DNA from: Spirochaetia bacterium 38H-sp
GTDB taxonomy: Bacteria; Spirochaetota; Spirochaetia; Winmispirales; Winmispiraceae
Length of the DNA: 64,000 nt
Direction of reading: 5' to 3'
NCBI GenBank assembly: GCA_039023545.1
Contig: JBCHKQ010000002.1
Coordinates: 124,001-188,000, forward strand
A model generated the notes under the pieces. It ran no database searches. It was given only the letters and a program-made list of their open reading frames with translations, and was not told the origin of the DNA. This document shows, piece after piece, positions 1-64,000 of this stretch. Made by a program: the position numbers and the translations under genes. Positions within the stretch are counted from its first letter, which is position 1; every line of letters starts with the position of its first letter.

Positions 1-600
1 ATAGATGGGTCCGGAACAACAACCCAATTAAATAGGGTAGCTGATCTTCTTTTAAAAAACAATATAAAAATATATAAAACTTATGAACCTACCAGAAATA
101 AAATAGGAAGTTTTTTAAGAGAATGTCTATCTTCTCATCTGGATTTGTCAGAAAGAACATACGCACTGTTATTTGCTGCAGACAGACAAGAACACGTATT
201 TGGAAAAAATGAAATAGCAGAAAAACTAGATCAAGGGAATATAGTCCTATGTGATAGATACTTATTCTCTTCTCTAGCATATCAGGGAAACAAGAACGAT
301 ATGGATTTTGTATCCAGCATAAACTCATACTTCCCTTTACCGGAAGCTGTGTTTTTTATTGATATAGATGAAAAAACAGCACTAAAAAGAGTAGCTTCCA
401 GAGCACAGAAGAAAGATATCTTTGAAGAAGAATCTTTTTTACTAAAAGTAAGAAAATCTTATAGAACCATATTTGAACATTATAAACACAATACTGATAT
501 GGAAGTAATTTATATAAATGGAAACTCTGAGATAAGTAACATAACAAATAAAATTTTCAACTTTATAATAAAAAAAATCGATAAACAAATGAATGAATAA
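1..600 (+). CDS. tmk: Thymidylate kinase, 5'-truncated by the window edge
   Basis: dTMP kinase makes dTDP from dTMP in dTTP synthesis. Reading frame 1 is open from the first base; the start codon lies outside the window. Visible motifs are the P-loop region (IDGSGTTTQ, residues 1-9 here), the EPTR substrate loop near residue 35, the LLFAADR helix that contacts thymidine, and CDRYLFSSLAYQG, the family DRY/DRW motif. One oddity is that the Walker A lysine expected in GxxGxGKT is a threonine. The gene overlaps the next one by 8 bases, so the two are probably co-translated. Identity is secure from the motif order; activity of the variant P-loop is not established here. Confidence 0.93.
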   Translation: MDGSGTTTQLNRVADLLLKNNIKIYKTYEPTRNKIGSFLRECLSSHLDLSERTYALLFAADRQEHVFGKNEIAEKLDQGNIVLCDRYLFSSLAYQGNKNDMDFVSSINSYFPLPEAVFFIDIDEKTALKRVASRAQKKDIFEEESFLLKVRKSYRTIFEHYKHNTDMEVIYINGNSEISNITNKIFNFIIKKIDKQMNE

Positions 601-1198
601 AATAAAATTTATTTTTATTACACTGATATTCCTAGCAGTATGTTTTTCAAGTTCTGCATATAAAATATTATATGCAGAACAATGGTATAGATTGTTTCAT
701 CTGCATTTTTATCAATATCCAGAAAGGTGTGCAGAAAACATTCATTATCTGGAAGAAGCACTAAGAGCAGATTTTGCCAATCCTCTCAATGCTCTTGCAA
801 AAATAAATAATAAAACAGAATGGGAATTATACAGATATCTTTTTTATACACATGTAAGCTTAAAACTTGTAGAACAATATCTTCTATGGGGTTCAAAATA
901 TGATAAACAGGTGGCATATTTTTATAACTACCCGTGGAAACAACAAAATCTAAAAAGCCTTGAAAAAGCAGAAAAACTTTACAAATATGCCTTGGTATAT
1001 TGGGAAGAAGCAAAGAAATGGTCAGCAAAAGCCGCAAACTTTCAATTCCTATTTCTTTCTGACGTACAGTACTGGCACGATGAAAGCTATAGAATAGAAA
1101 ATGGAGAGCTAAACTACGAAGAGATAATAAAAGAACATCTTGAAAGATTGGAAAAGGTGCGTTCCCAATTTATGAATATGGATGAAAATACTTATTAA
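593..1198 (+). CDS. Exported or membrane-anchored protein of unknown function
   Basis: This 201-residue protein has a short basic N-terminus and a hydrophobic segment at about residues 5-24, which could be a signal peptide or a single anchor. The remainder is rich in aromatic and charged residues (many Tyr, Trp, Glu and Lys) and is predicted mostly helical, with no motif I know. The start ATG at 593 lies inside the tmk end, giving tight coupling. A tmk-linked protein of this sort is known in treponemes, which is consistent with a spirochaete-specific envelope role, but I assign no function. Its stop codon abuts the end of the convergent queA, with no terminator between them. Confidence 0.8.
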   Translation: MNKIKFIFITLIFLAVCFSSSAYKILYAEQWYRLFHLHFYQYPERCAENIHYLEEALRADFANPLNALAKINNKTEWELYRYLFYTHVSLKLVEQYLLWGSKYDKQVAYFYNYPWKQQNLKSLEKAEKLYKYALVYWEEAKKWSAKAANFQFLFLSDVQYWHDESYRIENGELNYEEIIKEHLERLEKVRSQFMNMDENTY

Positions 1199-2221
1199 CT
1201 ATAAAATAAGCATTGCATCACCGTAAGAAAAAAATCTATATTTCTTTTCTATAGCTATTCTATATGCCTCTTTTATAAGTTCGGTACCAGCAAAGGCAGA
1301 AACAAGCATAAGGAGAGAAGAACCCGGAGTATGGAAATTGGTAAACATAATATCAACAACATTAAAATTATATCCAGGGTATATAAATAAATTTGTTTTT
1401 CCATATTTGGATACAATTCTATCAACAGAATTATCATAAGAAGATTCCAGAGTTCTTACAGAAGTTGTTCCTATGGCACATATCTTTTTACCAGAAGCTC
1501 TTGCCTGATTTATTATACTAGCTGACTCATCACTCACAAAAAAAGCTTCCTCATGCATATGATGTTCCTCAACATTCTCTGTTCTCACCGGCAAAAAAGT
1601 TCCCAATCCCACATGTAGAGTAACATAAACTATGTGGTTATTAGTATTTAACGCTTGCAGCAGCTCATCAGAAAAATGCAGCCCTGCAGTAGGTGCAGCC
1701 ACCGAACCTGTATTTTTTGCAAAAACAGTTTGATATCTCTCAAAATCTCTAAAATCATCCTCTCTCTTTATATAAGGAGGAAGTGGAACATGTCCATACT
1801 TATCAAAATAATCATCATCTACACTAGTGCTAAACCTTACAATCTTCTCTCCGTTTTCACAATCGCTATCAATTTTTACTGTTATACCTCCAGGGAGATA
1901 ATACCAATCACCCGGTTTTTGTTTTTTTGATTTTGAAGTAATTGCTTTCCATAAAAAATCATTTATTTTTTCAATAAAAAGGAATTCTACTTTTGCTCCC
2001 GTCTGTTTTTTTTCTGCAATTATCCTTGCCTTCCTGACTCGTGTATCATTAAAAACAATACAAGCATCTGAGACATAGGAAGGCAGATTTTCCACTAAGC
2101 TATGTTCTATTTGTCCTGTTTTTTTATACAAGACCATCAATCTAGATTGCTCGCGTTTTTGAGAAGGATACTGAGCTATTAAATCTTCCGGCAAATTAAA
2201 AAAGAAATCCTTGGTCTTCAT
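1199..2221 (-). CDS. queA: S-adenosylmethionine:tRNA ribosyltransferase-isomerase
   Basis: QueA transfers the ribosyl part of SAM onto 7-aminomethyl-7-deazaguanine in tRNA, making epoxyqueuosine. The 340-residue length is normal. Family signatures seen are the N-terminal DFxFxLPxxLIAQxP, a central VAAPTAGLHF, HVGLGTF, and the C-terminal NFHTPGSSLLMLVSAF. The start overlaps the end of ruvB by 26 bases. The queuosine partner tgt lies at 20855-21979 in the same window, so both steps are covered. Last gene of the yebC-ruvCAB-queA run. Confidence 0.96.
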   Translation of the reverse strand: MKTKDFFFNLPEDLIAQYPSQKREQSRLMVLYKKTGQIEHSLVENLPSYVSDACIVFNDTRVRKARIIAEKKQTGAKVEFLFIEKINDFLWKAITSKSKKQKPGDWYYLPGGITVKIDSDCENGEKIVRFSTSVDDDYFDKYGHVPLPPYIKREDDFRDFERYQTVFAKNTGSVAAPTAGLHFSDELLQALNTNNHIVYVTLHVGLGTFLPVRTENVEEHHMHEEAFFVSDESASIINQARASGKKICAIGTTSVRTLESSYDNSVDRIVSKYGKTNLFIYPGYNFNVVDIMFTNFHTPGSSLLMLVSAFAGTELIKEAYRIAIEKKYRFFSYGDAMLIL

Positions 2222-3230
2222 TATCTATATCATCTCCAGCTATATCATAAACATTTTTTATATGCTCTATTCCTCGAGGAGTTATAATTCTACCTCGTGA
2301 AGTCCTCTGAATAAAACCAAGTCTAATTAAATAAGGCTCATAATAATCTTCAAGGGTATCCAGGCTTTCCCCCAGAGCAATTGCAAGATTTTCTCCACCG
2401 ACAGGTCCTCCGTTAAACTTCTTCAATATAGTGTAAAGTATTCTACGATCATGCTCCTCTAAACCATATGAATCGATTCCCAGTTTTTTCATTGTAATTG
2501 TGACAATCTCACTATTTATAAAATCATATTCATATACTTGAGCAAAATCTCGTACACGACGCAATATCCTGTTGGCTATACGTGGAGTACCTCTAGAACA
2601 TTGGGCTAACAGGAACAGGGCATCATCTTTTATATCCAATTCCATGATAGAAGCAGAACGCTCTATAACCTTGACTATGTCATCTTTATCATACAAGTTA
2701 AAGTGAAATGTTATACCAAAACGAGAAATAAGAGGAGTGGATATTTTTCCAGCTTTTGTAGTCGCACCTATCAAAGTAAAAGGCGGTAGGGGGATTCTAA
2801 CATTTCTAGCAGAAGGTCCCTGACCAATTATCCAATCCAGAGCATAGTCTTCCATGGCAATATACAACATCTCCTCTATTACCGGCTTTAATCTATGTAT
2901 TTCATCTATAAAAAGAACACCATTGGGTGTTATGGTTGTAAGAAGCCCTGCAAGATCTTTGGGCTTTTCTATTGCTGGAGCAGAAGTAACTCTAAACTCC
3001 ACCCCTCTTTCATTGGCTATTATTCCAGCAAGAGTTGTTTTACCAAGCCCCGGTGGACCTGTGAGTAAAACATGATCAAGTGCATCACCCCTGCTATCAG
3101 CAGCAGAAATAAAAACACGAAGATTTTCTTTTATGATATTCTGTCCTTGAAATTCATTAAGAAAAGATGGTCTAAGCCTTTCTTCATGAGCATCTTCTTC
3201 TCTAAAGTTGGGTGAAAGCATGCTATCCAT
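2196..3230 (-). CDS. ruvB: Holliday junction branch migration ATPase RuvB
   Basis: Motor of the RuvAB branch migration complex in recombinational repair. The protein has 344 residues. Walker A is GPPGLGKTTL near residue 60, Walker B is FIDEIHRL near 110, and sensor 1 is in IGATTKAG. The C-terminal winged-helix portion ends with RTSRGRIITPRG. It follows ruvA by 18 bases and overlaps queA. Two ATGs are close together at the start (MDS and MLS); I kept the longer form. Confidence 0.97.
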   Translation of the reverse strand: MDSMLSPNFREEDAHEERLRPSFLNEFQGQNIIKENLRVFISAADSRGDALDHVLLTGPPGLGKTTLAGIIANERGVEFRVTSAPAIEKPKDLAGLLTTITPNGVLFIDEIHRLKPVIEEMLYIAMEDYALDWIIGQGPSARNVRIPLPPFTLIGATTKAGKISTPLISRFGITFHFNLYDKDDIVKVIERSASIMELDIKDDALFLLAQCSRGTPRIANRILRRVRDFAQVYEYDFINSEIVTITMKKLGIDSYGLEEHDRRILYTILKKFNGGPVGGENLAIALGESLDTLEDYYEPYLIRLGFIQRTSRGRIITPRGIEHIKNVYDIAGDDIDNEDQGFLF

Positions 3231-3248
3231 ATGTAGATATTATCCTTT

Positions 3249-3839
3249 TTACTTACTGAGAGCAATAATTGCCAATCTCAACAATTCCTGTTCCTTTTCC
3301 ATTCTATCCATTTCTGGTGGGAGCGTCTTTTCTATGTCCGGCAAAATTTTTCTTATTTTTTCTTTTTCAAAGCCCATATCGGAAAGTGCCACAATAATAT
3401 CATTATATATAGAATCAAGATGCTGGCTATCATCGTGCGGATATACTAAAATATCTTTTAAAACAAGAAGTATTTTTTGAGCAGTTTTCTTCCCTATTCC
3501 AGGGAGAAGTGATAATTTAGATATATCGTTTTCATTTATTATAGAGATAAAGGTATCAACTGTTGTTGCAGATAAAATCTTTATTGCCTGCTTTGGTCCT
3601 ATTCCCTGAACCTTTAATAATTGCAAAAAAAGATTTCTAGATTTTACATCCCAGAAACCATAGAGCTGCATCATATCTTCTTTATGATACAAATATGTAT
3701 AAACAGTGATATTATCCCCCTCTCTTGGCATGGCAGTGGAGTTAGAGGGCATGACTATTTCCCAGACTATGGAGTTATTTTCAAGATAGAGATAATCACC
3801 GATAAAGCCTTTATATATACCTGTTATACTATATATCAT
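3249..3839 (-). CDS. ruvA: Holliday junction DNA-binding protein RuvA
   Basis: RuvA tetramers hold the four-way junction and recruit RuvB. I chose the ATG at 3839 (MIYSITG), which gives 196 residues, the usual RuvA size; a longer open frame upstream only reads through the ruvC gene. The N-terminal OB fold is followed by helix-hairpin-helix motifs (VQGIGPKQA and LPGIGKKTA at about residues 75-120) and a C-terminal domain III that binds RuvB. It overlaps the ruvC end by 11 bases, so translation is coupled. Confidence 0.95.
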   Translation of the reverse strand: MIYSITGIYKGFIGDYLYLENNSIVWEIVMPSNSTAMPREGDNITVYTYLYHKEDMMQLYGFWDVKSRNLFLQLLKVQGIGPKQAIKILSATTVDTFISIINENDISKLSLLPGIGKKTAQKILLVLKDILVYPHDDSQHLDSIYNDIIVALSDMGFEKEKIRKILPDIEKTLPPEMDRMEKEQELLRLAIIALSK

Positions 3840-4311
3840 ATCCACCCCTCTGATGTGCATGGCAAATTGCAATGGCCAATGCATCTGTCTCATGATCAGA
3901 CATACTCTCTGTCGGCACACCCAAGAGCAAAGAAACAAAACGTTGCACATCCTGTTTGGAAGCAGTTCCATTGCCAACAATAGTTTGTTTGACAACCCTT
4001 GGAGAATATGCATAGGCAGGAATATTATGTTGTGCACTCAGTAAAAAAACAACTCCCATTGCTTGAGCTACAGAAATAGCACTGGTTGTGTTTCTATTAA
4101 AAAATAAATCCTCAATTGAAATAACATTGGGCGAGAATTTATTTATAATATTTTCTATATCATTATAAATTTTTAAAAGCCGCACATTGTGCGGCATCTC
4201 AACATCTGTTTTTATCTGACCGTGTGCAATATAAGTATGAGATATAGAAGTAGTTTTTATCAGTCCAAATCCAGTAGTAGCAAGTCCGGGATCAATTCCC
4301 AATACTATCAT
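3829..4311 (-). CDS. ruvC: Holliday junction resolvase RuvC
   Basis: Endonuclease that cuts RuvAB-bound junctions. The 160-residue protein begins [16 protein letters not shown], with the first catalytic Asp at residue 7. SIEDLFF holds the second acidic residue near 68, and the C-terminal [13 protein letters not shown] holds the remaining acidic pair. It overlaps yebC by 4 bases upstream and ruvA downstream. The order ruvC-ruvA-ruvB follows yebC, a common arrangement. Confidence 0.96.
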
Positions 4312-5045
4312 TCAACCAATTCATCCGGCAAATCAAGATTGGTGGAAACAGACTGCACATCATCATTATCTTCTAATGCCTCAACAAGCTTAAGCACTTT
4401 AGCTGCTGTATCTTTATCCAAGCTAACCTCCATATCTGGAATCAGACTTATCTCTGCAGTTTCCGGGACATATCCTTTATCCGAAAGTGCTGTCTGAACA
4501 GCCTCAAAAGAAGATGGATCAGTATAAACTTCTATAATCCCATCCTCTACACTTACATCCTCTGCCCCTGCATCAAGTGCAACCTCAAGGATATCATCCT
4601 CAGAAAACTTGGAAGCATCAAAAGTAAGAAGCCCTTTTTTCTTAAACATATAAGAAACACAACCTGTTTCCCCCAGAGAACAACCATGTTTGCTTAATAT
4701 ATGACGAACCTCAGAAGCAGTTCTATTTTTGTTATCTGTTAATGCCTCAATGATTATAGCTACTCCTCCCGGACCATATGCTTCGTATACAATCTCCACA
4801 TAATCAGCTCCCCCTGCCTCACCCGTTCCCTTTTTTATAGCACGCTCTATATTATCCTTGGGCATATTTGCAGCACGAGCCTTTAATATAGCTGTTCTGA
4901 GCCTCGGGTTGGATTCTGGATCCCCACCACCCATACGTGCGGCAATGGAAATTTCTTTAATAAGCTTAGTAAATATTTTACCACGCTTGGCATCCATTGC
5001 ACTTTTTTTATGCTTTATTGTAGCCCATTTACTATGACCAGACAT
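4308..5045 (-). CDS. yebC: YebC/PmpR family protein
   Basis: YebC-type proteins were described as transcriptional regulators; some act on translation of difficult peptide stretches. The 245-residue protein begins [14 protein letters not shown], the family hallmark, followed by [15 protein letters not shown] and the middle-domain [19 protein letters not shown]. An AGGAG Shine-Dalgarno lies 6 bases before the ATG, and a sigma-70 type promoter lies at 5082-5111, so this is probably the first gene of the yebC-ruvCAB-queA transcript. Confidence 0.95.
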
Positions 5046-5081
5046 TCTAACTCCTATATATCTTTATTGTATATATTCAAA

Positions 5082-5111
5082 ATATTATCATATCAAAAAT
5101 AGGGATGTCAA
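5082..5111 (-). promoter_or_regulatory. Promoter of yebC-ruvCAB-queA
   Basis: On the minus strand TTGACA (5106-5111) is followed, after 18 bases, by TAATAT (5082-5087). It starts right after the hemW stop codon and would give a leader of about 30 bases containing the AGGAG site of yebC. Confidence 0.6.
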
Positions 5112-6305
5112 TTAAGGCCATCTTGGGATGGGGATAACATCAAAACTATCTATACAACTTAAAATATCAAGCAAAATTTTATTTAATACAGCCCTAGCAT
5201 CAAAAGACAGAAAAAGCTTGCCAGAATCTGTAATTATTTTTTTTTGTTTTACTGCTTGATCTATCATATTTTTTATAAAAAAATCAGGAGAATAACCCCA
5301 TATAGACTTAAACCGTTCTATATCAATACCATGCGCAGTCCTTAATCCCATCATGAAAAATTCAAAAAGGAAATCACGATTGTCAATAATATCTATATTA
5401 TAAAATGAGTTATTTTCAGCACAATAATCGGAAACAGAACGCTTTCCAGAAACCCTTATTATTCTTCCTTCTTTATCTTTAAGGGTAGATACAGCAGAAG
5501 CACCCAATCCAAGATAAGGTTCCATTTGCCAGTATCTCATATTATGTATACTCTCATTTCCAGGAATACAAAAATTGGATATTTCATAATGGTTATAACC
5601 CTTATCAACAAGATAAGAAGATATATCAAACCATTCTTGGGAAGCATATTCTTCATCAAAAATAATATTTTCATCTATGACCATAGAATAAAGAGGAGTA
5701 TCTTTCTCAACGGTAAGACCATATACAGATATATGGGGAACTCCCATCTTTATAAAAAAATCCATATCATTAATAACCCCGTAAATATGCGAAATGGGTC
5801 TATTAGCAAGAATATCTACACTAATATTATTTTCCCAATATCTTTCTATAACAGAAAAAGCAGCTTCCACTGACTTCCTTTTTGTTGTTCTGCCTATAAG
5901 TTCTAGAAAACCATCATCAAGAGACTGTACTCCAACACTAAGACGATTTATCCCGTAATCAGAAAACAGTTTTATTTGTTTGCGATTTATAAATTCAGGA
6001 TTACATTCTATAGTCTGTTCTCTTGAATCTCCTGCTACATCAGCTACACTGCTAAGAAGTTTTTTTAGCAAATATTCTGGAAGTAGATTGGGAGTACCAC
6101 CACCTATATAAACACTTTCCCAGGAAGTATTAATTGACTTTAGCAAAGACATCTCCTCTATAAGAGTATCGATATAAAGCTCCATAGCGGAGACATCTGT
6201 CAAACTGAAAAAATCACAATAAAAACATTTCTTTAGACAAAATGGAATATGAATATATAAAGATAAAGTTCTGTAATCAGTACAGGACAAGACATCTCTT
6301 ATCAT
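5112..6305 (-). CDS. hemW: Radical SAM protein, HemW/coproporphyrinogen dehydrogenase family
   Basis: HemW-type proteins are radical SAM enzymes that bind heme and were long annotated as oxygen-independent coproporphyrinogen oxidases. The protein of 397 residues begins with SLYIHIPFCLKKCFYCDF, giving the CxxxCxxC iron-sulfur motif at about residues 22-29. YIGGGTPNLL, ECNPE and RLSVGVQSLDD follow, all family blocks, and HYEISNF is seen near residue 240. The fourth Cys that marks true HemN (CxxxCxxCxC) is absent, FCDF taking its place, so HemW is the better name. It starts 2 bases after the lepB paralogue end. Confidence 0.87.
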   Translation of the reverse strand: MIRDVLSCTDYRTLSLYIHIPFCLKKCFYCDFFSLTDVSAMELYIDTLIEEMSLLKSINTSWESVYIGGGTPNLLPEYLLKKLLSSVADVAGDSREQTIECNPEFINRKQIKLFSDYGINRLSVGVQSLDDGFLELIGRTTKRKSVEAAFSVIERYWENNISVDILANRPISHIYGVINDMDFFIKMGVPHISVYGLTVEKDTPLYSMVIDENIIFDEEYASQEWFDISSYLVDKGYNHYEISNFCIPGNESIHNMRYWQMEPYLGLGASAVSTLKDKEGRIIRVSGKRSVSDYCAENNSFYNIDIIDNRDFLFEFFMMGLRTAHGIDIERFKSIWGYSPDFFIKNMIDQAVKQKKIITDSGKLFLSFDARAVLNKILLDILSCIDSFDVIPIPRWP

Positions 6306-6307
6306 GT

Positions 6308-7003
6308 TTACATCTTGAAATTCCAGATAATCTTACCTCTAATGCTGTCAAAAGAAATAGGACCATAGACTCTGGAATCCATAACCATATTTCTATTATC
6401 GGAAAGAACAAAATACTGGCCTTTTTGTAATTTTATTGAATTGTTTAAATAAGAAAAGAAATCATCAAAATAAAGTTTCTTATCATTATCCGACAATTTA
6501 AACTTATAATTAATTAGCAAATCTTCTCTGATAAAATCAGTGTTGTCTCTGGGTTTTATATAAGCAATATTGTCTTTTATATATATCAAGTCACCAGGAA
6601 TACCTATTATACGTCTCACCTGGTACTTACCTTCCCATGATTCTCCCATATGTAGATTACCTGCAGAAACATAATCTATTATACTATTAAAAAAATCTAA
6701 AACAGGATTCATTTTATTCCAAAAAGGAGATAAGAATACAATCACATCACCTCTCTTAGGACTTGAGACAGGAAAAAGATTTATACCAAAAAATCTGGGG
6801 CCGTAAACAACTGGACTCACAAGCAAAATAGAGTCTTGCTCTATAGAAGGCTCCATAATACTTGATGAAATTTTATATGTCCTAATAAAGAGCATTGTTA
6901 TAATATTAAATATTATTAAAGCTAATAAAAAACGCTTTATACGAAGAACAACCCGCTGTCTCTTCCTTTCTTCCATTGAGACAAAATAGGTTGAGCTTTT
7001 CAT
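6308..7003 (-). CDS. Signal peptidase I homologue lacking both catalytic residues
   Basis: The fold is clearly that of type I signal peptidase: a basic N-terminus, a membrane segment at about residues 24-40, box B at residues 43-52, box D near 128-138 (RRIIGIPGD) and box E (SDNRNMVMDSRVYGP). The position of the catalytic Ser is Ile49 (SSSIMEPS against the usual PSGSMEPT), and the catalytic Lys is Arg130. It is therefore unlikely to cleave signal peptides in the normal way. I chose the ATG at 7003, which overlaps the stop of the active lepB as TAATG and has GGGAG upstream. It may be a partner or regulator of the neighbouring enzyme; that is inference. Confidence 0.85.
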   Translation of the reverse strand: MKSSTYFVSMEERKRQRVVLRIKRFLLALIIFNIITMLFIRTYKISSSIMEPSIEQDSILLVSPVVYGPRFFGINLFPVSSPKRGDVIVFLSPFWNKMNPVLDFFNSIIDYVSAGNLHMGESWEGKYQVRRIIGIPGDLIYIKDNIAYIKPRDNTDFIREDLLINYKFKLSDNDKKLYFDDFFSYLNNSIKLQKGQYFVLSDNRNMVMDSRVYGPISFDSIRGKIIWNFKM

Positions 7004-8034
7004 TATTCTACACTCCCTACCCTGGCAGGTGGCCAAAAACGAAAAATAACAACCCCAAGTATATTTTTATTATCTACAGGACCGAAAAACCTGCCATCAT
7101 GAGAATTATCTCTGTTATCCCCTAGTGGCAAAATCTTGTTGGGGGGGACATATATGCCCCCAGTAACATCCATATAATAAGACAAATACTGCTTCTCAGA
7201 AGGATATAAAGCAATATTCATATAATATCCCAATAAGGAAGAAGTATAAGAATCTTCATGAGGAAGCTTTTTCTCATAAAGATTCTCCATTATATTTTGT
7301 AGTTTAACAACAGCCAACCTATCTTCTACAGAAGAATAGATTCCCGCTCTGTTTAAAAAAACATATCTGATACTCTTATGCAAAAGCTCATAATAATCTT
7401 TGTCAAAAATCCTTCTGCTCGGATTACCACGGAAAAAAGGATTATCTTTTAGAAGCTCTTTTTCTGCAATATCAACACCTTCCCATGGAATAAAAAAATA
7501 CAGATCACCATTAACAAAATGAAGTATATCGCCAGGAACACCAACAGCACGTTTTACAAGAAGAACAGCCTTAGGGCTGCCATCAGGATTTCTATTGATA
7601 TCCAATTGCCCCAAAGTAATCATATACAAAAATCTATAGACAATTTCAAAAAGAACTCCGGGACTAACATAAGATGGATTCTCAAATACTATTATCTCTC
7701 CCCTTTTTATTTCTCTTAATGCTGGCAATTTACCAACTGTAGGCAACAACTCTGGACCCAGAGTAAACTTATCAACAATCAATCTATCCCTAACAAGTAA
7801 AGTATCAACCATAGAAGTAGATGGTATAGTATAGGCTTGCAATATATATTGATTTATTACAAGGACAATAAGAACAACTTCTACAATCTCTCTTATTATA
7901 CCAAGTATCTTTTTTACAAGAGTATTTCTTTTTTTCCATTTATTTTTTGCCTTGAGTTTTATCTTATATTTTCTGCGTTCTCTCCATGTAAGAAACCTTT
8001 CTGTAATTTCCACTGTATTATAAAAAAAACTCAT
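7003..8034 (-). CDS. lepB: Signal peptidase I, active form with a long insert
   Basis: Removes signal peptides from exported proteins at the outer face of the inner membrane. The protein has 343 residues: a long Lys/Arg-rich cytoplasmic N-terminus (1-42), one membrane helix (about 46-66), the catalytic Ser74 in IPSTSM, the general base Lys161 in LLVKRAVGVPGD, and box E GDNRDNSHDGRFFGP near the C-terminus. A roughly 100-residue insert rich in aromatic and charged residues sits between boxes D and E. It is followed, with overlapping stop and start, by a paralogue that has lost both catalytic residues. Confidence 0.93.
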   Translation of the reverse strand: MSFFYNTVEITERFLTWRERRKYKIKLKAKNKWKKRNTLVKKILGIIREIVEVVLIVLVINQYILQAYTIPSTSMVDTLLVRDRLIVDKFTLGPELLPTVGKLPALREIKRGEIIVFENPSYVSPGVLFEIVYRFLYMITLGQLDINRNPDGSPKAVLLVKRAVGVPGDILHFVNGDLYFFIPWEGVDIAEKELLKDNPFFRGNPSRRIFDKDYYELLHKSIRYVFLNRAGIYSSVEDRLAVVKLQNIMENLYEKKLPHEDSYTSSLLGYYMNIALYPSEKQYLSYYMDVTGGIYVPPNKILPLGDNRDNSHDGRFFGPVDNKNILGVVIFRFWPPARVGSVE

Positions 8035-8085
8035 ATACCGACACCTTAAAAAAATATAATCAAGACTATCATAAAGGTATCAGCG

Positions 8086-8114
8086 TTGACAAGAACTAAC
8101 GCCATTCATATACT
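8086..8114 (+). promoter_or_regulatory. Consensus sigma-70 promoter, leaderless start
   Basis: TTGACA at 8086-8091, a 17-base spacer and TATACT at 8109-8114. The predicted start of transcription coincides with the ATG at 8122, so the mRNA of the PEGA/FGE gene should carry no 5' leader. Confidence 0.8.
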
Positions 8115-8121
8115 TCTCAAG

Positions 8122-9708
8122 ATGAAAAGATATAATTTTTTTAAAGCAAAAAAAGAAAATAACAAAATAAAAGATATAAACGAAATCAATATAAAATTAA
8201 AGCCTATATTATTTGTACCTCCTGTTATATATGTTCCTATAATATGGCTAATCCTACTCATAGGGGCTTTTTATGCCATATTTTTCCTGCCAGCCAATCT
8301 TAAACCTGGTAAATACATAGAAATAGACAGCATGCCAGCTCCGGTATCTGTCTATGTAAATAATAAATACGCGGGCAAAACACCTCTTTCAATTTTTGTT
8401 AAAGACGGTAAAAACTCCCTGAAACTTGTAAAAAACGGATGGGAGGAAGCTGTATCTGAGCTGGAAATAAAATCAAGACGATTTGCCACTCTTATCTTCC
8501 CTGACAAAACAAAACTCACTATAAAAATGAAACCATCAAAAATCTCCAGTCTTGCAAATTACAGCCTTGCAGAATATGCAAAGTGGTCAATAGCAGAAAA
8601 TTCTTCCTATTATACCAAAGATATACCACCTATTATGTCATGGCTTGCAAAAGACATATTACTGACAAGCAGAATCAAAAAAACAGATTTTACAGAAATA
8701 TTTTTAAACACAGTTAAGCAAGCATTAGCTTTTTCCCAGAAAGAAAACTCCATCAAAGATATTACAAGTGCAACATTGATAGCCAATGGGACATCCCCTC
8801 TCTCTACACTAAAAGTCATAAAAAACTTTATACAATATTCAAACGATAATAAGGGGATATATACGGCACTTGCAGACATGCTTTCCGAGCTAAAAATAGA
8901 AAAATACAACTCAAGTGTTTTTTATAAATCCCTAAAAAAAGAATTGGAAAAAGAAAACATCGTTAATATCATAACAGAAAAAGCAAACAGTCCCAACAAT
9001 ATAAAAGTCCAAAACTATAATTTTATTCATGTTCCTGCAGGCTACCTTACTCCAGTATCGGAAACAGAAGACATACTAAGTACAACTCAAATATATATAA
9101 ATGATTTTTACATACTTGATAGAGAAGTCTCTACAGGCCTTTACAGACAATTTGTAAAAGAAAACCAGGAATGGAAACCAGATAATCTGAGCAAACTCTT
9201 AGAAAAAAACCTTAGTGACTTTTCGTACAGGTATAACGACAGTCTTACAACCGATGCAGAACCAGTAAGTTTTGTACCTTTGGCTGCTGCACTTGATTTT
9301 TGCAAATGGCTAGAAACAAAGCTCCCAGAGCAAATAAAAAATAAATATACAGTAAGTCTTCCTACAGAATACCAGTGGCAATGGGCAGCACTCCTTAACA
9401 ATCAACAAAAGAAAGTCTACAACCACATAGCAGGGGCTCCTTTGCCGGCAAGCAAAGAAAGAGCAGGAAAACTTGGAATAATGGATATGGAAGGCAATGT
9501 TTGGGAGTGGACACTAAGTCCGTACACATATCACATACAGCTCGGATACGATATAGACGTAAAAACAGGAATCTACACAGTAAAAGGCGGCTCGTATTTG
9601 GATTCTCAGGATAAGGTAAATCCTTATATAAGAGGTATACAACTAGAAACACAGACAAGTCCCACAGTAGGCTTTAGAGTAGTACTAATAAGGAGAGGCA
9701 ATGAGTAA
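8122..9708 (+). CDS. Membrane protein with PEGA domain and C-terminal FGE/SUMF1-like domain
   Basis: The protein has about 528 residues. After a Lys/Asn-rich cytoplasmic N-terminus there is one membrane helix (about residues 30-57), then a PEGA domain (about 65-110: MPAPVSVYVNNKYAGKTPLSI), a helical middle, and a formylglycine-generating-enzyme-like fold from about 300 (FIHVPAGYLTPVS, EVSTGLYRQFV, LPTEYQWQWAA, MDMEGNVWEWT, VKGGSYLDS, VGFRVVL). No Cys pair typical of active FGE is evident, so this is probably a binding or structural module facing the periplasm. I start at 8122: an upstream in-frame TTG at 8086 is the promoter -35 box. The gene overlaps smpB by 8 bases. Confidence 0.82.
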   Translation: MKRYNFFKAKKENNKIKDINEINIKLKPILFVPPVIYVPIIWLILLIGAFYAIFFLPANLKPGKYIEIDSMPAPVSVYVNNKYAGKTPLSIFVKDGKNSLKLVKNGWEEAVSELEIKSRRFATLIFPDKTKLTIKMKPSKISSLANYSLAEYAKWSIAENSSYYTKDIPPIMSWLAKDILLTSRIKKTDFTEIFLNTVKQALAFSQKENSIKDITSATLIANGTSPLSTLKVIKNFIQYSNDNKGIYTALADMLSELKIEKYNSSVFYKSLKKELEKENIVNIITEKANSPNNIKVQNYNFIHVPAGYLTPVSETEDILSTTQIYINDFYILDREVSTGLYRQFVKENQEWKPDNLSKLLEKNLSDFSYRYNDSLTTDAEPVSFVPLAAALDFCKWLETKLPEQIKNKYTVSLPTEYQWQWAALLNNQQKKVYNHIAGAPLPASKERAGKLGIMDMEGNVWEWTLSPYTYHIQLGYDIDVKTGIYTVKGGSYLDSQDKVNPYIRGIQLETQTSPTVGFRVVLIRRGNE

Positions 9709-10156
9709 GGATTACTATAAAAAGCTGGGAGAAAACAAAAAAGCAAGATTTAACTATCATATAGAAGACTCCCTGGAATGCGGCATGGAGCTTAAGGGTT
9801 CTGAAGTAAAATCCCTCAAATCAGGCAAGTTTTCATTCGGTGATGCTTATGTGAGAATAACTAACAATCAGTTATGGCTGATTGGTCTTCACATTACTCC
9901 ATACAGTTTTGGCACTATTGAGAACCATGAGCCTACAAGAAAGAGAAAACTTCTTGCTCATTCAAGAGAAATAAATCAGCTAAGAAGAAAAACAGAAGAA
10001 AGAGGATACACTCTTGTACCTCTTAGCATATACATAAAAAACGGGCTCATAAAAATCCAAATAGGACTAGCAAAGGGAAAGAAACGGCATGACAAAAGAG
10101 CTGTGATAAAAGACAGGGATATAAAAAGAGACCTTGCTAGAGAGCTTAAAAAATAA
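9701..10156 (+). CDS. smpB: SsrA-binding protein SmpB
   Basis: Brings tmRNA to stalled ribosomes in trans-translation. The 151-residue protein carries the family blocks NKKARFNYHIEDSLECGMELKGSEVKSLK (given here only as a region, residues 9-37), ending in a basic C-terminal tail (GKKRHDKRAVIKDRDIKRD) that enters the mRNA channel. The tmRNA gene itself is not in this window. It overlaps the PEGA/FGE gene by 8 bases, an unusual operon partner. Confidence 0.96.
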   Translation: MSKDYYKKLGENKKARFNYHIEDSLECGMELKGSEVKSLKSGKFSFGDAYVRITNNQLWLIGLHITPYSFGTIENHEPTRKRKLLAHSREINQLRRKTEERGYTLVPLSIYIKNGLIKIQIGLAKGKKRHDKRAVIKDRDIKRDLARELKK

Positions 10157-10225
10157 ATCCAGCAATATAACAAAAACTAAACTTTATATACTTTATTTTT
10201 TTTTAAAACAAGCTATATTATAAAT

Positions 10226-10807
10226 ATGGAAGACAATAACACTATTTTCAGAGAAATAGATATTCTATTGGCACAAGGAAGATATCAGGATGCAATACCG
10301 TTGCTACTCAATATTCTATACGAAGAACCAGACAACAAAGATGCTCTACACAGAATAGGTGTTGCATATACAGAATCTGGCGACCAGGACGCAGCTCTCA
10401 AAACTTTAAAATATATCCTTACCATGGAACAAAATGATGCTGATATTTGGGAAGCATATGGTTGTGCATGCTATAGAAAATCCAATCTTAAAGAAGCAAA
10501 AATTGCCTTTGAAAAAGCCATAGAAATATTCCCCCAGCATGCATCTGCCCTTAGAAACCTGGGAGTAACACTCAATATGCTACGAAAATTCAAAGAGAGC
10601 TATGAAATTCTCCACAAATCCTTGGAAATCAACGACAATGATTATCTGACTCTTTTTGCCCTGAGTAACGTATGTATAAATCTTGATTATCTGGAAGAAG
10701 CAAGAAAAACGCTCAACAGACTGCTCAATATGGACATTCCTGAGGACATAAGGAAACAAGCTGAGATAACTCTGCAAAACGTGGATATACATAGAAAACA
10801 CTTCTAA
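10226..10807 (+). CDS. TPR-repeat protein
   Basis: This 193-residue soluble protein has no signal peptide. It is built of about five tetratricopeptide repeats, recognised by the spacing of small and aromatic residues (for example ALHRIGVAYTESGDQDAALK and IWEAYGCACYRKSNLKEAK). TPR arrays bind proteins; the partner is unknown. The ATG at 10226 follows a TATATT box (10214-10219) by 6 bases, so the mRNA may be leaderless, though the -35 region is poor. Confidence 0.8.
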   Translation: MEDNNTIFREIDILLAQGRYQDAIPLLLNILYEEPDNKDALHRIGVAYTESGDQDAALKTLKYILTMEQNDADIWEAYGCACYRKSNLKEAKIAFEKAIEIFPQHASALRNLGVTLNMLRKFKESYEILHKSLEINDNDYLTLFALSNVCINLDYLEEARKTLNRLLNMDIPEDIRKQAEITLQNVDIHRKHF

Positions 10808-10869
10808 CGCCAATTTTATCATAAAAAGAACTGTTCTCTTTGTTTCTTTGGGTGTATCATTTATATAAG

Positions 10870-11520
10870 ATGAAAAAACTGATAATAACATTATCCATAT
10901 ATGTACTTGCTTCTCCTTTATTACTAGCAGAAGAGGACTGGATTATACAAAAACGGGAAGAGGCGGATTTTTTTATAACAGAAAACCAAATAAAATCCAA
11001 CGATCCACTCATGATGCAAAATGCAATAGACAACCTTGAGAAAGAAATAGAAAACAAAGAATCATCAATGAGCACAAGAGAAATATCCTATTTTGTCTCA
11101 AGTCTGGCAAAGCACTCCCTGGAGGTAGGTGATATTAGACTCTTGGAACGCACAATCAACATCATAAAAAAAATGGGCGGACTCCAAGCTCACGACACTG
11201 CTATAACCATACTCGCACAATACGGAGAAGAATCTGAGGTTGTAATATATTTCCTACCACTAATAGGAGAATACATATCAGCAACAGATGTAGACACTAT
11301 CGCAAAAATTACAAGATATTATGGCATAATAAAACCATCGCTATCTGTTTTTTCTTTTATTCAAAACAATATAGAGACTCTTTGTAAGGCACATCCCGAT
11401 TACTTCAAAAACCGCTTTTTTATTGAATCATTGACTATAAGTCTGGATTCCGGATTTCCGGAAACAATCAATAAAAAAACCTACTATCTTTTGGAAGGTA
11501 TACTCTATGATAACTGGTGA
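10870..11520 (+). CDS. Exported protein of unknown function
   Basis: The protein has about 216 residues with a clear signal peptide (MKKLIITLSIYVLASPLLLA, cleavage likely just after it). The mature part is helical, with possible weak HEAT-like periodicity (NLEKEIENKE, FVSSLAKHSLEVG, AITILAQYG) and no catalytic motif. It follows the TPR gene by about 60 bases and ends convergently with the p83/100 antigen gene; repeat element copy 1 lies in between. I start at the ATG at 10870, because the longer frame would put non-hydrophobic residues ahead of the signal peptide. Confidence 0.72.
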   Translation: MKKLIITLSIYVLASPLLLAEEDWIIQKREEADFFITENQIKSNDPLMMQNAIDNLEKEIENKESSMSTREISYFVSSLAKHSLEVGDIRLLERTINIIKKMGGLQAHDTAITILAQYGEESEVVIYFLPLIGEYISATDVDTIAKITRYYGIIKPSLSVFSFIQNNIETLCKAHPDYFKNRFFIESLTISLDSGFPETINKKTYYLLEGILYDNW

Positions 11521-11547
11521 TAAACAATGCTTTAATATCTTCTTATA

Positions 11548-11702
11548 TTCCGAACGGCTTTCCCTGCTCCAGGTTGTACAAATAAGATATAAGATGCAGG
11601 TAAAGCCTGCCTGCCGGCGCATAATATAAAAATAAAACATACAAAATACTTTCTTTCACAAGAAACAGCCCTGAGAAGCTGTGGTTCTCAGGGCGTTCGG
11701 TA
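11548..11702 (+). repeat. ACCGAAC/GTTCGGT structured element, copy 1 (full)
   Basis: The ends are TCCGAAC (11549-11555) and GTTCGGT (11695-11701). Long hairpin A has arms 11556-11567 and 11596-11607 (GGCTTT-C-CCTGC with GCAGG-T-AAAGCC, one C/T mismatch). A GC-rich small hairpin follows near 11608-11621, then an A-rich linker. A small hairpin TTTC-ACAA-GAAA precedes long hairpin B, arms GCCCTGAGAA (11668-11677) and TTCTCAGGGC (11685-11694), which abuts the 3' end motif. It sits between convergent genes and has no U-tract. Confidence 0.85.
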
Positions 11703-11709
11703 TAAAATA

Positions 11710-13275
11710 TTATTTTGAAAGAGATGATAGAGAAACCTCTACTATGCTTCCGTCTTCTTTTTGTGCATAGAGATACTCGGGAGTAAAGGTTATCCCGGTG
11801 TAGGGTGCAACGCGTTCGCGTGTATATGCCGTGAGTACAAGATTCTGGTCAAAGGCGCCTATGTGCCAAGCAGAGTCCTTCTCAAAAACAGCATATATCT
11901 GCCCGTCATGAATCTCTAAAACAGAGTAAATGCTTATTTTCTCGGCAGACTGTTTCTTGATGTCTAGAGTTTTCTTATCCAGAAGGTACATCGTAGCATA
12001 TGTGGAATCCACAGGAGAGAGAACAAGATACTGCTTGTTATAGTCAGCAGGACTCCTCCCCACTATGTTGACCGCAACACCAGCCACAGGCTCGTATGTA
12101 GTGGTATCAAGCAGTACAAACTGGCTTTTTATTGGCCCAGAAGTATCAATAACCTTTACAAGGGGGATCTGTGCCGGGCTACCTCCAGCCTGAGTCTCCA
12201 TTACTTTTTGCTGATCTTGAGCAATCTCCTGACGTTCCTGCTTGACCTGCTTTTCTTTCTCCGCAACTTGCTGTTCTTTTTGTGCCAGCTCTTCTTTCTT
12301 CTGTACTGTTTCTTGCTCTTTTTTTGCCAAATCCTGCTTCTTCGTATCAAGTTGCTGCTTCTGCTCCTCTACAGTTTTAAGCTCCTCTTTTGCCTGCTTT
12401 TCTTCCTGGCTACCAGGCGGAGCTGTTTCAAGTTTTTTCTGAGCTTCTTCTTCTTTCTGCGCAAGCTCTTTTTCCTGTTGAGCTATTTCCTGTTTTTGCG
12501 TTTCCAGGCTCTTCTTTTGCTGAGTAAGCTCCTGTTTTTGCTCTTCTATAGTCTGCTTTTCCTTCTCAATCTGTTTTTCTTTTATATCTACAAGATCTTT
12601 TCTCTCGCTTATAGCCTTGTCTTCTTGCTTTTTAAGCTCCTGGACAACTTCTCTATCAGTAAGCCCCTGCGTATCAACTGCAGTTATATCTCTGTCAGAA
12701 AAATTATCCGACAAAGGAATTACTATCTGGCTCTTTCCGGGCCAATCCTTGTAATGAGTGGCAAGCCCTACTTTATCCTCTCTCAGATAAGAATTTACTT
12801 CTTGTGTATACATTTGTTCAAAGTAGGTTATATTTCCACGCAGCACAGCGTTATACACTGTGATAAAAAAAGCGAGGGTCTTTGCGTCCTCAGGACTGTA
12901 AGAATATGCATCCTCAAGATATCCTGCGATAATTCTCCTGAGGTTGAGTATATGATCCACACCTGCTCCTGGAAGTAGCTCTATGATATCCGCCTTAAGA
13001 GTTGCGGGCTCCGTAGAATTGACAGCATGAATAACCCTGTATTTATTTCCATAAGAACGCGTAAAACTAGCAGAATAGTCGGGAGAGGATGCAAGCACTC
13101 TTCCTATGCCCTTTATCTGCTCTATTGTATCTATTTTGTCATAGGGCCCCTGATAATTGATAAAAGTTATTTCTGCATCCTGATATATACTAAGCTCGCT
13201 TCTCGATACCTCAAGACCATAGACCATGAAAAGACTAAGTAAAACTATAAAAAGCGCCAAGCATATCCTTCTCAC
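11710..13275 (-). CDS. p83/100-family antigen with long coiled coil
   Basis: The 521-residue exported protein has a signal peptide over about residues 1-20. The start of the mature protein (EVSRSELSIYQDAEITFINY, then GPYDKIDTIEQIKGIGR) closely matches the spirochaete p83/100 antigens of Borrelia and Treponema. Residues about 210-370 form a Gln/Glu/Lys-rich coiled coil in heptads, with one Pro-Gly break near 285. The C-terminal part (about 375-521) resembles a partial propeller. The start is GTG at 13275 with GGAGG 5 bases before it. It lies 15 bases after the propeller gene, so the two form an operon. p83/100 proteins are periplasmic or surface-associated; their function is unsettled. Confidence 0.88.
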   Translation of the reverse strand: MRRICLALFIVLLSLFMVYGLEVSRSELSIYQDAEITFINYQGPYDKIDTIEQIKGIGRVLASSPDYSASFTRSYGNKYRVIHAVNSTEPATLKADIIELLPGAGVDHILNLRRIIAGYLEDAYSYSPEDAKTLAFFITVYNAVLRGNITYFEQMYTQEVNSYLREDKVGLATHYKDWPGKSQIVIPLSDNFSDRDITAVDTQGLTDREVVQELKKQEDKAISERKDLVDIKEKQIEKEKQTIEEQKQELTQQKKSLETQKQEIAQQEKELAQKEEEAQKKLETAPPGSQEEKQAKEELKTVEEQKQQLDTKKQDLAKKEQETVQKKEELAQKEQQVAEKEKQVKQERQEIAQDQQKVMETQAGGSPAQIPLVKVIDTSGPIKSQFVLLDTTTYEPVAGVAVNIVGRSPADYNKQYLVLSPVDSTYATMYLLDKKTLDIKKQSAEKISIYSVLEIHDGQIYAVFEKDSAWHIGAFDQNLVLTAYTRERVAPYTGITFTPEYLYAQKEDGSIVEVSLSSLSK

Positions 13276-13290
13276 ACCAGCCTCCTTACC

Positions 13291-14961
13291 CTATTGTAAA
13301 AGCTCAATAGCTTTTTTTCTAATCCCGGCAGGAAAAGGTCCATGTAAAATGTATGCTACCATTTCCGCAGCCTGTTTTTCTGCTGTATTACCTCTATTAT
13401 ACTTTAATATTACAGAAAGTGCAGTAATAAATTCCTCAGATATTGCAAAAATAGTATCGTTGGGAAGTCTCTTGAGCATTCTTGACATGTGTGTGCTTAT
13501 GACCCCATTGGGATCAAATCCATAATAAGCAATGCCTTTAAGTACTCCCTCTAGGGTGTAAGGCAGAGCCTCGTACTTGAGTCCGGATACAAGGAGATAA
13601 AGCATACTGCTGTCACCAACAAGACCTGCAAGCTCATAAGCCTTTGCCCTAACTTGACTGTAACGCCTGGACATATCCGCATCTTCTATACCCTTTTTAA
13701 CAAGCAAATCTATACAATAGATATAAAAATCAAGCTTGCCGGCAAGATTGCCTTTTTCTATCTGCTTTTCTATTATCCTTGCAGCCCTCATGTTCTCATC
13801 TACGTCGCTGCTGTCAACAAGAGACTTGAGATATAAGAACTCATCGGTTTTTTCCCACCATTTATAATTGGCAGAAGACATATCATAATATCCTGTATTA
13901 TTAAAACCTCTAGGAGAGGTCCAAGAAGACTCCGAAATTACAAAGAAATCCAGACCATAAACAATCCAATCTGTGGTACTAAGGATAACCTGTCCTGTAA
14001 CAGGATGAGCAGAAACAGACAGGGGAGTACCCCTATAAGGCTGAGACTTACCTGGACTTATATCTTTTACTGCTCCATCAAAAGATACAGCAAAAACCCT
14101 GTTTTTTTCCGACACAAGAATCAATGTACTATCAGAAGAAAGATAGCTCAGAGAGGACTTTACGACAAAAGGAGTCCTAAAGGATTTCTCAAGAAGCCCA
14201 GTGTAAGAAAAAAAGAAAACATCGCCACTTCCTGCAATAAGAACAATATTACTACTGTTAGAGAGAAGAACAGCATCGTAAAGACCAACAAGCGGGAAGC
14301 TCCACTTTATATTGTTATCCGTATCCAGAGAAATAAGAGTCTTGCCTGTATATAGCACTAGTTCCCTGTTACCGTAAGGAGCTATAGAACGCACATCATC
14401 TGGAAACTGCCTCTGCCACATTATATGACCACCATAAGTTACGGCATACAGCACATTATCTTGCAAAACAAACACAAGTCCGTAAGCAGATATAACATAC
14501 GGCACTGACCTGCCAGAAAAATTGATATGCCACAAAGATCTGCCAGAAGGATTGAGCCGTACGAGATTATTGTCTTTTGTTACGGCAAACACATCCCCAT
14601 ATCTTGATAAAGCCGGATAAGAGGCCATACCAAGTCTGTATTTCCACAGCAAAGACAAATCACCAGAAAAGGCATAAAGAGTACCATCCTTATCAGAAAG
14701 GAAGACAGGGCCATAAGAGGATAAAGCAGCAAATCCATATGGCCGTATATCCAACCATCCTGCACGCAATTTTACGCCACTATCAGCAAGAAAAACATAG
14801 CTGCCATCCCTGTTTACGGAGATAATTCTACCAGAAGGAGAAAAAAGAGGAGAAAGAACCGTATTGGCAGTAGAAACATACCACCATCCTGCAGACTCCT
14901 CATCGGAGAAAACAGCAAAGCAAATAAAAAATACGATAAAACATGCAAGCACTTTTTTCAT
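13291..14961 (-). CDS. Exported PQQ-type beta-propeller with helical C-terminal domain
   Basis: The 556-residue protein has a signal peptide (about 1-18). Residues about 25-345 hold seven or eight repeats of the PQQ/quinoprotein type, with strands such as GRIISVNRDGSYVFLAD, GTLYAFSGDLSLLWKYRL and NLVRLNPSGRSLWHINF. Residues 370-556 are helical and HEAT-like (ending GPFPAGIRKKAIELLQ). Such propellers often serve as outer-membrane assembly scaffolds; no enzyme residues are visible. Its promoter at 14968-14996 ends 6 bases before the ATG, so the mRNA should be leaderless. Confidence 0.8.
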   Translation of the reverse strand: MKKVLACFIVFFICFAVFSDEESAGWWYVSTANTVLSPLFSPSGRIISVNRDGSYVFLADSGVKLRAGWLDIRPYGFAALSSYGPVFLSDKDGTLYAFSGDLSLLWKYRLGMASYPALSRYGDVFAVTKDNNLVRLNPSGRSLWHINFSGRSVPYVISAYGLVFVLQDNVLYAVTYGGHIMWQRQFPDDVRSIAPYGNRELVLYTGKTLISLDTDNNIKWSFPLVGLYDAVLLSNSSNIVLIAGSGDVFFFSYTGLLEKSFRTPFVVKSSLSYLSSDSTLILVSEKNRVFAVSFDGAVKDISPGKSQPYRGTPLSVSAHPVTGQVILSTTDWIVYGLDFFVISESSWTSPRGFNNTGYYDMSSANYKWWEKTDEFLYLKSLVDSSDVDENMRAARIIEKQIEKGNLAGKLDFYIYCIDLLVKKGIEDADMSRRYSQVRAKAYELAGLVGDSSMLYLLVSGLKYEALPYTLEGVLKGIAYYGFDPNGVISTHMSRMLKRLPNDTIFAISEEFITALSVILKYNRGNTAEKQAAEMVAYILHGPFPAGIRKKAIELLQ

Positions 14962-14967
14962 ACGCCT

Positions 14968-14996
14968 AAGATACCCTTATTGGCGATAATTTACAA
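14968..14996 (-). promoter_or_regulatory. Promoter of the propeller-p83/100 operon, leaderless
   Basis: On the minus strand TTGTAA (14991-14996), a 17-base spacer and TATCTT (14968-14973), then six bases and the ATG at 14961. Confidence 0.72.
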
Positions 14997-15025
14997 TTAA
15001 TTTTTGTAATAACCACAATACAAGC

Positions 15026-15054
15026 TTGACGGCCATGAGAAAACAGAGTAAACT
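15026..15054 (+). promoter_or_regulatory. Promoter of the RRM protein gene
   Basis: TTGACG (15026-15031), a 17-base spacer, TAAACT (15049-15054). Transcription would begin near 15061, leaving a leader of about 140 bases before the ATG at 15202, in contrast to the leaderless genes nearby. Confidence 0.65.
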
Positions 15055-15060
15055 TAAATT

Positions 15061-15201
15061 GAGCTAGGATTTATAAAGTTGGGTTCTATTGTCCATCGTT
15101 CTTTTCTTTTTTTCAGCATGAAACAACTTAAACCCTACTCCCCTATTGTTGATAGGGTGTGATGATGATTCTCTCATATGAGAGAAAAAGGATTTTATTG
15201 T
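15061..15201 (+). promoter_or_regulatory. Long structured 5' leader of the RRM gene
   Basis: The leader contains a U-rich stretch (about 15098-15116), a hairpin CCCTAT-TGTTG-ATAGGG (about 15142-15158) and a perfect 18-base palindrome (TTCTCTCAT/ATGAGAGAA, about 15170-15187) directly before the AAAGGA ribosome site. Structure next to the ribosome site suggests temperature- or protein-dependent translation, as in cold-shock genes. That is inference. Confidence 0.5.
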
Positions 15202-15510
15202 ATGTCTTTTAAGATTTATGTTGGTAATCTCAATTACCAGACAACAGAAGAAACTCTCCGCAGTACTTTTGAGCAGTATGGAGAGGTTGAGTCAGTAAAA
15301 ATCATTACTGACAGAGATTCCGGTTATTCCAAGGGTTTTGGATTTATAGAGATGGCAGAGCAGGATGCAGGAGAAGCTGCAATCAATGCTCTCAACCAGC
15401 AGGAGCTGGATGGCCGTCAGCTCAGAGTCAACAAGGCTAATGAGCGCGGAGAAAGCAGAGGAAACAGAGGCTCCTTCAGAGGAAATAGATCAAGCTCTTA
15501 TCGCTATTAA
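15202..15510 (+). CDS. Single-RRM RNA-binding protein
   Basis: This 102-residue protein consists of one RNA recognition motif: RNP2 is IYVGNL (residues 4-9), RNP1 is KGFGFIEM (about 44-51), followed by a short Gly/Arg/Ser-rich tail (RGESRGNRGSFRGNR). Such proteins are common in cyanobacteria and spirochaetes and are often cold- or stress-regulated RNA chaperones. I chose the ATG at 15202, which is preceded by AAAGGA and begins directly with the RRM; an in-frame ATG at 15178 lies within the palindrome. A strong terminator follows. Confidence 0.93.
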   Translation: MSFKIYVGNLNYQTTEETLRSTFEQYGEVESVKIITDRDSGYSKGFGFIEMAEQDAGEAAINALNQQELDGRQLRVNKANERGESRGNRGSFRGNRSSSYRY

Positions 15511-15545
15511 AATATAGTAAACAGACGGCTTTAGAAGAGCCATAA

Positions 15546-15572
15546 GGCCCGCCAGAAGGTGGGTCTTTTTTT
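15546..15572 (+). terminator. Intrinsic terminator of the RRM gene
   Basis: The stem is GGCCCGCC with GGTGGGTC (two G-U pairs), loop AGAA, followed by seven T. A weaker hairpin (GGCT/AGCC) precedes it. Confidence 0.85.
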
Positions 15573-15573
15573 G

Positions 15574-15745
15574 TACCGAATGTCGGGACTGTATGTCTGC
15601 AGCAATATAAAGCAAAAAACTTCACAATCCCTCCTGCCTACGGCAAAGAATAAAAAAACTCCAGCCCAATATGCGCCGCAGGCAGGAAGAGCTGCTATAG
15701 CTTTTGTCTTCTCTTCTTATAGGCAAGCAGGTCTGACGTTCGGTA
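15574..15745 (+). repeat. ACCGAAC/GTTCGGT structured element, copy 2 (full, diverged)
   Basis: It begins TACCGAATGTC and ends GACGTTCGGTA (15735-15745). The two ends pair over 11 bases, with T opposite G where the other copies have C-G, so pairing is kept despite change. The small hairpin TGCC-TAC-GGCA lies near 15638-15648 and a second, GCC-GCA-GGC, near 15685-15693. Long hairpin A is weak (GGGA-C-TGT with ACA-A-TCCC) and hairpin B is decayed. It follows the RRM terminator directly. Confidence 0.75.
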
Positions 15746-15771
15746 TATTTTTATTTTTTTTACTGAAATCT

Positions 15772-15839
15772 AAAAAAGGCTCCCAGAGAAAGGAGGAAAA
15801 CTCTGGAAGCCAATATAAAAGGGGGGACTGGAGGTTGTT
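15772..15839 (-). ncRNA. Candidate C-rich small RNA with anti-Shine-Dalgarno loop
   Basis: On the minus strand a consensus promoter (15846-15874) would start an RNA near 15839. An intrinsic terminator ends it: stem GGCTTCCAGAG / CTCTGGGAGCC (15801-15811 with 15778-15788, one A-C-type mismatch) and six T (15777-15772). The length is about 68 bases. The single-stranded 5' part has CCTCC and CCCCCC. The terminator loop and adjoining arm read CCTCCTTTCT, the sequence of the usual bacterial 16S rRNA 3' tail. No open reading frame fits. It resembles the C-rich-loop sRNAs of Firmicutes in logic, not in sequence. Confidence 0.7.
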
Positions 15840-15845
15840 GATAAT

Positions 15846-15874
15846 AATATAAATAGTTTTGTCAGCTTTGTCAA
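15846..15874 (-). promoter_or_regulatory. Promoter of the C-rich sRNA candidate
   Basis: On the minus strand TTGACA (15869-15874), exactly 17 bases, TATATT (15846-15851). No protein gene lies downstream on this strand before the terminator at 15772-15811. Confidence 0.75.
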
Positions 15875-15908
15875 TAAAAAATTGGAGTTTTTAGAGTTTT
15901 TTATATGC

Positions 15909-15937
15909 TTGAAAAGGCCTGCTATTGTTTATATGAT
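15909..15937 (+). promoter_or_regulatory. Promoter of the acyltransferase-like gene, leaderless
   Basis: TTGAAA (15909-15914), 17 bases, TATGAT (15932-15937), then six bases and the ATG at 15944. It diverges from the sRNA promoter at 15846-15874. Confidence 0.75.
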
Positions 15938-15943
15938 ATTTAT

Positions 15944-17245
15944 ATGAGTAATTCCGGCAGATGGTTTAGACTTGATAATGCTGCTAAAATTTTCCCGTCT
16001 GTTATTTCTCCCAGAAGAACTACTCTGTTTAGAGTTTCTGCAAGAATGTATGAGCCTGTAAACCTGGATATGCTTAAGCAGGCTTTGGAGAAGACTTACG
16101 AGCGCTTTCCCTACTATCGAGTAAGGATGAAAACAGGTTTTTTCTGGTACTATTTTGAGGAATGCCAGGAGATTCCAGAGATAGAAGCAGACTCAAGATA
16201 CCCTTGTGTGTGGTACAAGAATCAGAATCCACAGCGTTTTCCCCTACGGGTGCGTGTTTTTGACCGTCAGATTGCTGTTGAGATGTTTCATTCTCTCACA
16301 GATGGCACAGGAGCAACGGAGTTTTTAAAAACCCTTATATCTTTATATTTTAACATAAGATATGGCGTGCAAACTCCTCCCAATGAGGGGGTGCTACTTC
16401 CTGGAGATGAGTGGTTGGAAGAAGAAGCAGAAGACAGCTTTAGTAAGCATTATAACAGCTCAATTCCAAAGTCTGCACTGCCTCCAAAAGCTTTTCATGT
16501 ACCTGGCAAGCTGGCAGAACCAGGAGTTTACTATATAACCACTGCGACAATCCCCATGGCACAGTTAAAAGATACCGCAAAAAAACTGGGGGTAACTGTT
16601 ACTGTTCTTCTTACAGCACTTTACTTTTGGACATTTTATCTGATTCAAAAAACCAGCGATAAAAAAGACAAAAACCCTATAATAATCCAAATACCTGTAA
16701 ATCTTAGAAAAATACTTGATTCTTCATCAATGAAAAACTTTTTTCTTCTTGTATTTCCATCTATAGACTCCAGGCTGGGCGAATACAGTTTTGAAGAGAT
16801 ATTAAATTATGTAAAATATTACTTTAAATTGGAAATAAACAAAAAAAGCATACTGCAGCAGATAAAAAGAAATGTTTCATCAGAAAAGAATATCTTTGCA
16901 AGACTTACTCCACTTTTTATAAAAAACATTATTCTCAGTAAGGTTTACGAAAGCTGGGGGGATATGAGAGCAACAAGCAGCCTGTCCAATATGGGGTTGA
17001 TAAAACTTCCGGAAGAGATAGAAAAATATATTGAGAGATTTGATTTTTACCCGCCTCCCAACCCCACTATGAAGGTATGCTGTACAGCTGTTGCATTTAA
17101 AGATAAAGTCAATATAAGTTTTGGCAGATCCATAGAAGAAACTACCGTGGAAAAAACCTTTTTTGCTATGCTAAAACAATACAGCATGAATATTTTCGTA
17201 GAAACAAATTATAAGTACGAAGAGCATAAAGGAGTTATGCTATGA
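15944..17245 (+). CDS. Condensation-domain-like acyltransferase (alcohol acetyltransferase family)
   Basis: The protein of about 433 residues has the two-lobed fold of the CoA-dependent acyltransferase/condensation superfamily. The signature HxxxDG is FHSLTDGTGA near residue 118, giving a catalytic His and structural Asp; a later block SNMGLIKLP matches the second lobe of alcohol acetyltransferase-like proteins. The substrate cannot be read from sequence. I start at 15944 because the earlier ATG at 15905 overlaps the promoter -35 box. Its stop overlaps the ATG of the zinc-ribbon membrane protein (ATGA), a pairing also found in Firmicutes, so acylation of a lipid or alcohol at the membrane is plausible. 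Confidence 0.72.
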   Translation: MSNSGRWFRLDNAAKIFPSVISPRRTTLFRVSARMYEPVNLDMLKQALEKTYERFPYYRVRMKTGFFWYYFEECQEIPEIEADSRYPCVWYKNQNPQRFPLRVRVFDRQIAVEMFHSLTDGTGATEFLKTLISLYFNIRYGVQTPPNEGVLLPGDEWLEEEAEDSFSKHYNSSIPKSALPPKAFHVPGKLAEPGVYYITTATIPMAQLKDTAKKLGVTVTVLLTALYFWTFYLIQKTSDKKDKNPIIIQIPVNLRKILDSSSMKNFFLLVFPSIDSRLGEYSFEEILNYVKYYFKLEINKKSILQQIKRNVSSEKNIFARLTPLFIKNIILSKVYESWGDMRATSSLSNMGLIKLPEEIEKYIERFDFYPPPNPTMKVCCTAVAFKDKVNISFGRSIEETTVEKTFFAMLKQYSMNIFVETNYKYEEHKGVML

Positions 17246-17952
17246 AATATTGCACAAATTGCGGAGTAGAACTCAGTGATTCACATACAAAATGCCCTCT
17301 CTGCGGCTCCGAGCTAGGAAAGGAAAAAACAACAAAAAAAGAACCATTTCCAGAGCATGTAACAAGAGAAGAAATGATAAGAAGACCTCCCGCAGGAAAA
17401 ACAAAAATAGCTTTCTCTGTTCTTTCTTTTATCATACTAACAACTATCCTTCTTTTGTTAACAGTCGATTACGAATTGAACTCCAATATAACATGGTCTG
17501 TTTATCCTATTCTTTCTCTCCTTATGGTATGGGCTCTTATTACTACTGGTGTCTATTCTTATAAGCGCCCCTCTCTTATGGTAGTGATTTATTTTTTTAT
17601 CATATCTCTATTTCTGCTTGCCATTGACTTATACTCAACAGGAAAACTAAGCTGGTCATTGTTTTTGGGGATTCCTATTGTCTTTATAACCTTTTTATCA
17701 GGATTTTTTCTCATAGCTTTTATGGCAAAGGGGAAAAAAGAAGGTTTTTTCTTTATAGGAATTTTTATGTTTGCCATAAGTATACTCTGCACGGGTATCA
17801 ATGCTTTTATCAATTCATATCTTAAAACAGATATGATTATTAACTGGTCACTTATAGTTGATGCCATAACTGTTCCGGCCGGAACGTTTTTTCTATATCT
17901 TCACTTTGGACTAAAAAAAGAACTGCATGTGGAAAAGATATTTCATTTTTAA
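17242..17952 (+). CDS. Zinc-ribbon membrane protein (DUF6320-like)
   Basis: The 236-residue protein starts with a zinc ribbon, Cys4, 7, 18 and 21 (YCTNCGVEL, KCPLCGSEL), a basic linker, then about six membrane helices (from about residue 53 to 225). There is no signal peptide, so the ribbon is cytoplasmic. It overlaps the acyltransferase-like gene by 4 bases and probably works with it, perhaps as a membrane anchor or transporter of the product. It ends 3 bases before the convergent HEAT gene. Confidence 0.72.
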   Translation: MKYCTNCGVELSDSHTKCPLCGSELGKEKTTKKEPFPEHVTREEMIRRPPAGKTKIAFSVLSFIILTTILLLLTVDYELNSNITWSVYPILSLLMVWALITTGVYSYKRPSLMVVIYFFIISLFLLAIDLYSTGKLSWSLFLGIPIVFITFLSGFFLIAFMAKGKKEGFFFIGIFMFAISILCTGINAFINSYLKTDMIINWSLIVDAITVPAGTFFLYLHFGLKKELHVEKIFHF

Positions 17953-17955
17953 GAT

Positions 17956-19302
17956 TTAAAATGCGTCCAGAGCTGCTTTTGCATATTTTTTTATAGTGAT
18001 GTTTTTTTCGGTATCAAATATCTGCTGGATTCTTTCTCTGTACTGTGAAAACCTGTTAATACGGATACCTTGCAGTCCATACAGTTTTAAAACAAAATTC
18101 TTATGATCAAGCATTTTTTCAAATATCGGAGCAAGCCAAGAAGCCTTTTGCATAGATATCTCTTTTGCAACTTTTTCCAGAAGGACAGATTTATCCTTTT
18201 CCCACTCTTCCCTCAAAAGCTCCTGTATCTCATCCTTTATAAGATTGATATCCTTGTCGATAAGCACCGTATAAACGGATAGTTTAATAGCATCAGATGT
18301 TTTTTTATCAGCAATCATCTCCTTTAAAGCATTCTTGCTCTGTCCCGTGTTTATATCCGCAAGAGCCTTTATTGCCGCCTTTTTAACAGTGAGTTCCGGA
18401 TCATTTTTTGCTCTGTAAATGAGTATTGGCAAAATTTTATTATAAGAATCTGGTTTTCCTGATACTACGGAGCATGCCGTAACCCTTACCTTCCAAAAAT
18501 TATCTCTAAATGCATCAAAAAGAGCCTGGTTGACCTCCTCACCTGCAAAGTTCTTTAGAGCTTTTACAGCTTCTACTCTCAAATAAGGATCAGAATCCTG
18601 CATGGCTTTTATGATAACAGGCAGAGAGTTTTCTTCTCCTAACTCGCCCAAGGCCTGACAGGCTGCCCTTTTTACGGATTTTTCATCAGAATCCATAAGC
18701 TCCATAAGAGTATCAATAGCAGCATTATCTCCAAGTTTGCCCAATGTTCTTATTGCTTCCAGTCTAACCTGCTCTGCAACACTAGAATCCTCAGAAAGGC
18801 TTCTAATCTTCTCAAGAAAGTAGGTAAGTTTAAGTTCTCCTATGTACTCTATAAGCTTTGTGCTTAAGTCATTTTCTTCCAGTTCAAAAAATGACTCAAT
18901 ATAGGCAACCGCCTCTTGAGATTTTATTGATTCTAAATAGTCAATTATATTAACAAGATAGGAGCTGCCATATTGATCATAAACATCATCATAAGTATCC
19001 AGCTCTTTTTTTATTGACTCTATAAGTTTATTGGATTTCTGATTTTTATAGTAGCTTATGATTTTTTCTTTTATTGACTTTGACTTTGTCTGGGAGAAAA
19101 TATCAGGCAGCACAGTATCATATGCAGACTCAGGCTGAGACTCTATTTTATCAAGAACATCCAATATCTCCTGCTCAATACCAAATTGTAAAATTTCAAT
19201 TCTTTCTTCTATGATGGACTTTATATTTTCTTCTTGAGAAAAAACATAAAAAATATCTATAAGTATTAACAGTATAAATACTGTAATCTTTTTTATCCTC
19301 AT
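17956..19302 (-). CDS. Exported HEAT-repeat protein
   Basis: The 448-residue protein has a signal peptide (about 1-22, ending near VFSQEE). Residues about 140-330 contain regular HEAT/PBS-lyase-type repeats of about 31 residues, such as VRLEAIRTLGKLGDNAAIDT, VKRAACQALGELGEENSLPV and LRVEAVKALKNFAGEE. These scaffolds bind proteins in the periplasm. It overlaps murJ by 4 bases and is the last gene of the long rimP-to-HEAT run. Confidence 0.85.
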   Translation of the reverse strand: MRIKKITVFILLILIDIFYVFSQEENIKSIIEERIEILQFGIEQEILDVLDKIESQPESAYDTVLPDIFSQTKSKSIKEKIISYYKNQKSNKLIESIKKELDTYDDVYDQYGSSYLVNIIDYLESIKSQEAVAYIESFFELEENDLSTKLIEYIGELKLTYFLEKIRSLSEDSSVAEQVRLEAIRTLGKLGDNAAIDTLMELMDSDEKSVKRAACQALGELGEENSLPVIIKAMQDSDPYLRVEAVKALKNFAGEEVNQALFDAFRDNFWKVRVTACSVVSGKPDSYNKILPILIYRAKNDPELTVKKAAIKALADINTGQSKNALKEMIADKKTSDAIKLSVYTVLIDKDINLIKDEIQELLREEWEKDKSVLLEKVAKEISMQKASWLAPIFEKMLDHKNFVLKLYGLQGIRINRFSQYRERIQQIFDTEKNITIKKYAKAALDAF

Positions 19303-20858
19303 AATTGCCTCTTAACACTTGCAAAAACTCTTTTTGTGACACCTGCACGCCAATACAAAAATAAAATTAAGATGACAAGAAAAATAACCATGCTCATGAC
19401 AGCAAAAAAATAAAAAAAGCTACTTCCATCCTTCCATTTATCGTCAAGCAAACGGTATGACAATACTGCAAAAAAAACAAAAACAAGATTTACAACAATA
19501 ATCTTTATCAGTGTTATAATGCTATCCTTCTCTATTAAAAACGAAGCAATTTTTCTTGCCTTTGTGAAGAGAATAATAAAACCAATAAAATAAGAAATAG
19601 AATGCGCAACAGCCAAGCTGAGTACACCAAATCCGATATTGATCATCATTATAGACAGTGCAATATCAAGTATTGCTACCATAGTGAGTATTTTAAAAGG
19701 AGTTTTGCTGTCTCCAGAAGAATAAAAAAGCCTCTGGAGAAAATTATACCCTCCTAAAAAAATCATACCCGGCAAATAACCTCGCAATACAGTTGAAGCA
19801 ATTATAGTATTTTCTGCGGTAAAATTTCCGCGTTGGAGAGCAGCGGATATTATATGCGGAGCAAGAATCCACATGGCAATACCTGCAGGCAAAAGAAAAA
19901 ATAATATAAAAATGAGTCCCTGTTCTATTGTTTTCTTTAGCTCGACAGCATTCTCTTTTTGAATATTTTCTGCCATTCTGGGGAAAAAAACAGTAGAAAT
20001 AGAAGTAGAAAATATACCAAAGGGCAATTGCCAGAAAACAATCGCATTTGCAAGAGCCGAGGTGCTGCCATCTGATAAACCGGAAGCTAACAAAAAAGCA
20101 ACTTGCTGACTTACTACAGATATCAAGGAAGTTAAGGCTATTGGATACCATAAACGAAGAATTTGTCGAAAAGGAGGATAGCTAAATTCTAAATCCGGTA
20201 AAAAAGAATATCCCTTTCTTATTACAGAAGGAAGTTGAAAAACTATCTGAAGAACCCCACCTGCAAGAACACCTAATGCCATGGAATACACACCTAATCT
20301 ACTGGAAAAAACAAAAATACATGTTATCACACTTATGGAGAACAAAATCGGAGTAATAGCAGGAACAAAGAATTTGCTATGAGAATTTAGTACTCCCATA
20401 AGAATAGCACTTATGCTCACCAAAAGTACATAAGGAATAAAAAACCGAAAAAGAGAAACCGCAAGCTGCATTTTCTCCGACTCTCTAAACTCCAATAATA
20501 TATCTATAACAGGTTTTGCAAAAATAATGGAAAGTATAACTAACGGAATAAGTATTATGATCTGAAAGGTAAAGAGAAGTCTTACTGTCTTTCTAGCCCT
20601 ATATCCTTCAGGATCTATGATATGGCTCTTTGTGAGCTCAGGAATAAAAGCAGAAGAAAGGGCACCCTCTGCCATAAGTTTTCTTAGATTATTTGGAATT
20701 GTAAAAACTGCATTAAGAACATCCGCAGCACCGGACGCACCAAAAAAAGAAGCAACCACTGCAATTCTGACAAAACCAAGAAGCCTTGAGAAAAGAGTGG
20801 AAAACATAACAACAAGTCCTGACTTTGCAGTAGAACTGGCTTTTATTTTACCTATCAC
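19299..20858 (-). CDS. murJ: Lipid II flippase MurJ
   Basis: Moves lipid II across the inner membrane for peptidoglycan synthesis. The 519-residue protein has about 14 membrane helices. Family blocks are SRLLGFVRIAVVASFFGAS near the start, NAVFTIPNNLRKLMAEGALSSAF-type sequence at about 48-70, and LQRGNFTAENT in the second half. It overlaps tgt by 4 bases upstream and the HEAT gene downstream. Links with the PBP at 53503 are functional, not positional. Confidence 0.95.
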   Translation of the reverse strand: MIGKIKASSTAKSGLVVMFSTLFSRLLGFVRIAVVASFFGASGAADVLNAVFTIPNNLRKLMAEGALSSAFIPELTKSHIIDPEGYRARKTVRLLFTFQIIILIPLVILSIIFAKPVIDILLEFRESEKMQLAVSLFRFFIPYVLLVSISAILMGVLNSHSKFFVPAITPILFSISVITCIFVFSSRLGVYSMALGVLAGGVLQIVFQLPSVIRKGYSFLPDLEFSYPPFRQILRLWYPIALTSLISVVSQQVAFLLASGLSDGSTSALANAIVFWQLPFGIFSTSISTVFFPRMAENIQKENAVELKKTIEQGLIFILFFLLPAGIAMWILAPHIISAALQRGNFTAENTIIASTVLRGYLPGMIFLGGYNFLQRLFYSSGDSKTPFKILTMVAILDIALSIMMINIGFGVLSLAVAHSISYFIGFIILFTKARKIASFLIEKDSIITLIKIIVVNLVFVFFAVLSYRLLDDKWKDGSSFFYFFAVMSMVIFLVILILFLYWRAGVTKRVFASVKRQL

Positions 20859-21979
20859 TCTTTTCCTCCAGAGTATGCAGACAAAAAATCAGCCTTAAAC
20901 TTGGCATAATCCCCCGTTGTAATATGCTCGCGTATTTTATCAACAAGGTTTTTTAAGAAATAAATATTATGATGGGTTGCAAGAACAGAAGCCATTATTT
21001 CTCCTGATTTAAAGAGATGTCGCAAGTATGCCTTGGAATAATTCCTGCATGTGTAACAATCACAAGTATTGTCTATCGGAGAAAAATCTTTCTGATACTC
21101 TTTTCTCTTTAGAGAAATTCTACCTGTATGAGTAAACACAGAAGCATTACGCGCAGTTCTCGTAGGAAAAACACAGTCAAACATATCAATACCTTTCTCA
21201 ACTGCAGTCAAAATATATTCTGGCGTTCCAATACCCATAATATATCTGGGCTTATTCTGGGGGATAAAACCTACAGTATAAGCTAGAGTATCTTCAAAAA
21301 CAGAAAACTCTTCCCCTACTGATAAGCCGCCTATAGCTATACCAGGTAAATCAAGCTGTAAAAGCTCTTCGGCACTTCTTTTTCTAAGCTCAGGAAAAAA
21401 ATTGCCTTGGATTATGGGGAAAAGTACTCCAGTGTAATCATCATAATTAGCAAGTTCTTTTTTGCTTCTTATTGCCCAGGAAGTAGTCAATTTCACAGCC
21501 TCTAAGGCCTCTTTATAACTTATACCCGGAGACGTACATACATCCAGCTGCATCATCACATCGCTCCCCAAGATCCTCTGTATTCTGACGACTTCTTCCG
21601 GAGAAAAGAAATGACTGGAACCATCTATATGGGAACGAAAGGCAACACCATCGTCTGTTATTTTCCTAAGCTTTGATAAAGAAAAAACTTGGAAACCACC
21701 GGAATCTGTAAGAATGTTTTTATCCCACCCTATAAACTTGTGTAATCCCCCTGCAGCAGAAATAACTTCCATACCTGGACGAAGATAAAGATGATAGGTA
21801 TTACCAAGAATCATATTAAAGCCCATATCTGTAAGGTCGGAGAAATCTATGGCCTTAACAGTTCCCAGTGTACCTACCGGCATAAAAACAGGAGTATCCA
21901 CAACACCATGTGGTAAAATCATCTTACCCGTACGAGCATCACTATCCTTGTCACGAGAAACAACAGAAAAAAAACTCAC
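20855..21979 (-). CDS. tgt: Queuine/preQ1 tRNA-guanine transglycosylase
   Basis: Exchanges G34 for preQ1 in tRNAs with GUN anticodons. The protein has 374 residues. Substrate and nucleophile motifs are LTDSGGFQVFSL (about 90-101) and FDCVFPTRTARN (about 265-276). The zinc site is CDCYTCRNYSKAYLRHLF near 308-325. It lies 14 bases after lptG and overlaps murJ by 4. The next pathway step, queA, is at 1199-2221. Confidence 0.97.
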   Translation of the reverse strand: MSFFSVVSRDKDSDARTGKMILPHGVVDTPVFMPVGTLGTVKAIDFSDLTDMGFNMILGNTYHLYLRPGMEVISAAGGLHKFIGWDKNILTDSGGFQVFSLSKLRKITDDGVAFRSHIDGSSHFFSPEEVVRIQRILGSDVMMQLDVCTSPGISYKEALEAVKLTTSWAIRSKKELANYDDYTGVLFPIIQGNFFPELRKRSAEELLQLDLPGIAIGGLSVGEEFSVFEDTLAYTVGFIPQNKPRYIMGIGTPEYILTAVEKGIDMFDCVFPTRTARNASVFTHTGRISLKRKEYQKDFSPIDNTCDCYTCRNYSKAYLRHLFKSGEIMASVLATHHNIYFLKNLVDKIREHITTGDYAKFKADFLSAYSGGKE

Positions 21980-21993
21980 ATAAATCTCCCAGA

Positions 21994-23073
21994 TTAAGTT
22001 TTTGCATACCTAAAAAGAAGTATACCCAAAATAGTAAATACAAAAAGAGGCAACCATGCTCCCAAAAAAGCAGGGAAATACCCCAGCCTTGCAAAAAGCA
22101 TGGTAAGCATTTGAAAAACATAGTACAAAACACCAAGAGCAAGGCTTGCACCGAGACTAAAGAGTAAGGCAAAAGCCTTAAATCTTCCGCCTATGGAACT
22201 GGCAAGGAAACCAACGATCAAACAGGTAAAAGAAAAAGCTATTCTTCTATGAAATTCCACAAGCTGTTCGCGATAATCAAGTCCTGCTCTCCTTCTGTAA
22301 TCGATCCACTTTCTTGCTTCCTTCAAAGTCATATAGTCTATAGTATTCTTTGTCTGGAGAAAATCATCGGGAGTAAGTCCTCCCATTGGAATAATAAAAT
22401 TGGAAACATCTTTTTCTATCAATTTCATGTTATCAAGTCTATATTCCGCAGCAATCCCAAGCCGCCACTTAGATTGGGACTCCAACCAAACAGCGGAATC
22501 GGCTTCTATTCTTTTTTCAAAATGACCATCATCAGCTATGTAATATAAAACTAGATCTCTAATCGTATTATTCTTCTCTTCGTATCTTAGAGCACTTATA
22601 ATCAGCTTGTGCTGATCTGCAATAAGATTGATATCTGTAATAGAAGAAGGAGAAGTCCTTCCTAAAAGTTCTGCAGTAAGGTCTGCTCTTTTTACTTTGG
22701 AGGGAATAGCAATACTATCCTGAATAAAAAAATATGAAACACTTAAAAAAAGCCCCAGACACAAAAAGGGAATAACAAATCTGTAAAGAGAAATACCAGC
22801 TCCAAAGATGGCAATAAGTTCATTTCTGCTTTGCAATGTACCAAGCGTATATGATATTGCAAACAGCGCGGACAAAGAAAGACTGTTTATAATACATTCC
22901 GGAAGATATAAGAGCTGCAAATAAAATATCTCTAACATGGACAGATCGGCTTTTAAATAATTTACAATATTACTAAAGAGATCAATTAGTTGAAAAAAAA
23001 TAACGAAGGAAAGGAGAGTAAATATAAAAACAGGTAAAACCATCATCAACGCTAGTCTGGTAAAAATTCTCAT
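21994..23073 (-). CDS. lptG: LPS export permease LptG
   Basis: One of two permease subunits of the LptB2FG exporter that extracts LPS from the inner membrane. The 359-residue protein has three membrane helices at each end (about 7-27, 50-70, 95-112; 275-290, 300-320, 330-352) around a periplasmic beta-jellyroll, the YjgP/YjgQ arrangement. It overlaps lptF by 4 bases. The second position in the pair and the order follow E. coli; which paralogue is F or G is by order only. Confidence 0.85.
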   Translation of the reverse strand: MRIFTRLALMMVLPVFIFTLLSFVIFFQLIDLFSNIVNYLKADLSMLEIFYLQLLYLPECIINSLSLSALFAISYTLGTLQSRNELIAIFGAGISLYRFVIPFLCLGLFLSVSYFFIQDSIAIPSKVKRADLTAELLGRTSPSSITDINLIADQHKLIISALRYEEKNNTIRDLVLYYIADDGHFEKRIEADSAVWLESQSKWRLGIAAEYRLDNMKLIEKDVSNFIIPMGGLTPDDFLQTKNTIDYMTLKEARKWIDYRRRAGLDYREQLVEFHRRIAFSFTCLIVGFLASSIGGRFKAFALLFSLGASLALGVLYYVFQMLTMLFARLGYFPAFLGAWLPLFVFTILGILLFRYAKT

Positions 23074-24332
23074 CCCCTCCCCTTAAGAAGAAACAGAATA
23101 AAGGCAATCATAAAAATAAAAATATCAGGAAACCACATAGCAAAAACAGGAGACAAATCTGTTCTTATTCCAAGAGTATTACCAACAAAAAGTAGTGACC
23201 AATATATTATGGATAAGACAACACCTATAAGAAACCCTACCCCTCTGCCCCCTCTTATATTAAAAAGACCAAGAGCAACCGCCAGAAGAGAAAAAGGAAT
23301 ACATATAAAAGGTATGGCAAATTTTTTATGGAATTCCAACAAATACCTCTGGAGGCTCCTATCAGTAGTCGGGAGATTGTTAAGGTTTTCATACTGATTA
23401 TAGGATGTTGCAAGAGAAGAATACTTTGTAACTGGATTTTCTGCCAGAACAAGAGAAAAATACTGATTATTTATTTTGTTTTTTAATTTTTCTATCTCTA
23501 TTTTTCTGGAAGCAAGTTTTTCCTGTAATTTTTTTTCTTTTTCCTCTATTGCCCTATATACATCCAAAGAAGACATTTTTTCAGGACCGGTGTTTTGTAG
23601 GTTAATGTTTATATCTTTCATATATATAGAATAAATAAGAGAATCTGCAAAACTATATTCATAATCACCCCTGTTTTTCTTTATATTGGAAATAAATGTA
23701 TCCGACATATCAAGGGATAAAAGAGTTCTTGAATCCTTCCCCATCATTAATTGAGCCTTTTGAGCATGTATTATTTCTTTACCTTCATTGTTTTTTTCTA
23801 TGATTATGAAGTTATCTATGTTTTTATCTTTTACACTACCGGGAATAATAATTGTATTTTTATATTTTTTGATTGAATATGATTCTAGCTCTATTTCTGG
23901 AGTGGAATATAATATCTTCCTATAAAGCTTAGAAAAGTTTATATTTCCCAAAGGTAAGAAATAATCATTTGCAACAAAGGACACTCCTGATAAAAGAATA
24001 CTTAGAACAATAACTGGAACGTATGCTGTATATAAAGAAATACCACCTGCCTGCAAAGCAATGAATTCATTATCAGAACTTAGTCTGCTTATTCCCATTA
24101 TAGCTCCAGATAAAGAAGAAAAAGGAACCGCTATTGCTATAACAGAAGGTAAAGAATAAATAATCAGCATAATGACATCTATGGGACTCGCATGTTTTGA
24201 TAATATCCTTTCTGCCAGATATAAAAATTGATTAATAAGTAATATAAAGAAAAAGAATAAAAAAGCTATGAGAAAAGAGAAACCTACTTCCTGAGCAATA
24301 TATTTGAACAGAATAAAATATCGTTTCCTCAT
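23070..24332 (-). CDS. lptF: LPS export permease LptF
   Basis: Partner of LptG in the Lpt exporter. I start at the ATG at 24332 (MRKRYFILFKYIAQE), giving 420 residues; the longer open frame reads back into pnp. YjgP/YjgQ-type layout with three N-terminal and three C-terminal helices; a coiled-coil stretch (about 265-300, EKEKKLQEKLASRKIEIE) in the periplasmic part makes it longer than average. The likely ribosome site GGAAGG lies in the 3' arm of the hairpin at 24341-24360. Confidence 0.87.
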   Translation of the reverse strand: MRKRYFILFKYIAQEVGFSFLIAFLFFFFILLINQFLYLAERILSKHASPIDVIMLIIYSLPSVIAIAVPFSSLSGAIMGISRLSSDNEFIALQAGGISLYTAYVPVIVLSILLSGVSFVANDYFLPLGNINFSKLYRKILYSTPEIELESYSIKKYKNTIIIPGSVKDKNIDNFIIIEKNNEGKEIIHAQKAQLMMGKDSRTLLSLDMSDTFISNIKKNRGDYEYSFADSLIYSIYMKDININLQNTGPEKMSSLDVYRAIEEKEKKLQEKLASRKIEIEKLKNKINNQYFSLVLAENPVTKYSSLATSYNQYENLNNLPTTDRSLQRYLLEFHKKFAIPFICIPFSLLAVALGLFNIRGGRGVGFLIGVVLSIIYWSLLFVGNTLGIRTDLSPVFAMWFPDIFIFMIAFILFLLKGRG

Positions 24333-24340
24333 AATGAGAA

Positions 24341-24360
24341 GCCCTTCCTGACGGAAGGGC
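24341..24360 (-). promoter_or_regulatory. Hairpin in the pnp-lptF gap covering the lptF ribosome site
   Basis: Arms GCCCTTCC and GGAAGGGC with a four-base loop form a perfect 8-bp stem. There is no U-tract, so it is not a normal terminator. The 3' arm contains GGAAGG about ten bases before the lptF start, so folding would hide it. Confidence 0.55.
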
Positions 24361-24366
24361 AATCCT

Positions 24367-26505
24367 TTATTTTCTTCTATTATTATAAGGTCTGTTATTT
24401 CTTGGAGAAGGAGTTTTGCCTCTTGGCTGTTGTTCTTTATCAACAAGCATAGTCAGATTCACTCGTCCCATTTTATCTATTTCTATTATTTTAACCTGGA
24501 CACTCTGATCCAATTTTACTATATCGTGAGGCGATTTTACATGGTAATCGGCCATTTGAGATATATGGCACAAACCTTCTTTACCTGGCAAAAACTCTAT
24601 AAATGCACCAAAATCAACTATTCTCTTGACAGTACCATCATATATTTTACCTACCTCTGGCTCTTCCAGAAGTTTGTCTATATGTTCTCTGGCATTTTCT
24701 GCATTCTCTTTTTGCTTGCTATAAATTACAACACTTCCATCATCATCTATATTGATTGTAACGTCGTATTTTTCTGTTATGTGTTTTATATTTTTACCGC
24801 CTGGACCTATCAACATACCAATCTTATCGGGATCGACAGCAAAGCGTATTATCCTAGGAGCATACTCTGATATTTCTTCTCTAGGAGAATCTATGGCTTT
24901 GTTCATTATTTCCAAGATATGGAGACGACCTTTCTTTGCCTGCTCCAAAGCTTTTCTCATTGTATCAGGAGATATATTTTTTACCTTAATATCCATCTGA
25001 AATGCAGTAATTCCATCCTCTGTTCCAGCGACTTTAAAATCCATATCTCCCAGATGATCTTCTTCCCCGAGAATATCAGAGAGAACGACCGTTCTTTCCC
25101 CATCTGTCACCATACCCATCGCGATTCCTGCAACAGGCTTCTTTAAAGGAACTCCAGCATTAAGAAGAGATAGTGTACCGCCACATACTGTAGCCATAGA
25201 AGAAGAACCATTGGACTCAAGTATCTCAGAAACGACTCTCAAAGTATAAGGAAATTCTTCCTTAGAAGGAATAACAGCCTCAAGTGCCCTATGAGCAAGA
25301 TGTCCATGACCTATTTCTCTTCTGCCTGTCATCATCCTGCCAACTTCGCCTACAGAAAAAGGCGGGAAATTATAATGCAAAAGGAAATTCTCTCGCTTAT
25401 CTCCCTCAAGATCGTCCATTATCTGTTCATCAAAAACTGTACCAAGAGTAGTTATGGCAAGAGCCTGTGTTTCTCCTCGAGTAAAAAGAGCAGAACCGTG
25501 AGTCCTTGGCAAAACATCTATCTCGCATGTTATAGGTCTTATATCCTCCGGACCTCGACCGTCTGTTCTGAGTTTATTATCAAGTATGGAGCTTCTTACA
25601 ATCTCCTGCTCTATATCATCCAATAAGCTATAGAATCTCTTTATATCGGATTCTTCCAATCTTTCTAGAAAATATTCTTTTACCTTATCTTTTACTTCTT
25701 TTATTGCTTTATTTCTGTTGAGTTTTCCCTTTACAAAGCATGCTTCTTTTAAGAGAGAAAAAGCATAGTCTCTTATTTCATTTTCCAGAGAAAATTCTTC
25801 TGACTCAATGAGAGGTAGCTTTTCTTTACCTACTGCTTCCCTTAACTCAAGCTGAGCTTTACATATATCAAGAATACTTCCTCTTGCAAACTCTATTGCC
25901 TCTACAAGTTGATCTTCGGAAACCTCCTTTGCTCCTCCTTCTACCATGGTTATACCATCAATAGTACCGGCTACAACTATATCCAACGATGCTCTTTCTA
26001 CCTCATCAAAAGTAGGATTAATTATGTAATTACCATCTATTAGTCCTACCCTAACTGCACCGACAGGTCCATCAAAAGGTATATCTGATATTGTTACAGC
26101 AGTAGAGGCAGCAACCATAGCAACAACATCCGGCGGATTAATTTGATCTACCGACATAGTTGTAGGAACAATCTGGATTTCTCTCTTAAACTGCTTAGAG
26201 AAAAGAGGACGCATTGGCCTGTCAATAAGCCTGGAAACCAGAATTTCTTTCTCCCTTGGTTTCCCCTCTCTCTTAAAAAACCCTCCAGGAATCTTTCCCG
26301 CAGCATAATACTTCTCATTATAATCAACAGAAAGAGGGACAAAGTCCAAGTCTTCTTTTATATCGCTTCCACAACATACGGTTGCAAGAACACATGTCCC
26401 CCCATAAGTTGCAAAAACAGAACCATTGGCCTGCTTTGCAACTTTTCCCGTAGAAAGAATAAGTTCTTCTCGTCCTAGTTTTATCTTTATTATCTTTTCT
26501 TCCAT
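24367..26505 (-). CDS. pnp: Polynucleotide phosphorylase
   Basis: 3'-to-5' phosphorolytic exoribonuclease of the degradosome. The protein has 712 residues with two RNase PH domains (first from about 1-230, second from about 310-540, with [13 protein letters not shown] and FFPPFSVGE-like [11 protein letters not shown]), a KH domain ([11 protein letters not shown] near 565) and an S1 domain ([20 protein letters not shown] near 625), then a short basic tail. It follows rpsO by 6 bases, the classical rpsO-pnp pair. Confidence 0.98.
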
Positions 26506-26511
26506 CTAAAA

Positions 26512-26781
26512 TTATTTCCTTAATCCGAGAGAGTTAATAAGTGTCCTATATCTCTCTATATCCTTCCTCTCTATATACTTGAGAAGAGATCTTCTCTGAC
26601 CTACAAGCTTAAGAAGCCCTCTTCTTGTGCTGTGGTCCTTTTTGTGAGTTTTTAGATGTTCGGTAAGGTGATTGATTCTCTCCGTCAGAAGAGCTACCTG
26701 TACCTCAGCCTGGCCAGTATTCTTCTCAGAACCACCAAACTTTTCTATAATCTCTTTTTTCTTTTCTTTTGTAAAAGCCAT
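26512..26781 (-). CDS. rpsO: Ribosomal protein S15
   Basis: The 89-residue S15 binds the 16S central domain. The family block [21 protein letters not shown] (residues 15-35) and [11 protein letters not shown] (about 45-55) are intact. An AGGAG-type site (AAGGAGAAA) lies before the ATG. Between ribF and pnp. Confidence 0.98.
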
Positions 26782-26792
26782 TAATTTTCTCC

Positions 26793-27584
26793 TTATAATG
26801 TATATTTGATTCTAACCTCAGCTATCGAGGTATCTTGTATGTTTTTTTTATCAAAAAAAACACCTTTTTCTTCTATCCTCATCATGGAAGGATAAAAATC
26901 ACACATATTATGTGTAATATCTACATAATATTTTCCTTTGGGAGGCATGACCTGCACTATCTTCTCCACAGGGAATACTATATATTCTTCAAACGAATCA
27001 GGTTCAATGCCGTAAAAATCAAAGCAATACTCTCTTCCTAGTAACTCATTGACTAATAATAAATTGCCTTTTTCTATCTCTTTCCGTATCAAAGAACTGC
27101 TTATTTTATTATCTTTATATCTAACATCCTCCACTATCTCTATATTTACTACATTATAAAATAATCCGGAAATTGTATCTATATCAGTATCCAGATTATA
27201 GCCACATCTAAAGTCCTGTCCAAGACACAGATGCTTTATGTTTAATTTATCTATAAGTGTGCGTATAAAAACATCTCCTCTGATTTTACTAAATTCATGA
27301 GAAAAGTCAATAACGATTATATCATCTATGTTTTTTGATTTTAAGTAGTTGTATTTTTGCCTAAGAGTATTTATTCTGTTTCTTTTATGCTTAAATAAAA
27401 GCTCCTCTGGGTTTTTATCAAAAGTTACCACAACTGTTCTAAGGGCGGTTCTCTTTATAGCTTCCAGCAACGCAGTATGCCCTCTATGAACACCATCAAA
27501 AACTCCTATTGTTAAGGCAGTCCCTTCACCATTATAATTATTTTTAGTACTACAAAACTCGTACCAATCTTTTACATATTGCAT
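26793..27584 (-). CDS. ribF: Riboflavin kinase/FAD synthetase RibF
   Basis: Makes FMN and FAD. The 263-residue protein has the N-terminal nucleotidyltransferase domain ([14 protein letters not shown] at about 27-40; [12 protein letters not shown] near 160). The C-terminal flavokinase region is short and poorly conserved (ending EVRIKYTL), at least 40 residues below the usual length of about 310, so the kinase half may be reduced. It overlaps truB by 13 bases, a normal neighbour. Confidence 0.82.
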
Positions 27585-28438
27585 AAGAATAAAAACCTGT
27601 CATCTTTATAATCTACAAAAGATAATAACTCTTCATCTCTTGAAAAGATAGCATATACCCCATCTTTTATATGAGGAGTCTCCAGCATCTCTATTTTTAT
27701 CATCCCGTTTTTTATTTTATACCTGTTATCTTCTTTTATATAACATTTTTTGAATATATCTGGATATATCTCCAAAAAAGAATTGATATCAAGAATATTA
27801 TCTTTTTGTATCGAGTCAAAACTTACAGCAGTATCAATAGTTATAGGCCCTATAGATTCTCTTCTAAGTTCCTCTACATAAGAACAGGAGTGGGCTGATT
27901 TTGCAATATCTCTTGCCAATGCTCTAATATACGTTCCAGAGGAACACAGTACCTTAACCTCAGCATAAGGAGGATTCCATGTGAGCAGTTCCATAGAATA
28001 TATATTTATCTTTCTAGAAGGTATAACAAAAGCTTCTCCATTTCTGTGTCTATCCGATGCTCTTTTTCCGTTTATTTTTACTGCAGAATACACAGGAGGA
28101 GTCTGCAATATTTCTCCAATAAAATTCTTTATGGCATTTGTAAAGCTCTCTCGGGAAGGAACAGGCTCTTCTGAAACGACTTCACCTGAGGGATCAAGGG
28201 TATCAGTCTCAAGCCCCAATCTTATTTTTGCCGTATAAGACTTGGGAAAAGTATTAAAAACAGAAGAGAGTTTTGTAAACTTACCTACCAGAAGAAGCAA
28301 TATTCCTGTAGCAAACTTGTCTAGTGTGCCTGTGTGTCCCAATTTTTCTTTTTTCAAACCAAGCTTTTTTTTTATTCCTATTATAATATCGTTGGAAGTA
28401 AAACCAGATGGCTTATCGACTATGAGAAAACCGTTCAT
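27572..28438 (-). CDS. truB: tRNA pseudouridine-55 synthase TruB
   Basis: Makes pseudouridine 55 in tRNA T-loops. The protein has 288 residues. The catalytic Asp is in GHTGTLDKFATGILL (about 34-48); YTAKIRLG and YIRALARDIA are further family blocks. It begins one base after rbfA and overlaps ribF. Confidence 0.96.
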   Translation of the reverse strand: MNGFLIVDKPSGFTSNDIIIGIKKKLGLKKEKLGHTGTLDKFATGILLLLVGKFTKLSSVFNTFPKSYTAKIRLGLETDTLDPSGEVVSEEPVPSRESFTNAIKNFIGEILQTPPVYSAVKINGKRASDRHRNGEAFVIPSRKINIYSMELLTWNPPYAEVKVLCSSGTYIRALARDIAKSAHSCSYVEELRRESIGPITIDTAVSFDSIQKDNILDINSFLEIYPDIFKKCYIKEDNRYKIKNGMIKIEMLETPHIKDGVYAIFSRDEELLSFVDYKDDRFLFLCNM

Positions 28439-28439
28439 A

Positions 28440-28805
28440 TTATGTATTACTATCTTTATTTTTAAAAAGCTCTTCTATTTTTTTTGTAATCTCCAGACCT
28501 TCTTCTATGGACATATCCTTCTGGAACACAAACTTAGGCACAACTCTGGTTTTAAGTTTTTTTGCAAAGACAGAACGGATATAGCCTGCAGCATTGTTTA
28601 AAGCTGCAACTGCTTTATCAACATCCACATCATCCGAAAACCCGGAGATAAAAACTCTGGCAAGAGAAAAATCTCTCGCCAGTTTTACATGACTTACTGT
28701 TAAAAAAGAGCCAATCCTAGGATCCTTTAACTCACCCATCACAATCATAGAAGAAAGCTGCTCCAGGATAAAAGCACTCAATTTATCCAGTCTTTCTTGT
28801 GTCAT
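28440..28805 (-). CDS. rbfA: Ribosome-binding factor A
   Basis: Assists 30S maturation, notably of 16S helix 1. The protein has 121 residues with the KH-like fold; [20 protein letters not shown] and the C-terminal [14 protein letters not shown] are family blocks. It overlaps infB by 4 bases. Confidence 0.95.
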
Positions 28806-31231
28806 TCTTTTTCCTCTGATAAGGTCTTGGCAACTTCCTTTTTCTCAATAACTTCAAACTGGTCCCCAACCTTGATATCGTTAAAACCTTCTAAGCCTAT
28901 ACCACACTCATAGCCGGCATCAACTTCTCTTACATCATCTTTAAATCTCTTAAGCGATGAAACCCTTGTAGTATGAATCACAACTCCGTCTCTTATGATA
29001 TTCACCTCAGACTTTCTTTTTATTTTACCATTGAGAACAAAACAACCTGCTATCGTACCTATTTTGGGAACTTTAAAAGTATCTCTTACCTCCACAAGAC
29101 CTATTACCTCTTCCTTAATATCAGGAGATAACATACCCTCCATAGCCGCTTTAATATCATCAACAACATCATAGATAATATTATATTTTCTAATCTCAAC
29201 TTTCTCTTTTTCTGCAAGTACTGAGGCCTGATTTGTAGGTCTTACGTTAAAAGCAATTATTATTGCATTGGAAGCAGAAGCAAGCCTTACATCGCTTTCA
29301 TTAACAGCTCCTGCTGCAGCATGTATAGCCGAAAGTCTTATTTCTCTGGTCGAGAGTTTTTCCAAAGCTGTTTTTATAGCCTCTGCAGATCCATGAACAT
29401 CTGCTTTTATTATAACCTTGAGCTCAAGGATTTCTCCGTCCTGTATGCTGTCATAAAGATTATCAAGAGTAATCTTCTTGACATTTTTGGACTCTTCCAG
29501 CTTCTTGAGCTCCTGCCTTTTGACAGAAACCTGCCTTGCTAATTTCTCGTTTTCTGTGACCTGAAAAGGATCACCGGCCTCAGGCACACCATCACAGCCT
29601 AAAATCTCCACAGGTGTAGAAGGTTCTGCTTTATCAACCCTTTTGCCATGATCATCAAACATGGCTCTCACCTTACCGGAATAAACACCTGCTACAAAAG
29701 GATCTCCAATTTTGAGAGTACCTCTTTGTACAAGAACTGTCGCTACAGAACCTCTTCCATGGTCTATTTTTGACTCCAGAACCCTTCCTTCTGCTCTACA
29801 ATCATAATTGGTTTTTAGCTCAAGCAGTTCTGCCTGTAGGAGAATAGTTTCTAAAAGTTCATTTATACCCTTTCTTTTGAGAGCGGAAACTTCGCAAAAC
29901 AGAGTACTACCACCCCAATCCTCAGGAAGCAGCCCATAATCGGAGAGCTGCTGTTTTACCCTGTCAGGGTTTGCCTCAGGCAGGTCTATCTTGTTGATAG
30001 CTACGATAATTGGAACCTTTGCTTCCTTGGCATGGTTTATGGCTTCTACCGTCTGTGGCATAACACCATCATTTGCCGCGACAACAAGAACGACTATATC
30101 AGTAACCTGAGCACCACGGGCCCTCATCAATGTAAAAGCCTCATGTCCAGGCGTATCAAGAAAGGTTATCTTACCTTGGGGAAGATTAACCTGATAAGCA
30201 CCTATATGCTGAGTAATACCGCCAAACTCACCTTCTGCAACATTGGCAGATCTTATGGCATCCAAAAGTTTTGTCTTACCATGATCAACATGTCCCATTA
30301 TAGTAACAACAGGAGCACGTCCTCTCAACGAATCCTCGGAGTCCTGTTCTTTCTCTATCACAGTCTCATCATAAAGAGAAACAACATTTACTTTACAGCC
30401 AAACTCTTCTGCAAGAATAGTGGCGGTATCAGCATCTATCTGCTGATTTATCGTCACCATCATACCCATAGACATAAGCTTGGTTATAAGAGAAGAAGCT
30501 TTAAGATTCATCTTTCTTGCAAGCTCGGAAACCGTTATAGCTTCTGTTATATCTATCTCCTTAGGAACGGGATTTGTTTCTATTTTTTTCTTCTTACGCG
30601 CAAGCGCAAGGAGCTTTTCCTCCTGTTCCTGCTCTTTATCCTTTTTATAATATTCTTTCTTTTTATCTTTTACCTGGCGGATTTTGGATGCATCCTGCTG
30701 TGGCGGTGGAGCAACAGATGGCTTAGGTCTTTTGAATCTGTATTTGCTTCCAGAACCAGCTCTCTGATTATCAGCCCCCCCCTGGTTTTTGTCCTGCTCT
30801 TGTCGTGGACCTCTACCTTGTCCCTGAGCACCACCCCTATTGGAATACGGCCTTCTCCCGCTGCTTTGACCTCCGCTCCCCTGACCTCTTCTAAAAGGTC
30901 TTCTGTTATCATTAGCGTTCCCAGATGGCTTGTCTACTTTTCTATCAGAAACATTTTTATTTTTCTGTGTTTCTTTTTTTACAGTATCAGGGGTCGTATT
31001 TTTCTGTTCTACCACTGAAGAAGTTTTTACTTCTTCTTTTTCTTCTTTAGAGGATATATCCGGCTTTTGCTTCTTCTTTACAGCCTTTTTTACTACAACT
31101 ACTTTTTTCTTTGGCTTTTTCTCAGAAGCGCCTGTATTTGTATCTGACTCATCAGTCTTAGCCGGCTTTTCCACATCGCTATGCTTTATTATACCGACAA
31201 AACTTGACTTGGTATCTTTCTCATTTGCCAT
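28802..31231 (-). CDS. infB: Translation initiation factor IF-2
   Basis: GTPase that places initiator tRNA on the 30S subunit. The protein has 809 residues: a Lys-rich and then Gly/Arg/Gln-rich N-terminus (about 1-210), the IF2-N module (about 228-280), the G domain with GHVDHGKT (about 311-318), DTPGHEAF and NKIDLP, then domains II-IV. It belongs to the conserved nusA-infB-rbfA-truB block. Confidence 0.98.
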
Positions 31232-31241
31232 AATATAAACT

Positions 31242-32714
31242 CTACTCCTCTTCTTCTATTTCTTCCTCTGCAAAAATAAGTTCTACTCCGCAATTGGGAC
31301 ACTCTGCCATATCTGTTGATATAGGAGCAGAACATTCCGGACAAAAATACTCCTCATCTGCCTCGACTTCCGGAGCATTCTCGCTCTCTTCATTATCAGG
31401 TTCTTCCTCGATAATCTCAACACTATCTTCAAGAACCTTTTCTATAATCTGCATATATTCATCTGTCATTCCGTCAAGAGAAGCAAGCTCTCCCTCTGTA
31501 AATCTGTAAACAAGTTCTTCTATCTCTACAATATTATTGTCCTCTAACAACCTGACAAGCTCTGGCGGAAAGCCCGGTAGTTCATCTATCCTTGTTATTT
31601 CTTCTGTCTCCTCCTCGGTGTTAGAGAAAACAGCCTCCATAGCTTCTATGGCACCGGAAAGAATACCGTTCTCCTGTGCCTGTTCCACAGTATTGACATC
31701 TATTATCCAGTCAAGAAGACGATTGGCAAGCCTTACATTTAGCCCCTGTTTACCTATTGCCAAAGAAAGCTGATTATCTTTAACAATGGCAACAGCATGT
31801 TTTTTATCCTTGTCAATAACAATAACTCTTTCTACCTGTGCCGGAGAAAGAGCTTCCTTGATAAAAACAACAGGATCAGGACTATACCTTATAACATCAA
31901 CTCTCTCACCCTCAAGTTCATTGACAAGTGCCTGTATTCTGCTGCCCTTAACCCCAACACATGCTCCCACCGGATCAACACCTTCTTTACGCGAGAAAAC
32001 CGCAATCTTGGTTCTGTAACCAGGTTCTCTTACTATCTTATATATCTCAACAGTCTTATCATAGATCTCAGGAACCTCTGCCTCAAGAATCTTCTTTATA
32101 AATTCAGGATGAGTCCTGGACAGCACGATCTGAAGTCCAGAAGACCTCTTGTTTACCTCATATACAAGAGCACGTATCTTGTCATTGGCTTTATATACCT
32201 CACGCGGAGATTGATACTTCTTGGGGAGAATTCCTTCTGTCTTACCAAGGTCAACATAGATATTACCATTACTCTCTCTTTGATAATAACCTATAATTAC
32301 CTCACCGACCTTATCCTTAAACTCTGAGTAAAGAGTATCTCTCTGTATATCTTTTATTTCCTGTTGTGCTCTCTGCTTAGCAACCTGAACAGACCCACGG
32401 TCAAAAGTCTTGGGATCTATCTCAAGAATAATCTCATCCCCAGCTTCTGCCTCCGCAGTAAGCTCCTTTGCCTCAGTGAGAGGAATTTGTGTAACATCAT
32501 CATCAAAATCATCGTCATCAACAACAATTTTTTTGGAAAACAAAGAAACCTGATAACCATCATCAGAAAACTCTACAATAACATTTTCCGCGGTACCAAA
32601 ATGTTTTTTATAAGCTGCAATGAGAAAATCCTCTACAGTCTTCTTTACAAGCTCCTCGGACAAACCGCGCTCATGCATAAGCGACTGCATAGCTTCGGAA
32701 AGATCTATAGCCAT
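31242..32714 (-). CDS. nusA: Transcription factor NusA with C-terminal zinc ribbon
   Basis: NusA binds RNA polymerase and acts on pausing, termination and antitermination. The 490-residue protein has the N-terminal polymerase-binding domain (1-130), S1 (about 135-200) and two KH domains (with [18 protein letters not shown] and [12 protein letters not shown]). A helix-hairpin-helix-like acidic segment (about 370-430) follows. Unusually it ends in a zinc ribbon, Cys458, 461, 472 and 475 (FCPECS, ECPNCG), within an acidic tail. The role of that ribbon is unknown. Confidence 0.95.
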
Positions 32715-32720
32715 AAAAGC

Positions 32721-33182
32721 CTAAGCCTCCTCAAGATAATCTAATTTTGCCTTAAGAATACCAGCAACAGGCACGTCAAAAGAACTACCTTTTTTTTCTA
32801 TTCTGATACTCTCATCCGTGACAGAAGTAAGCACACCGGATATCCAATTACCATCTTCTGTGAAGACACGGATACCTCTGTTGATAAAAATATAAAACTC
32901 ATCCAGAGACCGCAGTTTGCGGTTTATCCCCGGAGACATAACATCCATAGAAACATCGGGCGTATCAAGCACGACCTCGGCCACAGGCCTTAACAATCTG
33001 GTAATATCCGCACACTTATCAACTGTAAGGTTTTCCGCACTAATAACAAGCTCTATATGATAGGAACCCTTTTTAGCTTTACAGGAAAGCTCCACAATAT
33101 CTACCTTCTTACCCTGTAAAATCTTATAAAAAGAGTCAAAAAGCTTCTGTTCGTGAGGACTAAAAATCCTCCTAGTAAGCAT
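32721..33182 (-). CDS. rimP: Ribosome maturation factor RimP
   Basis: Needed for 30S assembly. I start at the ATG at 33182 (MLTRRIFSPHEQK) with GGAGG 5 bases upstream, giving 153 residues, the usual size; the longer open frame crosses the leader terminator. GSYHIELVIS and the SPGINRKLRSLDEF block (canonical SPGLDRPL) identify the family. First gene of the long run; it follows a promoter and a leader terminator. Confidence 0.93.
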   Translation of the reverse strand: MLTRRIFSPHEQKLFDSFYKILQGKKVDIVELSCKAKKGSYHIELVISAENLTVDKCADITRLLRPVAEVVLDTPDVSMDVMSPGINRKLRSLDEFYIFINRGIRVFTEDGNWISGVLTSVTDESIRIEKKGSSFDVPVAGILKAKLDYLEEA

Positions 33183-33197
33183 AAAACCTCCAAGTAC

Positions 33198-33224
33198 AAA
33201 AAAGGAGTCGAGAAGCTCGACTCC
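33198..33224 (-). terminator. Leader terminator (possible attenuator) before rimP-nusA
   Basis: Perfect stem GGAGTCGAG/CTCGACTCC (33216-33224 with 33204-33212), three-base loop, then six T. It lies between the promoter at 33252-33281 and rimP, about 45 bases after the predicted transcription start, so the operon can be expressed only by read-through from this promoter. Confidence 0.8.
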
Positions 33225-33251
33225 CGCAGTCCAGCAATAAGTTGTCAATCA

Positions 33252-33281
33252 AGGATACCAAATATGACAATACAATGTCAA
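33252..33281 (-). promoter_or_regulatory. Promoter of the rimP-nusA-infB operon
   Basis: On the minus strand TTGACA (33276-33281), an 18-base spacer, TATCCT (33252-33257). Confidence 0.62.
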
Positions 33282-33335
33282 TCATAACATAAATAATACA
33301 AAAAAATTACACATATGTAAAACAATTATAAAACA

Positions 33336-33492
33336 TACCGAACGGCCTTGCCTGCCCGCTTGATGAAAAACATGAGTAAAAGCTAGGCAAGGCCTGCCTT
33401 CGGCATATAAAAATAAAGAAAATAAGTTTTTTATTATTTTTCTCCTGCAGGATGCAGCAGTGCCGCATATCAATGCGGCGCTGCGTTCGGTA
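33336..33492 (+). repeat. ACCGAAC/GTTCGGT structured element, copy 3 (full, best preserved)
   Basis: The ends are ACCGAAC (33337-33343) and GTTCGGT (33485-33491). Long hairpin A has arms GGCCTTGCCT (33344-33353) and AGGCAAGGCC (33385-33394), 10 of 10 paired. Small hairpin TGCC-TTC-GGCA follows (33395-33405), then an A-rich linker, small hairpin TGCA-GGA-TGCA (33446-33456) and long hairpin B GCAGTGCCGCAT / ATGCGGCGCTGC (33457-33468 with 33473-33484), 12 pairs including one G-U. It sits between the divergent rimP and MFS genes. Confidence 0.92.
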
Positions 33493-33544
33493 TAAAAACT
33501 AACATGGCAAGCTATTACCAAAATAGAATCAACAGTAAAAATGC

Positions 33545-33573
33545 TTTTTGTTTTGCAGCTTTTTTTATATATT
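33545..33573 (+). promoter_or_regulatory. Possible promoter of the MFS gene, leaderless
   Basis: TATATT (33568-33573) ends six bases before the ATG at 33580; the -35 region 17 bases upstream is poor (TTTTTG). Weak on its own; it fits the spacing seen at other genes. Confidence 0.4.
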
Positions 33574-33579
33574 GAAGAA

Positions 33580-34758
33580 ATGAGAAAAATACTTAAATCA
33601 CCGGTCTTCTGGACAACTTTTTTGAGCTTTATATTTCTGGGAATGGCACTTACCCTTTTCGGTGCAACGATTCCCAGTCTCAAGAAGGACTTTGGCTGGT
33701 CATATCTGGAGAATGGTATAGTTATTGCCGCAGGTTCTATAAGTTTTTTTGTGTTTACTTTTCTTATAGGGAAAATATCCCACACGGTTAGAGTAAGCAC
33801 TCTTTTCTTTGCCGGTTTTGCCAGCATAATAGCAAGTCTTGCTTTTTTTGCAAGGACTCCGCTTATTCTGCCCAACCTGCTTCTAAATGTTATTATGTCT
33901 GCAGGGTTTGCCGCTGTTGAGATTGCAGGTAATCTTGCTATTCTTGACCTAGAAAAGGATGGCTCAGGTAAAGCTCTCAACCTTATGCACGCTTCTTTTG
34001 CCGTGGGAGCAATTGGGGGACCTGTTATTGTAAGCAAGCTGATAAGCTCCTCATACTCATGGAAAAATATATACATGATTATGGCTGTATCTTTTGCAGC
34101 AATCACTCCGGCTGTAATTGCAATAAGAAAAAAACTGCCAATACCCCAACAAGAGAGAGAAAGCAAAATAAAGAAGACCAGTTTTTCCAATCCTGTATAT
34201 TGGCTCGGATTCTTTACACTGCTTCTCTATGTAGGGGCAGAACTGGGACTTTCTAACTGGATAGCAGAATACGGAAGAGAGGTCTTTAAGGTAGATATAG
34301 CTATCGCACCATTTTTGGTTTCTATGTTCTGGACAGGGCTGCTTCTAGGAAGAATTTTTTCTCCATTTTTTCTGCGCATAGATAATAGGAAAAAAGCTCT
34401 CATTATTTCTTCTCTAGTATTTTCCGCAAGCATAGCTATGTTTGCTATACTGGGAAACATCAATCCTTCTGCTTCTGCTGCTCTTCTGTTTTTTCTGGCC
34501 TTTCTGGGGGGTACAGGTGCTGCTATCATCTTTCCGACGACTTTGCTTCTTGTAAGCAGCCTGATGCCCGACAAAAAGGGTGACGCCATAGGTTTTGCTA
34601 CAACAGGAGGGGGTATAGGTGCCTTTGTTTTTCCCTTTATTATGTCTGCCATTTCTGACAGTCTTGGGCTTGAGAAGGGGTTTATAGTATACACGCTGTG
34701 TGCTCTCATGCTTACGGCAAGTATTGCCATGCTCGCTTCTCAAAAAACAAGGAAATAA
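33580..34758 (+). CDS. Major facilitator superfamily permease
   Basis: The protein has 392 residues with 12 hydrophobic segments in two halves. The MFS loop pattern is seen after helices 2 and 8 (GRIFSPFFLRIDNRKKALI), and TTGGGIGAFVFPFIM lies in helix 11. The type resembles fucose permease/YbjJ-like sugar transporters. The substrate cannot be told. It has no operon partner, and a decayed gene lies downstream. Start at 33580 rather than the ATG at 33541, whose extra residues would precede the first helix without purpose. Confidence 0.8.
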   Translation: MRKILKSPVFWTTFLSFIFLGMALTLFGATIPSLKKDFGWSYLENGIVIAAGSISFFVFTFLIGKISHTVRVSTLFFAGFASIIASLAFFARTPLILPNLLLNVIMSAGFAAVEIAGNLAILDLEKDGSGKALNLMHASFAVGAIGGPVIVSKLISSSYSWKNIYMIMAVSFAAITPAVIAIRKKLPIPQQERESKIKKTSFSNPVYWLGFFTLLLYVGAELGLSNWIAEYGREVFKVDIAIAPFLVSMFWTGLLLGRIFSPFFLRIDNRKKALIISSLVFSASIAMFAILGNINPSASAALLFFLAFLGGTGAAIIFPTTLLLVSSLMPDKKGDAIGFATTGGGIGAFVFPFIMSAISDSLGLEKGFIVYTLCALMLTASIAMLASQKTRK

Positions 34759-34776
34759 GGTTTATTCATATAGAGA

Positions 34777-34809
34777 GGCTGGCTCGGTTTACTCGCCAAT
34801 GAGCCAGCC
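34777..34809 (+). other. Strong hairpin after the MFS gene, no U-tract
   Basis: GGCTGGCTC (34777-34785) pairs perfectly with GAGCCAGCC (34801-34809) around a 15-base loop. No T-run follows on either strand, so it is not a standard terminator. Confidence 0.5.
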
Positions 34810-34829
34810 AATATTGATAACAGATAGAT

Positions 34830-35500
34830 TTAAAATTCTGCAATCATAAGTGCTATGTCACCGACTTCCATAGTACCTTTCTCTACACTTTATATATAAT
34901 CTCCAGGACGGTAGCATTTAACAGATAACAATATGGTCTATTCCCGAGTATTTTATCGAATGGGAGGGATTACTGATATTAAAAAAATTAATATTATAGT
35001 CAATATCAATACTTATTGCATAATTTTTATAGATTTCAACAATAGAATTTGTTGTGGCGACATATGCATAATTCTCGTAAGTTATAATCTGCCGGCACAT
35101 TGAGGAGGAAAAAGATTTATATCCAATTTCGATGTTTTACAGGGTTTTCCGAGTTACTGACATTAATAACCATGACAATATCTCTTTGAAAGCGTTGTTA
35201 TGTAAGCCTAATTATCGGATAATGCTATGAATACAGGGAAATCAATATCACAACCGGCTGTTTTCTTAGGATTAGCAGGGTTGCATATATCAACTATATA
35301 GACAGGCCATTACATGTTGATGTTATATGTGTAGGTATAATTACAGGAAATGCTTATCCCCAACATATCAACACCCATGTGTTCTTCTGCTATCCAGTGC
35401 AGACCTTTTTCCTCTGTATCGGTGACGAATGGGGCAGACAGTCTGTAATAAGCAATAAGAGAAGTGTTGCTGACATAAATAATGTTGTTTTATTTTCATA
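34830..35500 (-). pseudogene. Decayed LVIVD-repeat beta-propeller gene
   Basis: On the minus strand at least three LVIVD-type repeats can be read in different frames: PVYIVDICNPANPKK (about 35308-35264), VINVSNSENPV (about 35173-35139) and INFFNISNPSHSIKYSG (in 34918-35100). They are broken by in-frame stops and at least one frameshift; for instance IALSDN is followed by a stop, then AYITTLSKRY continues in frame. LVIVD propellers are usually large exported proteins. Only about 670 bases of unbroken homology remain, so this is a 3' remnant. Confidence 0.72.
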
Positions 35501-35589
35501 CTTTACTTCTAGATATATTGATATAGCTACATTTTACCTACTTCCTGTATTTTAGAATTATACTTTCGGTATGATTTTGTATTTTTACA

Positions 35590-35648
35590 GGCTTTTCTTG
35601 CGCCAAAGGCAGCGCATGGCGAGCTCTGGGAGCCTATGCGCGTTAGGT
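35590..35648 (-). repeat. ACCGAAC/GTTCGGT element, copy 8 (5' half, diverged)
   Basis: Read on the minus strand: ACCTAAC (35648-35642), then a 6-bp hairpin GCGCAT/ATGCGC around 18 bases, then TGCC-TTTG-GCGCA and an A-rich stretch. The order matches the 5' half of the full copies. No 3' half is seen. Confidence 0.5.
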
Positions 35649-35697
35649 TTAATTACAGGTTTATGCAAAATGGCTTTTGTTTCTTTGTTACAGAATA

Positions 35698-35727
35698 TTG
35701 TTGCAGTTATGTAAGAAAAAGTATAAT
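35698..35727 (+). promoter_or_regulatory. Promoter of xseA-xseB, leaderless
   Basis: TTGTTG (35698-35703), 18 bases, TATAAT (35722-35727). Transcription starting 7-9 bases on would coincide with the second ATG at 35736. Confidence 0.65.
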
Positions 35728-35735
35728 CTATGGCA

Positions 35736-36959
35736 ATGAGTTTGCCGCAAAAGACGCTTTCTGTTTCTGAGCTTACCACTCTTATCAAGTCTTACCTTGA
35801 GGATTCTTTTCCTTATGTGTGTGTGGAGGGCGAGATTTCCAATTGCAGGCCATCCAGTTCTGGTCATTTGTATCTGAGTCTTAAGGATAATTCTGCTCTT
35901 ATCAATGTGGTTATGTTTTCTTCCAGATTGCGCAATCTTGGTTTTAGTCCTGAGGATGGGCAGAAGGTTGTAGTGCGGGGTGCAATAAGTGTTTATCCTG
36001 CAAGGGGTAGTTACCAGATTATTGCAGAGGAGATGGAACTCAGCGGCAGGGGGGACATTCTCAGGATTATAGAAGAGCGCAAAAGAAGGCTTGCAGAAGA
36101 GGGGCTTTTTGATTCTTCGCGTAAGAAACCTATCCCGCTTGTTCCAAAGACGATTGCGGTTGTGACGTCACCTACAGGGGCTGCGATACGGGATATTATC
36201 AATGTGCTTTCCAGGCGTAATGCGGCTATAAAGATTATTGTCGTTCCGGCTCCTGTCCAAGGTGAGCATGCGGCACCTGTTATTGCAGAGCAGATAAGGC
36301 GTGCTGATGCGTGGAGGCTGGGCGATGTTATTATAGTTGGCAGGGGCGGTGGTTCTCTTGAGGACTTGCTGCCTTTTTCCGAGGAGGTTGTGGTAAGGGC
36401 AATTGCTGAGTGCAAGACTCCTGTAATTTCTGCAGTTGGACATGAGATTGATTATGCTTTGAGCGATTTTGCTGCGGATCTCAGGGCTCCTACGCCTTCT
36501 GCTGCAGCCGAACAGGTCAGTGCCAACAGAGAGGAGCTTATAACAAGGATTGCCAACGCGCGTTCTGCAATAGAGAATGCGATGTATAGCAGAATCAAAG
36601 AATATAGGATTAGGCTTTCCGTACTAAATCCTGATAATCTTAAGAGGTATTTTACTCTGTACACTGCTCCGCTTGCCCAAAAACTTGATGAACTTAAAAA
36701 CCAGCTTATAAGCTCTATGGACAACAGACTCAAGGATATACGGCATAGACTGCAAATAGCAAGTGCGGGGCTTTCTGCCAGCAGTCCCGATGCCATATTA
36801 AAGCGTGGCTATGCTATCGTACGAGACAAAAAGACAGGTAAAATACTAAGAATGGCAAGTGAGACAGAAAAAGGAAATATTCTTGATATAATGCTTTATA
36901 GAGGTAATATTATTGCAATTACAGAGGAGGTTACAGATGGCTCAGAAAAAAAGCTTTGA
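35736..36959 (+). CDS. xseA: Exodeoxyribonuclease VII large subunit
   Basis: Single-strand DNA exonuclease with XseB. The protein has 407 residues: OB-fold domain (1-105, PYVCVEGEISNCRPSSSGHLYLSLKD), then the catalytic domain with VVTSPTGAAIRDI, IIVGRGGGSLEDLLPF (about 208-223) and SAVGHEIDYALSDFAADLRAPTPSAAAE, then a coiled coil and LKRGYAIV. I prefer the ATG at 35736 over 35730 because the -10 box ends only two bases before 35730. It overlaps xseB by 23 bases. Confidence 0.96.
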   Translation: MSLPQKTLSVSELTTLIKSYLEDSFPYVCVEGEISNCRPSSSGHLYLSLKDNSALINVVMFSSRLRNLGFSPEDGQKVVVRGAISVYPARGSYQIIAEEMELSGRGDILRIIEERKRRLAEEGLFDSSRKKPIPLVPKTIAVVTSPTGAAIRDIINVLSRRNAAIKIIVVPAPVQGEHAAPVIAEQIRRADAWRLGDVIIVGRGGGSLEDLLPFSEEVVVRAIAECKTPVISAVGHEIDYALSDFAADLRAPTPSAAAEQVSANREELITRIANARSAIENAMYSRIKEYRIRLSVLNPDNLKRYFTLYTAPLAQKLDELKNQLISSMDNRLKDIRHRLQIASAGLSASSPDAILKRGYAIVRDKKTGKILRMASETEKGNILDIMLYRGNIIAITEEVTDGSEKKL

Positions 36960-37188
36960 AGAGAGGCTTAAAAAGCTAGAAGAAATTGCAGAGGAGCTAA
37001 AAGAGGGAGATATTCCTCTGGAAAAAGCCACAGAATATTATAAAGAAGGAATAAAACTTGCAAAGGAACTGGAAGAAGAGCTAGGTCAGGTAGAAAAAAA
37101 GATAGAGATAGTGCTCAATGACCCGTCAAAACCGGAAACAGGACCAGAAAGAAAAAAAGCAGAGCTTGAGCTTTTTGACTTGGAGTGA
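36937..37188 (+). CDS. xseB: Exodeoxyribonuclease VII small subunit
   Basis: The 83-residue helical subunit carries the family block KKSFEERLKKLEEIAEELKEG and PLEKATEYYKEGIKLAKELEEEL. The start at 36937 has GAGGAGG 6 bases upstream, inside xseA, so its translation is coupled to xseA. Confidence 0.95.
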   Translation: MAQKKSFEERLKKLEEIAEELKEGDIPLEKATEYYKEGIKLAKELEEELGQVEKKIEIVLNDPSKPETGPERKKAELELFDLE

Positions 37189-37235
37189 GAATGTTATGGT
37201 AAATAAGATAAGCTGCCTGCTATGTGGTTTTCTAA

Positions 37236-37661
37236 TTACATTTTAATTATAATCTTATCTCCGGGCTTTATACCATGTTTTTTAAAAAAACCGCGGTTCA
37301 CCTCAAGTGCATATAATACAGGATAATTGGAACGTACCGGCTCTATCGAAAGAGGTTCCAGCTCATATATTTCTCTTATAACACCGTTGTTATCTATAAA
37401 AGCAAGAGAGAGAGGGATAATAGTATCTTTCATCCAAAAAGCGGGTTGAGTGACTTCAGGAAAAACAAACAACATTCCCCTGTTCTCCGCAAGCTCTGTT
37501 CTGCCCATAAGACCATGTCTACGTTCTTCCAACGTGTCGGCCACCTCTGCCTTTATTTTAACCTTGCCCATATCTATCACCGCCAATCCGTCTTCCTGCA
37601 GACAGGAAACGATAAAGAGCAAAAACACAGACAGGCTAAAACTCTTCAAGAAACGCATCAC
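37236..37661 (-). CDS. DUF192-family lipoprotein or exported protein
   Basis: The protein has about 142 residues with a signal peptide ending at a possible lipobox (FIVSC near residue 20). The mature part shows the DUF192 signatures RRHGLMGRTELAENRGMLFVFP, FWMKDTIIPLSLAFID and ALEVNRGFFKKHGIKPGD. The fold is known structurally but its function is not. Among close starts, GTG at 37661 is best spaced (9 bases) from GGAGG; ATG at 37658 is possible. It overlaps the preceding gene end by 26 bases. Confidence 0.85.
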   Translation of the reverse strand: MMRFLKSFSLSVFLLFIVSCLQEDGLAVIDMGKVKIKAEVADTLEERRHGLMGRTELAENRGMLFVFPEVTQPAFWMKDTIIPLSLAFIDNNGVIREIYELEPLSIEPVRSNYPVLYALEVNRGFFKKHGIKPGDKIIIKM

Positions 37662-38262
37662 GTGCAACATCCTCCGTACTTTTTAATATCTGTTTGTTTT
37701 CTCTTATCTCATCATCTGTTTTTTTATCTATATATTTAACTGTAAGAGGTTTCTCTAGTACAATAATAGTATCCTCATCCTGCCACTTTACAACAGAAGG
37801 GCTAAAACTAGCAGCATCACCATATTTCTTTGTCAAGGTCCTGTAAATACCAAAATAATCCAAAATATCTGTATCAAGTTCTAGCACTATCAGAGCCAGC
37901 TTTCCTTTATAAAACTGATAGTGCGCTGTCTTTATATATTTCCATGCGCTTGTTTCTATGATTATATCGTCTCTCTCGGGATTCATGCTGACATCCAAAG
38001 AATCCCTATAGAAAAAAAGCGTATCCTTTTGCAGCCTTTGCTTTACTGTCTCAACATCATCCCCTAAAAAAACCCCTCTGAAACCACGCTGCAGACTCAT
38101 CTTTTTTGTATCATCCAAAGCTGTTGAATCAGTAGGAATATCCGCTGACGAGGCAGTATTCTCTTTAGAATCAATAACAGCTAGGGAATCATTGCTGGTT
38201 TGAGGGAAACACAAAAAAGCGAGAATAAAAAATACTATTAAAAAAAGCCCCATCCTCTGCAT
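37636..38262 (-). CDS. Exported protein of unknown function
   Basis: The 208-residue protein has a signal peptide (about 1-21, MGLFLIVFFILAFLCFP within it), a Ser/Asp/Thr-rich linker (about 22-55) and a compact domain starting RGVFLGDDVETVKQRL, which resembles the start of small periplasmic domains in other spirochaete proteins. No catalytic motif. It is third of four genes (39584 to 37236) that overlap or nearly touch, all envelope-related by their signals. Confidence 0.7.
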   Translation of the reverse strand: MQRMGLFLIVFFILAFLCFPQTSNDSLAVIDSKENTASSADIPTDSTALDDTKKMSLQRGFRGVFLGDDVETVKQRLQKDTLFFYRDSLDVSMNPERDDIIIETSAWKYIKTAHYQFYKGKLALIVLELDTDILDYFGIYRTLTKKYGDAASFSPSVVKWQDEDTIIVLEKPLTVKYIDKKTDDEIRENKQILKSTEDVARDAFLEEF

Positions 38263-38268
38263 ACTATC

Positions 38269-38634
38269 TCACAACGTCAGATATAGATAAAGCAAGACAA
38301 AAAAACCAATCCCCAAAAAACCCATAATTATCCAGAAAACAGGTCTGGAATAATAAGCAATTTTTTCATCCGCAAGATCTATTTTTTTTCCAGAATGCTG
38401 TGGAGAGTCTGCCTTAAAAAAGGAAAAACCCCTCTGTCCTGTATTCTTATCATCTGTCCCTGCTGTAAGATAACCACAGCTCGGACAGCCATTAACAAAC
38501 TCCTTGACATCCCCCGTGTATTCACAACGGGGGCACTTAACGTCCGTAAAGAATCTTCCACAATGAGGACATACTCTATCCTTGGGCCTCACTTCCTTCT
38601 GACAATATTCACAATAGAATTTACTCAACGCCAT
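38269..38634 (-). CDS. Double zinc-ribbon protein with C-terminal membrane anchor
   Basis: The 121-residue protein has two zinc ribbons: CEYCQ...CPHCG (about residues 8-26) and CPRCE...CPSCG (about 34-57), then a charged linker and one membrane helix at the C-terminus (about 97-120). The ribbons would be cytoplasmic. It overlaps the upstream gene start-to-end by 10 bases. Function unknown. Confidence 0.75.
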   Translation of the reverse strand: MALSKFYCEYCQKEVRPKDRVCPHCGRFFTDVKCPRCEYTGDVKEFVNGCPSCGYLTAGTDDKNTGQRGFSFFKADSPQHSGKKIDLADEKIAYYSRPVFWIIMGFLGIGFFVLLYLYLTL

Positions 38635-39584
38635 GATACAGTATCCTCAAGCTCAGATAAGGCAGAACTACCTATGATAAATTCTTCCCTATATCCCTTT
38701 CCATCCGACATAGCGACGCTTATGATAACACGACTTACCCCATTAAGCAAAGACTCGTCAATTTGCCATCGTGCCTCAATATTTTTATTAGCATAAGTAA
38801 AAACACCTACAGGCACAGGTTTGCCATCATCCCACTGTACAACATACCCCTTACCCTTATCCCCTTGGGACAGTACTGGAAGCTCCAAAAGCCACAGGGC
38901 ATTATCGGAAGAATCATAACCATAGACATATACGGACATTCCCTCTATGCAATCCAGGTCTGCAAACCCCGCATACCATAAGCCATCTTTAAACAGCCAC
39001 ACATAGTCCGGCAGAAAATCATAACCAGCATAACGGGACACCTCAGGCTCAATATCCTCTGACACATTATCAGAAGTCTTTATAATTCGCTCAAAAGCTC
39101 TGCCTGTAATGGAAGGCACATAACGTTTCCACTCGGAAAAATCATAATCTGGCATAACAGGCGCAGACGGAAGATTGAGAGCCCACAACGGAATTTCAAT
39201 TACTCTGCCATGCTCCTCAAGCATGTGTTCATCCCCCACAGAAAACCAGCCGCCAGAAGAAGCAGAAATATCAGCCACAACAGGCACAGCTCTAAACCTT
39301 TGTTTATCAAGAAAATACCCCACAACAACAGAATCTTTCTTATCAAGCTCCATCCAACCTCCCGGAGCCAACAAAGAAAGAGAATCAGAATTATCATCCA
39401 AAAAAGAATGCAGAAAAGCCGAGTCAGAAGAAGCAATCTTCTCAACAATGGACTCATCCGTAACCTGCATAAGATAAAGCGGCCAATTTGCAGAATTATA
39501 CACATAAGCGCGCGCATCATCGCCATGCAATGCAGCAAGGACAATAAGAAATAACAGCGCAATCACATAATATCTGATTTTCAT
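38625..39584 (-). CDS. Exported protein of unknown function
   Basis: The 319-residue protein has a signal peptide (about 1-21, IALLFLIVLAALHG). The mature part is rich in Trp, Tyr, Ser and Asp with beta-type segments and no known motif; FEYNK-like features are absent. First gene of the four-gene run to 37236. The repeat element copy 4 lies upstream of it. Confidence 0.7.
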   Translation of the reverse strand: MKIRYYVIALLFLIVLAALHGDDARAYVYNSANWPLYLMQVTDESIVEKIASSDSAFLHSFLDDNSDSLSLLAPGGWMELDKKDSVVVGYFLDKQRFRAVPVVADISASSGGWFSVGDEHMLEEHGRVIEIPLWALNLPSAPVMPDYDFSEWKRYVPSITGRAFERIIKTSDNVSEDIEPEVSRYAGYDFLPDYVWLFKDGLWYAGFADLDCIEGMSVYVYGYDSSDNALWLLELPVLSQGDKGKGYVVQWDDGKPVPVGVFTYANKNIEARWQIDESLLNGVSRVIISVAMSDGKGYREEFIIGSSALSELEDTVSWR

Positions 39585-39663
39585 TGTTTTTTTATCGGCA
39601 AAATGCGCCTAATACTTACACCTCAGTAAACAAAATCCATACAACACATACAATAATAAAAAA

Positions 39664-39824
39664 TACCGAACGGAGTGCCTGTGCCAATAAAGCAAAATAA
39701 ATCAAGAAAAGCTCAGGCACTCCTGCCTCCGGCAGATATACAGCTGATGTCAGCAAACACTTCACAAGCTTCTGCCAGAGGCAGCAGAGGGACGCATATT
39801 TTATGCGTCCCTCTGCGTTCGGTA
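39664..39824 (+). repeat. ACCGAAC/GTTCGGT structured element, copy 4 (full)
   Basis: The ends are ACCGAAC (39665-39671) and GTTCGGT (39817-39823). Hairpin A GGAGTGCCTG (39672-39681) / CAGGCACTCC (39714-39723), 10 of 10 paired; small hairpin TGCC-TCC-GGCA (39724-39734); small hairpin TGCC-AGA-GGCA (39773-39783); hairpin B GCAGAGGGACGCATA (39784-39798) / TATGCGTCCCTCTGC (39802-39816), 15 of 15 paired. It lies between tandem minus-strand genes. Confidence 0.92.
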
Positions 39825-39847
39825 AAAAAAACATTTATCCTTTAAAA

Positions 39848-40696
39848 TCAGTTATATATGTAATCTCCAATTGTTTCCGCTTTTTCCTTGAGCTTTTTTA
39901 TTGCCCTAAGCTCTATCTGTCTTACCGTCTCAGGAGAAATTCCCAAGTCAAGGCTTATACCTTTTAACGTTTCCCTAGGACCTCCGTCAAGCGAATACCT
40001 GTGAATCAAAACCTTTTGTTCTCTCTCATCAAGAGACTCTTTTATCAGATTGATAGTATCTTCTTTAAAAGCCTTTTTGCATATTTCTTCCTCAGGAGAA
40101 TCTCCTCCGACACAAATATCCATAAGCACTCCATTGGAGTCGGAAAGCTCAGAATCCAGAGAAGCCATCTCCTGCCCCAGCGACAAGAGCTCAGCAACCT
40201 CAAAAGGGTCCATATCCATTCTTTCTGCGATTTCCTCGCAAGTAGGTTCTCTCATAATCCTTTGCCTTAACTCCATTCTTATAGTTTTAATACGCCTTAT
40301 GGTATCTTCTTTTCTGTTGGGAAGCCGTATGGTTCTTTTTTTGTTCATTAGTGCCCTGTTTATGGACTGGCGTATCCACCAGGCAGCATAAGTGGAAAAA
40401 CGCACATTTCTTCTGTAGTCAAACTTCTCCGCTGCCCTCATGAGTCCGATATTGCCTTCCTGTATAAGATCCATAACAGGCAAGCCGTGTCCGGTATAAT
40501 GAAGTGCAATTTTCACAACCAATCTCAGGTTGGAAGTTATAAGTTTTTCTCTGGCATTTTTATCTCCCTTTCTTATAAGACGTGACAGTTCCTTTTCTTC
40601 CGCTGCTGACAGGAGAGGCGTTTTCTTTATCTCTCTAAGATAAGCAGAAAGTGTTTCTTCTATTGCAGAATTATTCTTTTTCTCTTTTGCATCCAT
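39848..40696 (-). CDS. Sigma-70 family factor, group 2 type (RpoS/RpoD-like)
   Basis: The 282-residue sigma factor has region 1.2 (AYLREIKKTPLLSAAEEKEL), 2 (SNLRLVVKIALHY, DLIQEGNIGLMRAAEKFDYRRNVRFSTYAAWWIRQ), 3 and 4.2 (ETLKGISLDLGISPETVRQIELRAIKKL). Region 1.1 is absent, so it is not the primary factor but an alternative one using near-consensus promoters. I start at 40696, where GGAG lies seven bases upstream; the longer frame adds a Cys-rich stretch unlike sigma factors. Confidence 0.92.
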   Translation of the reverse strand: MDAKEKKNNSAIEETLSAYLREIKKTPLLSAAEEKELSRLIRKGDKNAREKLITSNLRLVVKIALHYTGHGLPVMDLIQEGNIGLMRAAEKFDYRRNVRFSTYAAWWIRQSINRALMNKKRTIRLPNRKEDTIRRIKTIRMELRQRIMREPTCEEIAERMDMDPFEVAELLSLGQEMASLDSELSDSNGVLMDICVGGDSPEEEICKKAFKEDTINLIKESLDEREQKVLIHRYSLDGGPRETLKGISLDLGISPETVRQIELRAIKKLKEKAETIGDYIYN

Positions 40697-40894
40697 AACA
40701 CGCTCCTTGCCTATTAACAAGCAAGAAGCATGCCAACAATAAAAACATTTTCCAAAGATATAACTTATTTGCATATAAAAAAATAGACAACAACAATTCT
40801 CTAGGCCAAATTGTTTTTTTTTAAGAATAAAAACTGTATACTTTTTAATACAGGTTTTCCGGCAAAATATAGTAAATTTTTATAGTAAAGCAAT

Positions 40895-40923
40895 AAAAAA
40901 GGCAGCCGGATAAGATGGCTGCC
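40895..40923 (-). terminator. Terminator of the flagellar rod operon
   Basis: On the minus strand stem GGCAGCC/GGCTGCC (40917-40923 with 40901-40907), nine-base loop, then six T (40900-40895). Confidence 0.85.
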
Positions 40924-40946
40924 ACAATATCTATAGAGTTATCTAT

Positions 40947-41240
40947 TTATATTCTTGAAAGTTGCTTGTAAAGCATATCAGCAAGCCCCAAGCTGGAGGT
41001 TTTTGCCATTTTTCTTGCGTATTCATCATAAAGCATGTCTTCAAAAACATCCTCAGCCATGTTTCTTTCTATAAGATTACTTCTGTGGACTGTTTTTCTC
41101 ATTTGATCAAGCATTTTCTTTATAAAAATAGCCTCAAACTCCTGTGTAGCCTCTTTTAATCTTGCTTTATCAGCTTCTTTGGGATTAAGGTTGGGTATAT
41201 TGGTGTCTGTTATTTTATACAGGTCTGTAAGCTGAATCAC
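40947..41240 (-). CDS. Flagellar rod-binding protein (FlgJ N-domain only)
   Basis: The 97-residue protein has only the rod-binding domain of FlgJ: ATQEFEAIFIKKMLDQMRKTV (about 32-52) and YDEYARKMAKTSSLGLADMLYKQL. The muramidase half of proteobacterial FlgJ is absent, as is usual in spirochaetes. It likely caps rod assembly in the periplasm. Nine bases after flgG, followed by a terminator. Confidence 0.88.
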   Translation of the reverse strand: MIQLTDLYKITDTNIPNLNPKEADKARLKEATQEFEAIFIKKMLDQMRKTVHRSNLIERNMAEDVFEDMLYDEYARKMAKTSSLGLADMLYKQLSRI

Positions 41241-41249
41241 GATTTACTC

Positions 41250-42044
41250 CTATCTCTTGAGGTTTACTGCTGTAGAAAGCATGGAATCCGATGTCTGTAC
41301 TGCTTTTGAGTTGAGCTCATAGGCTCTCTGTGCGACTATCATTTCTACCATCTCATTTACAACAGAGACATTGGACATCTCCAAAAACTTATGCATAACC
41401 TTGCCCATACCATCAAAACCAGGTCTGCCTCCTACAGGGTCTCCTGATGCATTGGTAACCTTGTACATGTTATCACCTATAGCCTGCAGTCCAGATGGGT
41501 TTACAAATCTATACAGTTGTATTTGAGCCACATCGATAGGATCATCCTGTCCGGGAACTTTTACAGTAACTCTTCCATCCTGAGATACAGAGAGAGTATC
41601 GGGAATAAACCCCTCCGGAAGGGTTATATCAGGCATAACCCTATAACCGTTAGAGGTTACAAACTGTCCATTGCTGTCTATCTTAAAGGAACCGTCTCTA
41701 GTATAGGCATAACTTCCATCATAAAGCATAACACGGAAAAAACCGTCTCCCTGTATAGCTATATCACTTATATTGCCTGTATTTTGCAATGCCCCCTGGG
41801 TAAACTGCTTTGCACTTGCAGCTACCCTGACACCATGTCCTACTTGCGTAGGAGTAGGAACAACAGTTACCTCTGTTGCAGGTGTTCCCGCCATTCTTAC
41901 GGTCTGATATATCAAATCCTCAAAATCCACTCTGTTTTTCTTAAAGCCAGTCGTGTTTACGTTGGAAAGGTTGTTTGCAACAGTATCAATGTGGTATTGT
42001 TGTCCCACCATTCCGGATGCTGCTGTCCATAAAGATCTCATCAT
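41250..42044 (-). CDS. flgG: Flagellar distal rod protein FlgG
   Basis: The 264-residue rod protein begins MMRSLWTAASGMVGQQYHIDTVANNLSNVNTTGFKKNR (residues 1-38), the typical N-terminal motif. DGFFRVM and the C-terminal LEMSNVSVVNEMVEMIVAQRAYELNSKAVQTSD complete the family pattern. Periplasmic flagella of spirochaetes use the same rod. It follows flgF by 12 bases. Confidence 0.95.
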   Translation of the reverse strand: MMRSLWTAASGMVGQQYHIDTVANNLSNVNTTGFKKNRVDFEDLIYQTVRMAGTPATEVTVVPTPTQVGHGVRVAASAKQFTQGALQNTGNISDIAIQGDGFFRVMLYDGSYAYTRDGSFKIDSNGQFVTSNGYRVMPDITLPEGFIPDTLSVSQDGRVTVKVPGQDDPIDVAQIQLYRFVNPSGLQAIGDNMYKVTNASGDPVGGRPGFDGMGKVMHKFLEMSNVSVVNEMVEMIVAQRAYELNSKAVQTSDSMLSTAVNLKR

Positions 42045-42056
42045 AAACTATACCTC

Positions 42057-42896
42057 CTACACTCTGAGTGCTTCGTTAATCAGTCTACCAAGAAGGCTGT
42101 CCTGGGTCTCTATTGTCTTCTGGTTTGCTTCATAAGCTCTGTTTACTTCTATCATCTGCACCATCTCTGTGACAGGATTGACATTGGATGCCTCAAGAAA
42201 GCCTTGTCGTATCTTAGGTCTTCCTTCTTCCATAAGCTGAGCATCACCGCTTTCTGTTGTTGTTTTCCATAGAGAATCACCCTGTTTTGCAAGGTATCTT
42301 GGTCGCTTTACTTTTACTATCTTTAACCTATCCAGAAGCTCTGTCTGATCCCATTCGTTTTCTTCCATAGATACCAATCTGTTGGGGTCAGAAAACTTTG
42401 TATTTACAAATATTCTGCCGTCCTCGTCGACCATAAAATTGTTTGCTTTTATTTTTATAAAACCATTCTCCCCCATAACAGGATATCCTTCTTTTGTTAC
42501 CAGCATACCCTCAGGTCCCAGTATGAAAGAACCGTTTCTGGTGTATCTCTCTCCATATGGGGTCATGACAGTAAAAAAGCCCTGTCCGTCAAGCGCAAAA
42601 TTAAATGGGTCCTGTGTTTCCTTGAGCGGCCCCTGCTCAAAAACTGTGTACACCTCATTGGTTTCCACACCGGTACCCAGCTTTCCTACCACAGGAGTGT
42701 TATCAACAGAGCCCATGGGAAACTTATAGTATTTATCTCCCATTCTCCTTATCAGGAGCTCAGGGAAAGCCTTGAAAACAGCTGTATCTCTTTTGTATCC
42801 CGTAAGATCAACATTAGCAAGATTGTTAGCTATGGCATCCATCTTGTTAAGCTGGCTTGCCATACCGCTTGCACCTATATAATACCCTCTAATCAT
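42057..42896 (-). CDS. flgF: Flagellar proximal rod/hook-basal body protein FlgF
   Basis: The 279-residue protein is a FlgG paralogue with the N-terminal GYYIGASGMASQLNKMDAIANNLANVDLTGYKRD pattern (residues 3-36) and C-terminal LEASNVNPVTEMVQMIEVNRAYEANQKTIETQD. First in flgF-flgG-rod-binding order. The ATG is preceded by GACGATAA (minus strand, 42906-42913), which resembles either a sigma-28 -10 or a -10 GATAAT 8 bases before the start; I cannot decide. Confidence 0.9.
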   Translation of the reverse strand: MIRGYYIGASGMASQLNKMDAIANNLANVDLTGYKRDTAVFKAFPELLIRRMGDKYYKFPMGSVDNTPVVGKLGTGVETNEVYTVFEQGPLKETQDPFNFALDGQGFFTVMTPYGERYTRNGSFILGPEGMLVTKEGYPVMGENGFIKIKANNFMVDEDGRIFVNTKFSDPNRLVSMEENEWDQTELLDRLKIVKVKRPRYLAKQGDSLWKTTTESGDAQLMEEGRPKIRQGFLEASNVNPVTEMVQMIEVNRAYEANQKTIETQDSLLGRLINEALRV

Positions 42897-42976
42897 ACGT
42901 TTTTATTATCGTCGCAATAGATGAGAGGTTGATTGTTATTTTTTGTATTATGAGGGTTTTGTTTTTTTTATACGTA

Positions 42977-43005
42977 TTGATTTTGAGACTTTTTTTGAAT
43001 ATACT
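42977..43005 (+). promoter_or_regulatory. Promoter of tRNA-Thr
   Basis: TTGATT (42977-42982), 17 bases, TATACT (43000-43005), about 10 bases before the tRNA. Confidence 0.75.
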
Positions 43006-43015
43006 GCTCTTACTC

Positions 43016-43087
43016 GCCAGAATAGCTCAGCGGTAGAGCAACGCTCTCGTAAAGCGTGGGTCGTGGGTTCAAGTCCCACTTCTGGCT
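43016..43087 (+). tRNA. tRNA-Thr (anticodon CGT)
   Basis: Cloverleaf: acceptor GCCAGAA/TTCTGGC, D stem GCTC/GAGC, anticodon stem ACGCT/AGCGT with loop CTCGTAA (anticodon CGT), T arm GTGGG-TTCAAGT-CCCAC, discriminator T. The 3' CCA is not encoded. It has its own promoter and terminator. Confidence 0.96.
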
Positions 43088-43097
43088 TAGTATAAAA

Positions 43098-43131
43098 GGC
43101 CAGGTAGCATATAAAGACCTGGTCTTTTTTT
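43098..43131 (+). terminator. Terminator of tRNA-Thr, probably bidirectional
   Basis: Stem GGCCAGGT/ACCTGGTC with an 11-base loop and seven T on the plus strand. On the minus strand the stem is followed by TTTT, so it may also end the ubiB transcript, whose stop codon it overlaps. Confidence 0.75.
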
Positions 43132-44791
43132 ATTTGGCACGGATAAAATGCACAATAAGAGCTATCCCTAAAACTCCGGTTACAGTAAGACCTATGATTC
43201 CAAGAAGAGAGACTCCGTTTATTAAAGGAGGAATCTTAGACTGTATGATTATTGACGAGCCTATTATAGCAGCAGAAATTATCAAGCTCAGAGAAAAACG
43301 TGTCGTGGATTGGTCAATCTTATGAGAAAGAGTTTTGAGGTCAGTATCGCTTAGGTCAACTTCTATCTTGCCTTTTTTAAGACGCTCTAGAAGCTGAGGT
43401 AGCTCAAATCCGCTACGGTTAAAGACATCTACAGCCTCGGAGATGATAAAGGGTATGTTCTTTACTGCAGATGCAGGTCTCAGATTATATTTTATAAAAT
43501 CCTCAACATGAGGCCGCATATAATCTATCAAGACAAAATCAGGATCAAGTTTTCTTCCCAAGGACTCTAGAGTGATAAGTGTCTTTATAAGCATATAGAG
43601 AGAAGGAGGAAATAGAAGATTATTATTTATTATTATGTTTAAGAATCGCTGCATTATATCTCTGACATTTAGCTCTCTAAGAGGGAGCTGAGCATATTCC
43701 TCTATGAGGTCATACATCTCTGCTTGTATTTTTTCTCTGTTCTTTATATCCACCGTTGAAGCAAGAGATAACAAGCCATAGGTTGCTTTGGCTGCATCCT
43801 GATCAGCAACTCCAAGAAGGAGTTGTGCCAAGTTAATACGCATTCTTCTGTCCAGATTTCCCATAGCCCCAAAATCAAGAAAACATATATTGCCATTCTT
43901 AAGCACTTTCATATTGCCAGAATGAGGATCCGCATGAAAATAACCGTGCTTAAATATTTGCTGGAGTATGTTATCCGTTCCTATTCTTGCTATATTTACA
44001 GGGTCAATATCATACTGCTTAAGCAATTCTATATTCTCGATATCTATCCCTTCTATATATTCCATTGTAAGAACTTTTCTTGTAGAAAGATTCTTATACA
44101 CAGCAGGAGCTGTTATTCCGGCAGAATTCTTATTTTGCAGATAAAAACGCTCTATTCTTCTTGCTTCTCCCGTAAAATCCAATTCTTTATGCAGTTGTCG
44201 TGAGAACTCTTCCAAAACCTCTGTGACAACCACATTTCCCTTTAAAAATAACTTTTCTATTACGCCTGCAAGATGCAGCATAAGGTCCAAATCAATATCA
44301 ACTATCTCTCTTATGTTAGGCCGCTGGATTTTTATGGCTACTTTTTGTCCAGACATTAGTCTTGCATGATATACCTGTGCAATAGAAGCGGAAGCAACAG
44401 GACTATTATCTATCTCTATAAAAAGTTCTTCTTTCCTTTTGCCAAGCTCTGATTCCAACAGCTCGAAAGCTTCTTTATCTGGAAAAGGAGCCACATCATC
44501 TCTGAGTTTTATAAGCTCTTCGGCAAGAGAAGGCGGTATTATATCTGGCCTGTTGCTCAAAATCTGGCCAAACTTGATAAAAGTAGGACCTAGGTCCTCC
44601 AATAAAAGACGCAACCTTTCTTCTCTTCTTAAAATTTTTTGTCCCTTTTTTATTCTTCTTTTTTTAAAAAAAAGCTTTGCAGGAGATAGAAGGCCAAAAA
44701 CCTCATCAAAGCCATAAGTTATAAGATGATAGACTATCTCTTTGTATCTGGAGAGATGAGTTATTTTTTTCTTTTTTTTATCTTTGCGCAT
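43130..44791 (-). CDS. ABC1/UbiB/AarF-type atypical kinase
   Basis: The 553-residue protein has the ADCK/UbiB kinase-like fold: LGPTFIKFGQILSNRPDIIP (about 48-67), the Ala-rich SPVASASIAQVYHARL nucleotide loop with VAIKIQRP, and FHADPHSGNM with LDFGAMG as the catalytic and metal sites. Two membrane helices end the protein (about 500-550). UbiB proteins support quinone and lipid distribution; the actual substrate is uncertain, and no quinone genes are near. Stop and start overlap with the crp-like gene (TAATG). Confidence 0.9.
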   Translation of the reverse strand: MRKDKKKKKITHLSRYKEIVYHLITYGFDEVFGLLSPAKLFFKKRRIKKGQKILRREERLRLLLEDLGPTFIKFGQILSNRPDIIPPSLAEELIKLRDDVAPFPDKEAFELLESELGKRKEELFIEIDNSPVASASIAQVYHARLMSGQKVAIKIQRPNIREIVDIDLDLMLHLAGVIEKLFLKGNVVVTEVLEEFSRQLHKELDFTGEARRIERFYLQNKNSAGITAPAVYKNLSTRKVLTMEYIEGIDIENIELLKQYDIDPVNIARIGTDNILQQIFKHGYFHADPHSGNMKVLKNGNICFLDFGAMGNLDRRMRINLAQLLLGVADQDAAKATYGLLSLASTVDIKNREKIQAEMYDLIEEYAQLPLRELNVRDIMQRFLNIIINNNLLFPPSLYMLIKTLITLESLGRKLDPDFVLIDYMRPHVEDFIKYNLRPASAVKNIPFIISEAVDVFNRSGFELPQLLERLKKGKIEVDLSDTDLKTLSHKIDQSTTRFSLSLIISAAIIGSSIIIQSKIPPLINGVSLLGIIGLTVTGVLGIALIVHFIRAK

Positions 44792-45432
44792 TATTTCTTT
44801 ATCACAGGTCTTCTGGAAGAAACAAAGCGTCTGAAATCATTGATATTGTGCACTATTATGCTGTTTTGTTTTAGGGTTATTCTGTGCTGAGTAGCAAACT
44901 GGTTGAGTATGGCCTGACAACGCGCAGGCTTCATCCCTACCCAATTGGCTATATCATCAATACTTGTTTCAAATACCATAGAATCTCCAGCTTCTTCTTC
45001 CTGTGTCTTGGTATCCGCAAGCATTACAAAGACATCTGCAACCTTTGCAGCCTCATCCTCTATGGTAAGGCTCATGAGTCTCCTTTTCTGGTCGTATATT
45101 CTCTTTACAAAGGTTTTTAGAAGTTTAAGAGCAATCTGAGGATTCCCCTCCAGCAAGACCTGAAAATTAGCTTTATTGAATTCTAGCAGTTTTACATTAT
45201 CCAGTGCTATGGCACTTGCAGAACGTGGAGCATTTTCCAGAATTGCCATCTCACCAAATATCTCTCCAGGCTGCAGAATATCGACTGTTTTTTCTATGTC
45301 TTCCATTATTTTGGTTATCTGAACTCTGCCTTCCTGTATGAGATAAAAGGTTTCTCCGGGCTCATATTCACAAAAAATTATATCACCCTTTTGATATTTG
45401 ACAGCAAAGCGTTCAAAGCTCTCCCCGGTCAT
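44791..45432 (-). CDS. CRP/FNR-family transcription regulator
   Basis: The protein has about 213 residues: an N-terminal cyclic-nucleotide-binding domain (GDIIFCEYEPGETFYLIQEGRVQ, then LQPGEIFGEMAILENAPRSASAIA with the phosphate-binding RSA), a long dimer helix, and a C-terminal winged helix (about 150-200, DDIANWVGMKPARCQAIL). I start at 45432, after GGAGACGGT. The ligand could be cAMP or another nucleotide. It overlaps ubiB by one base, so it may control it. Confidence 0.9.
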   Translation of the reverse strand: MTGESFERFAVKYQKGDIIFCEYEPGETFYLIQEGRVQITKIMEDIEKTVDILQPGEIFGEMAILENAPRSASAIALDNVKLLEFNKANFQVLLEGNPQIALKLLKTFVKRIYDQKRRLMSLTIEDEAAKVADVFVMLADTKTQEEEAGDSMVFETSIDDIANWVGMKPARCQAILNQFATQHRITLKQNSIIVHNINDFRRFVSSRRPVIKK

Positions 45433-45463
45433 ACCGTCTCCTGTTTTTTTATACAATAATTAT

Positions 45464-45491
45464 ATTTTAAAATGCTATTAATTTCTATCAA
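45464..45491 (-). promoter_or_regulatory. Possible promoter of the crp-like gene
   Basis: On the minus strand TTGATA (45486-45491), 16 bases, TAAAAT (45464-45469). Confidence 0.5.
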
Positions 45492-45501
45492 TAAAATTAT
45501 T

Positions 45502-46494
45502 TTAAATACTTTCTTCTATTTCTCTGAGAGCCTGTTTGCTTTTTCTTGCTATTGGCAAAGAAGGCTGCACCATGCTTAGAATTTTTTTATAAAAGGAGCT
45601 GGCTTTTGTCTTGTCTCCTTTGCCCTCATAGCTCTGTCCAATATGGAAAAGTGCATCAGGAACCTCTTTGCTGTTGCCATATTTCTGAACAAACGATGTA
45701 AAATGCTTGATACAAGCATCGTAGTTTTTTAAAAAGCAGAGACAGCGGCCAATTTCAAAAAGAGCCTTCTTAACCATATCCGCATCATTTGCATTCTTTG
45801 CAAGCTCTTTAAACTTATCAAGAGCTTCCTGATATTTCTCTTGCCCCATAAGGCTCTGTGCATCATAAAAGATCTCTTCTTGAGAAGTAAGCTTTATGGG
45901 CTTATGCTCTGACACATCCGGCATCTCCTCAGTATCATCTGTAGCCGCCCTTCTACCCCTCTGTGCTAACAGCTCAGCTTTTTTTATAAAAGCCTCTACA
46001 TCACCTATATGCATACCGGAGGGATAGTACTCTTTATAGCGCCTTAGTGCATACAAAGCCTGAGGATATTTTTGTTTTTCCATATAATACTTGCATATGA
46101 CAAAGAGCCCCTCTTCCGGATTGACCTCCTCTGCAACTGCAAGCAGACCTTGCACTCTCTTGTGTATGCGTCTAAGCTGCATGGAAAAAACCTGCAACAT
46201 CTTGATAAGAATACGCGGATTTCTGGCAAGAAACTCTTCAAATTCTTCTATGGTAAAGATGAGAACATATGCATCGGATAGAACACTTACAGTCTCTTCT
46301 CTGGGGAAATGCCCCAGAGCGGATTTTACACCGAAAAACTCACCACGCCCCACACGCTCATGTATCTCCTGCCCCGTCTCAATGTCAGTGGACGCAAGAT
46401 CGATAACCCCTTTTTGAAGAACATAAATTTTATCGCCTACATCACCCTCAAAGTATATTATAGAACCCTTTTTGTAATTCATGCTGCGAGGCAT
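45502..46494 (-). CDS. Cyclic-nucleotide-binding domain fused to TPR repeats
   Basis: The 330-residue protein has an N-terminal cNMP-binding beta roll (KGSIIYFEGDVGDKIYVLQKG, RVGRGEFFGVKSALGHFPREETVSVL) and a helical linker, but no DNA-binding helix-turn-helix. TPR-like repeats follow (about 210-330: YQEALDKFKELAKNANDADM, YDACIKHFTSFVQKYGNS). It may pass a nucleotide signal to a protein partner. A promoter at 46512-46540 and AAAGGAG precede it. Confidence 0.85.
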   Translation of the reverse strand: MPRSMNYKKGSIIYFEGDVGDKIYVLQKGVIDLASTDIETGQEIHERVGRGEFFGVKSALGHFPREETVSVLSDAYVLIFTIEEFEEFLARNPRILIKMLQVFSMQLRRIHKRVQGLLAVAEEVNPEEGLFVICKYYMEKQKYPQALYALRRYKEYYPSGMHIGDVEAFIKKAELLAQRGRRAATDDTEEMPDVSEHKPIKLTSQEEIFYDAQSLMGQEKYQEALDKFKELAKNANDADMVKKALFEIGRCLCFLKNYDACIKHFTSFVQKYGNSKEVPDALFHIGQSYEGKGDKTKASSFYKKILSMVQPSLPIARKSKQALREIEESI

Positions 46495-46511
46495 TTTTTT
46501 CTCCTTTTTTG

Positions 46512-46540
46512 ACTGTAAAGCCTAAGCACAAGAAAATCAA
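46512..46540 (-). promoter_or_regulatory. Promoter of the CNB-TPR gene
   Basis: On the minus strand TTGATT (46535-46540), 17 bases, TACAGT (46512-46517), about 18 bases before the ATG, with AAAGGAG in the short leader. This gene is not leaderless. Confidence 0.6.
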
Positions 46541-46599
46541 GTATAATTTTATAACAAAATTTTCCCTTTTTTTTAAAATATATCACATTTTATTTTTTA

Positions 46600-46748
46600 T
46601 ACCGAACGGCAGAACCGCACAGGATAAGATAAAGAGAAAAGCAAAAAGCGTTTCTGCCTGCCTGCGGCACATAAAGAAAAAATCCAAACATCCAAGTTTT
46701 CTTCCGCCAGGAGGCAGCACAGACCGCTTGGCGGTCTGTGCGTTCGAT
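46600..46748 (+). repeat. ACCGAAC/GTTCGGT structured element, copy 5 (full)
   Basis: The ends are ACCGAAC (46601-46607) and GTTCGAT (46742-46748). Hairpin A: GGCAGAA-C-CGC with GCG-T-TTCTGCC, showing the same C/T mismatch type as copy 1. Small hairpin TGCC-TGC-GGCA (46659-46669); small hairpin GCC-AGGA-GGC; hairpin B GCACAGACCGC (46717-46727) / GCGGTCTGTGC (46731-46741), 11 of 11 paired. It lies between divergent genes, 19 bases upstream of the PHP promoter. Confidence 0.9.
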
Positions 46749-46766
46749 TTATTTTATTTCTGCGTA

Positions 46767-46795
46767 TTGAGAAATGATTTTTTTTATATTAGACT
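46767..46795 (+). promoter_or_regulatory. Promoter of the PHP gene, leaderless
   Basis: TTGAGA (46767-46772), 17 bases, TAGACT (46790-46795), seven bases, ATG at 46803. Confidence 0.72.
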
Positions 46796-46802
46796 CTTTT
46801 TG

Positions 46803-47654
46803 ATGAAAGAACGTTTTTTTGATTTTCATGCACATAGCACAGTGTCGGATGGTGAGCTTTCCCCAGAAGAACTGGTAGCCTATGCTGCAAAAAGAAAGCT
46901 GGATTTGCTTGCAGTAACAGACCATGACAGCTACGAGGGGATAGAACCGGCTATGTGCGCTGCATCAGAGCTGGGGATAACTCTCATACCAGGGATTGAG
47001 CTTGAGGTTGAGTACGATGGCGGTGAGTTTCATCTTCTGGGATTAGGGATTGATGAGGATTGTCCAGAACTCCTAGGGCTTATAGAAAGGATGAGAGAAG
47101 AAAGAGTGAGACGCAACAACAGGATTCTGGATAAGTTGGATTCTGCAGGGATTCCCATTTCTATAGAAGAAATTGCCGCAAGAGGGGTAATCACAAGACC
47201 GCATATTGCAAACGTCCTTGTGGAACGAGGGCTTGCGGCCTCTGTTTCCGAGGCTATGCAGGAGTATTTGATATATGGCAAACCTTTTTACGAACCAAAG
47301 GTTGCTGCCAGTTTTGAGGAAGCTGTTTCTGCTGTCCACGCGGCAGATGGTGTGGCTGTTATGGCTCATCCTGTTACACTGAGGCTTTCTCCCGAGGATT
47401 TTATAAATAGGCTGCGCTTTTATAAAGAAGCAGGATTGGATGGGATTGAGGCTTATCATACTTCACATAGAGAGAGTGAGGCAGAGTTTTTTTGCTCTGT
47501 TGCACAAAGCCTGAGGCTCATGGTTTCCGCAGGTTCCGATTTTCACGGTAAGGGCAGAAGGAATGCCGAACTGGGTAATACATGCTGTAACATGAGAATA
47601 AAAGACTCTATGGCCATGGAGCTTGTAGAAAGGCTTGTAGGTATAAGTGTATAG
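46803..47654 (+). CDS. PHP-domain phosphoesterase, YciV/TrpH family
   Basis: The 283-residue protein has the metal-binding PHP motifs FHAHSTVSDGELSPEEL (residues 8-24), VTDHDSYEG, a Glu in PGIELEV, AHPVTL and SAGSDFHGK near the C-terminus. E. coli YciV (RNase AM) is a 5'-to-3' exoribonuclease and nucleoside 3',5'-bisphosphatase; the same activity is likely here. Start at 46803; a much longer open frame upstream runs through the repeat element and has no coding character. Confidence 0.9.
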   Translation: MKERFFDFHAHSTVSDGELSPEELVAYAAKRKLDLLAVTDHDSYEGIEPAMCAASELGITLIPGIELEVEYDGGEFHLLGLGIDEDCPELLGLIERMREERVRRNNRILDKLDSAGIPISIEEIAARGVITRPHIANVLVERGLAASVSEAMQEYLIYGKPFYEPKVAASFEEAVSAVHAADGVAVMAHPVTLRLSPEDFINRLRFYKEAGLDGIEAYHTSHRESEAEFFCSVAQSLRLMVSAGSDFHGKGRRNAELGNTCCNMRIKDSMAMELVERLVGISV

Positions 47655-47714
47655 CTAAAAGTGTTGTAAGTATTTTATATTGTGGCATTTGTCGTATTTT
47701 GAGGGAGTTGTAGG

Positions 47715-48500
47715 ATGATGTCCCTTTTTGAGAGACTTGGAAACAGACTTATAAATGCAGTGGGCAACATGCTCTATGCTCTTGGCTATACGGCTTTTGT
47801 GCTCAAGTCCTCTCTTTCTTTTTTACAGAAAAGAAACGATGCCTTTAGAGTGATGGTGATGCAAATTCTATTTACAGGAGTGGAAGCTCTAAGTGTAATA
47901 TCTGTTTTATCACTTGGCATAGGAGCAATGATAATAATACAAGGTGTTTCCCTTTTGCCACAATTTGGACAGGGAGACCTTGTTTATCCAATACTAATAA
48001 CAGTAATTACCAGAGAACTAGGACCCATACTTACCGCTTTTATTGTTACAGCACGCTCCGGTACAGCAATGGCGACGGAAATAGGAGGAATGGTTGTATC
48101 ACACGAAATAGAAGCCTATATGTCCTTTGGCATAGACCCTATTTCTTACATTGTAGTGCCGCGTTTTTTGGGAGCAATCATCTCCGTTGTGTTTCTTAAT
48201 ATTTATTTCAACATTTTTGGTCTTTTGGGCTCTTATTTTGTTACAGTAATCATTCATCCGATTCCTTTCCTGGAGTATTTTCATAATCTGCTGCTCAACC
48301 TCAGACCTCAGGATATAATTGCTTCTTTTGTAAAAAGCGGGGTGTTTGGTGCAATAATAGCCCTAGTGGGAACCTACTCTGGTTTTCAGGTTAATCGGTC
48401 TACAACCGAGATTCCTCAGGTTGCCATAAAAGCTGTGGGAAAGGGATTTGTGTACTGCATAATTGCAGATGCAGCAATAACATTGGTGTATTATTTATGA
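47715..48500 (+). CDS. mlaE: MlaE-type lipid ABC transporter permease
   Basis: Permease of the Mla phospholipid/lipid transport system. The 261-residue protein has five or six membrane helices and the family blocks ILTAFIVTARSGTAMATEIGGMVVSHEIEAYMSFGIDP (about 115-152). The start has two adjacent ATGs after GAGGGAG. It overlaps mlaF by 4 bases. Confidence 0.93.
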   Translation: MMSLFERLGNRLINAVGNMLYALGYTAFVLKSSLSFLQKRNDAFRVMVMQILFTGVEALSVISVLSLGIGAMIIIQGVSLLPQFGQGDLVYPILITVITRELGPILTAFIVTARSGTAMATEIGGMVVSHEIEAYMSFGIDPISYIVVPRFLGAIISVVFLNIYFNIFGLLGSYFVTVIIHPIPFLEYFHNLLLNLRPQDIIASFVKSGVFGAIIALVGTYSGFQVNRSTTEIPQVAIKAVGKGFVYCIIADAAITLVYYL

Positions 48501-49294
48501 ATACGGATATCATAAAATTAAAAAATGTTTTTGTCTTATCTCTGGACGGATTCACTATCCTAAAGGATATAAATATATCTGTTCCTGCTGGTAAAACATC
48601 CGTAATAATGGGACTGTCTGGCTCCGGAAAGTCCACACTACTCAAAGTAATGGCAGGCTTGTGCGAAATAAGCGAGGGAGAGGTTATATATAAAGGCCGT
48701 AACATAAGCCGCTTATCTCATACCAAGCTTCTTAAAACAATGAGAAATACCGCTTTTGTGTTTCAGGATGCTGCTCTATGGGCAAACATGAGTTTGTATC
48801 AAAATCTTACACTACCCTACAGTTTTTCCAGTAAAAATACAGAGAAAGAGGATATAGATAAAAAGATAGAAAAATTGTGCAATGAGTTTTTATTTGATGA
48901 TGACCTTGTTTTGAGGCCCGCTCAGATATCGATTGGAGAAAGAAAGATAATATCCTTTATGCGCGCAATACTCCAGGAACCTAAAATTCTGTTTATGGAC
49001 GAGCCTACAAGCTCCGTTGATGCTGCAGTCTCCGAAAGAATTATCAACTATCTCAGGAACTATAAAAATAAAGCTACTATGGTTATTTCTACCAATGATC
49101 CGGCAATTTGCTCCAAGCTTGCGGATTTTCTTATAGTTTTAAAAGAAGGAAGGATAGTAGAAACAGGAGATTTTGATACTGTGATAAGAAGCGATAATCC
49201 GGATACAATAGAAGCGCTGTCCGACGTACTCAGCCTTGCATCTACTTATGATAAGGATATACTGTCCATGCTCGGAGATGACATAGATGACTGA
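48497..49294 (+). CDS. mlaF: MlaF-type ABC transporter ATPase
   Basis: The 265-residue ATPase has Walker A GLSGSGKST (about 36-44), a Q-loop FVFQDAAL, the degenerate signature ISIGERKIISFMRA (usual LSGGM), Walker B ILFMDEPTSSVD and the H-loop replaced by a Thr/Asn (VISTNDP). The changes at the signature and H-loop are unusual, so ATP hydrolysis may be weak or differently organised. It lies between mlaE and mlaD. Confidence 0.9.
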   Translation: MNTDIIKLKNVFVLSLDGFTILKDINISVPAGKTSVIMGLSGSGKSTLLKVMAGLCEISEGEVIYKGRNISRLSHTKLLKTMRNTAFVFQDAALWANMSLYQNLTLPYSFSSKNTEKEDIDKKIEKLCNEFLFDDDLVLRPAQISIGERKIISFMRAILQEPKILFMDEPTSSVDAAVSERIINYLRNYKNKATMVISTNDPAICSKLADFLIVLKEGRIVETGDFDTVIRSDNPDTIEALSDVLSLASTYDKDILSMLGDDIDD

Positions 49295-49305
49295 AGGAGC
49301 TTATT

Positions 49306-50286
49306 ATGAAGTTTAGAATAAGGTTTGCATCGCAGGTAGTAGGTTTTTTTCTCATAGCTGCACTGGCTGCAATGGTTGTAGTGGTTGTGTTCCTTGGCAT
49401 CAATCAACGCTGGTTTGCCAAGAACTATAAGTTCTTTACCTATTTTGCAAGTGCAAACGGAATAAAAAACGGCATGGGCATAAACTTTAAAGGTTTTGCA
49501 ATAGGCAAGGTCACAGATGTAACCCTAGACGAAGACAATCGTGTAAAGGTTTCTTTTTATATAGAAGACAGATTTTACAACAAAGTATATCAGCATTCCG
49601 TACTTGCTCTGCTAAGCAATCCTCTGGGATTGGGAGGCGGAATTGTTTTTTATCAGGGCAAAGAAGAAAGTCCACCTATCCCGGAAGGAAATTACATTCC
49701 TTCTCTTGATTTTGAAGATGGACAAAAACTGGTAGAAAGCGGATTGGTTGATGTACCGCCAGGCACGGATGCAATAAACAGACTGTTGGCACAGATAGAG
49801 CCAATACTAAAAAACCTGGACAAGGTTCTTGTATCCCTTAACAGCACGTTAAATACAGTTGACAGCGGACTCAAAGGCAATTCTCAAATCGCTCTTGGGC
49901 AGGCTTTAAAAAATGTCGCACTCATGTCGGAAAATCTTAAGACCCTATCGGACGACTTATCAAACGCATACGGAATTATTCCTCGGCTTCTTGGTGCAGA
50001 AGGCTCTCTTGCAAAAATTTTAAACGACAATATGGAACTATATAACAAGATAAATACAACTTTAAATAGCCTGCAGGAAAGCATGGAAAACATAAAAACC
50101 CTTACAGAATTTCTAAAGGATTCCAGACCCCAGATAAGTGGTATATTGGAAGAAGGTAAAGACGCAATAAAAAAGGGAAAAGAAGTTCTAGAAGGAGTTA
50201 GAAATAACCCTCTGATACGGGGTGGTGTGCCAGAAGAACAAACACAGGAAACACGGCTTGATGCGATAAGAGATGAGGAGTTTTAA
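49306..50286 (+). CDS. mlaD: MlaD-type MCE-domain lipid-binding protein
   Basis: The 326-residue protein is anchored by one N-terminal helix (about 7-30). The MCE domain follows (about 40-115: NGIKNGMGINFKGFAIGKVTDV, LLSNPLGLGGGIVFYQ), then a long helical tail (about 145-285) as in MCE proteins that bridge the periplasm. It carries lipids between membranes. The last codon is directly followed by the next gene start. Confidence 0.92.
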   Translation: MKFRIRFASQVVGFFLIAALAAMVVVVVFLGINQRWFAKNYKFFTYFASANGIKNGMGINFKGFAIGKVTDVTLDEDNRVKVSFYIEDRFYNKVYQHSVLALLSNPLGLGGGIVFYQGKEESPPIPEGNYIPSLDFEDGQKLVESGLVDVPPGTDAINRLLAQIEPILKNLDKVLVSLNSTLNTVDSGLKGNSQIALGQALKNVALMSENLKTLSDDLSNAYGIIPRLLGAEGSLAKILNDNMELYNKINTTLNSLQESMENIKTLTEFLKDSRPQISGILEEGKDAIKKGKEVLEGVRNNPLIRGGVPEEQTQETRLDAIRDEEF

Positions 50287-51234
50287 ATGAATATGATAAA
50301 AAAGGTATGTTTATCAGGATTTGTTTTTACTGTTATTTTACCTCTTATTTCCTGTTCTTCTACTCCTGATAAACCTGACGGTATATATGATACAAGAAAT
50401 AGAGCAGCAGAATATCTGACTTACGGCTGGAAACATTATAACCAGGGATTTTATTCCAAAGCAGAGGATTTTTTTCTGCAGGCTTTAGAGAGTAATCTGC
50501 TCGTAGATAACATCTCGGGAGTGATAAAAAGCTATATTGCACTGATGCAAAACTCCATAGCTCAAGGCAAAAAAAATGCTGCAGAAGACTACCTTGCCAG
50601 AGCTGAAGAATGGCTGAGCCTTACAGAAGAAGCAGATGTTACTTTTGAGTACCGTGCGGCAAAAGGACAGCTACTCACATATCAGGGTAAGTATGAAGAG
50701 GCAAAAAAAATCCTCTTGGCAGCTTTAAGCTCTTATCCTGATGCAGAAAAGAAACTGCCGTTAAAAACCTCTATGGTTTTTAACACCCTAGCAATGATAG
50801 AAAAAAATACAGGCAACTACGAAAAAGCACTGGAATATGCAAATACATCGATAGAAATTGATAAGAAAGAAAAAAACTTTACAGGACTGGCATCTTCTTA
50901 TTACATAATTGCCGCAGTCTATTCCAGAAAAGGAGACATAGCAGAGGCCATAGAAAATCTAAATATATCTCTTGATAACGATAAAAAGGCAGAAAACAGC
51001 CCTGGCATAGCCAATACACTCTTGGCTCTGGGCTCTCTCTACTATAAACAGGAAGATAAAGAAACTGCATATATATACTATAAAAGATCACTTATGATAT
51101 ATCTGCAGCTAGAAAATAATCTCCTTATATCAAAGGCTCTAGAAAGATGTATAAATACGGCAGAAGAAATAGACAGAAAAAAAGAGCTATCTTGGCTCAT
51201 AAATCTAAGAGAAAAATATCCTACTTCGGAGTGA
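50287..51234 (+). CDS. TPR lipoprotein
   Basis: The 315-residue protein has a signal peptide with lipobox PLISCSS (Cys near residue 22), then about seven TPR repeats (for example WKHYNQGFYSKAEDFFLQAL, NTLAMIEKNTGNYEKALEYA, SLYYKQEDKETAYIYYKRSL). Being in the mla operon, it may be an outer-membrane or periplasmic organiser of the lipid transport complex; that is inference from position. Confidence 0.85.
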   Translation: MNMIKKVCLSGFVFTVILPLISCSSTPDKPDGIYDTRNRAAEYLTYGWKHYNQGFYSKAEDFFLQALESNLLVDNISGVIKSYIALMQNSIAQGKKNAAEDYLARAEEWLSLTEEADVTFEYRAAKGQLLTYQGKYEEAKKILLAALSSYPDAEKKLPLKTSMVFNTLAMIEKNTGNYEKALEYANTSIEIDKKEKNFTGLASSYYIIAAVYSRKGDIAEAIENLNISLDNDKKAENSPGIANTLLALGSLYYKQEDKETAYIYYKRSLMIYLQLENNLLISKALERCINTAEEIDRKKELSWLINLREKYPTSE

Positions 51235-51237
51235 CAG

Positions 51238-51462
51238 ATGAAACAGCTAAAAAAATCTTTAAAAAGAATAAGCAAAACGGTTCTTGATGTTATAATGCTT
51301 GCCGTTGGACTTATAATCATAGCCTTTATAATATCCTACGGACTTTGGTTTGCAGCCTCTAAGTCTCCCAGGATATTTTCTGCCTCTGTAGTCATATTAA
51401 CAACAGGTATTATAATATATATGTTTATAAAAAAAATAATAAGAAAAAAGCAGGAAAGGTGA
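51238..51462 (+). CDS. Small two-helix membrane protein
   Basis: The 74-residue protein has a basic N-terminus and two hydrophobic helices (about 17-38 and 45-66), ending in Lys/Arg-rich residues, so both termini are cytoplasmic. It overlaps the LysM-M23 gene by 4 bases. No family recognised. Confidence 0.65.
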   Translation: MKQLKKSLKRISKTVLDVIMLAVGLIIIAFIISYGLWFAASKSPRIFSASVVILTTGIIIYMFIKKIIRKKQER

Positions 51463-52361
51463 TAATCACAAAAAAGAATATTTATTATGCTGCTCTTTTT
51501 TCACTTACAATCATATGCAGTGCATATGCACAGTATCCTATTATAAAAGAACTTTCCTCAGAGGACCCTGTGTTTAAACAGTTGGAAGCAGATATTGAGC
51601 TTTTTTATAAGTCAATATATCAAAAAGCCGTCGATTCCCCTGCTCTTGTCTTCTTTACTTACACACCAAAGCCGGAAGAAAGCCTTATAGATATCTCATC
51701 CATAATAAACATAAGCTATGACACCATAGCCAGTCTCAACCATATACAGCATCCGGAAGAGTTGTCGAGTCTAGGAGAAATAATAATACCAAATAAGAAC
51801 GGTTTATTTATACCGGAAAAGGAACAAAACGAATTGGAAAGATATCTTAAAAAACGAGAAAGAGAAACATCAGGAGAAGAAATAACCATAATCAGAAATA
51901 AGAATAAAGAAAAATTTGCTTTTTTCCCAAATGATATATTTACTCCTATGGAAAGGCTTTATTTCTTGGGAGTTTTCTTTAGATTTCCCATAGAAAACGC
52001 AAAGATAACAAGCTTTTTTGGCCATAGATTAGATCCTTTTACAGGAGGAAACTCTTTTCATCATGGGATTGATGTGGCAGCTCCCGTCGGCACAAAAGTG
52101 TATCCGGCTCAAAGAGGAATAGTGGAAACTACTGGAAAAGATTCTGTTTTAGGGTTATATATAATCATAGAACATCAAAACGGATATAAAACCCTATATG
52201 CACACCTTGGAGAAATATTTGTAAGGAGAAATCAAGAAGTAAAGACAGATACCGTAATAGGAACTGTCGGTATGACAGGTAAAACGACAGGTCCGCATTT
52301 ACATTTCGGCATAAAAACCGGAATAGGATGGAAAGACCCTCTTCAGGTTATAAAAAAATGA
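51459..52361 (+). CDS. LysM and M23 metallopeptidase, exported
   Basis: The 300-residue protein begins with GTG at 51459 overlapping the previous stop. Signal peptide about 1-23. A LysM-like segment (about 65-112, SLIDISSIINISYDTIASLN and GEIIIPN) precedes the M23 domain with the zinc ligands HHGIDVAAPVGTKV (H and D near 208-212) and HLHFG near the end. It cleaves or remodels peptidoglycan crosslinks. Co-located with mla genes. Confidence 0.9.
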   Translation: MIITKKNIYYAALFSLTIICSAYAQYPIIKELSSEDPVFKQLEADIELFYKSIYQKAVDSPALVFFTYTPKPEESLIDISSIINISYDTIASLNHIQHPEELSSLGEIIIPNKNGLFIPEKEQNELERYLKKRERETSGEEITIIRNKNKEKFAFFPNDIFTPMERLYFLGVFFRFPIENAKITSFFGHRLDPFTGGNSFHHGIDVAAPVGTKVYPAQRGIVETTGKDSVLGLYIIIEHQNGYKTLYAHLGEIFVRRNQEVKTDTVIGTVGMTGKTTGPHLHFGIKTGIGWKDPLQVIKK

Positions 52362-53323
52362 AAAAAACATTGATTTTTATTCTTATGGCTATAGCATCTC
52401 TTAACATCTATGCTGATAGTCTAAGAACATTAAAAACTAATATAATCGTTATTGATAAAAATACTCCTGTTGAGACAATCATCAAACTGGAAGAAGCACT
52501 TGTTATAAGACTTCCTGATAACATAAACATGCTATCAGGAATAGAAATAAAAATAACCATGCCGTCTCTTTTGAGAAATATACAGGGTATTGCAGCGGCA
52601 ATATATAATAACATAAAACCTGCTCCCCAAGAAAATATCCTCACCTATACGGCAGATAGATTTTTCTTTAAACTCCTTCCTGTCGGAGATGATATAACAA
52701 TAATAATCCCTTTTGAAAGCGATCAGGAAAGCAGCAAAGGCTTGGGGATATTCCCCACTGCTGTAGTAGATACCAATTCTTTCCCTGTTGCACTTATTCT
52801 CTATCCTGCAACCAAGGGACTGCCTGCCAATATAGAAAAACAAAACTTTATAGTGCATATAAGACCGCTTATGGGAAACAAGGGATATCTAGACCTAAGG
52901 TTAAAAGGACTTTCTCCTGCAGAAAGGATTCATTCAATAATAGAAATCGATGGAAAACCTGTAAAGTATGATAATAATCCTATATTGTTGGAAGAAGGGC
53001 TGCATTCTGTAAGAATAACAGGTCCTTCTTTCTCTGATATAGAAAAAACCTTTGCAATAGAAAGCGGAAAAAGCACCACTTTGGATATAGAAATAAAAAA
53101 GGAATATCCAACCCTCTTTATACAGGCTCCTGATATAGCCATGATTATTTTGGACGGAAAACCTCTAGAAGATTTTTATAACAATCTTATTCCCATAAAA
53201 AAAGGCAAGCATTCTATTATTATAAAGCTCGGAGATTTCTCAATAACAAGAGAATTTGAAATAAGCGATAATAAGACTTATAATATCAATATGATAATGG
53301 ATATAGTTATTCAAGAAGAATAA
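52358..53323 (+). CDS. Exported PEGA-like domain protein
   Basis: The 321-residue protein has a signal peptide (about 1-20, ending near YADS). The C-terminal half contains two PEGA-type beta units: IIEIDGKPVKYDNNPILLEEGLHSVRITG (about 200-228) and AMIILDGKPLEDFYN...IPIKKGKHSII (about 265-300). PEGA domains often face the envelope surface. It overlaps the M23 gene by 4 bases and closes the operon; the start ATG at 52358 has no strong ribosome site, fitting translational coupling. Confidence 0.78.
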   Translation: MKKTLIFILMAIASLNIYADSLRTLKTNIIVIDKNTPVETIIKLEEALVIRLPDNINMLSGIEIKITMPSLLRNIQGIAAAIYNNIKPAPQENILTYTADRFFFKLLPVGDDITIIIPFESDQESSKGLGIFPTAVVDTNSFPVALILYPATKGLPANIEKQNFIVHIRPLMGNKGYLDLRLKGLSPAERIHSIIEIDGKPVKYDNNPILLEEGLHSVRITGPSFSDIEKTFAIESGKSTTLDIEIKKEYPTLFIQAPDIAMIILDGKPLEDFYNNLIPIKKGKHSIIIKLGDFSITREFEISDNKTYNINMIMDIVIQEE

Positions 53324-53339
53324 TTTTTTGTAATTATTG

Positions 53340-53368
53340 TTAAACAAAATTGTTTTTATAACGATAAT
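53340..53368 (+). promoter_or_regulatory. Possible promoter of the 53375 sRNA candidate
   Basis: TTAAAC (53340-53345), 17 bases, GATAAT (53363-53368). The -35 is weak (three of six), the -10 is good. Confidence 0.4.
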
Positions 53369-53374
53369 TACTGT

Positions 53375-53458
53375 GTCGGTAATGTCTATAGTTCCCCTCC
53401 CAGACACTATGATTTACCGACTAGCCGAAAGGTCAGCCACCATGGCTGACCTTTTTTT
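53375..53458 (+). ncRNA. Candidate small RNA with C-rich loop and terminator
   Basis: Beginning near 53375: stem GTCGGTAA/TTACCGAC-type (the arms enclose an inner hairpin TGTCT/AGACA whose loop has CCCCTCCC), then a GNRA-capped mini hairpin GCC-GAAA-GGT, then a perfect terminator GGTCAGCCA/TGGCTGACC (53431-53451) and seven T (53452-53458). The length is about 84 bases. The C-rich loop could pair with GGAGG or GGGAGGGG ribosome sites. It could also be an attenuator of the PBP gene, but that gene has its own promoter after the terminator. Confidence 0.55.
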
Positions 53459-53464
53459 ATATAC

Positions 53465-53493
53465 TTGACAAAGACAGAGTATAAACATACTTT
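53465..53493 (+). promoter_or_regulatory. Promoter of the class A PBP gene, leaderless
   Basis: TTGACA (53465-53470), 17 bases, TACTTT (53488-53493), nine bases, ATG at 53503. Confidence 0.7.
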
Positions 53494-53502
53494 AATTTAT
53501 CT

Positions 53503-56025
53503 ATGGCTAAAATAAAAAAGACCGGACTACTCAAGATACTGCTTTATTTCTTAATTTTGTGGGCTATAGGAATCGGAACCGCACTCGGTATTTCTCTTGC
53601 TCAGACCATAAATATAGAAACATTTGAAGATGTAGGTAAAACAAATATTTCTTTATCTAGCAAGCTTCTGGATAAAAATGACAAGCTAATAACAGAATAT
53701 TTCTCCGAGCAAAAAAGAGAACTTGTATCCATAGATAAATTACCCAAACATCTTATATATGCTCTTCTCACCAGAGAAGATCAGGAATTCTACCATCATA
53801 ACGGATTTAGCTTTAAAAACACTATGCGTGCTCTTATAAATATCGTTCTGGGAAGATATGTATCAGGAGGAAGCACAATAACACAGCAGGTTGCTGGTAC
53901 TCTATATGCAGATAGAAACGAGTTTAGCTTATCAAGAAAGCTCAGAGAGCTTTGGTGGGCCTTTCAGCTAGAAAGGAATTTGACCAAAGATGAAATATTG
54001 GAAATATATTTGAATACTGTATATCTTGGACATGGTACATATGGCGTTGAGGCTGCATCTCAGTTTTACTTTGGTCATTCCGCAAAAGATTTAACCCTAG
54101 CAGAGTCAGCTGTACTCGTAGTACAGTTATCAAGCCCTGGCTACAACTCTCCTATCAATCATCCGGAGAGAGCAAAACTACGACAATGGGCTGTCCTGGA
54201 AGAAATGGCAAAACTGGGATACATAACAAAAGAAGAAGCAAAACAATCGTATGATAATTTCTGGAAAAATTTCAATTACACCAGAACTCAGAACAGCTCT
54301 GTATTTGTAGAAAAACAGGATAAAGCTCCCTATTTTTCGGAATATGTGAGACAGCAACTAGAACAAAAGCTTCTGGGAACATTTAATATATACAAAGATG
54401 GTTTCACAATTCACACTACATTAAATTTGGATTACCAAAAACTTGCAGAAGAATATTTTACAGAAGGGCTGGAGCTAGCAAACAAGAAATTTAAAAGAAA
54501 TCAATCTACTGCAAATATAAGCACAGAAGAGAAGTTTATCCCCATACTCGATATGCTTGCCATAAGTTTTGATATGCCAAAACTTTCCTCGGGAGAGACC
54601 AGAAGGCGTATCAAGGCAAAAAAATATGCTACTAAAGAATTATTGCCTCTCCTGGAGACAACCGCAGGATTATTTAATCTGGAAAACATGGGCAAGCTTA
54701 TAGAAGACAAGAACCAGAAGATTCTGCAAGAACAGAAAAAAAATTCAGTAGAAGGTGCACTGATAACTCTAGAAAATGATACTGGTTATATAGTAGCTAT
54801 GATAGGTGGAAGTAAATTCGGTCCTCTCAATCAGTTTAACAGAGCAGTACAGGCTAAAGTCCAGCCAGGATCATCTTTTAAACCTATATATTATTCCGCA
54901 GCTATCAGCAGTAAGAAATTTACACCAGCAACACTCATATATGACGGACCTGTAGTATTTTGGAACGATGACGGAACGCCTTACAAGCCTCTTAACTATC
55001 GTGGAGAATGGAAAGGTTATGTGACAGTAAGAACTGCTCTTTCTCATTCTATGAACGTCCCCTCTATAAAAGTACTGGATGCAGTGGGTTTTGATGCGGC
55101 TATAGATAGAGCAAGCAAACTTCTTGGTATCGATGACCCTGTAGAAATTGCAAAGACCTTCCCAAGAAAATATCCTCTTGGGCTTGGTATTATCAGTGTA
55201 AGTCCGATACAGATGGCAAGAGCATATGCAATTTTTGCAAATCAGGGAAAGGAAGTTAATCCTGTTGCAATAAGATATGTGGAGGACAGGTCAGGAAAGA
55301 TAATCTGGGAACCAGAAAAAGAACTTAGAGAATCTCAGAAGAAAAAAGGTGATAGTATATATGTAATAAGCCCTCAAACTGCATATATAATGACAAGTTT
55401 GCTTCAGACCACCGTGGAATCTGGCACTCTCAGATATGCGAGAAGTCTGGTTGGCGGATTCAATATGCCTATGGCCGGTAAAACAGGTACTACACAGAAC
55501 TGGTCGGATGTATGGACAGTTGGGTTCTCTCCGTACTATACGACTGCTGTATGGTTTGGCTTTGACCAGCAGGGACATTCTCTTGGAGTCAATCAGACAG
55601 GTGCAGTAACAACAGGTCCTGTTTGGGCAAAATACATGAAGGCAATACATGAAAATCTCCCTCCCAAGGATTTTAAGATGCCCACAAAAGGTATCGTAAA
55701 AGTAAAGGTTACGGAGCATGGTCTTTTACCTCCTCCCGGATATCCGGAAGATAAAATAAGAGAAGAGGTATTTATTGCTGGTACAGAACCTAAGGAATTC
55801 GATAAAATTGTAGAGTTTCAGAAAGAACGAAATGAGATAACAGAACAAAAGATTCTCAACTCTGTAATAGAAGAGGATTTGTCGCTTGATACAAGTCCGG
55901 ATAGCCTCGGGCTTGAGCTGGATCCAGAATTAAAGGCTATATTAGAAGGAAGTGTTGAGGGCAAGGATAACGCGGGAAATACGTTACCGGATGATAATCC
56001 TGATTATAATCCTTTATTAGATTAA
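53503..56025 (+). CDS. Class A penicillin-binding protein (PBP1A type)
   Basis: Bifunctional peptidoglycan synthase of 840 residues. N-terminal membrane helix (about 8-29), GT51 glycosyltransferase (catalytic Glu in LTREDQEFYHHNGFS; GGSTITQQVA; RKLRELWWAFQLER), a linker, and the transpeptidase with SxxK in GSSFKPI, SxN in SHSMNVPS and KTGTTQNWSD. The C-terminus is acidic and low-complexity. It is a single gene with its own leaderless promoter; it works downstream of MurJ. Confidence 0.97.
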   Translation: MAKIKKTGLLKILLYFLILWAIGIGTALGISLAQTINIETFEDVGKTNISLSSKLLDKNDKLITEYFSEQKRELVSIDKLPKHLIYALLTREDQEFYHHNGFSFKNTMRALINIVLGRYVSGGSTITQQVAGTLYADRNEFSLSRKLRELWWAFQLERNLTKDEILEIYLNTVYLGHGTYGVEAASQFYFGHSAKDLTLAESAVLVVQLSSPGYNSPINHPERAKLRQWAVLEEMAKLGYITKEEAKQSYDNFWKNFNYTRTQNSSVFVEKQDKAPYFSEYVRQQLEQKLLGTFNIYKDGFTIHTTLNLDYQKLAEEYFTEGLELANKKFKRNQSTANISTEEKFIPILDMLAISFDMPKLSSGETRRRIKAKKYATKELLPLLETTAGLFNLENMGKLIEDKNQKILQEQKKNSVEGALITLENDTGYIVAMIGGSKFGPLNQFNRAVQAKVQPGSSFKPIYYSAAISSKKFTPATLIYDGPVVFWNDDGTPYKPLNYRGEWKGYVTVRTALSHSMNVPSIKVLDAVGFDAAIDRASKLLGIDDPVEIAKTFPRKYPLGLGIISVSPIQMARAYAIFANQGKEVNPVAIRYVEDRSGKIIWEPEKELRESQKKKGDSIYVISPQTAYIMTSLLQTTVESGTLRYARSLVGGFNMPMAGKTGTTQNWSDVWTVGFSPYYTTAVWFGFDQQGHSLGVNQTGAVTTGPVWAKYMKAIHENLPPKDFKMPTKGIVKVKVTEHGLLPPPGYPEDKIREEVFIAGTEPKEFDKIVEFQKERNEITEQKILNSVIEEDLSLDTSPDSLGLELDPELKAILEGSVEGKDNAGNTLPDDNPDYNPLLD

Positions 56026-56042
56026 AATTTATGTTTTTTATC

Positions 56043-56071
56043 TTCACCAACAGCCTATAATTTTATATTAT
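56043..56071 (+). promoter_or_regulatory. Promoter of the ParB-like gene, leaderless
   Basis: TTCACC (56043-56048), 17 bases, TATTAT (56066-56071), six bases, ATG at 56078. Confidence 0.55.
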
Positions 56072-56077
56072 TAGAGT

Positions 56078-56476
56078 ATGCAGGTTGATATAGAAAAGAT
56101 ATACATTCCAGCCAGGATAAGAAAGGATATCGGAGATATAACTCCTCTCAAAGAAAGTTTGCAGAGATTTGGCTTGTTGCATCCTATAATCATCAATCGC
56201 GATTTTGAACTCATTGCTGGCTATAGAAGGCTTATGGCTGCAAAAGAGCTGGGATGGAAAAAAATAGAGGTTAAGGTTCTTTCTCTGGAGGATGAGGCAC
56301 AGAAGACTCAGCTTGAGATAGAAGAAAATACAACCAGAAAACAGCTCAACCTGCAGGAGGAAACTGACGGGTATCTACTTCTAAATTCTCTTCAAAATCC
56401 TTCTTTCTTCACTCGTCTAAAATTATGGTTTAAAAGGCTCTGGAAGAAAATAATACGCTGGTTTAGAAAGAGATAG
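56078..56476 (+). CDS. ParB N-domain protein with cationic amphipathic tail
   Basis: The 132-residue protein has only the ParB/Srx-like N-domain: IHPxxxR-like start, LLHPIIINRDFELIAGYRRLMAAKEL (GYRRLMA is the ParB GERRxRA box) and EENTTRKQLN (the ENxQRxxLN box), the sites that bind CTP in ParB. The helix-turn-helix and dimer domains are missing. Instead residues about 110-132 form a tail rich in Trp, Phe, Lys and Arg (LKLWFKRLWKK, IIRWFRKR) that looks membrane- or nucleic-acid-binding. No parA is near, so it is not the segregation ParB. Confidence 0.75.
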   Translation: MQVDIEKIYIPARIRKDIGDITPLKESLQRFGLLHPIIINRDFELIAGYRRLMAAKELGWKKIEVKVLSLEDEAQKTQLEIEENTTRKQLNLQEETDGYLLLNSLQNPSFFTRLKLWFKRLWKKIIRWFRKR

Positions 56477-56563
56477 ACAGACAAAGTAATATTTCTATTT
56501 TTTCTCCACTTTATAGCAGTATAATGTTATAATTATATGTAGATTATGTTCCCGGAGGTGTTT

Positions 56564-57117
56564 ATGAGACGGGAACTTTTTGTAATCCTATTTTTTTTAC
56601 AGGGCTATCCGTAATGGCTAGTGATTTTTCTTCTGATGAGCTTTATAATGAGAGGCTAAGTAATGTGCGTTCTTCTTCCGCATGGGTAGGTGCTGCGGCA
56701 GGGACTGCGGCTGGTATGATTAATATGTGGCTTACTATCTATGACAGAGGATTTGACGGTGCCATTGCTCTAACGACAATCCCTCCTGTTTTTATCGCTG
56801 CTTTTGTGGGATATTTTTCTACTCAGTGGGCTGCTGTCAATGTCACAAAAAACTGTTCGTATCTTTTTATGGGTTTTCTACAGGGCATTTTCTGGGGTGC
56901 TGTGGATGGGGTTATTATTGCTTTTTCTGCTTATCTTCCGCTCTTTATTATTGGTGAGCTGACAGGTACGATTAATTTTAACTTTGATAATAGCACTTTT
57001 TATCCTCTGCAGCTTCTAGGAACCACTGTCCTTGGTTCTGTTCTGTATGGAGGAGTTTATGGTGCTGTCTGTGGAGCTGTAGGCGGTCCAGTGATAAGTC
57101 TCTATATGCGTATCTAG
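56564..57117 (+). CDS. Membrane protein with signal peptide split off by a T8 frameshift
   Basis: From the ATG at 56564 (after GGAGGTG) a 16-codon frame encodes MRRELFVILFFLQGYP and stops, overlapping the ATG at 56614 as TAATG. The 56614 frame gives 167 residues with four hydrophobic segments. Inserting one T in the run 56591-56598 fuses them and yields a normal signal peptide, ending FFFTGLSVMA before SDFSSDEL. As read, the mature part would be made by re-initiation without its signal. Function unknown; Gly/Ala-rich helices suggest a pore or anchor. Confidence 0.72.
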
Positions 57118-57174
57118 CTGCTCTTATAAATGTAGTCCTCGCAAAATAGTTATCTATATGGTCGCTTTTACGCT

Positions 57175-57260
57175 GTATTTTTATTATGTGCCACAGGCAG
57201 GCTTTGTCCGTGCTTTGCCCCTTGGGTTTACAGCAGAGAGCACGGACGAAGCCGTTCGGG
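57175..57260 (-). repeat. ACCGAAC/GTTCGGT element, copy 7 (5' half, minus strand)
   Basis: Read on the minus strand: CCCGAAC at 57260-57254, then hairpin A of 14 pairs with one mismatch (GGCTT-C-GTCCGTGCT, 57253-57239, with AGCACGGAC-A-AAGCC, 57214-57200), small hairpin TGCC-TGT-GGCA (57199-57189) and an A-rich linker. There is no 3' half. It begins right after the pyrBI stop codon. Confidence 0.82.
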
Positions 57261-58838
57261 CTATTTCCATATTGTGTCATAGCTGTGAGGTTTTTCGCAA
57301 AACTTACAGATAAAAAGGTCACTTGTAGAACGGTAAAACTCTGGTATTACGTGCTCGTGCAGAGCTGGATTGGATATGCAATCCTCGTTTTTACAGGAGA
57401 TTTCGTCCAGGTTGTATATGCGCGGCGGCATCTTTATTCTGAATTTTTTTATGACTCGTGAGTCTGATATGATGTTTACTGTGCAGCCTGGTGCAATTGC
57501 ACCTAGCATTTTTATGTGTTTTGCATCAAAGAAGTCCATGTCCGGCAGAGAGATTATGCCCTTGTGCTCGCCTGTCCGAAGTGACTGGTAAACGCCGTGG
57601 GAGCTTATACGGTTGAGGTTTAGAATACGTCTAATTTTGTCAATGTGGCTCCATATATCGGCCGGGCTTCTACCCATGCCAATGTGGTCGATAACAATGC
57701 CTTTTTCTACGGGTTTTATGCCTACTTTGTACTCCGGTTTTTTTCTTGCAACAACGGGCACTTCTACTACAAAATCATCGTCAAATCTAGGCAGCTCCCT
57801 TGTTTGTCCCTCAAAATCGTCACCCAGTTTGCCTGCAAGCATTGCCAGAAGGATTGTGCGGGTATAAAAGCCATTTATCGATTGGCGGTCCCAACCGTTG
57901 AGTGGAAGATGGTCAAGAAAGTGTGGTATCGTAGGTCTTTCTCTGTGTCTGGGGAGAGGATGATAAAAGCGGGTTCCAGGAGGAAGCAAATCAATATATT
58001 TTTCTGCAAAAGTAACTGCAGAGCGCAATTCTTCTTCTTTCTCAAGAACATGCTCCCCCATTCTTTCCAGCTGTAGGCGGGTAAAATACCAGATGGTAGC
58101 TACATCTTTCTGAGAAAGATAAGCATCTATAGAAGGAAACTGTCGCACATCAAAGCCGGCCTCGCACATGCGTTTTACATAATGTTCTGGCATAGCAATA
58201 TCAGAAGGAGCAATCAAATCAACCTTAACGCTGTCAAAAACCCCAAGTCCATCCACTTTAGAATGCACTGTCCTTCCGTGGAACAAGTCGCCAACAAGCG
58301 CCACATGTATGTGCGATCTATCCCAGCCCTGATGCTCAAGAAAAGAAAACTCATCCAGAAACTCTTGTGTAGGATGCTCATGCTTACCATCTCCCCCATT
58401 AATGAAAACAGGCAAATCCCGGCCTACGGATGACGCATACTCGGACATAACCTGCTCAAGCCAACGACAAAGCCCCTCCTGCCTAGAACGAGTTACAATA
58501 ATGCTGGAGCGATTATAACCCACGAGCATCTTAACAGTATCAGTTATACTCTCCTTCTTGTTAAAAGAAGAAGTCATTACATTAAAATCATTTACAACAA
58601 TATCATGAAAAGAAGCAGCATTACGGAAAGACTCCTTTGTCCGCGTACTATCCTCAAGAAAAAGCAAATAAACATTCATACCCCTGTCAACAATCCTAAA
58701 ATCGGACAAATCCTCTCCACTCTCAAAACGCCTCTTAAACTCCATAGCCTTGGAATACATATAAAACTGCTCATCTCTGCTCAAATCACGCACAGTAGCT
58801 ACTGTCCTGCCCTTAAACGGATGAGGACTCATATACAC
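57261..58838 (-). CDS. Aspartate carbamoyltransferase, catalytic-regulatory fusion (PyrBI)
   Basis: Second step of pyrimidine synthesis. The 525-residue fusion has a PyrB part (about 1-350: LFLEDSTRTKESFRNA, GGDGKHEHPTQEFLDE, HPLPRHRE) and a PyrI part (about 370-525) with an allosteric domain and a zinc site (CKNEDC and CKFC near the end). In the carbamoyl-phosphate loop the usual STRTR is STRTK. Such fusions occur in Treponema and Thermotoga. Start GTG at 58838, or ATG at 58832, better spaced from GGGGG. Confidence 0.92.
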   Translation of the reverse strand: MYMSPHPFKGRTVATVRDLSRDEQFYMYSKAMEFKRRFESGEDLSDFRIVDRGMNVYLLFLEDSTRTKESFRNAASFHDIVVNDFNVMTSSFNKKESITDTVKMLVGYNRSSIIVTRSRQEGLCRWLEQVMSEYASSVGRDLPVFINGGDGKHEHPTQEFLDEFSFLEHQGWDRSHIHVALVGDLFHGRTVHSKVDGLGVFDSVKVDLIAPSDIAMPEHYVKRMCEAGFDVRQFPSIDAYLSQKDVATIWYFTRLQLERMGEHVLEKEEELRSAVTFAEKYIDLLPPGTRFYHPLPRHRERPTIPHFLDHLPLNGWDRQSINGFYTRTILLAMLAGKLGDDFEGQTRELPRFDDDFVVEVPVVARKKPEYKVGIKPVEKGIVIDHIGMGRSPADIWSHIDKIRRILNLNRISSHGVYQSLRTGEHKGIISLPDMDFFDAKHIKMLGAIAPGCTVNIISDSRVIKKFRIKMPPRIYNLDEISCKNEDCISNPALHEHVIPEFYRSTSDLFICKFCEKPHSYDTIWK

Positions 58839-58862
58839 CCCCTGTAAAAGTCACACAAATAC

Positions 58863-58891
58863 AGTATGCCTTAACACACAACATAGGTCAA
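58863..58891 (-). promoter_or_regulatory. Promoter of pyrBI
   Basis: On the minus strand TTGACC (58886-58891), 17 bases, CATACT (58863-58868), about 24 bases before the start, with GGGGG in the leader. Confidence 0.6.
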
Positions 58892-58908
58892 GTTAAATAT
58901 CCCGATAA

Positions 58909-58985
58909 TACCGAACGGCGAATCCGCAGATAACAAGTAAACAGCAACGGATTCGCCTGCCTTCGGCAAATAAATAAAGAAAACA
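58909..58985 (+). repeat. ACCGAAC/GTTCGGT element, copy 6 (5' half)
   Basis: ACCGAAC (58910-58916), hairpin A GGCGAATCCG (58917-58926) / CGGATTCGCC (58948-58957), 10 of 10 paired, small hairpin TGCC-TTC-GGCA (58958-58968), then the A-rich linker. No hairpin B or GTTCGGT follows before the promoter at 59002. Confidence 0.85.
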
Positions 58986-59001
58986 GAAGCATTCACTAGC
59001 C

Positions 59002-59030
59002 TTGCAACAAAAGAGACAACACTATAAAAT
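59002..59030 (+). promoter_or_regulatory. Promoter of the methyltransferase gene, leaderless
   Basis: TTGCAA (59002-59007), 17 bases, TAAAAT (59025-59030), eight bases, ATG at 59039. Confidence 0.7.
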
Positions 59031-59038
59031 CAGCAAAA

Positions 59039-59875
59039 ATGGCAAAAAACAAAAAGACAGCAGAACAAGAATTTTATACATATTACAGAGAACTATACCA
59101 CCAGCGCTGGGAAAAATTAGAAAGCGCAATAAAAACACTGGAGAACTACTATCCTATAAAAATAGGGAAAAAAGAATATTACATTGACAAAGCATCGGCA
59201 TACCCTGTGATAGCACTCAACATACAACAGGGAAACAACATTCTGGACATGTGCGCAGCACCTGGAGGGAAAACACTGCTCATAGCAGAAAGACTTAACG
59301 GAACAGGAACTCTGACCGCTAACGAAAAATCCCCCGCAAGAAAAGCAAGACTAGACAAAGTACTATCAGAACACCTCCCGGAAGAACTAAGGAAAAACAT
59401 ACACACAACATGCAGAGACGCAGAAAAATGGGGATTATATCAACAAAACACATATGACAGAATACTTGTGGACGTACCATGCTCATCGGAAGCCCACCTC
59501 ATAAAGAATCCTAAAGAACTAAAGAAATGGACAAAGAGTCGAAGTAAAAACCTTGCAATAAAACAATACGCAATACTATCATCAGCATTTATGGCACTTG
59601 CAAAAGGCGGATACATAGTCTACTCTACATGTGCACTCTCACCATTGGAAAACGACAAAACAATAGAAAAACTAATAAAAAAACACGGAAAAAAACTCAG
59701 AATATTGGAGCTGCAGAATACAACAGACATACCAAAACAGATAAAACTGCAACTCATAGAAAAAACAGAATACGGATATCACATACTCCCTGATAAAAAC
59801 AAAGGAGCAGGACCAATATATTTTTGCATAATAGAAAAGACAGAAGAGACACAGGCACCTGCAAAAAAAAGATAA
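59039..59875 (+). CDS. RsmB/NOP2/Sun-family RNA m5C methyltransferase
   Basis: SAM-dependent cytosine-C5 RNA methyltransferase, 278 residues. SAM motif I is LDMCAAPGGKT (about 69-79). Motif IV is VDVPCSSEAHL (Cys for product release) and motif VI is VYSTCALSPLEND (catalytic Cys). There is no N-terminal RNA-binding extension, so it is shorter than RsmB. The target (rRNA or tRNA) is unknown. First of three plus-strand genes with rpm-like spacing to the export protein. Confidence 0.9.
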   Translation: MAKNKKTAEQEFYTYYRELYHQRWEKLESAIKTLENYYPIKIGKKEYYIDKASAYPVIALNIQQGNNILDMCAAPGGKTLLIAERLNGTGTLTANEKSPARKARLDKVLSEHLPEELRKNIHTTCRDAEKWGLYQQNTYDRILVDVPCSSEAHLIKNPKELKKWTKSRSKNLAIKQYAILSSAFMALAKGGYIVYSTCALSPLENDKTIEKLIKKHGKKLRILELQNTTDIPKQIKLQLIEKTEYGYHILPDKNKGAGPIYFCIIEKTEETQAPAKKR

Positions 59876-59909
59876 AATACGTACACTTATATAAAACACA
59901 GGAGAAACA

Positions 59910-60383
59910 ATGACAACAACACTTGTTATAACAGCGATTCTTGCTCTGGCACCCATATCAGAACTTAGAGGAGCAATCCCTTTTGCCATAGCACGAGGAA
60001 TAACACCATGGACAGCATACATATACTGCGTTCTACTAAACTCCCTAGTTGCACCTATAACATTTATATTCTTATCTACAATACACAAACTAATGCTAAA
60101 ACTGACCTTCTATAAAAACTTTGCAGAAAAAACACTGGAAAAAGCAAGAAAAAAACTTGCCCCAAAAGTAGAAAAATACGGAATGTGGGGAATAATGATA
60201 TTTGTAGCAATACCCCTGCCAATAACAGGTGCATACACAGGCACACTAGGTGCTTGGGTACTGGGAATACCATTAAAAAAAACAATTCCTGCAACCACAT
60301 TAGGAGTAACAATATCAGGAATAATAGTTACAGCAGTAACACTGAGCGGAATAGAAATCTTACAAATCTTTATAAAAAAATAG
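59910..60383 (+). CDS. Small multidrug-export-like membrane protein (COG2426)
   Basis: The 157-residue protein has about four membrane helices. ALAPISELRGAIPFAIARGI (about 12-31) and VAIPLPITGAYTGTLGAWVLGIP (about 105-127) are the family repeats. These proteins are called putative export proteins, but transport has not been shown. AGGAG lies 6 bases before the ATG. Ends 3 bases before the helicase gene. Confidence 0.85.
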   Translation: MTTTLVITAILALAPISELRGAIPFAIARGITPWTAYIYCVLLNSLVAPITFIFLSTIHKLMLKLTFYKNFAEKTLEKARKKLAPKVEKYGMWGIMIFVAIPLPITGAYTGTLGAWVLGIPLKKTIPATTLGVTISGIIVTAVTLSGIEILQIFIKK

Positions 60384-60386
60384 CAT

Positions 60387-62387
60387 ATGATAGACTATAA
60401 AAAAGAACTCAACCCAGAACAATATCAGGCAGTAACAACAATACAGGGCCCCGTACTCATAATAGCAGGTGCGGGAAGCGGGAAAACAAGAGTCATAACA
60501 TACAGAATATCATACATGCTAGACTCCCACATACCGCAGAAAAACATACTTGCACTTACCTTTACCAACAAAGCCGCAAAAGAAATGTGGGAGAGAGTTA
60601 GACAACTTACGGGGAAAAAACTTACAAACCTCACAGTAAGCACGTTTCACAGCTTTGGTGCGCAAATACTGAGAGAAAAAATACATCATCTGGGATACAG
60701 ACCCAATTTTAGCATATACGACACTCAAGACCAGACAGAACTCATAAAACAGTGTGCAAAAGAAACCAACCTGCATCCTGAGCTATTAAACATAGGCCTT
60801 ATAAAAAATATAATATCAGGCATAAAAACAGACCGCATACAGTGGACAGAAGAAAACGAAGTATATCAACAAGTGTTTCTGGAGTATCAGGCACATCTCA
60901 AAGCATACCATGCCGTAGACTTTGATGACCTAATAGTACTACCCAACAAACTTTTTTCGGAACAACCCAATATACTGGAAGAATACAGAAACAGGTACAA
61001 ATACATAATGATAGATGAGTTCCAGGATACATCAATTCTACAATACAACTTTATAAAACAGCTAGCAGAAAAGAACAGAAACATCTGTGTCGTAGGAGAT
61101 GATGACCAATCGATATACTCATGGAGGGGAGCCAACTATCAAAACATAATGCTCTTTGAAAAAGACTTTCCCGAAAGAGTAGAAATAAAACTAGAACAAA
61201 ACTACAGATCAGTACAGACAATATTGGAAGCAGCAAACCACCTTATATCACATAACACCAACAGGAAAGACAAAAAACTCTGGACAGGAAAAGAAGACAA
61301 TAATAAAATTCAGCTGATATTTGTGGATGACGAAAAAAAAGAAGCCGAGTTTATAGCAGAACACATAAGAACAATAGTATTAAAAGAACGAGCAGCATAT
61401 CATCAGATAGGTGTTCTTGTAAGAACCAACAACCTCATGGCAACACTTGAGAACACACTTCTTCAGAACAACGTACCCTATAAACTATCCGGTGGTAAAA
61501 GTTTTTTTGAAAGAAAAGAAGTAAAGGACATAATAGCATATTTGAGAGCTATATTAAATCCGGATGATGATATAAGCATCCTGAGAATAATAAACACACC
61601 AAAACGTGGTATTGGAAGACAAACCATACAACACATAGGAGACATCGCAACAGAACAAGGAATTTCCATATATTCCGCAATAAGTTCCATACGATATGCA
61701 GAGGACAGCCCGGTATCTAACACCATAAAGAAAACACTTGATGAGTTTATGGCAATAATAGAAGATTATAACTACAGACTCAACAATACAGGCTCAATTG
61801 CAGAAACAATAAGAGAACTCATAGATGACATCAATTATTTTGAATATTTACTGGGAGAATACAGAGACAACGATAACATAGCCAGATATAAATACCAGAA
61901 CATAATGCTCTTTACAGACCTGATAGAACGCTGGGAAAAAGACCCAGACAATCTCAATCCAAACCTGTGGTCATATCTTACCAAGATTAGCCTCTCAAGC
62001 AGAGAGGATAATACAGAAGAATCCGAGAAAGGCAAGGTCAACCTGATGACAATCCATGCTGCAAAAGGCCTGGAATTTGACCATGTTTTTCTTGCCGGAG
62101 TAGAAGATGGCATAATACCACATCAGAGAGCAATAGAAGACGATCCTTCAAACATAGAAGAAGAAAGAAGATTGTTTTATGTTGCAATCACACGTGCAAA
62201 ACAAAAACTGTACCTGACAACCTGTAAAAAAAGAAAAATAATGAGAGAAGAAAAAGAGCAAACGCCATCTCCATTTCTGGAAGAAATGCCTCAACACCTT
62301 ATAACAAGCGAAGAACCATCACAAGAAATGACAGAAGAAGAAGTTGACAAGCTGTTTGCAGACCTTAAGAAAAGATTTTCTGAGTAA
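60387..62387 (+). CDS. UvrD/PcrA/Rep-type superfamily 1 DNA helicase
   Basis: 3'-to-5' helicase of 666 residues. Motif I GAGSGKTRVITYR (about 28-40), motif Ia TFTNKAAKEM, motif II DEFQDTS, motif III VVGDDDQSIYSWRGA, motif IV LEQNYRS, motif V IHAAKGLEFDHVF and motif VI YVAITRAKQKL are all intact. It is shorter than E. coli UvrD (about 720 residues) and lacks most of the C-terminal tail. It may be the sole PcrA/UvrD or a Rep; that is not resolvable here. Confidence 0.93.
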   Translation: MIDYKKELNPEQYQAVTTIQGPVLIIAGAGSGKTRVITYRISYMLDSHIPQKNILALTFTNKAAKEMWERVRQLTGKKLTNLTVSTFHSFGAQILREKIHHLGYRPNFSIYDTQDQTELIKQCAKETNLHPELLNIGLIKNIISGIKTDRIQWTEENEVYQQVFLEYQAHLKAYHAVDFDDLIVLPNKLFSEQPNILEEYRNRYKYIMIDEFQDTSILQYNFIKQLAEKNRNICVVGDDDQSIYSWRGANYQNIMLFEKDFPERVEIKLEQNYRSVQTILEAANHLISHNTNRKDKKLWTGKEDNNKIQLIFVDDEKKEAEFIAEHIRTIVLKERAAYHQIGVLVRTNNLMATLENTLLQNNVPYKLSGGKSFFERKEVKDIIAYLRAILNPDDDISILRIINTPKRGIGRQTIQHIGDIATEQGISIYSAISSIRYAEDSPVSNTIKKTLDEFMAIIEDYNYRLNNTGSIAETIRELIDDINYFEYLLGEYRDNDNIARYKYQNIMLFTDLIERWEKDPDNLNPNLWSYLTKISLSSREDNTEESEKGKVNLMTIHAAKGLEFDHVFLAGVEDGIIPHQRAIEDDPSNIEEERRLFYVAITRAKQKLYLTTCKKRKIMREEKEQTPSPFLEEMPQHLITSEEPSQEMTEEEVDKLFADLKKRFSE

Positions 62388-62399
62388 TAAAACTGACTT

Positions 62400-63311
62400 T
62401 TATTTATCTCTTTCTCTTACGGATTTCATTTTTTTTCTTATCTTTTTATCGTTATACATACTGGAATCAGCAGCCTTCACAAGGCTGTCAAGATCCATAT
62501 CATCCTCTGGTCTGCATATTGCTATTCCGGCGCTTACTTCCACAGGGATATGAAAACCTCTTTTTGCAGATTCCTTATGCAATTCTACTCTCAGAGTATT
62601 TATCTTGGAATCCGTTTTTGACATATCCCTTCCAACAGTCATAATAATAAATTCATCTCCCCCAAATCTGGCAATAAAATCAGAATCTCTAAAAACCCTC
62701 TGTAAAACGCCAGCAATAAGTTTTAAAGCCCTGTCCCCTTCTGAATGTCCATAAGTATCATTTATTACCTTGAGATTATCCATATCCATAAAAAATATGG
62801 AGAGGATTTCTCCTCTTCTTCTTGCAATTCTTCTCTGTGCATTAAAATGTATCTCAAAACCTCGTCGATTTAATAGCCCTGTAAGCGGATCTTCTATCGC
62901 AAGCTCCTGTATTTTTTTATAGAGAGAAAATCTCTGTATAGAATACCTTATTGTTTTTACAAGCTCTCCGGAAGTAAACTTACCCTTTACAAGATAATCT
63001 TGAGCACCTGCCCTCACTGCATCATCTCCTGTATTGTCGTCATCAAAACCAGTCATAACAATAACAGGGATATTAGGAAATCCTTCTATAATAGTTTTAA
63101 GCCCTGCCAATCCGGATGCATCAGGAAGATTTAAGTCAAGGATTATCACATCAGGATTCTTCTCCAGTATTAGAGCTTCTCCCTCTTCTATACTGCTGGC
63201 ATTATAAAGCCTTGACTTAAAAGAAGGTTCTCGCTCGAGAAGTTTTTTTATAAGAATAATATCCTCGTCATCATCTTCTATATATAATATTTTTATCCTC
63301 TCTAATAACAT
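62400..63311 (-). CDS. Receiver-GGDEF response regulator (diguanylate cyclase)
   Basis: The 303-residue protein has a receiver domain (1-125: acidic pair EDDDED, phospho-Asp in IILDLNLPD, PVIVMTG, KG at the end) and a GGDEF domain (about 140-303) with the active motif FGGDEF and an upstream RDSD that is the inhibitory I-site (RxxD five residues before GGDEF). It should make c-di-GMP under control of phosphorylation, with product inhibition. It follows a single-domain receiver and a kinase. Confidence 0.92.
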   Translation of the reverse strand: MLLERIKILYIEDDDEDIILIKKLLEREPSFKSRLYNASSIEEGEALILEKNPDVIILDLNLPDASGLAGLKTIIEGFPNIPVIVMTGFDDDNTGDDAVRAGAQDYLVKGKFTSGELVKTIRYSIQRFSLYKKIQELAIEDPLTGLLNRRGFEIHFNAQRRIARRRGEILSIFFMDMDNLKVINDTYGHSEGDRALKLIAGVLQRVFRDSDFIARFGGDEFIIMTVGRDMSKTDSKINTLRVELHKESAKRGFHIPVEVSAGIAICRPEDDMDLDSLVKAADSSMYNDKKIRKKMKSVRERDK

Positions 63312-63360
63312 ACAAGCCTCATAACGCTACTGTTTATACTGTTTTTCTTTATTATATTAT

Positions 63361-63798
63361 TCAAGGCAACTCCACAATCTCAAACCAGTAATTACTAAGA
63401 TTTATTACTATCTCTACAAGTGAGGAAAAAGAAATCGGCTTTTTTATAAAAGAATTAACCCCCAGATCATAAGTACGCAGTATATCCTCCTCAGCTTTGG
63501 AAGTTGTAAGGACAACAACAGGAATACGCTTGAGATTAGCATCCTTCTTAATTATCTCCAATGCCTCTCTTCCGTCAAGTCTGGGCATATTAAGATCAAG
63601 AAGTATAAGTCCAGGTTTTTTTTTGCCTTTAAGATGCTCATACCTACCCTCACACCTTAAATATTCAAGCAACTCCTCACCATCACGTACTATATCTATA
63701 GGATTTGCAACTCGAGCTTTTTCCAAAGCCTTTTGCATAAGAAGTATATCCTCTTCATCATCATCGGCATAAACAATTCTGACAAGTTCCTCTTTCAT
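63361..63798 (-). CDS. Single-domain response regulator (Rcp1-like)
   Basis: The 145-residue protein is a receiver only: DDDEED acidic cluster (about 11-16), phospho-Asp in LILLDLNMPRLDG, TTS and KKP near the end, with the longer form typical of Rcp1-type partners of hybrid or phytochrome-like kinases. GGGAG lies before the ATG. It is downstream of the kinase and 49 bases upstream of the GGDEF gene. Confidence 0.92.
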   Translation of the reverse strand: MKEELVRIVYADDDEEDILLMQKALEKARVANPIDIVRDGEELLEYLRCEGRYEHLKGKKKPGLILLDLNMPRLDGREALEIIKKDANLKRIPVVVLTTSKAEEDILRTYDLGVNSFIKKPISFSSLVEIVINLSNYWFEIVELP

Positions 63799-63813
63799 AA
63801 AATCTCCCTTTAA

Positions 63814-64000
63814 CTAATTTATTTTAAAAGGCAAATAAATGGAAAAAGTGGTTCCTCTACCTTCTTTGCTGATGACATCAATATAGCCGTTATGCCTTTC
63901 GACTATACGTTTACATACCGCAAGACCTATACCGGTTCCAGACTTATCCGATTTACTGCTCAACCTCTGAAAAATCTTAAAAATCCTATCTTTATATTTT
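63814..64000 (-). CDS. Sensor histidine kinase, C-terminal part only
   Basis: The frame open at the window edge encodes the end of an HATPase domain: [19 protein letters not shown] is the G1/G2 ATP-lid region and [10 protein letters not shown] is the C-terminal strand. The sensor part is outside the window. Stop at 63814, 15 bases before the receiver gene, so they form a phosphorelay operon. Confidence 0.88.

Follow-up and report, generated by a model that had tools for sequence, protein, structure and literature searches.

A dispersed family of tagged hairpin modules kept for their pairing in the genome of Spirochaetia bacterium 38H-sp

The genome of Spirochaetia bacterium 38H-sp carries dispersed elements whose basic unit is a module: the sequence AnACCGAACG (containing the tag ACCGAAC), a hairpin directly abutting it and an inner fixed block, CTGCCTNCGGCA. 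The hairpins are constrained in their pairing, and unequally so on the two strands; copies lie between unrelated flanks, and their polarity follows replication, as seen relative to GC skew, and not genes. An element consists of two inverted facing modules and mostly measures 137–159 nt, with a hairpin of mostly 44–54 nt in the A module and 20–33 nt in the B module. The explanation we prefer, to which we give about an even chance, is a REPIN-like non-autonomous mobile family that is read as a single strand and has partly been recruited as terminators.

The original prediction spoke of eight dispersed copies with covarying hairpins in the window (the whole 64-kb stretch analysed). Dispersal and strong arm covariation were confirmed; the covariance model found seven places, namely all five full copies listed, one half copy and one weak match. 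The element at 11546–11704 (+ strand, 91.6 bits, A end left) has a left tag, TTCCGAAC, with one mismatch to ACCGAAC, a hairpin A of 6 bp, a C.T mismatch and 5 bp, the hairpin B CCCTGAGAA/TTCTCAGGG and the right tag GTTCGGT at 11695–11701. The one at 15572–15747 was called decayed and of ambiguous polarity because the model scores on both strands were nearly equal (69.5 bits on −, 65.4 on +); its left tag is ACCGAAT, its right tag is GTTCGGT (15738–15744) and its left end has the GTC..TCC form with a TC/TC internal loop. The element at 33334–33494 (+ strand, 123.2 bits, A end left) lies between divergent genes. It comprises the left tag ACCGAAC (33337–33343, +), hairpin A (GGCCTTGCCT/AGGCAAGGCC, 33344–33394, +), the inner conserved block TGCC-TTC-GGCA (33395–33405, +), a mini-hairpin with a GNA loop on the opposite strand, hairpin B (GCAGTGCCGCAT/ATGCGGCGCTGC, 33457–33484, +) and the right tag on the − strand (33485–33491, GTTCGGT on +). 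The element at 39662–39826 (+ strand, 117.6 bits) adjoins the 3′ end of a sigma-70-type gene (39848–40774, − strand) and contains hairpin A (GGAGTGCCTG/CAGGCACTCC, 39672–39723, +) and a 15-bp hairpin B (GCAGAGGGACGCATA/TATGCGTCCCTCTGC, 39784–39816, +). The fifth, at 46598–46751 (+ strand, 123.8 bits), is also between divergent genes and its right tag has decayed to GTTCGAT. Thus the predicted ACCGAAC/GTTCGGT ends are exact at the left of three and at the right of four of the five full copies, the others being one letter off. The half element, a solitary H module at 58907–59000 (+ strand, 28.8 bits), has the tag ACCGAAC (58910–58916), the hairpin GGCGAATCCG/CGGATTCGCC and the block TGCC-TTC-GGCA, and its B end was not seen. 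The weak match, a possible remnant, is at 57140–57254 (− strand, 20 bits, E 0.0044). The window has 11 ACCGAAC (1.8 expected), a count reached by none of 100 shuffles.

Covariance model R1 was matched 150 times in the genome, which is also how many hits were scored and includes a few places counted on both strands; in each of two sister-genus genomes, none of 150 scored candidates matched. The genome contains 490 ACCGAACG. Counts of ACCGAACG were raised in many spirochaete genomes; taken as a sign of the family elsewhere, they were misleading. Nineteen stretches from ten of these genomes (some without ACCGAAC) were inspected by eye; none had ACCGAAC followed by such a hairpin, and most sites in them look like coding sequence. 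At the gathering score of Rfam the window gave a tRNA only; at E up to 1, the seven element loci gave one tRNA and five hits far below gathering, none of which overlapped an element. Literature searches on TACCGAAC with inverted repeat, on structured repeats and on MITE terminators returned nothing relevant. As far as these searches go, the remark that no named family is like it stands at the level of sequence; the anatomy resembles tagged REP palindromes and REPINs.

In 864 kb of the genome, a hairpin (score at least 8) starts within 3 nt of ACCGAAC at 122/190 places; nine control heptamers, including the reverse complement of the tag (5/190) and a one-letter variant (2/13), gave 10/624. Genes were called by codon usage within the analysis (618 genes, coding fraction 0.81–0.84), so that intergenic counts, such as 175 of the 190 tags, are approximate. 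Position −2 of the tag is A in 96% of cases and the base directly after it is G in 168/175 intergenic sites. Position −3 is T in 58–68% only, and element ends are TATA-palindromic. Among 168 modules, 53 have a T-tract after the hairpin, 107 have the inner block instead and eight have neither (a stricter T-tract rule gave 43/174); 62 of the 168 sit in exact facing pairs. For the 107 units, mate tags were exact in 42 and had one mismatch in 14 (control, 0 and 0). Mates with two mismatches (4/107) were not above the control (8/107) and were counted as paired when solitary and paired modules were separated. The anchored H modules (n = 94) comprised 45 solitary and 49 paired ones, and the mean number of Watson–Crick pairs was identical in both, 8.49 of 10. 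Half elements are thus maintained no less well than whole ones, which argues against the whole five-helix junction as the functional unit that had been proposed. The five-helix plan is not the sole fold either, since pairing between CTGCCT and AGGCAG of the two small hairpins is also possible and gives a four-way junction. On the outward strand the mini-hairpin loop is GNA in 66/89 three-base loops, with all four bases at N, and in 24/34 of a second set from other contigs.

Selection on pairing and not on sequence, as first suggested, is supported by the arms. Positions 4–9 match in 72–88% of the 107 units, which were anchored without reference to pairing, as against 27–35% with arms shuffled. 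There are 94 distinct 10-nt arms among these units, with stems common to some sub-families; the first stem base is G in 107/107 and its partner is C in 98. In 23 full copies, the abutting-helix structure had a covariation score of 0.411 (shuffles 0.123 ± 0.013, none of 500 reaching it), which fell to 0.053–0.107 when the partner was shifted by 1–3 columns. The second set, taken from other contigs (20 copies, 37 modules), again showed covariation. The TC/TC internal loop is conserved in 22/107 units and in 11/18 A modules of the second set.

The idea of a single-stranded fold is supported by strand-specific wobble. On the tag-first strand, mismatches were 48 A.C and 8 G.T (p 4.7e-8), and 12:1 between divergent genes; the second set gave 7:3 (p 0.34). 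Mismatch counts are cleaner for H modules than for T-type stems, because the latter were picked by pairing score. When 23 copies were read along the A-to-B strand, hairpin B had 17 G-U cells and hairpin A two. These wobble pairs indicate that the constrained strand is the one ending in hairpin-CGTTCGGTnT. A mutation bias on one strand could mimic wobble asymmetry.

Dispersal was deduced from unrelated flanks and from distant solitary modules identical over the module only. Among 23 full copies, the 40 nt to either side had identities of 0.31 and 0.30 (0.30 and 0.29 after shuffling), and the inside had 0.55, or 0.42 once tags and blocks are removed. The solitary H modules at C1:103066 and C1:115862, separated by 12.8 kb, share 39 identical nucleotides that run from the tag through the inner block, together with the 3 nt preceding the tag, and then differ. 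Identical solitary modules could also come from gene conversion. Of the 45 best alignments listed, 25 begin no more than 8 nt upstream of the tag; ten others begin within the element, and the remaining ten reach 10–40 nt beyond it. The best full-length pair of copies in 864 kb is 76% identical, so full copies are old and no whole element is seen to be moving at present.

Polarity was counted at 43 places of at least 59 bits, using the better strand of each. It was opposite to the leading strand, relative to GC skew, in 29/38 elements of C1 (p 0.0017) and in 16/20 elements between divergent or convergent genes; in tandem contexts it agreed with gene direction in 9/20. T modules had no replication bias (21:17), and that of solitary A (18:10) and solitary B modules (13:6) was non-significant.

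No match in the genome was obtained for Y1 transposase/RAYT (PF01797, six candidates scored; 5/14 control genomes match), DDE_3 (IS630/Tc1-type, no candidates; 3/14) or reverse transcriptase (PF00078; 3/14). The transposase families covered were PF01797, PF13358 and PF04986, the last being uninformative as its controls matched nowhere. Two full phage-integrase proteins were found, as well as one further fragment; judged by eye, the two are XerC/XerD-like and have topA- and ftsZ-like genes as neighbours. Facing tag pairs 0.26–6 kb apart (28 in 864 kb) were considered as autonomous copies and rejected: the proteins inside nine of them look by eye like ordinary host genes.

The preferred explanation would account for these observations as follows. 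Two different modules, A and B, face each other to form the element. The reader would be a protein that acts on single-stranded DNA (RNA is less likely). It would require the fixed tag with a hairpin next to it, whatever the stem sequence, on the strand running mini-hairpin, hairpin, CGTTCGGTnT; such recognition would leave the stem free to drift while both arms change together. Insertion coupled to replication would fix polarity relative to the fork. The enzyme may since have been lost, and some modules may later have acquired a T-tract and now act as intrinsic terminators of the ordinary kind.

Host punctuation is a rather unlikely explanation of the whole family: the modules would be bidirectional terminators or 3′-end elements, a termination or RNA-end factor would read their tag, and the outward RNA would consist of hairpin-CGUUCGGUnU and a U-rich tract. 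The 53 T-tract modules do resemble terminators, and of 37 with a same-strand gene upstream, 30 lie 0–18 nt past the stop codon. The outward strand is T-rich outside the tag, but independently of whether that strand is transcribed (p 0.17). Replacement of terminators by modules looked good between convergent genes, where an ordinary intrinsic terminator was found at 3/28 gene ends with H modules or full elements (F) and at 20/42 without modules. It was reversed in tandem contexts (10/33 with modules, 14/96 without) and vanished in the pooled test (13/66 and 31/154, p = 1). Moreover, 15/60 paired and 12/47 solitary H modules lie between divergent genes, where there is nothing to terminate, and polarity tracks replication, not genes.

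We regard as unlikely a classical DNA transposon MITE with TACCGAACG as terminal inverted repeats, a TA target duplication and a foreign DDE transposase, the hairpins being a by-product. Most copies do have the ends TATACCGAAC..GTTCGGTATA, and chlamydial MAGs contain 44 MITE-like palindromes that share these 10-letter ends, preceded by T in 43 and followed by A in all 44. These chlamydial palindromes (TATACCGAACG ends) resemble the present elements in their 10-letter ends, similar length, TA flanks and arms that covary beside the tag, but each is one long palindrome without the module plan, and a relation is conjectural. We know of no name for them. A frame in a chlamydial pair 0.74 kb apart was considered as a transposase and rejected, as it looks short-chain-dehydrogenase-like by eye. 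In viral contigs the paired-tag pattern had no match. Against the MITE explanation, no DDE_3 gene, the only DDE family covered, was found in the genome, and a model of terminal repeats only leaves the tag-abutting covarying stems and the strand-specific wobble unexplained. As only the A at −2, and not the full TA, is strongly conserved, the flank behaves as a motif and not as a relic duplication.

A stand-alone structured non-coding RNA, present in many copies as a four- or five-way junction, is very improbable. Abutting helices, covariation and a stable RNA fold for one copy (z −7.95) speak for it, but no Rfam family matches, solitary modules are kept, and the hairpins wobble on opposite strands, so that no single transcript has both in constrained form. 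Least probable is an origin without selection. Template switching in replication would carry every mutation over from one arm to its partner, yielding matched changes without function, and could account for the long chlamydial palindromes too. This process treats both strands alike, contrary to the 48:8 ratio, would erase the TC/TC loop and leaves the start of the stem exactly at the tag unexplained.

Among known systems, integron attC sites conserve structure with a free stem sequence, are recognised as single strands and have RYYxAAC..GTTxRRY-like ends. The present elements share the kept structure, the free stem and similar ends and, on the preferred explanation, would share the reading as a single strand. 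They differ in the fourth base of the boxes (RYYYAAC/GTTRRRY in attC), which is G and not Y, in being dispersed among other genes and not in an array, and in that only XerC/XerD-like recombinases and a fragment, not IntI, were found. In IS200/IS605, subterminal hairpins are read as single strands and insertion is linked to the replication fork (PMC6006769). Compared with these ends and the MITEs derived from them, no Y1 gene was found here, the hairpins are constrained on opposite strands and the tags form an inverted repeat. CGTC-tagged palindromic repeats (PMC3733652) are mostly inverted dimers, have Spirochaetes among their phyla and no known dedicated transposase, and consist of 8–9-bp stems starting with A-T pairs, loops of 4–5 and CCA tails. 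The present elements have another tag, a G-C first pair and a free stem sequence.

The closest likeness is to REP/REPIN elements with RAYT (TnpAREP), which are likewise high in copy number and intergenic and have a hairpin flanked by a short fixed tag (PMC3116915, PMC8266576, PMC6006769). In REPINs two REPs face each other in inverted orientation across a spacer and compensatory changes are common, as here; singlets are taken there as decayed remnants (PMC3116915), whereas solitary modules here keep their stems. The TC/TC internal loop recalls the stem bulge, or conserved mismatch, that E. coli REPs need (PMC8266576). In REPs the active strand carries the tag on the 5′ side of the hairpin (PMC8266576, PMC6006769); on the constrained strand here, the tag is on the 3′ side. 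The tag also reads AnACCGAACG and not GTAG/GT[AG]G, and the modules, unlike REPs, carry a second fixed block inside. Within a family, REP palindromes are conserved in sequence, and they are associated with a Y1 transposase; here conservation is limited to pairing and the tag, and the search for a Y1/RAYT gene found none. It is possible, though doubtful, that the elements belong to a class, mobile or of the host, with the same ends in Spirochaetota and Chlamydiota and with free stem sequence, moved or used by a single-strand-reading protein that recognises, on one strand, the tag and the mere presence of a hairpin. Compared with REPs, the family, with its hundreds of copies in a single genome, its strand-specific wobble and its replication-related polarity, offers a natural data set for hairpin reading by shape and not by letters, and for mobile repeats that turn into terminators.

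All copies claimed for the window were found in the sequence: five full ones, starting at 11548, 15574 (decayed), 33336, 39664 and 46600, and a half copy in the region of 58910. Among the full copies, the end tags are exact at three of the five left ends and four of the five right ends and inexact at the others. A covariance model (R1) was built from an alignment (A2) of 23 full copies, four of which are window copies. In order of position, the scores of the full copies were 91.6, 69.5, 123.2, 117.6 and 123.8 bits; the model gave 28.8 bits to the half copy and 20 bits to an additional weak place. In the source genome, R1 gave at least 150 matches with E up to 0.01 (all 150 candidates scored, out of 2234), a few of which are both strands of one place. 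No match was obtained among the 150 candidates scored in each of two sister-genus genomes (out of 467 and 355); the order is represented by three genomes in the collection compared. Nineteen stretches from ten other genomes of the phylum, sister genus included, were inspected by eye and showed no ACCGAAC followed by such a hairpin. The pattern ACCGAACG occurs 246 times forward and 244 times in reverse in the source genome (2.35 Mb, 25 contigs), and the reversed pattern only 50 and 33 times. None of the Rfam families matches the element, in line with the original remark that no named family like it was known; the sole Rfam or tRNA match within the window is a tRNA-Thr (anticodon CGT) at 43016-43087. 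A gene for a Borrelia P83/100 family protein (11710-13275, E 1.4e-91) adjoins the first element. Immediately upstream of the decayed element (15574) is a gene (15178-15510) for a small protein with an RNA recognition motif (RRM); an ordinary-looking terminator follows this gene.

The basic unit is a tagged hairpin module. The module survey covered the window and 800 kb of contig C1, 864 kb in total, where ACCGAAC occurs 190 times, string ends excluded. A hairpin scoring at least 8 starts within 3 nt of 122 of these tags, compared with 10/624 for nine control heptamers. According to our own gene calls, 175 of the 190 tags are intergenic, and the next base is G in 168 of the 175. These 168 modules comprise 107 H modules (TGCC-NNN-GGCA after the hairpin), 53 T modules (T-tract after the hairpin) and 8 others; the T count depends on the rule, a stricter definition giving 43 among 174 sites. 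In H and T modules alike, 96% have A two positions before the tag, adjacent bases being looser. Full elements consist of two facing H modules, hairpin A (mostly 44-54 nt in length) having a long loop and hairpin B (20-33 nt) being tight. CTGCCT can alternatively pair with AGGCAG, since the two inner blocks are inverted copies of each other, and this alternative would give a four-way junction whose strands cross without an unpaired base. An exact mate tag was found at the other end of 42/107 H modules and a one-mismatch mate at 14/107 (control windows, 0 and 0); two-mismatch mates (4 of 107) were not above control (8). Stem quality was equal in solitary (n = 45) and paired (n = 49) H modules, at 8.49 of 10.

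Pairing was tested between two 10-nt arms, one directly following the tag and the other directly preceding the inner block, pairing not being required. This anchored set has 107 units (a different set from the 107 H modules) with 94 distinct 5' arms. At positions 4-9, where all four Watson-Crick types are present, the arms match at 0.88, 0.87, 0.86, 0.72, 0.80 and 0.75, versus means of 0.27-0.35 and a maximum of 0.50 over 1000 shuffles. Positions 2 and 3 match less (0.65 and 0.64) because in 22/107 units a TC/TC internal loop is conserved there, one base pair above the tag (e.g. the A module at L033:5542-5699). Fewer than 6 of 10 positions pair in 15/107 units, about 10 of which are explained by the pattern catching the far, not the near, inner block. 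Paired cells make up 88.3% of the alignment of 23 full copies versus 72.4% after shuffling, covariation is 0.411 versus 0.123 (reached in 0/500 shuffles), and two-sided changes occur in 10/11 pairs of each of hairpins A and B. The result was repeated in 20 more copies (37 modules; contigs C2, C3, C6 and C7): positions 4-9 match at 0.65-1.0, each above its own shuffled maximum (means 0.26-0.35, maxima 0.51-0.65). In this second set, tags are exact at 39/40 ends, the copies having been chosen by a model score that favours good tags; TC/TC is present in 11/18 A modules and the inner block is missing by pattern at 3/40 ends. The elements are real and strongly structured, and pairing is kept while sequence changes, as originally described.

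If pairing is needed in one strand, G.T is tolerated there and A.C is not. On the tag-first strand of 151 modules, mismatches were A.C in 48 cases and G.T in 8 (p 4.7e-8), so the opposite strand, reading hairpin-CGTTCGGTnT, is the constrained one. The A.C:G.T ratio was 31:5 in H and 17:3 in T modules, and 12:1, 8:1, 9:3 and 19:3 in divergent, convergent, read-forward and read-backward gene contexts; in the second set it was 7:3, in the same direction and non-significant. GNA triloops are unusually stable in DNA. On the outward strand, the mini-hairpin loop is GNA in 66/89 three-base loops (24/34 in the second set). When the 23 copies are read from A to B, 17 G-U cells are seen in hairpin B (tag last) and 2 in hairpin A (tag first): the two hairpins of one full element are constrained on opposite strands. 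The A.C excess may come from a strand-specific mutation bias. A single structured RNA spanning the full element leaves the opposite-strand constraint unexplained. Of the original interpretation, selection on pairing and a single-stranded fold are supported; the whole junction as the functional unit is not, the unit being the tagged module.

Identity in the 40 nt outside the 23 full copies (0.31 and 0.30) was that of shuffled flanks (0.30 and 0.29), the nearest ten nucleotides being more alike (0.38 and 0.40). Inside it was 0.55, or 0.42 with tags and inner blocks removed. The most similar full-length pair reaches 76% identity, so these copies are old. Among solitary H modules, those at C1:103066 and C1:115862, separated by 12.8 kb, are identical over 39 nt, from the tag through the end of the inner block; identity reaches 3 nt before the tag, then the flanks differ, and the next-best module pair shares 36 nt. 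A single module can thus serve as the copying unit too. Near 375 kb of C1 both GC skew and gene direction reverse, which makes this a likely replication origin. A-to-B polarity opposes the leading strand in 29/38 C1 elements (p 0.0017), in 23/30 of those with at least 85 bits (p 0.005), in 16/20 of the C1 elements between divergent or convergent genes and, if the window's mostly negative skew is that of the left arm, in 4/5 window elements. In tandem contexts on C1, polarity agrees with gene direction in 9/20. Module counts against:with the leading strand match expectation for paired modules (A 22:5, B 10:21); solitary modules lean the same way non-significantly (A 18:10, B 6:13), and solitary T modules show no bias (17:21).

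Intrinsic-terminator-like sites lie within 70 nt of 116/617 genes, with an exact tag directly at the stem in 19 of the 116 (strict register) and shifted or degenerate tags, by eye, at several others. T modules with a same-strand upstream gene are located 0-18 nt past its stop codon in 30/37 cases; 16 have an opposite-strand upstream gene. Ordinary terminators were present at 3/28 convergent gene ends where H or F (full-element) modules lie and at 20/42 without modules; when convergent and widely spaced tandem ends were pooled, the counts were equivalent (13/66 vs 31/154, p = 1). The T-rich stretch outside the tag was independent of transcription context (p 0.17). A terminator role is thus plausible for T modules, the pooled counts giving no support for one in H and F modules.

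Profile searches of the genome for Y1 transposase, DDE_3 and reverse transcriptase found none. Two full tyrosine recombinases resemble XerC and XerD by eye, with neighbours read as ftsZ and topA. One further tyrosine recombinase fragment with a stop codon (L188, C7:36939-37046) is possibly the remnant of an integrated element.

Species genomes of the collection, the window's own perhaps left out, were scanned with ATACCGAACG-N(116-146)-CGTTCGGTAT. The scan yielded 46 stretches, 43 of them from Chlamydiae or Parachlamydiales MAGs; in the three others arm letters match at 6, 7 and 3 of 10, which was taken as chance. The chlamydial elements (L091-L135 except L094 and L098) have the ends TATACCGAACG..CGTTCGGTATA, as in the spirochaete. 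They are single long palindromes (n = 44), preceded by T in 43/44 and followed by A in 44/44; shorter versions are present. The first three arm positions covary (0.85-0.91 vs shuffled means 0.31-0.51, maxima 0.56-0.79; 34 distinct pairs), the fourth more weakly (0.91 vs 0.69, maximum 0.85), and beyond it sequence is mostly conserved. The common ends may reflect a shared enzyme or chance. At L136:304-1041, chlamydial ends 0.74 kb apart flank a reading frame that resembles a short-chain dehydrogenase and may be part of a captured gene.

An even chance is given to the reading that the elements are a REPIN-like, non-autonomous family that would be recognised as a single strand, part of the modules having later been recruited as terminators. 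No description of the tagged-hairpin motif was found in the literature listings searched. REPs and REPINs likewise combine a tag with a palindrome, form inverted doublets and show compensatory changes (PMC3116915, PMC3733652, PMC8266576, PMC6006769). The spirochaete elements do not agree with these accounts in tag, stem sequence or RAYT and were therefore not filed in the REP/REPIN family. The nearest precedent is the CGTC-tagged palindromes reported from Spirochaetes without a known transposase (PMC3733652), from which the present elements differ in tag and stem.
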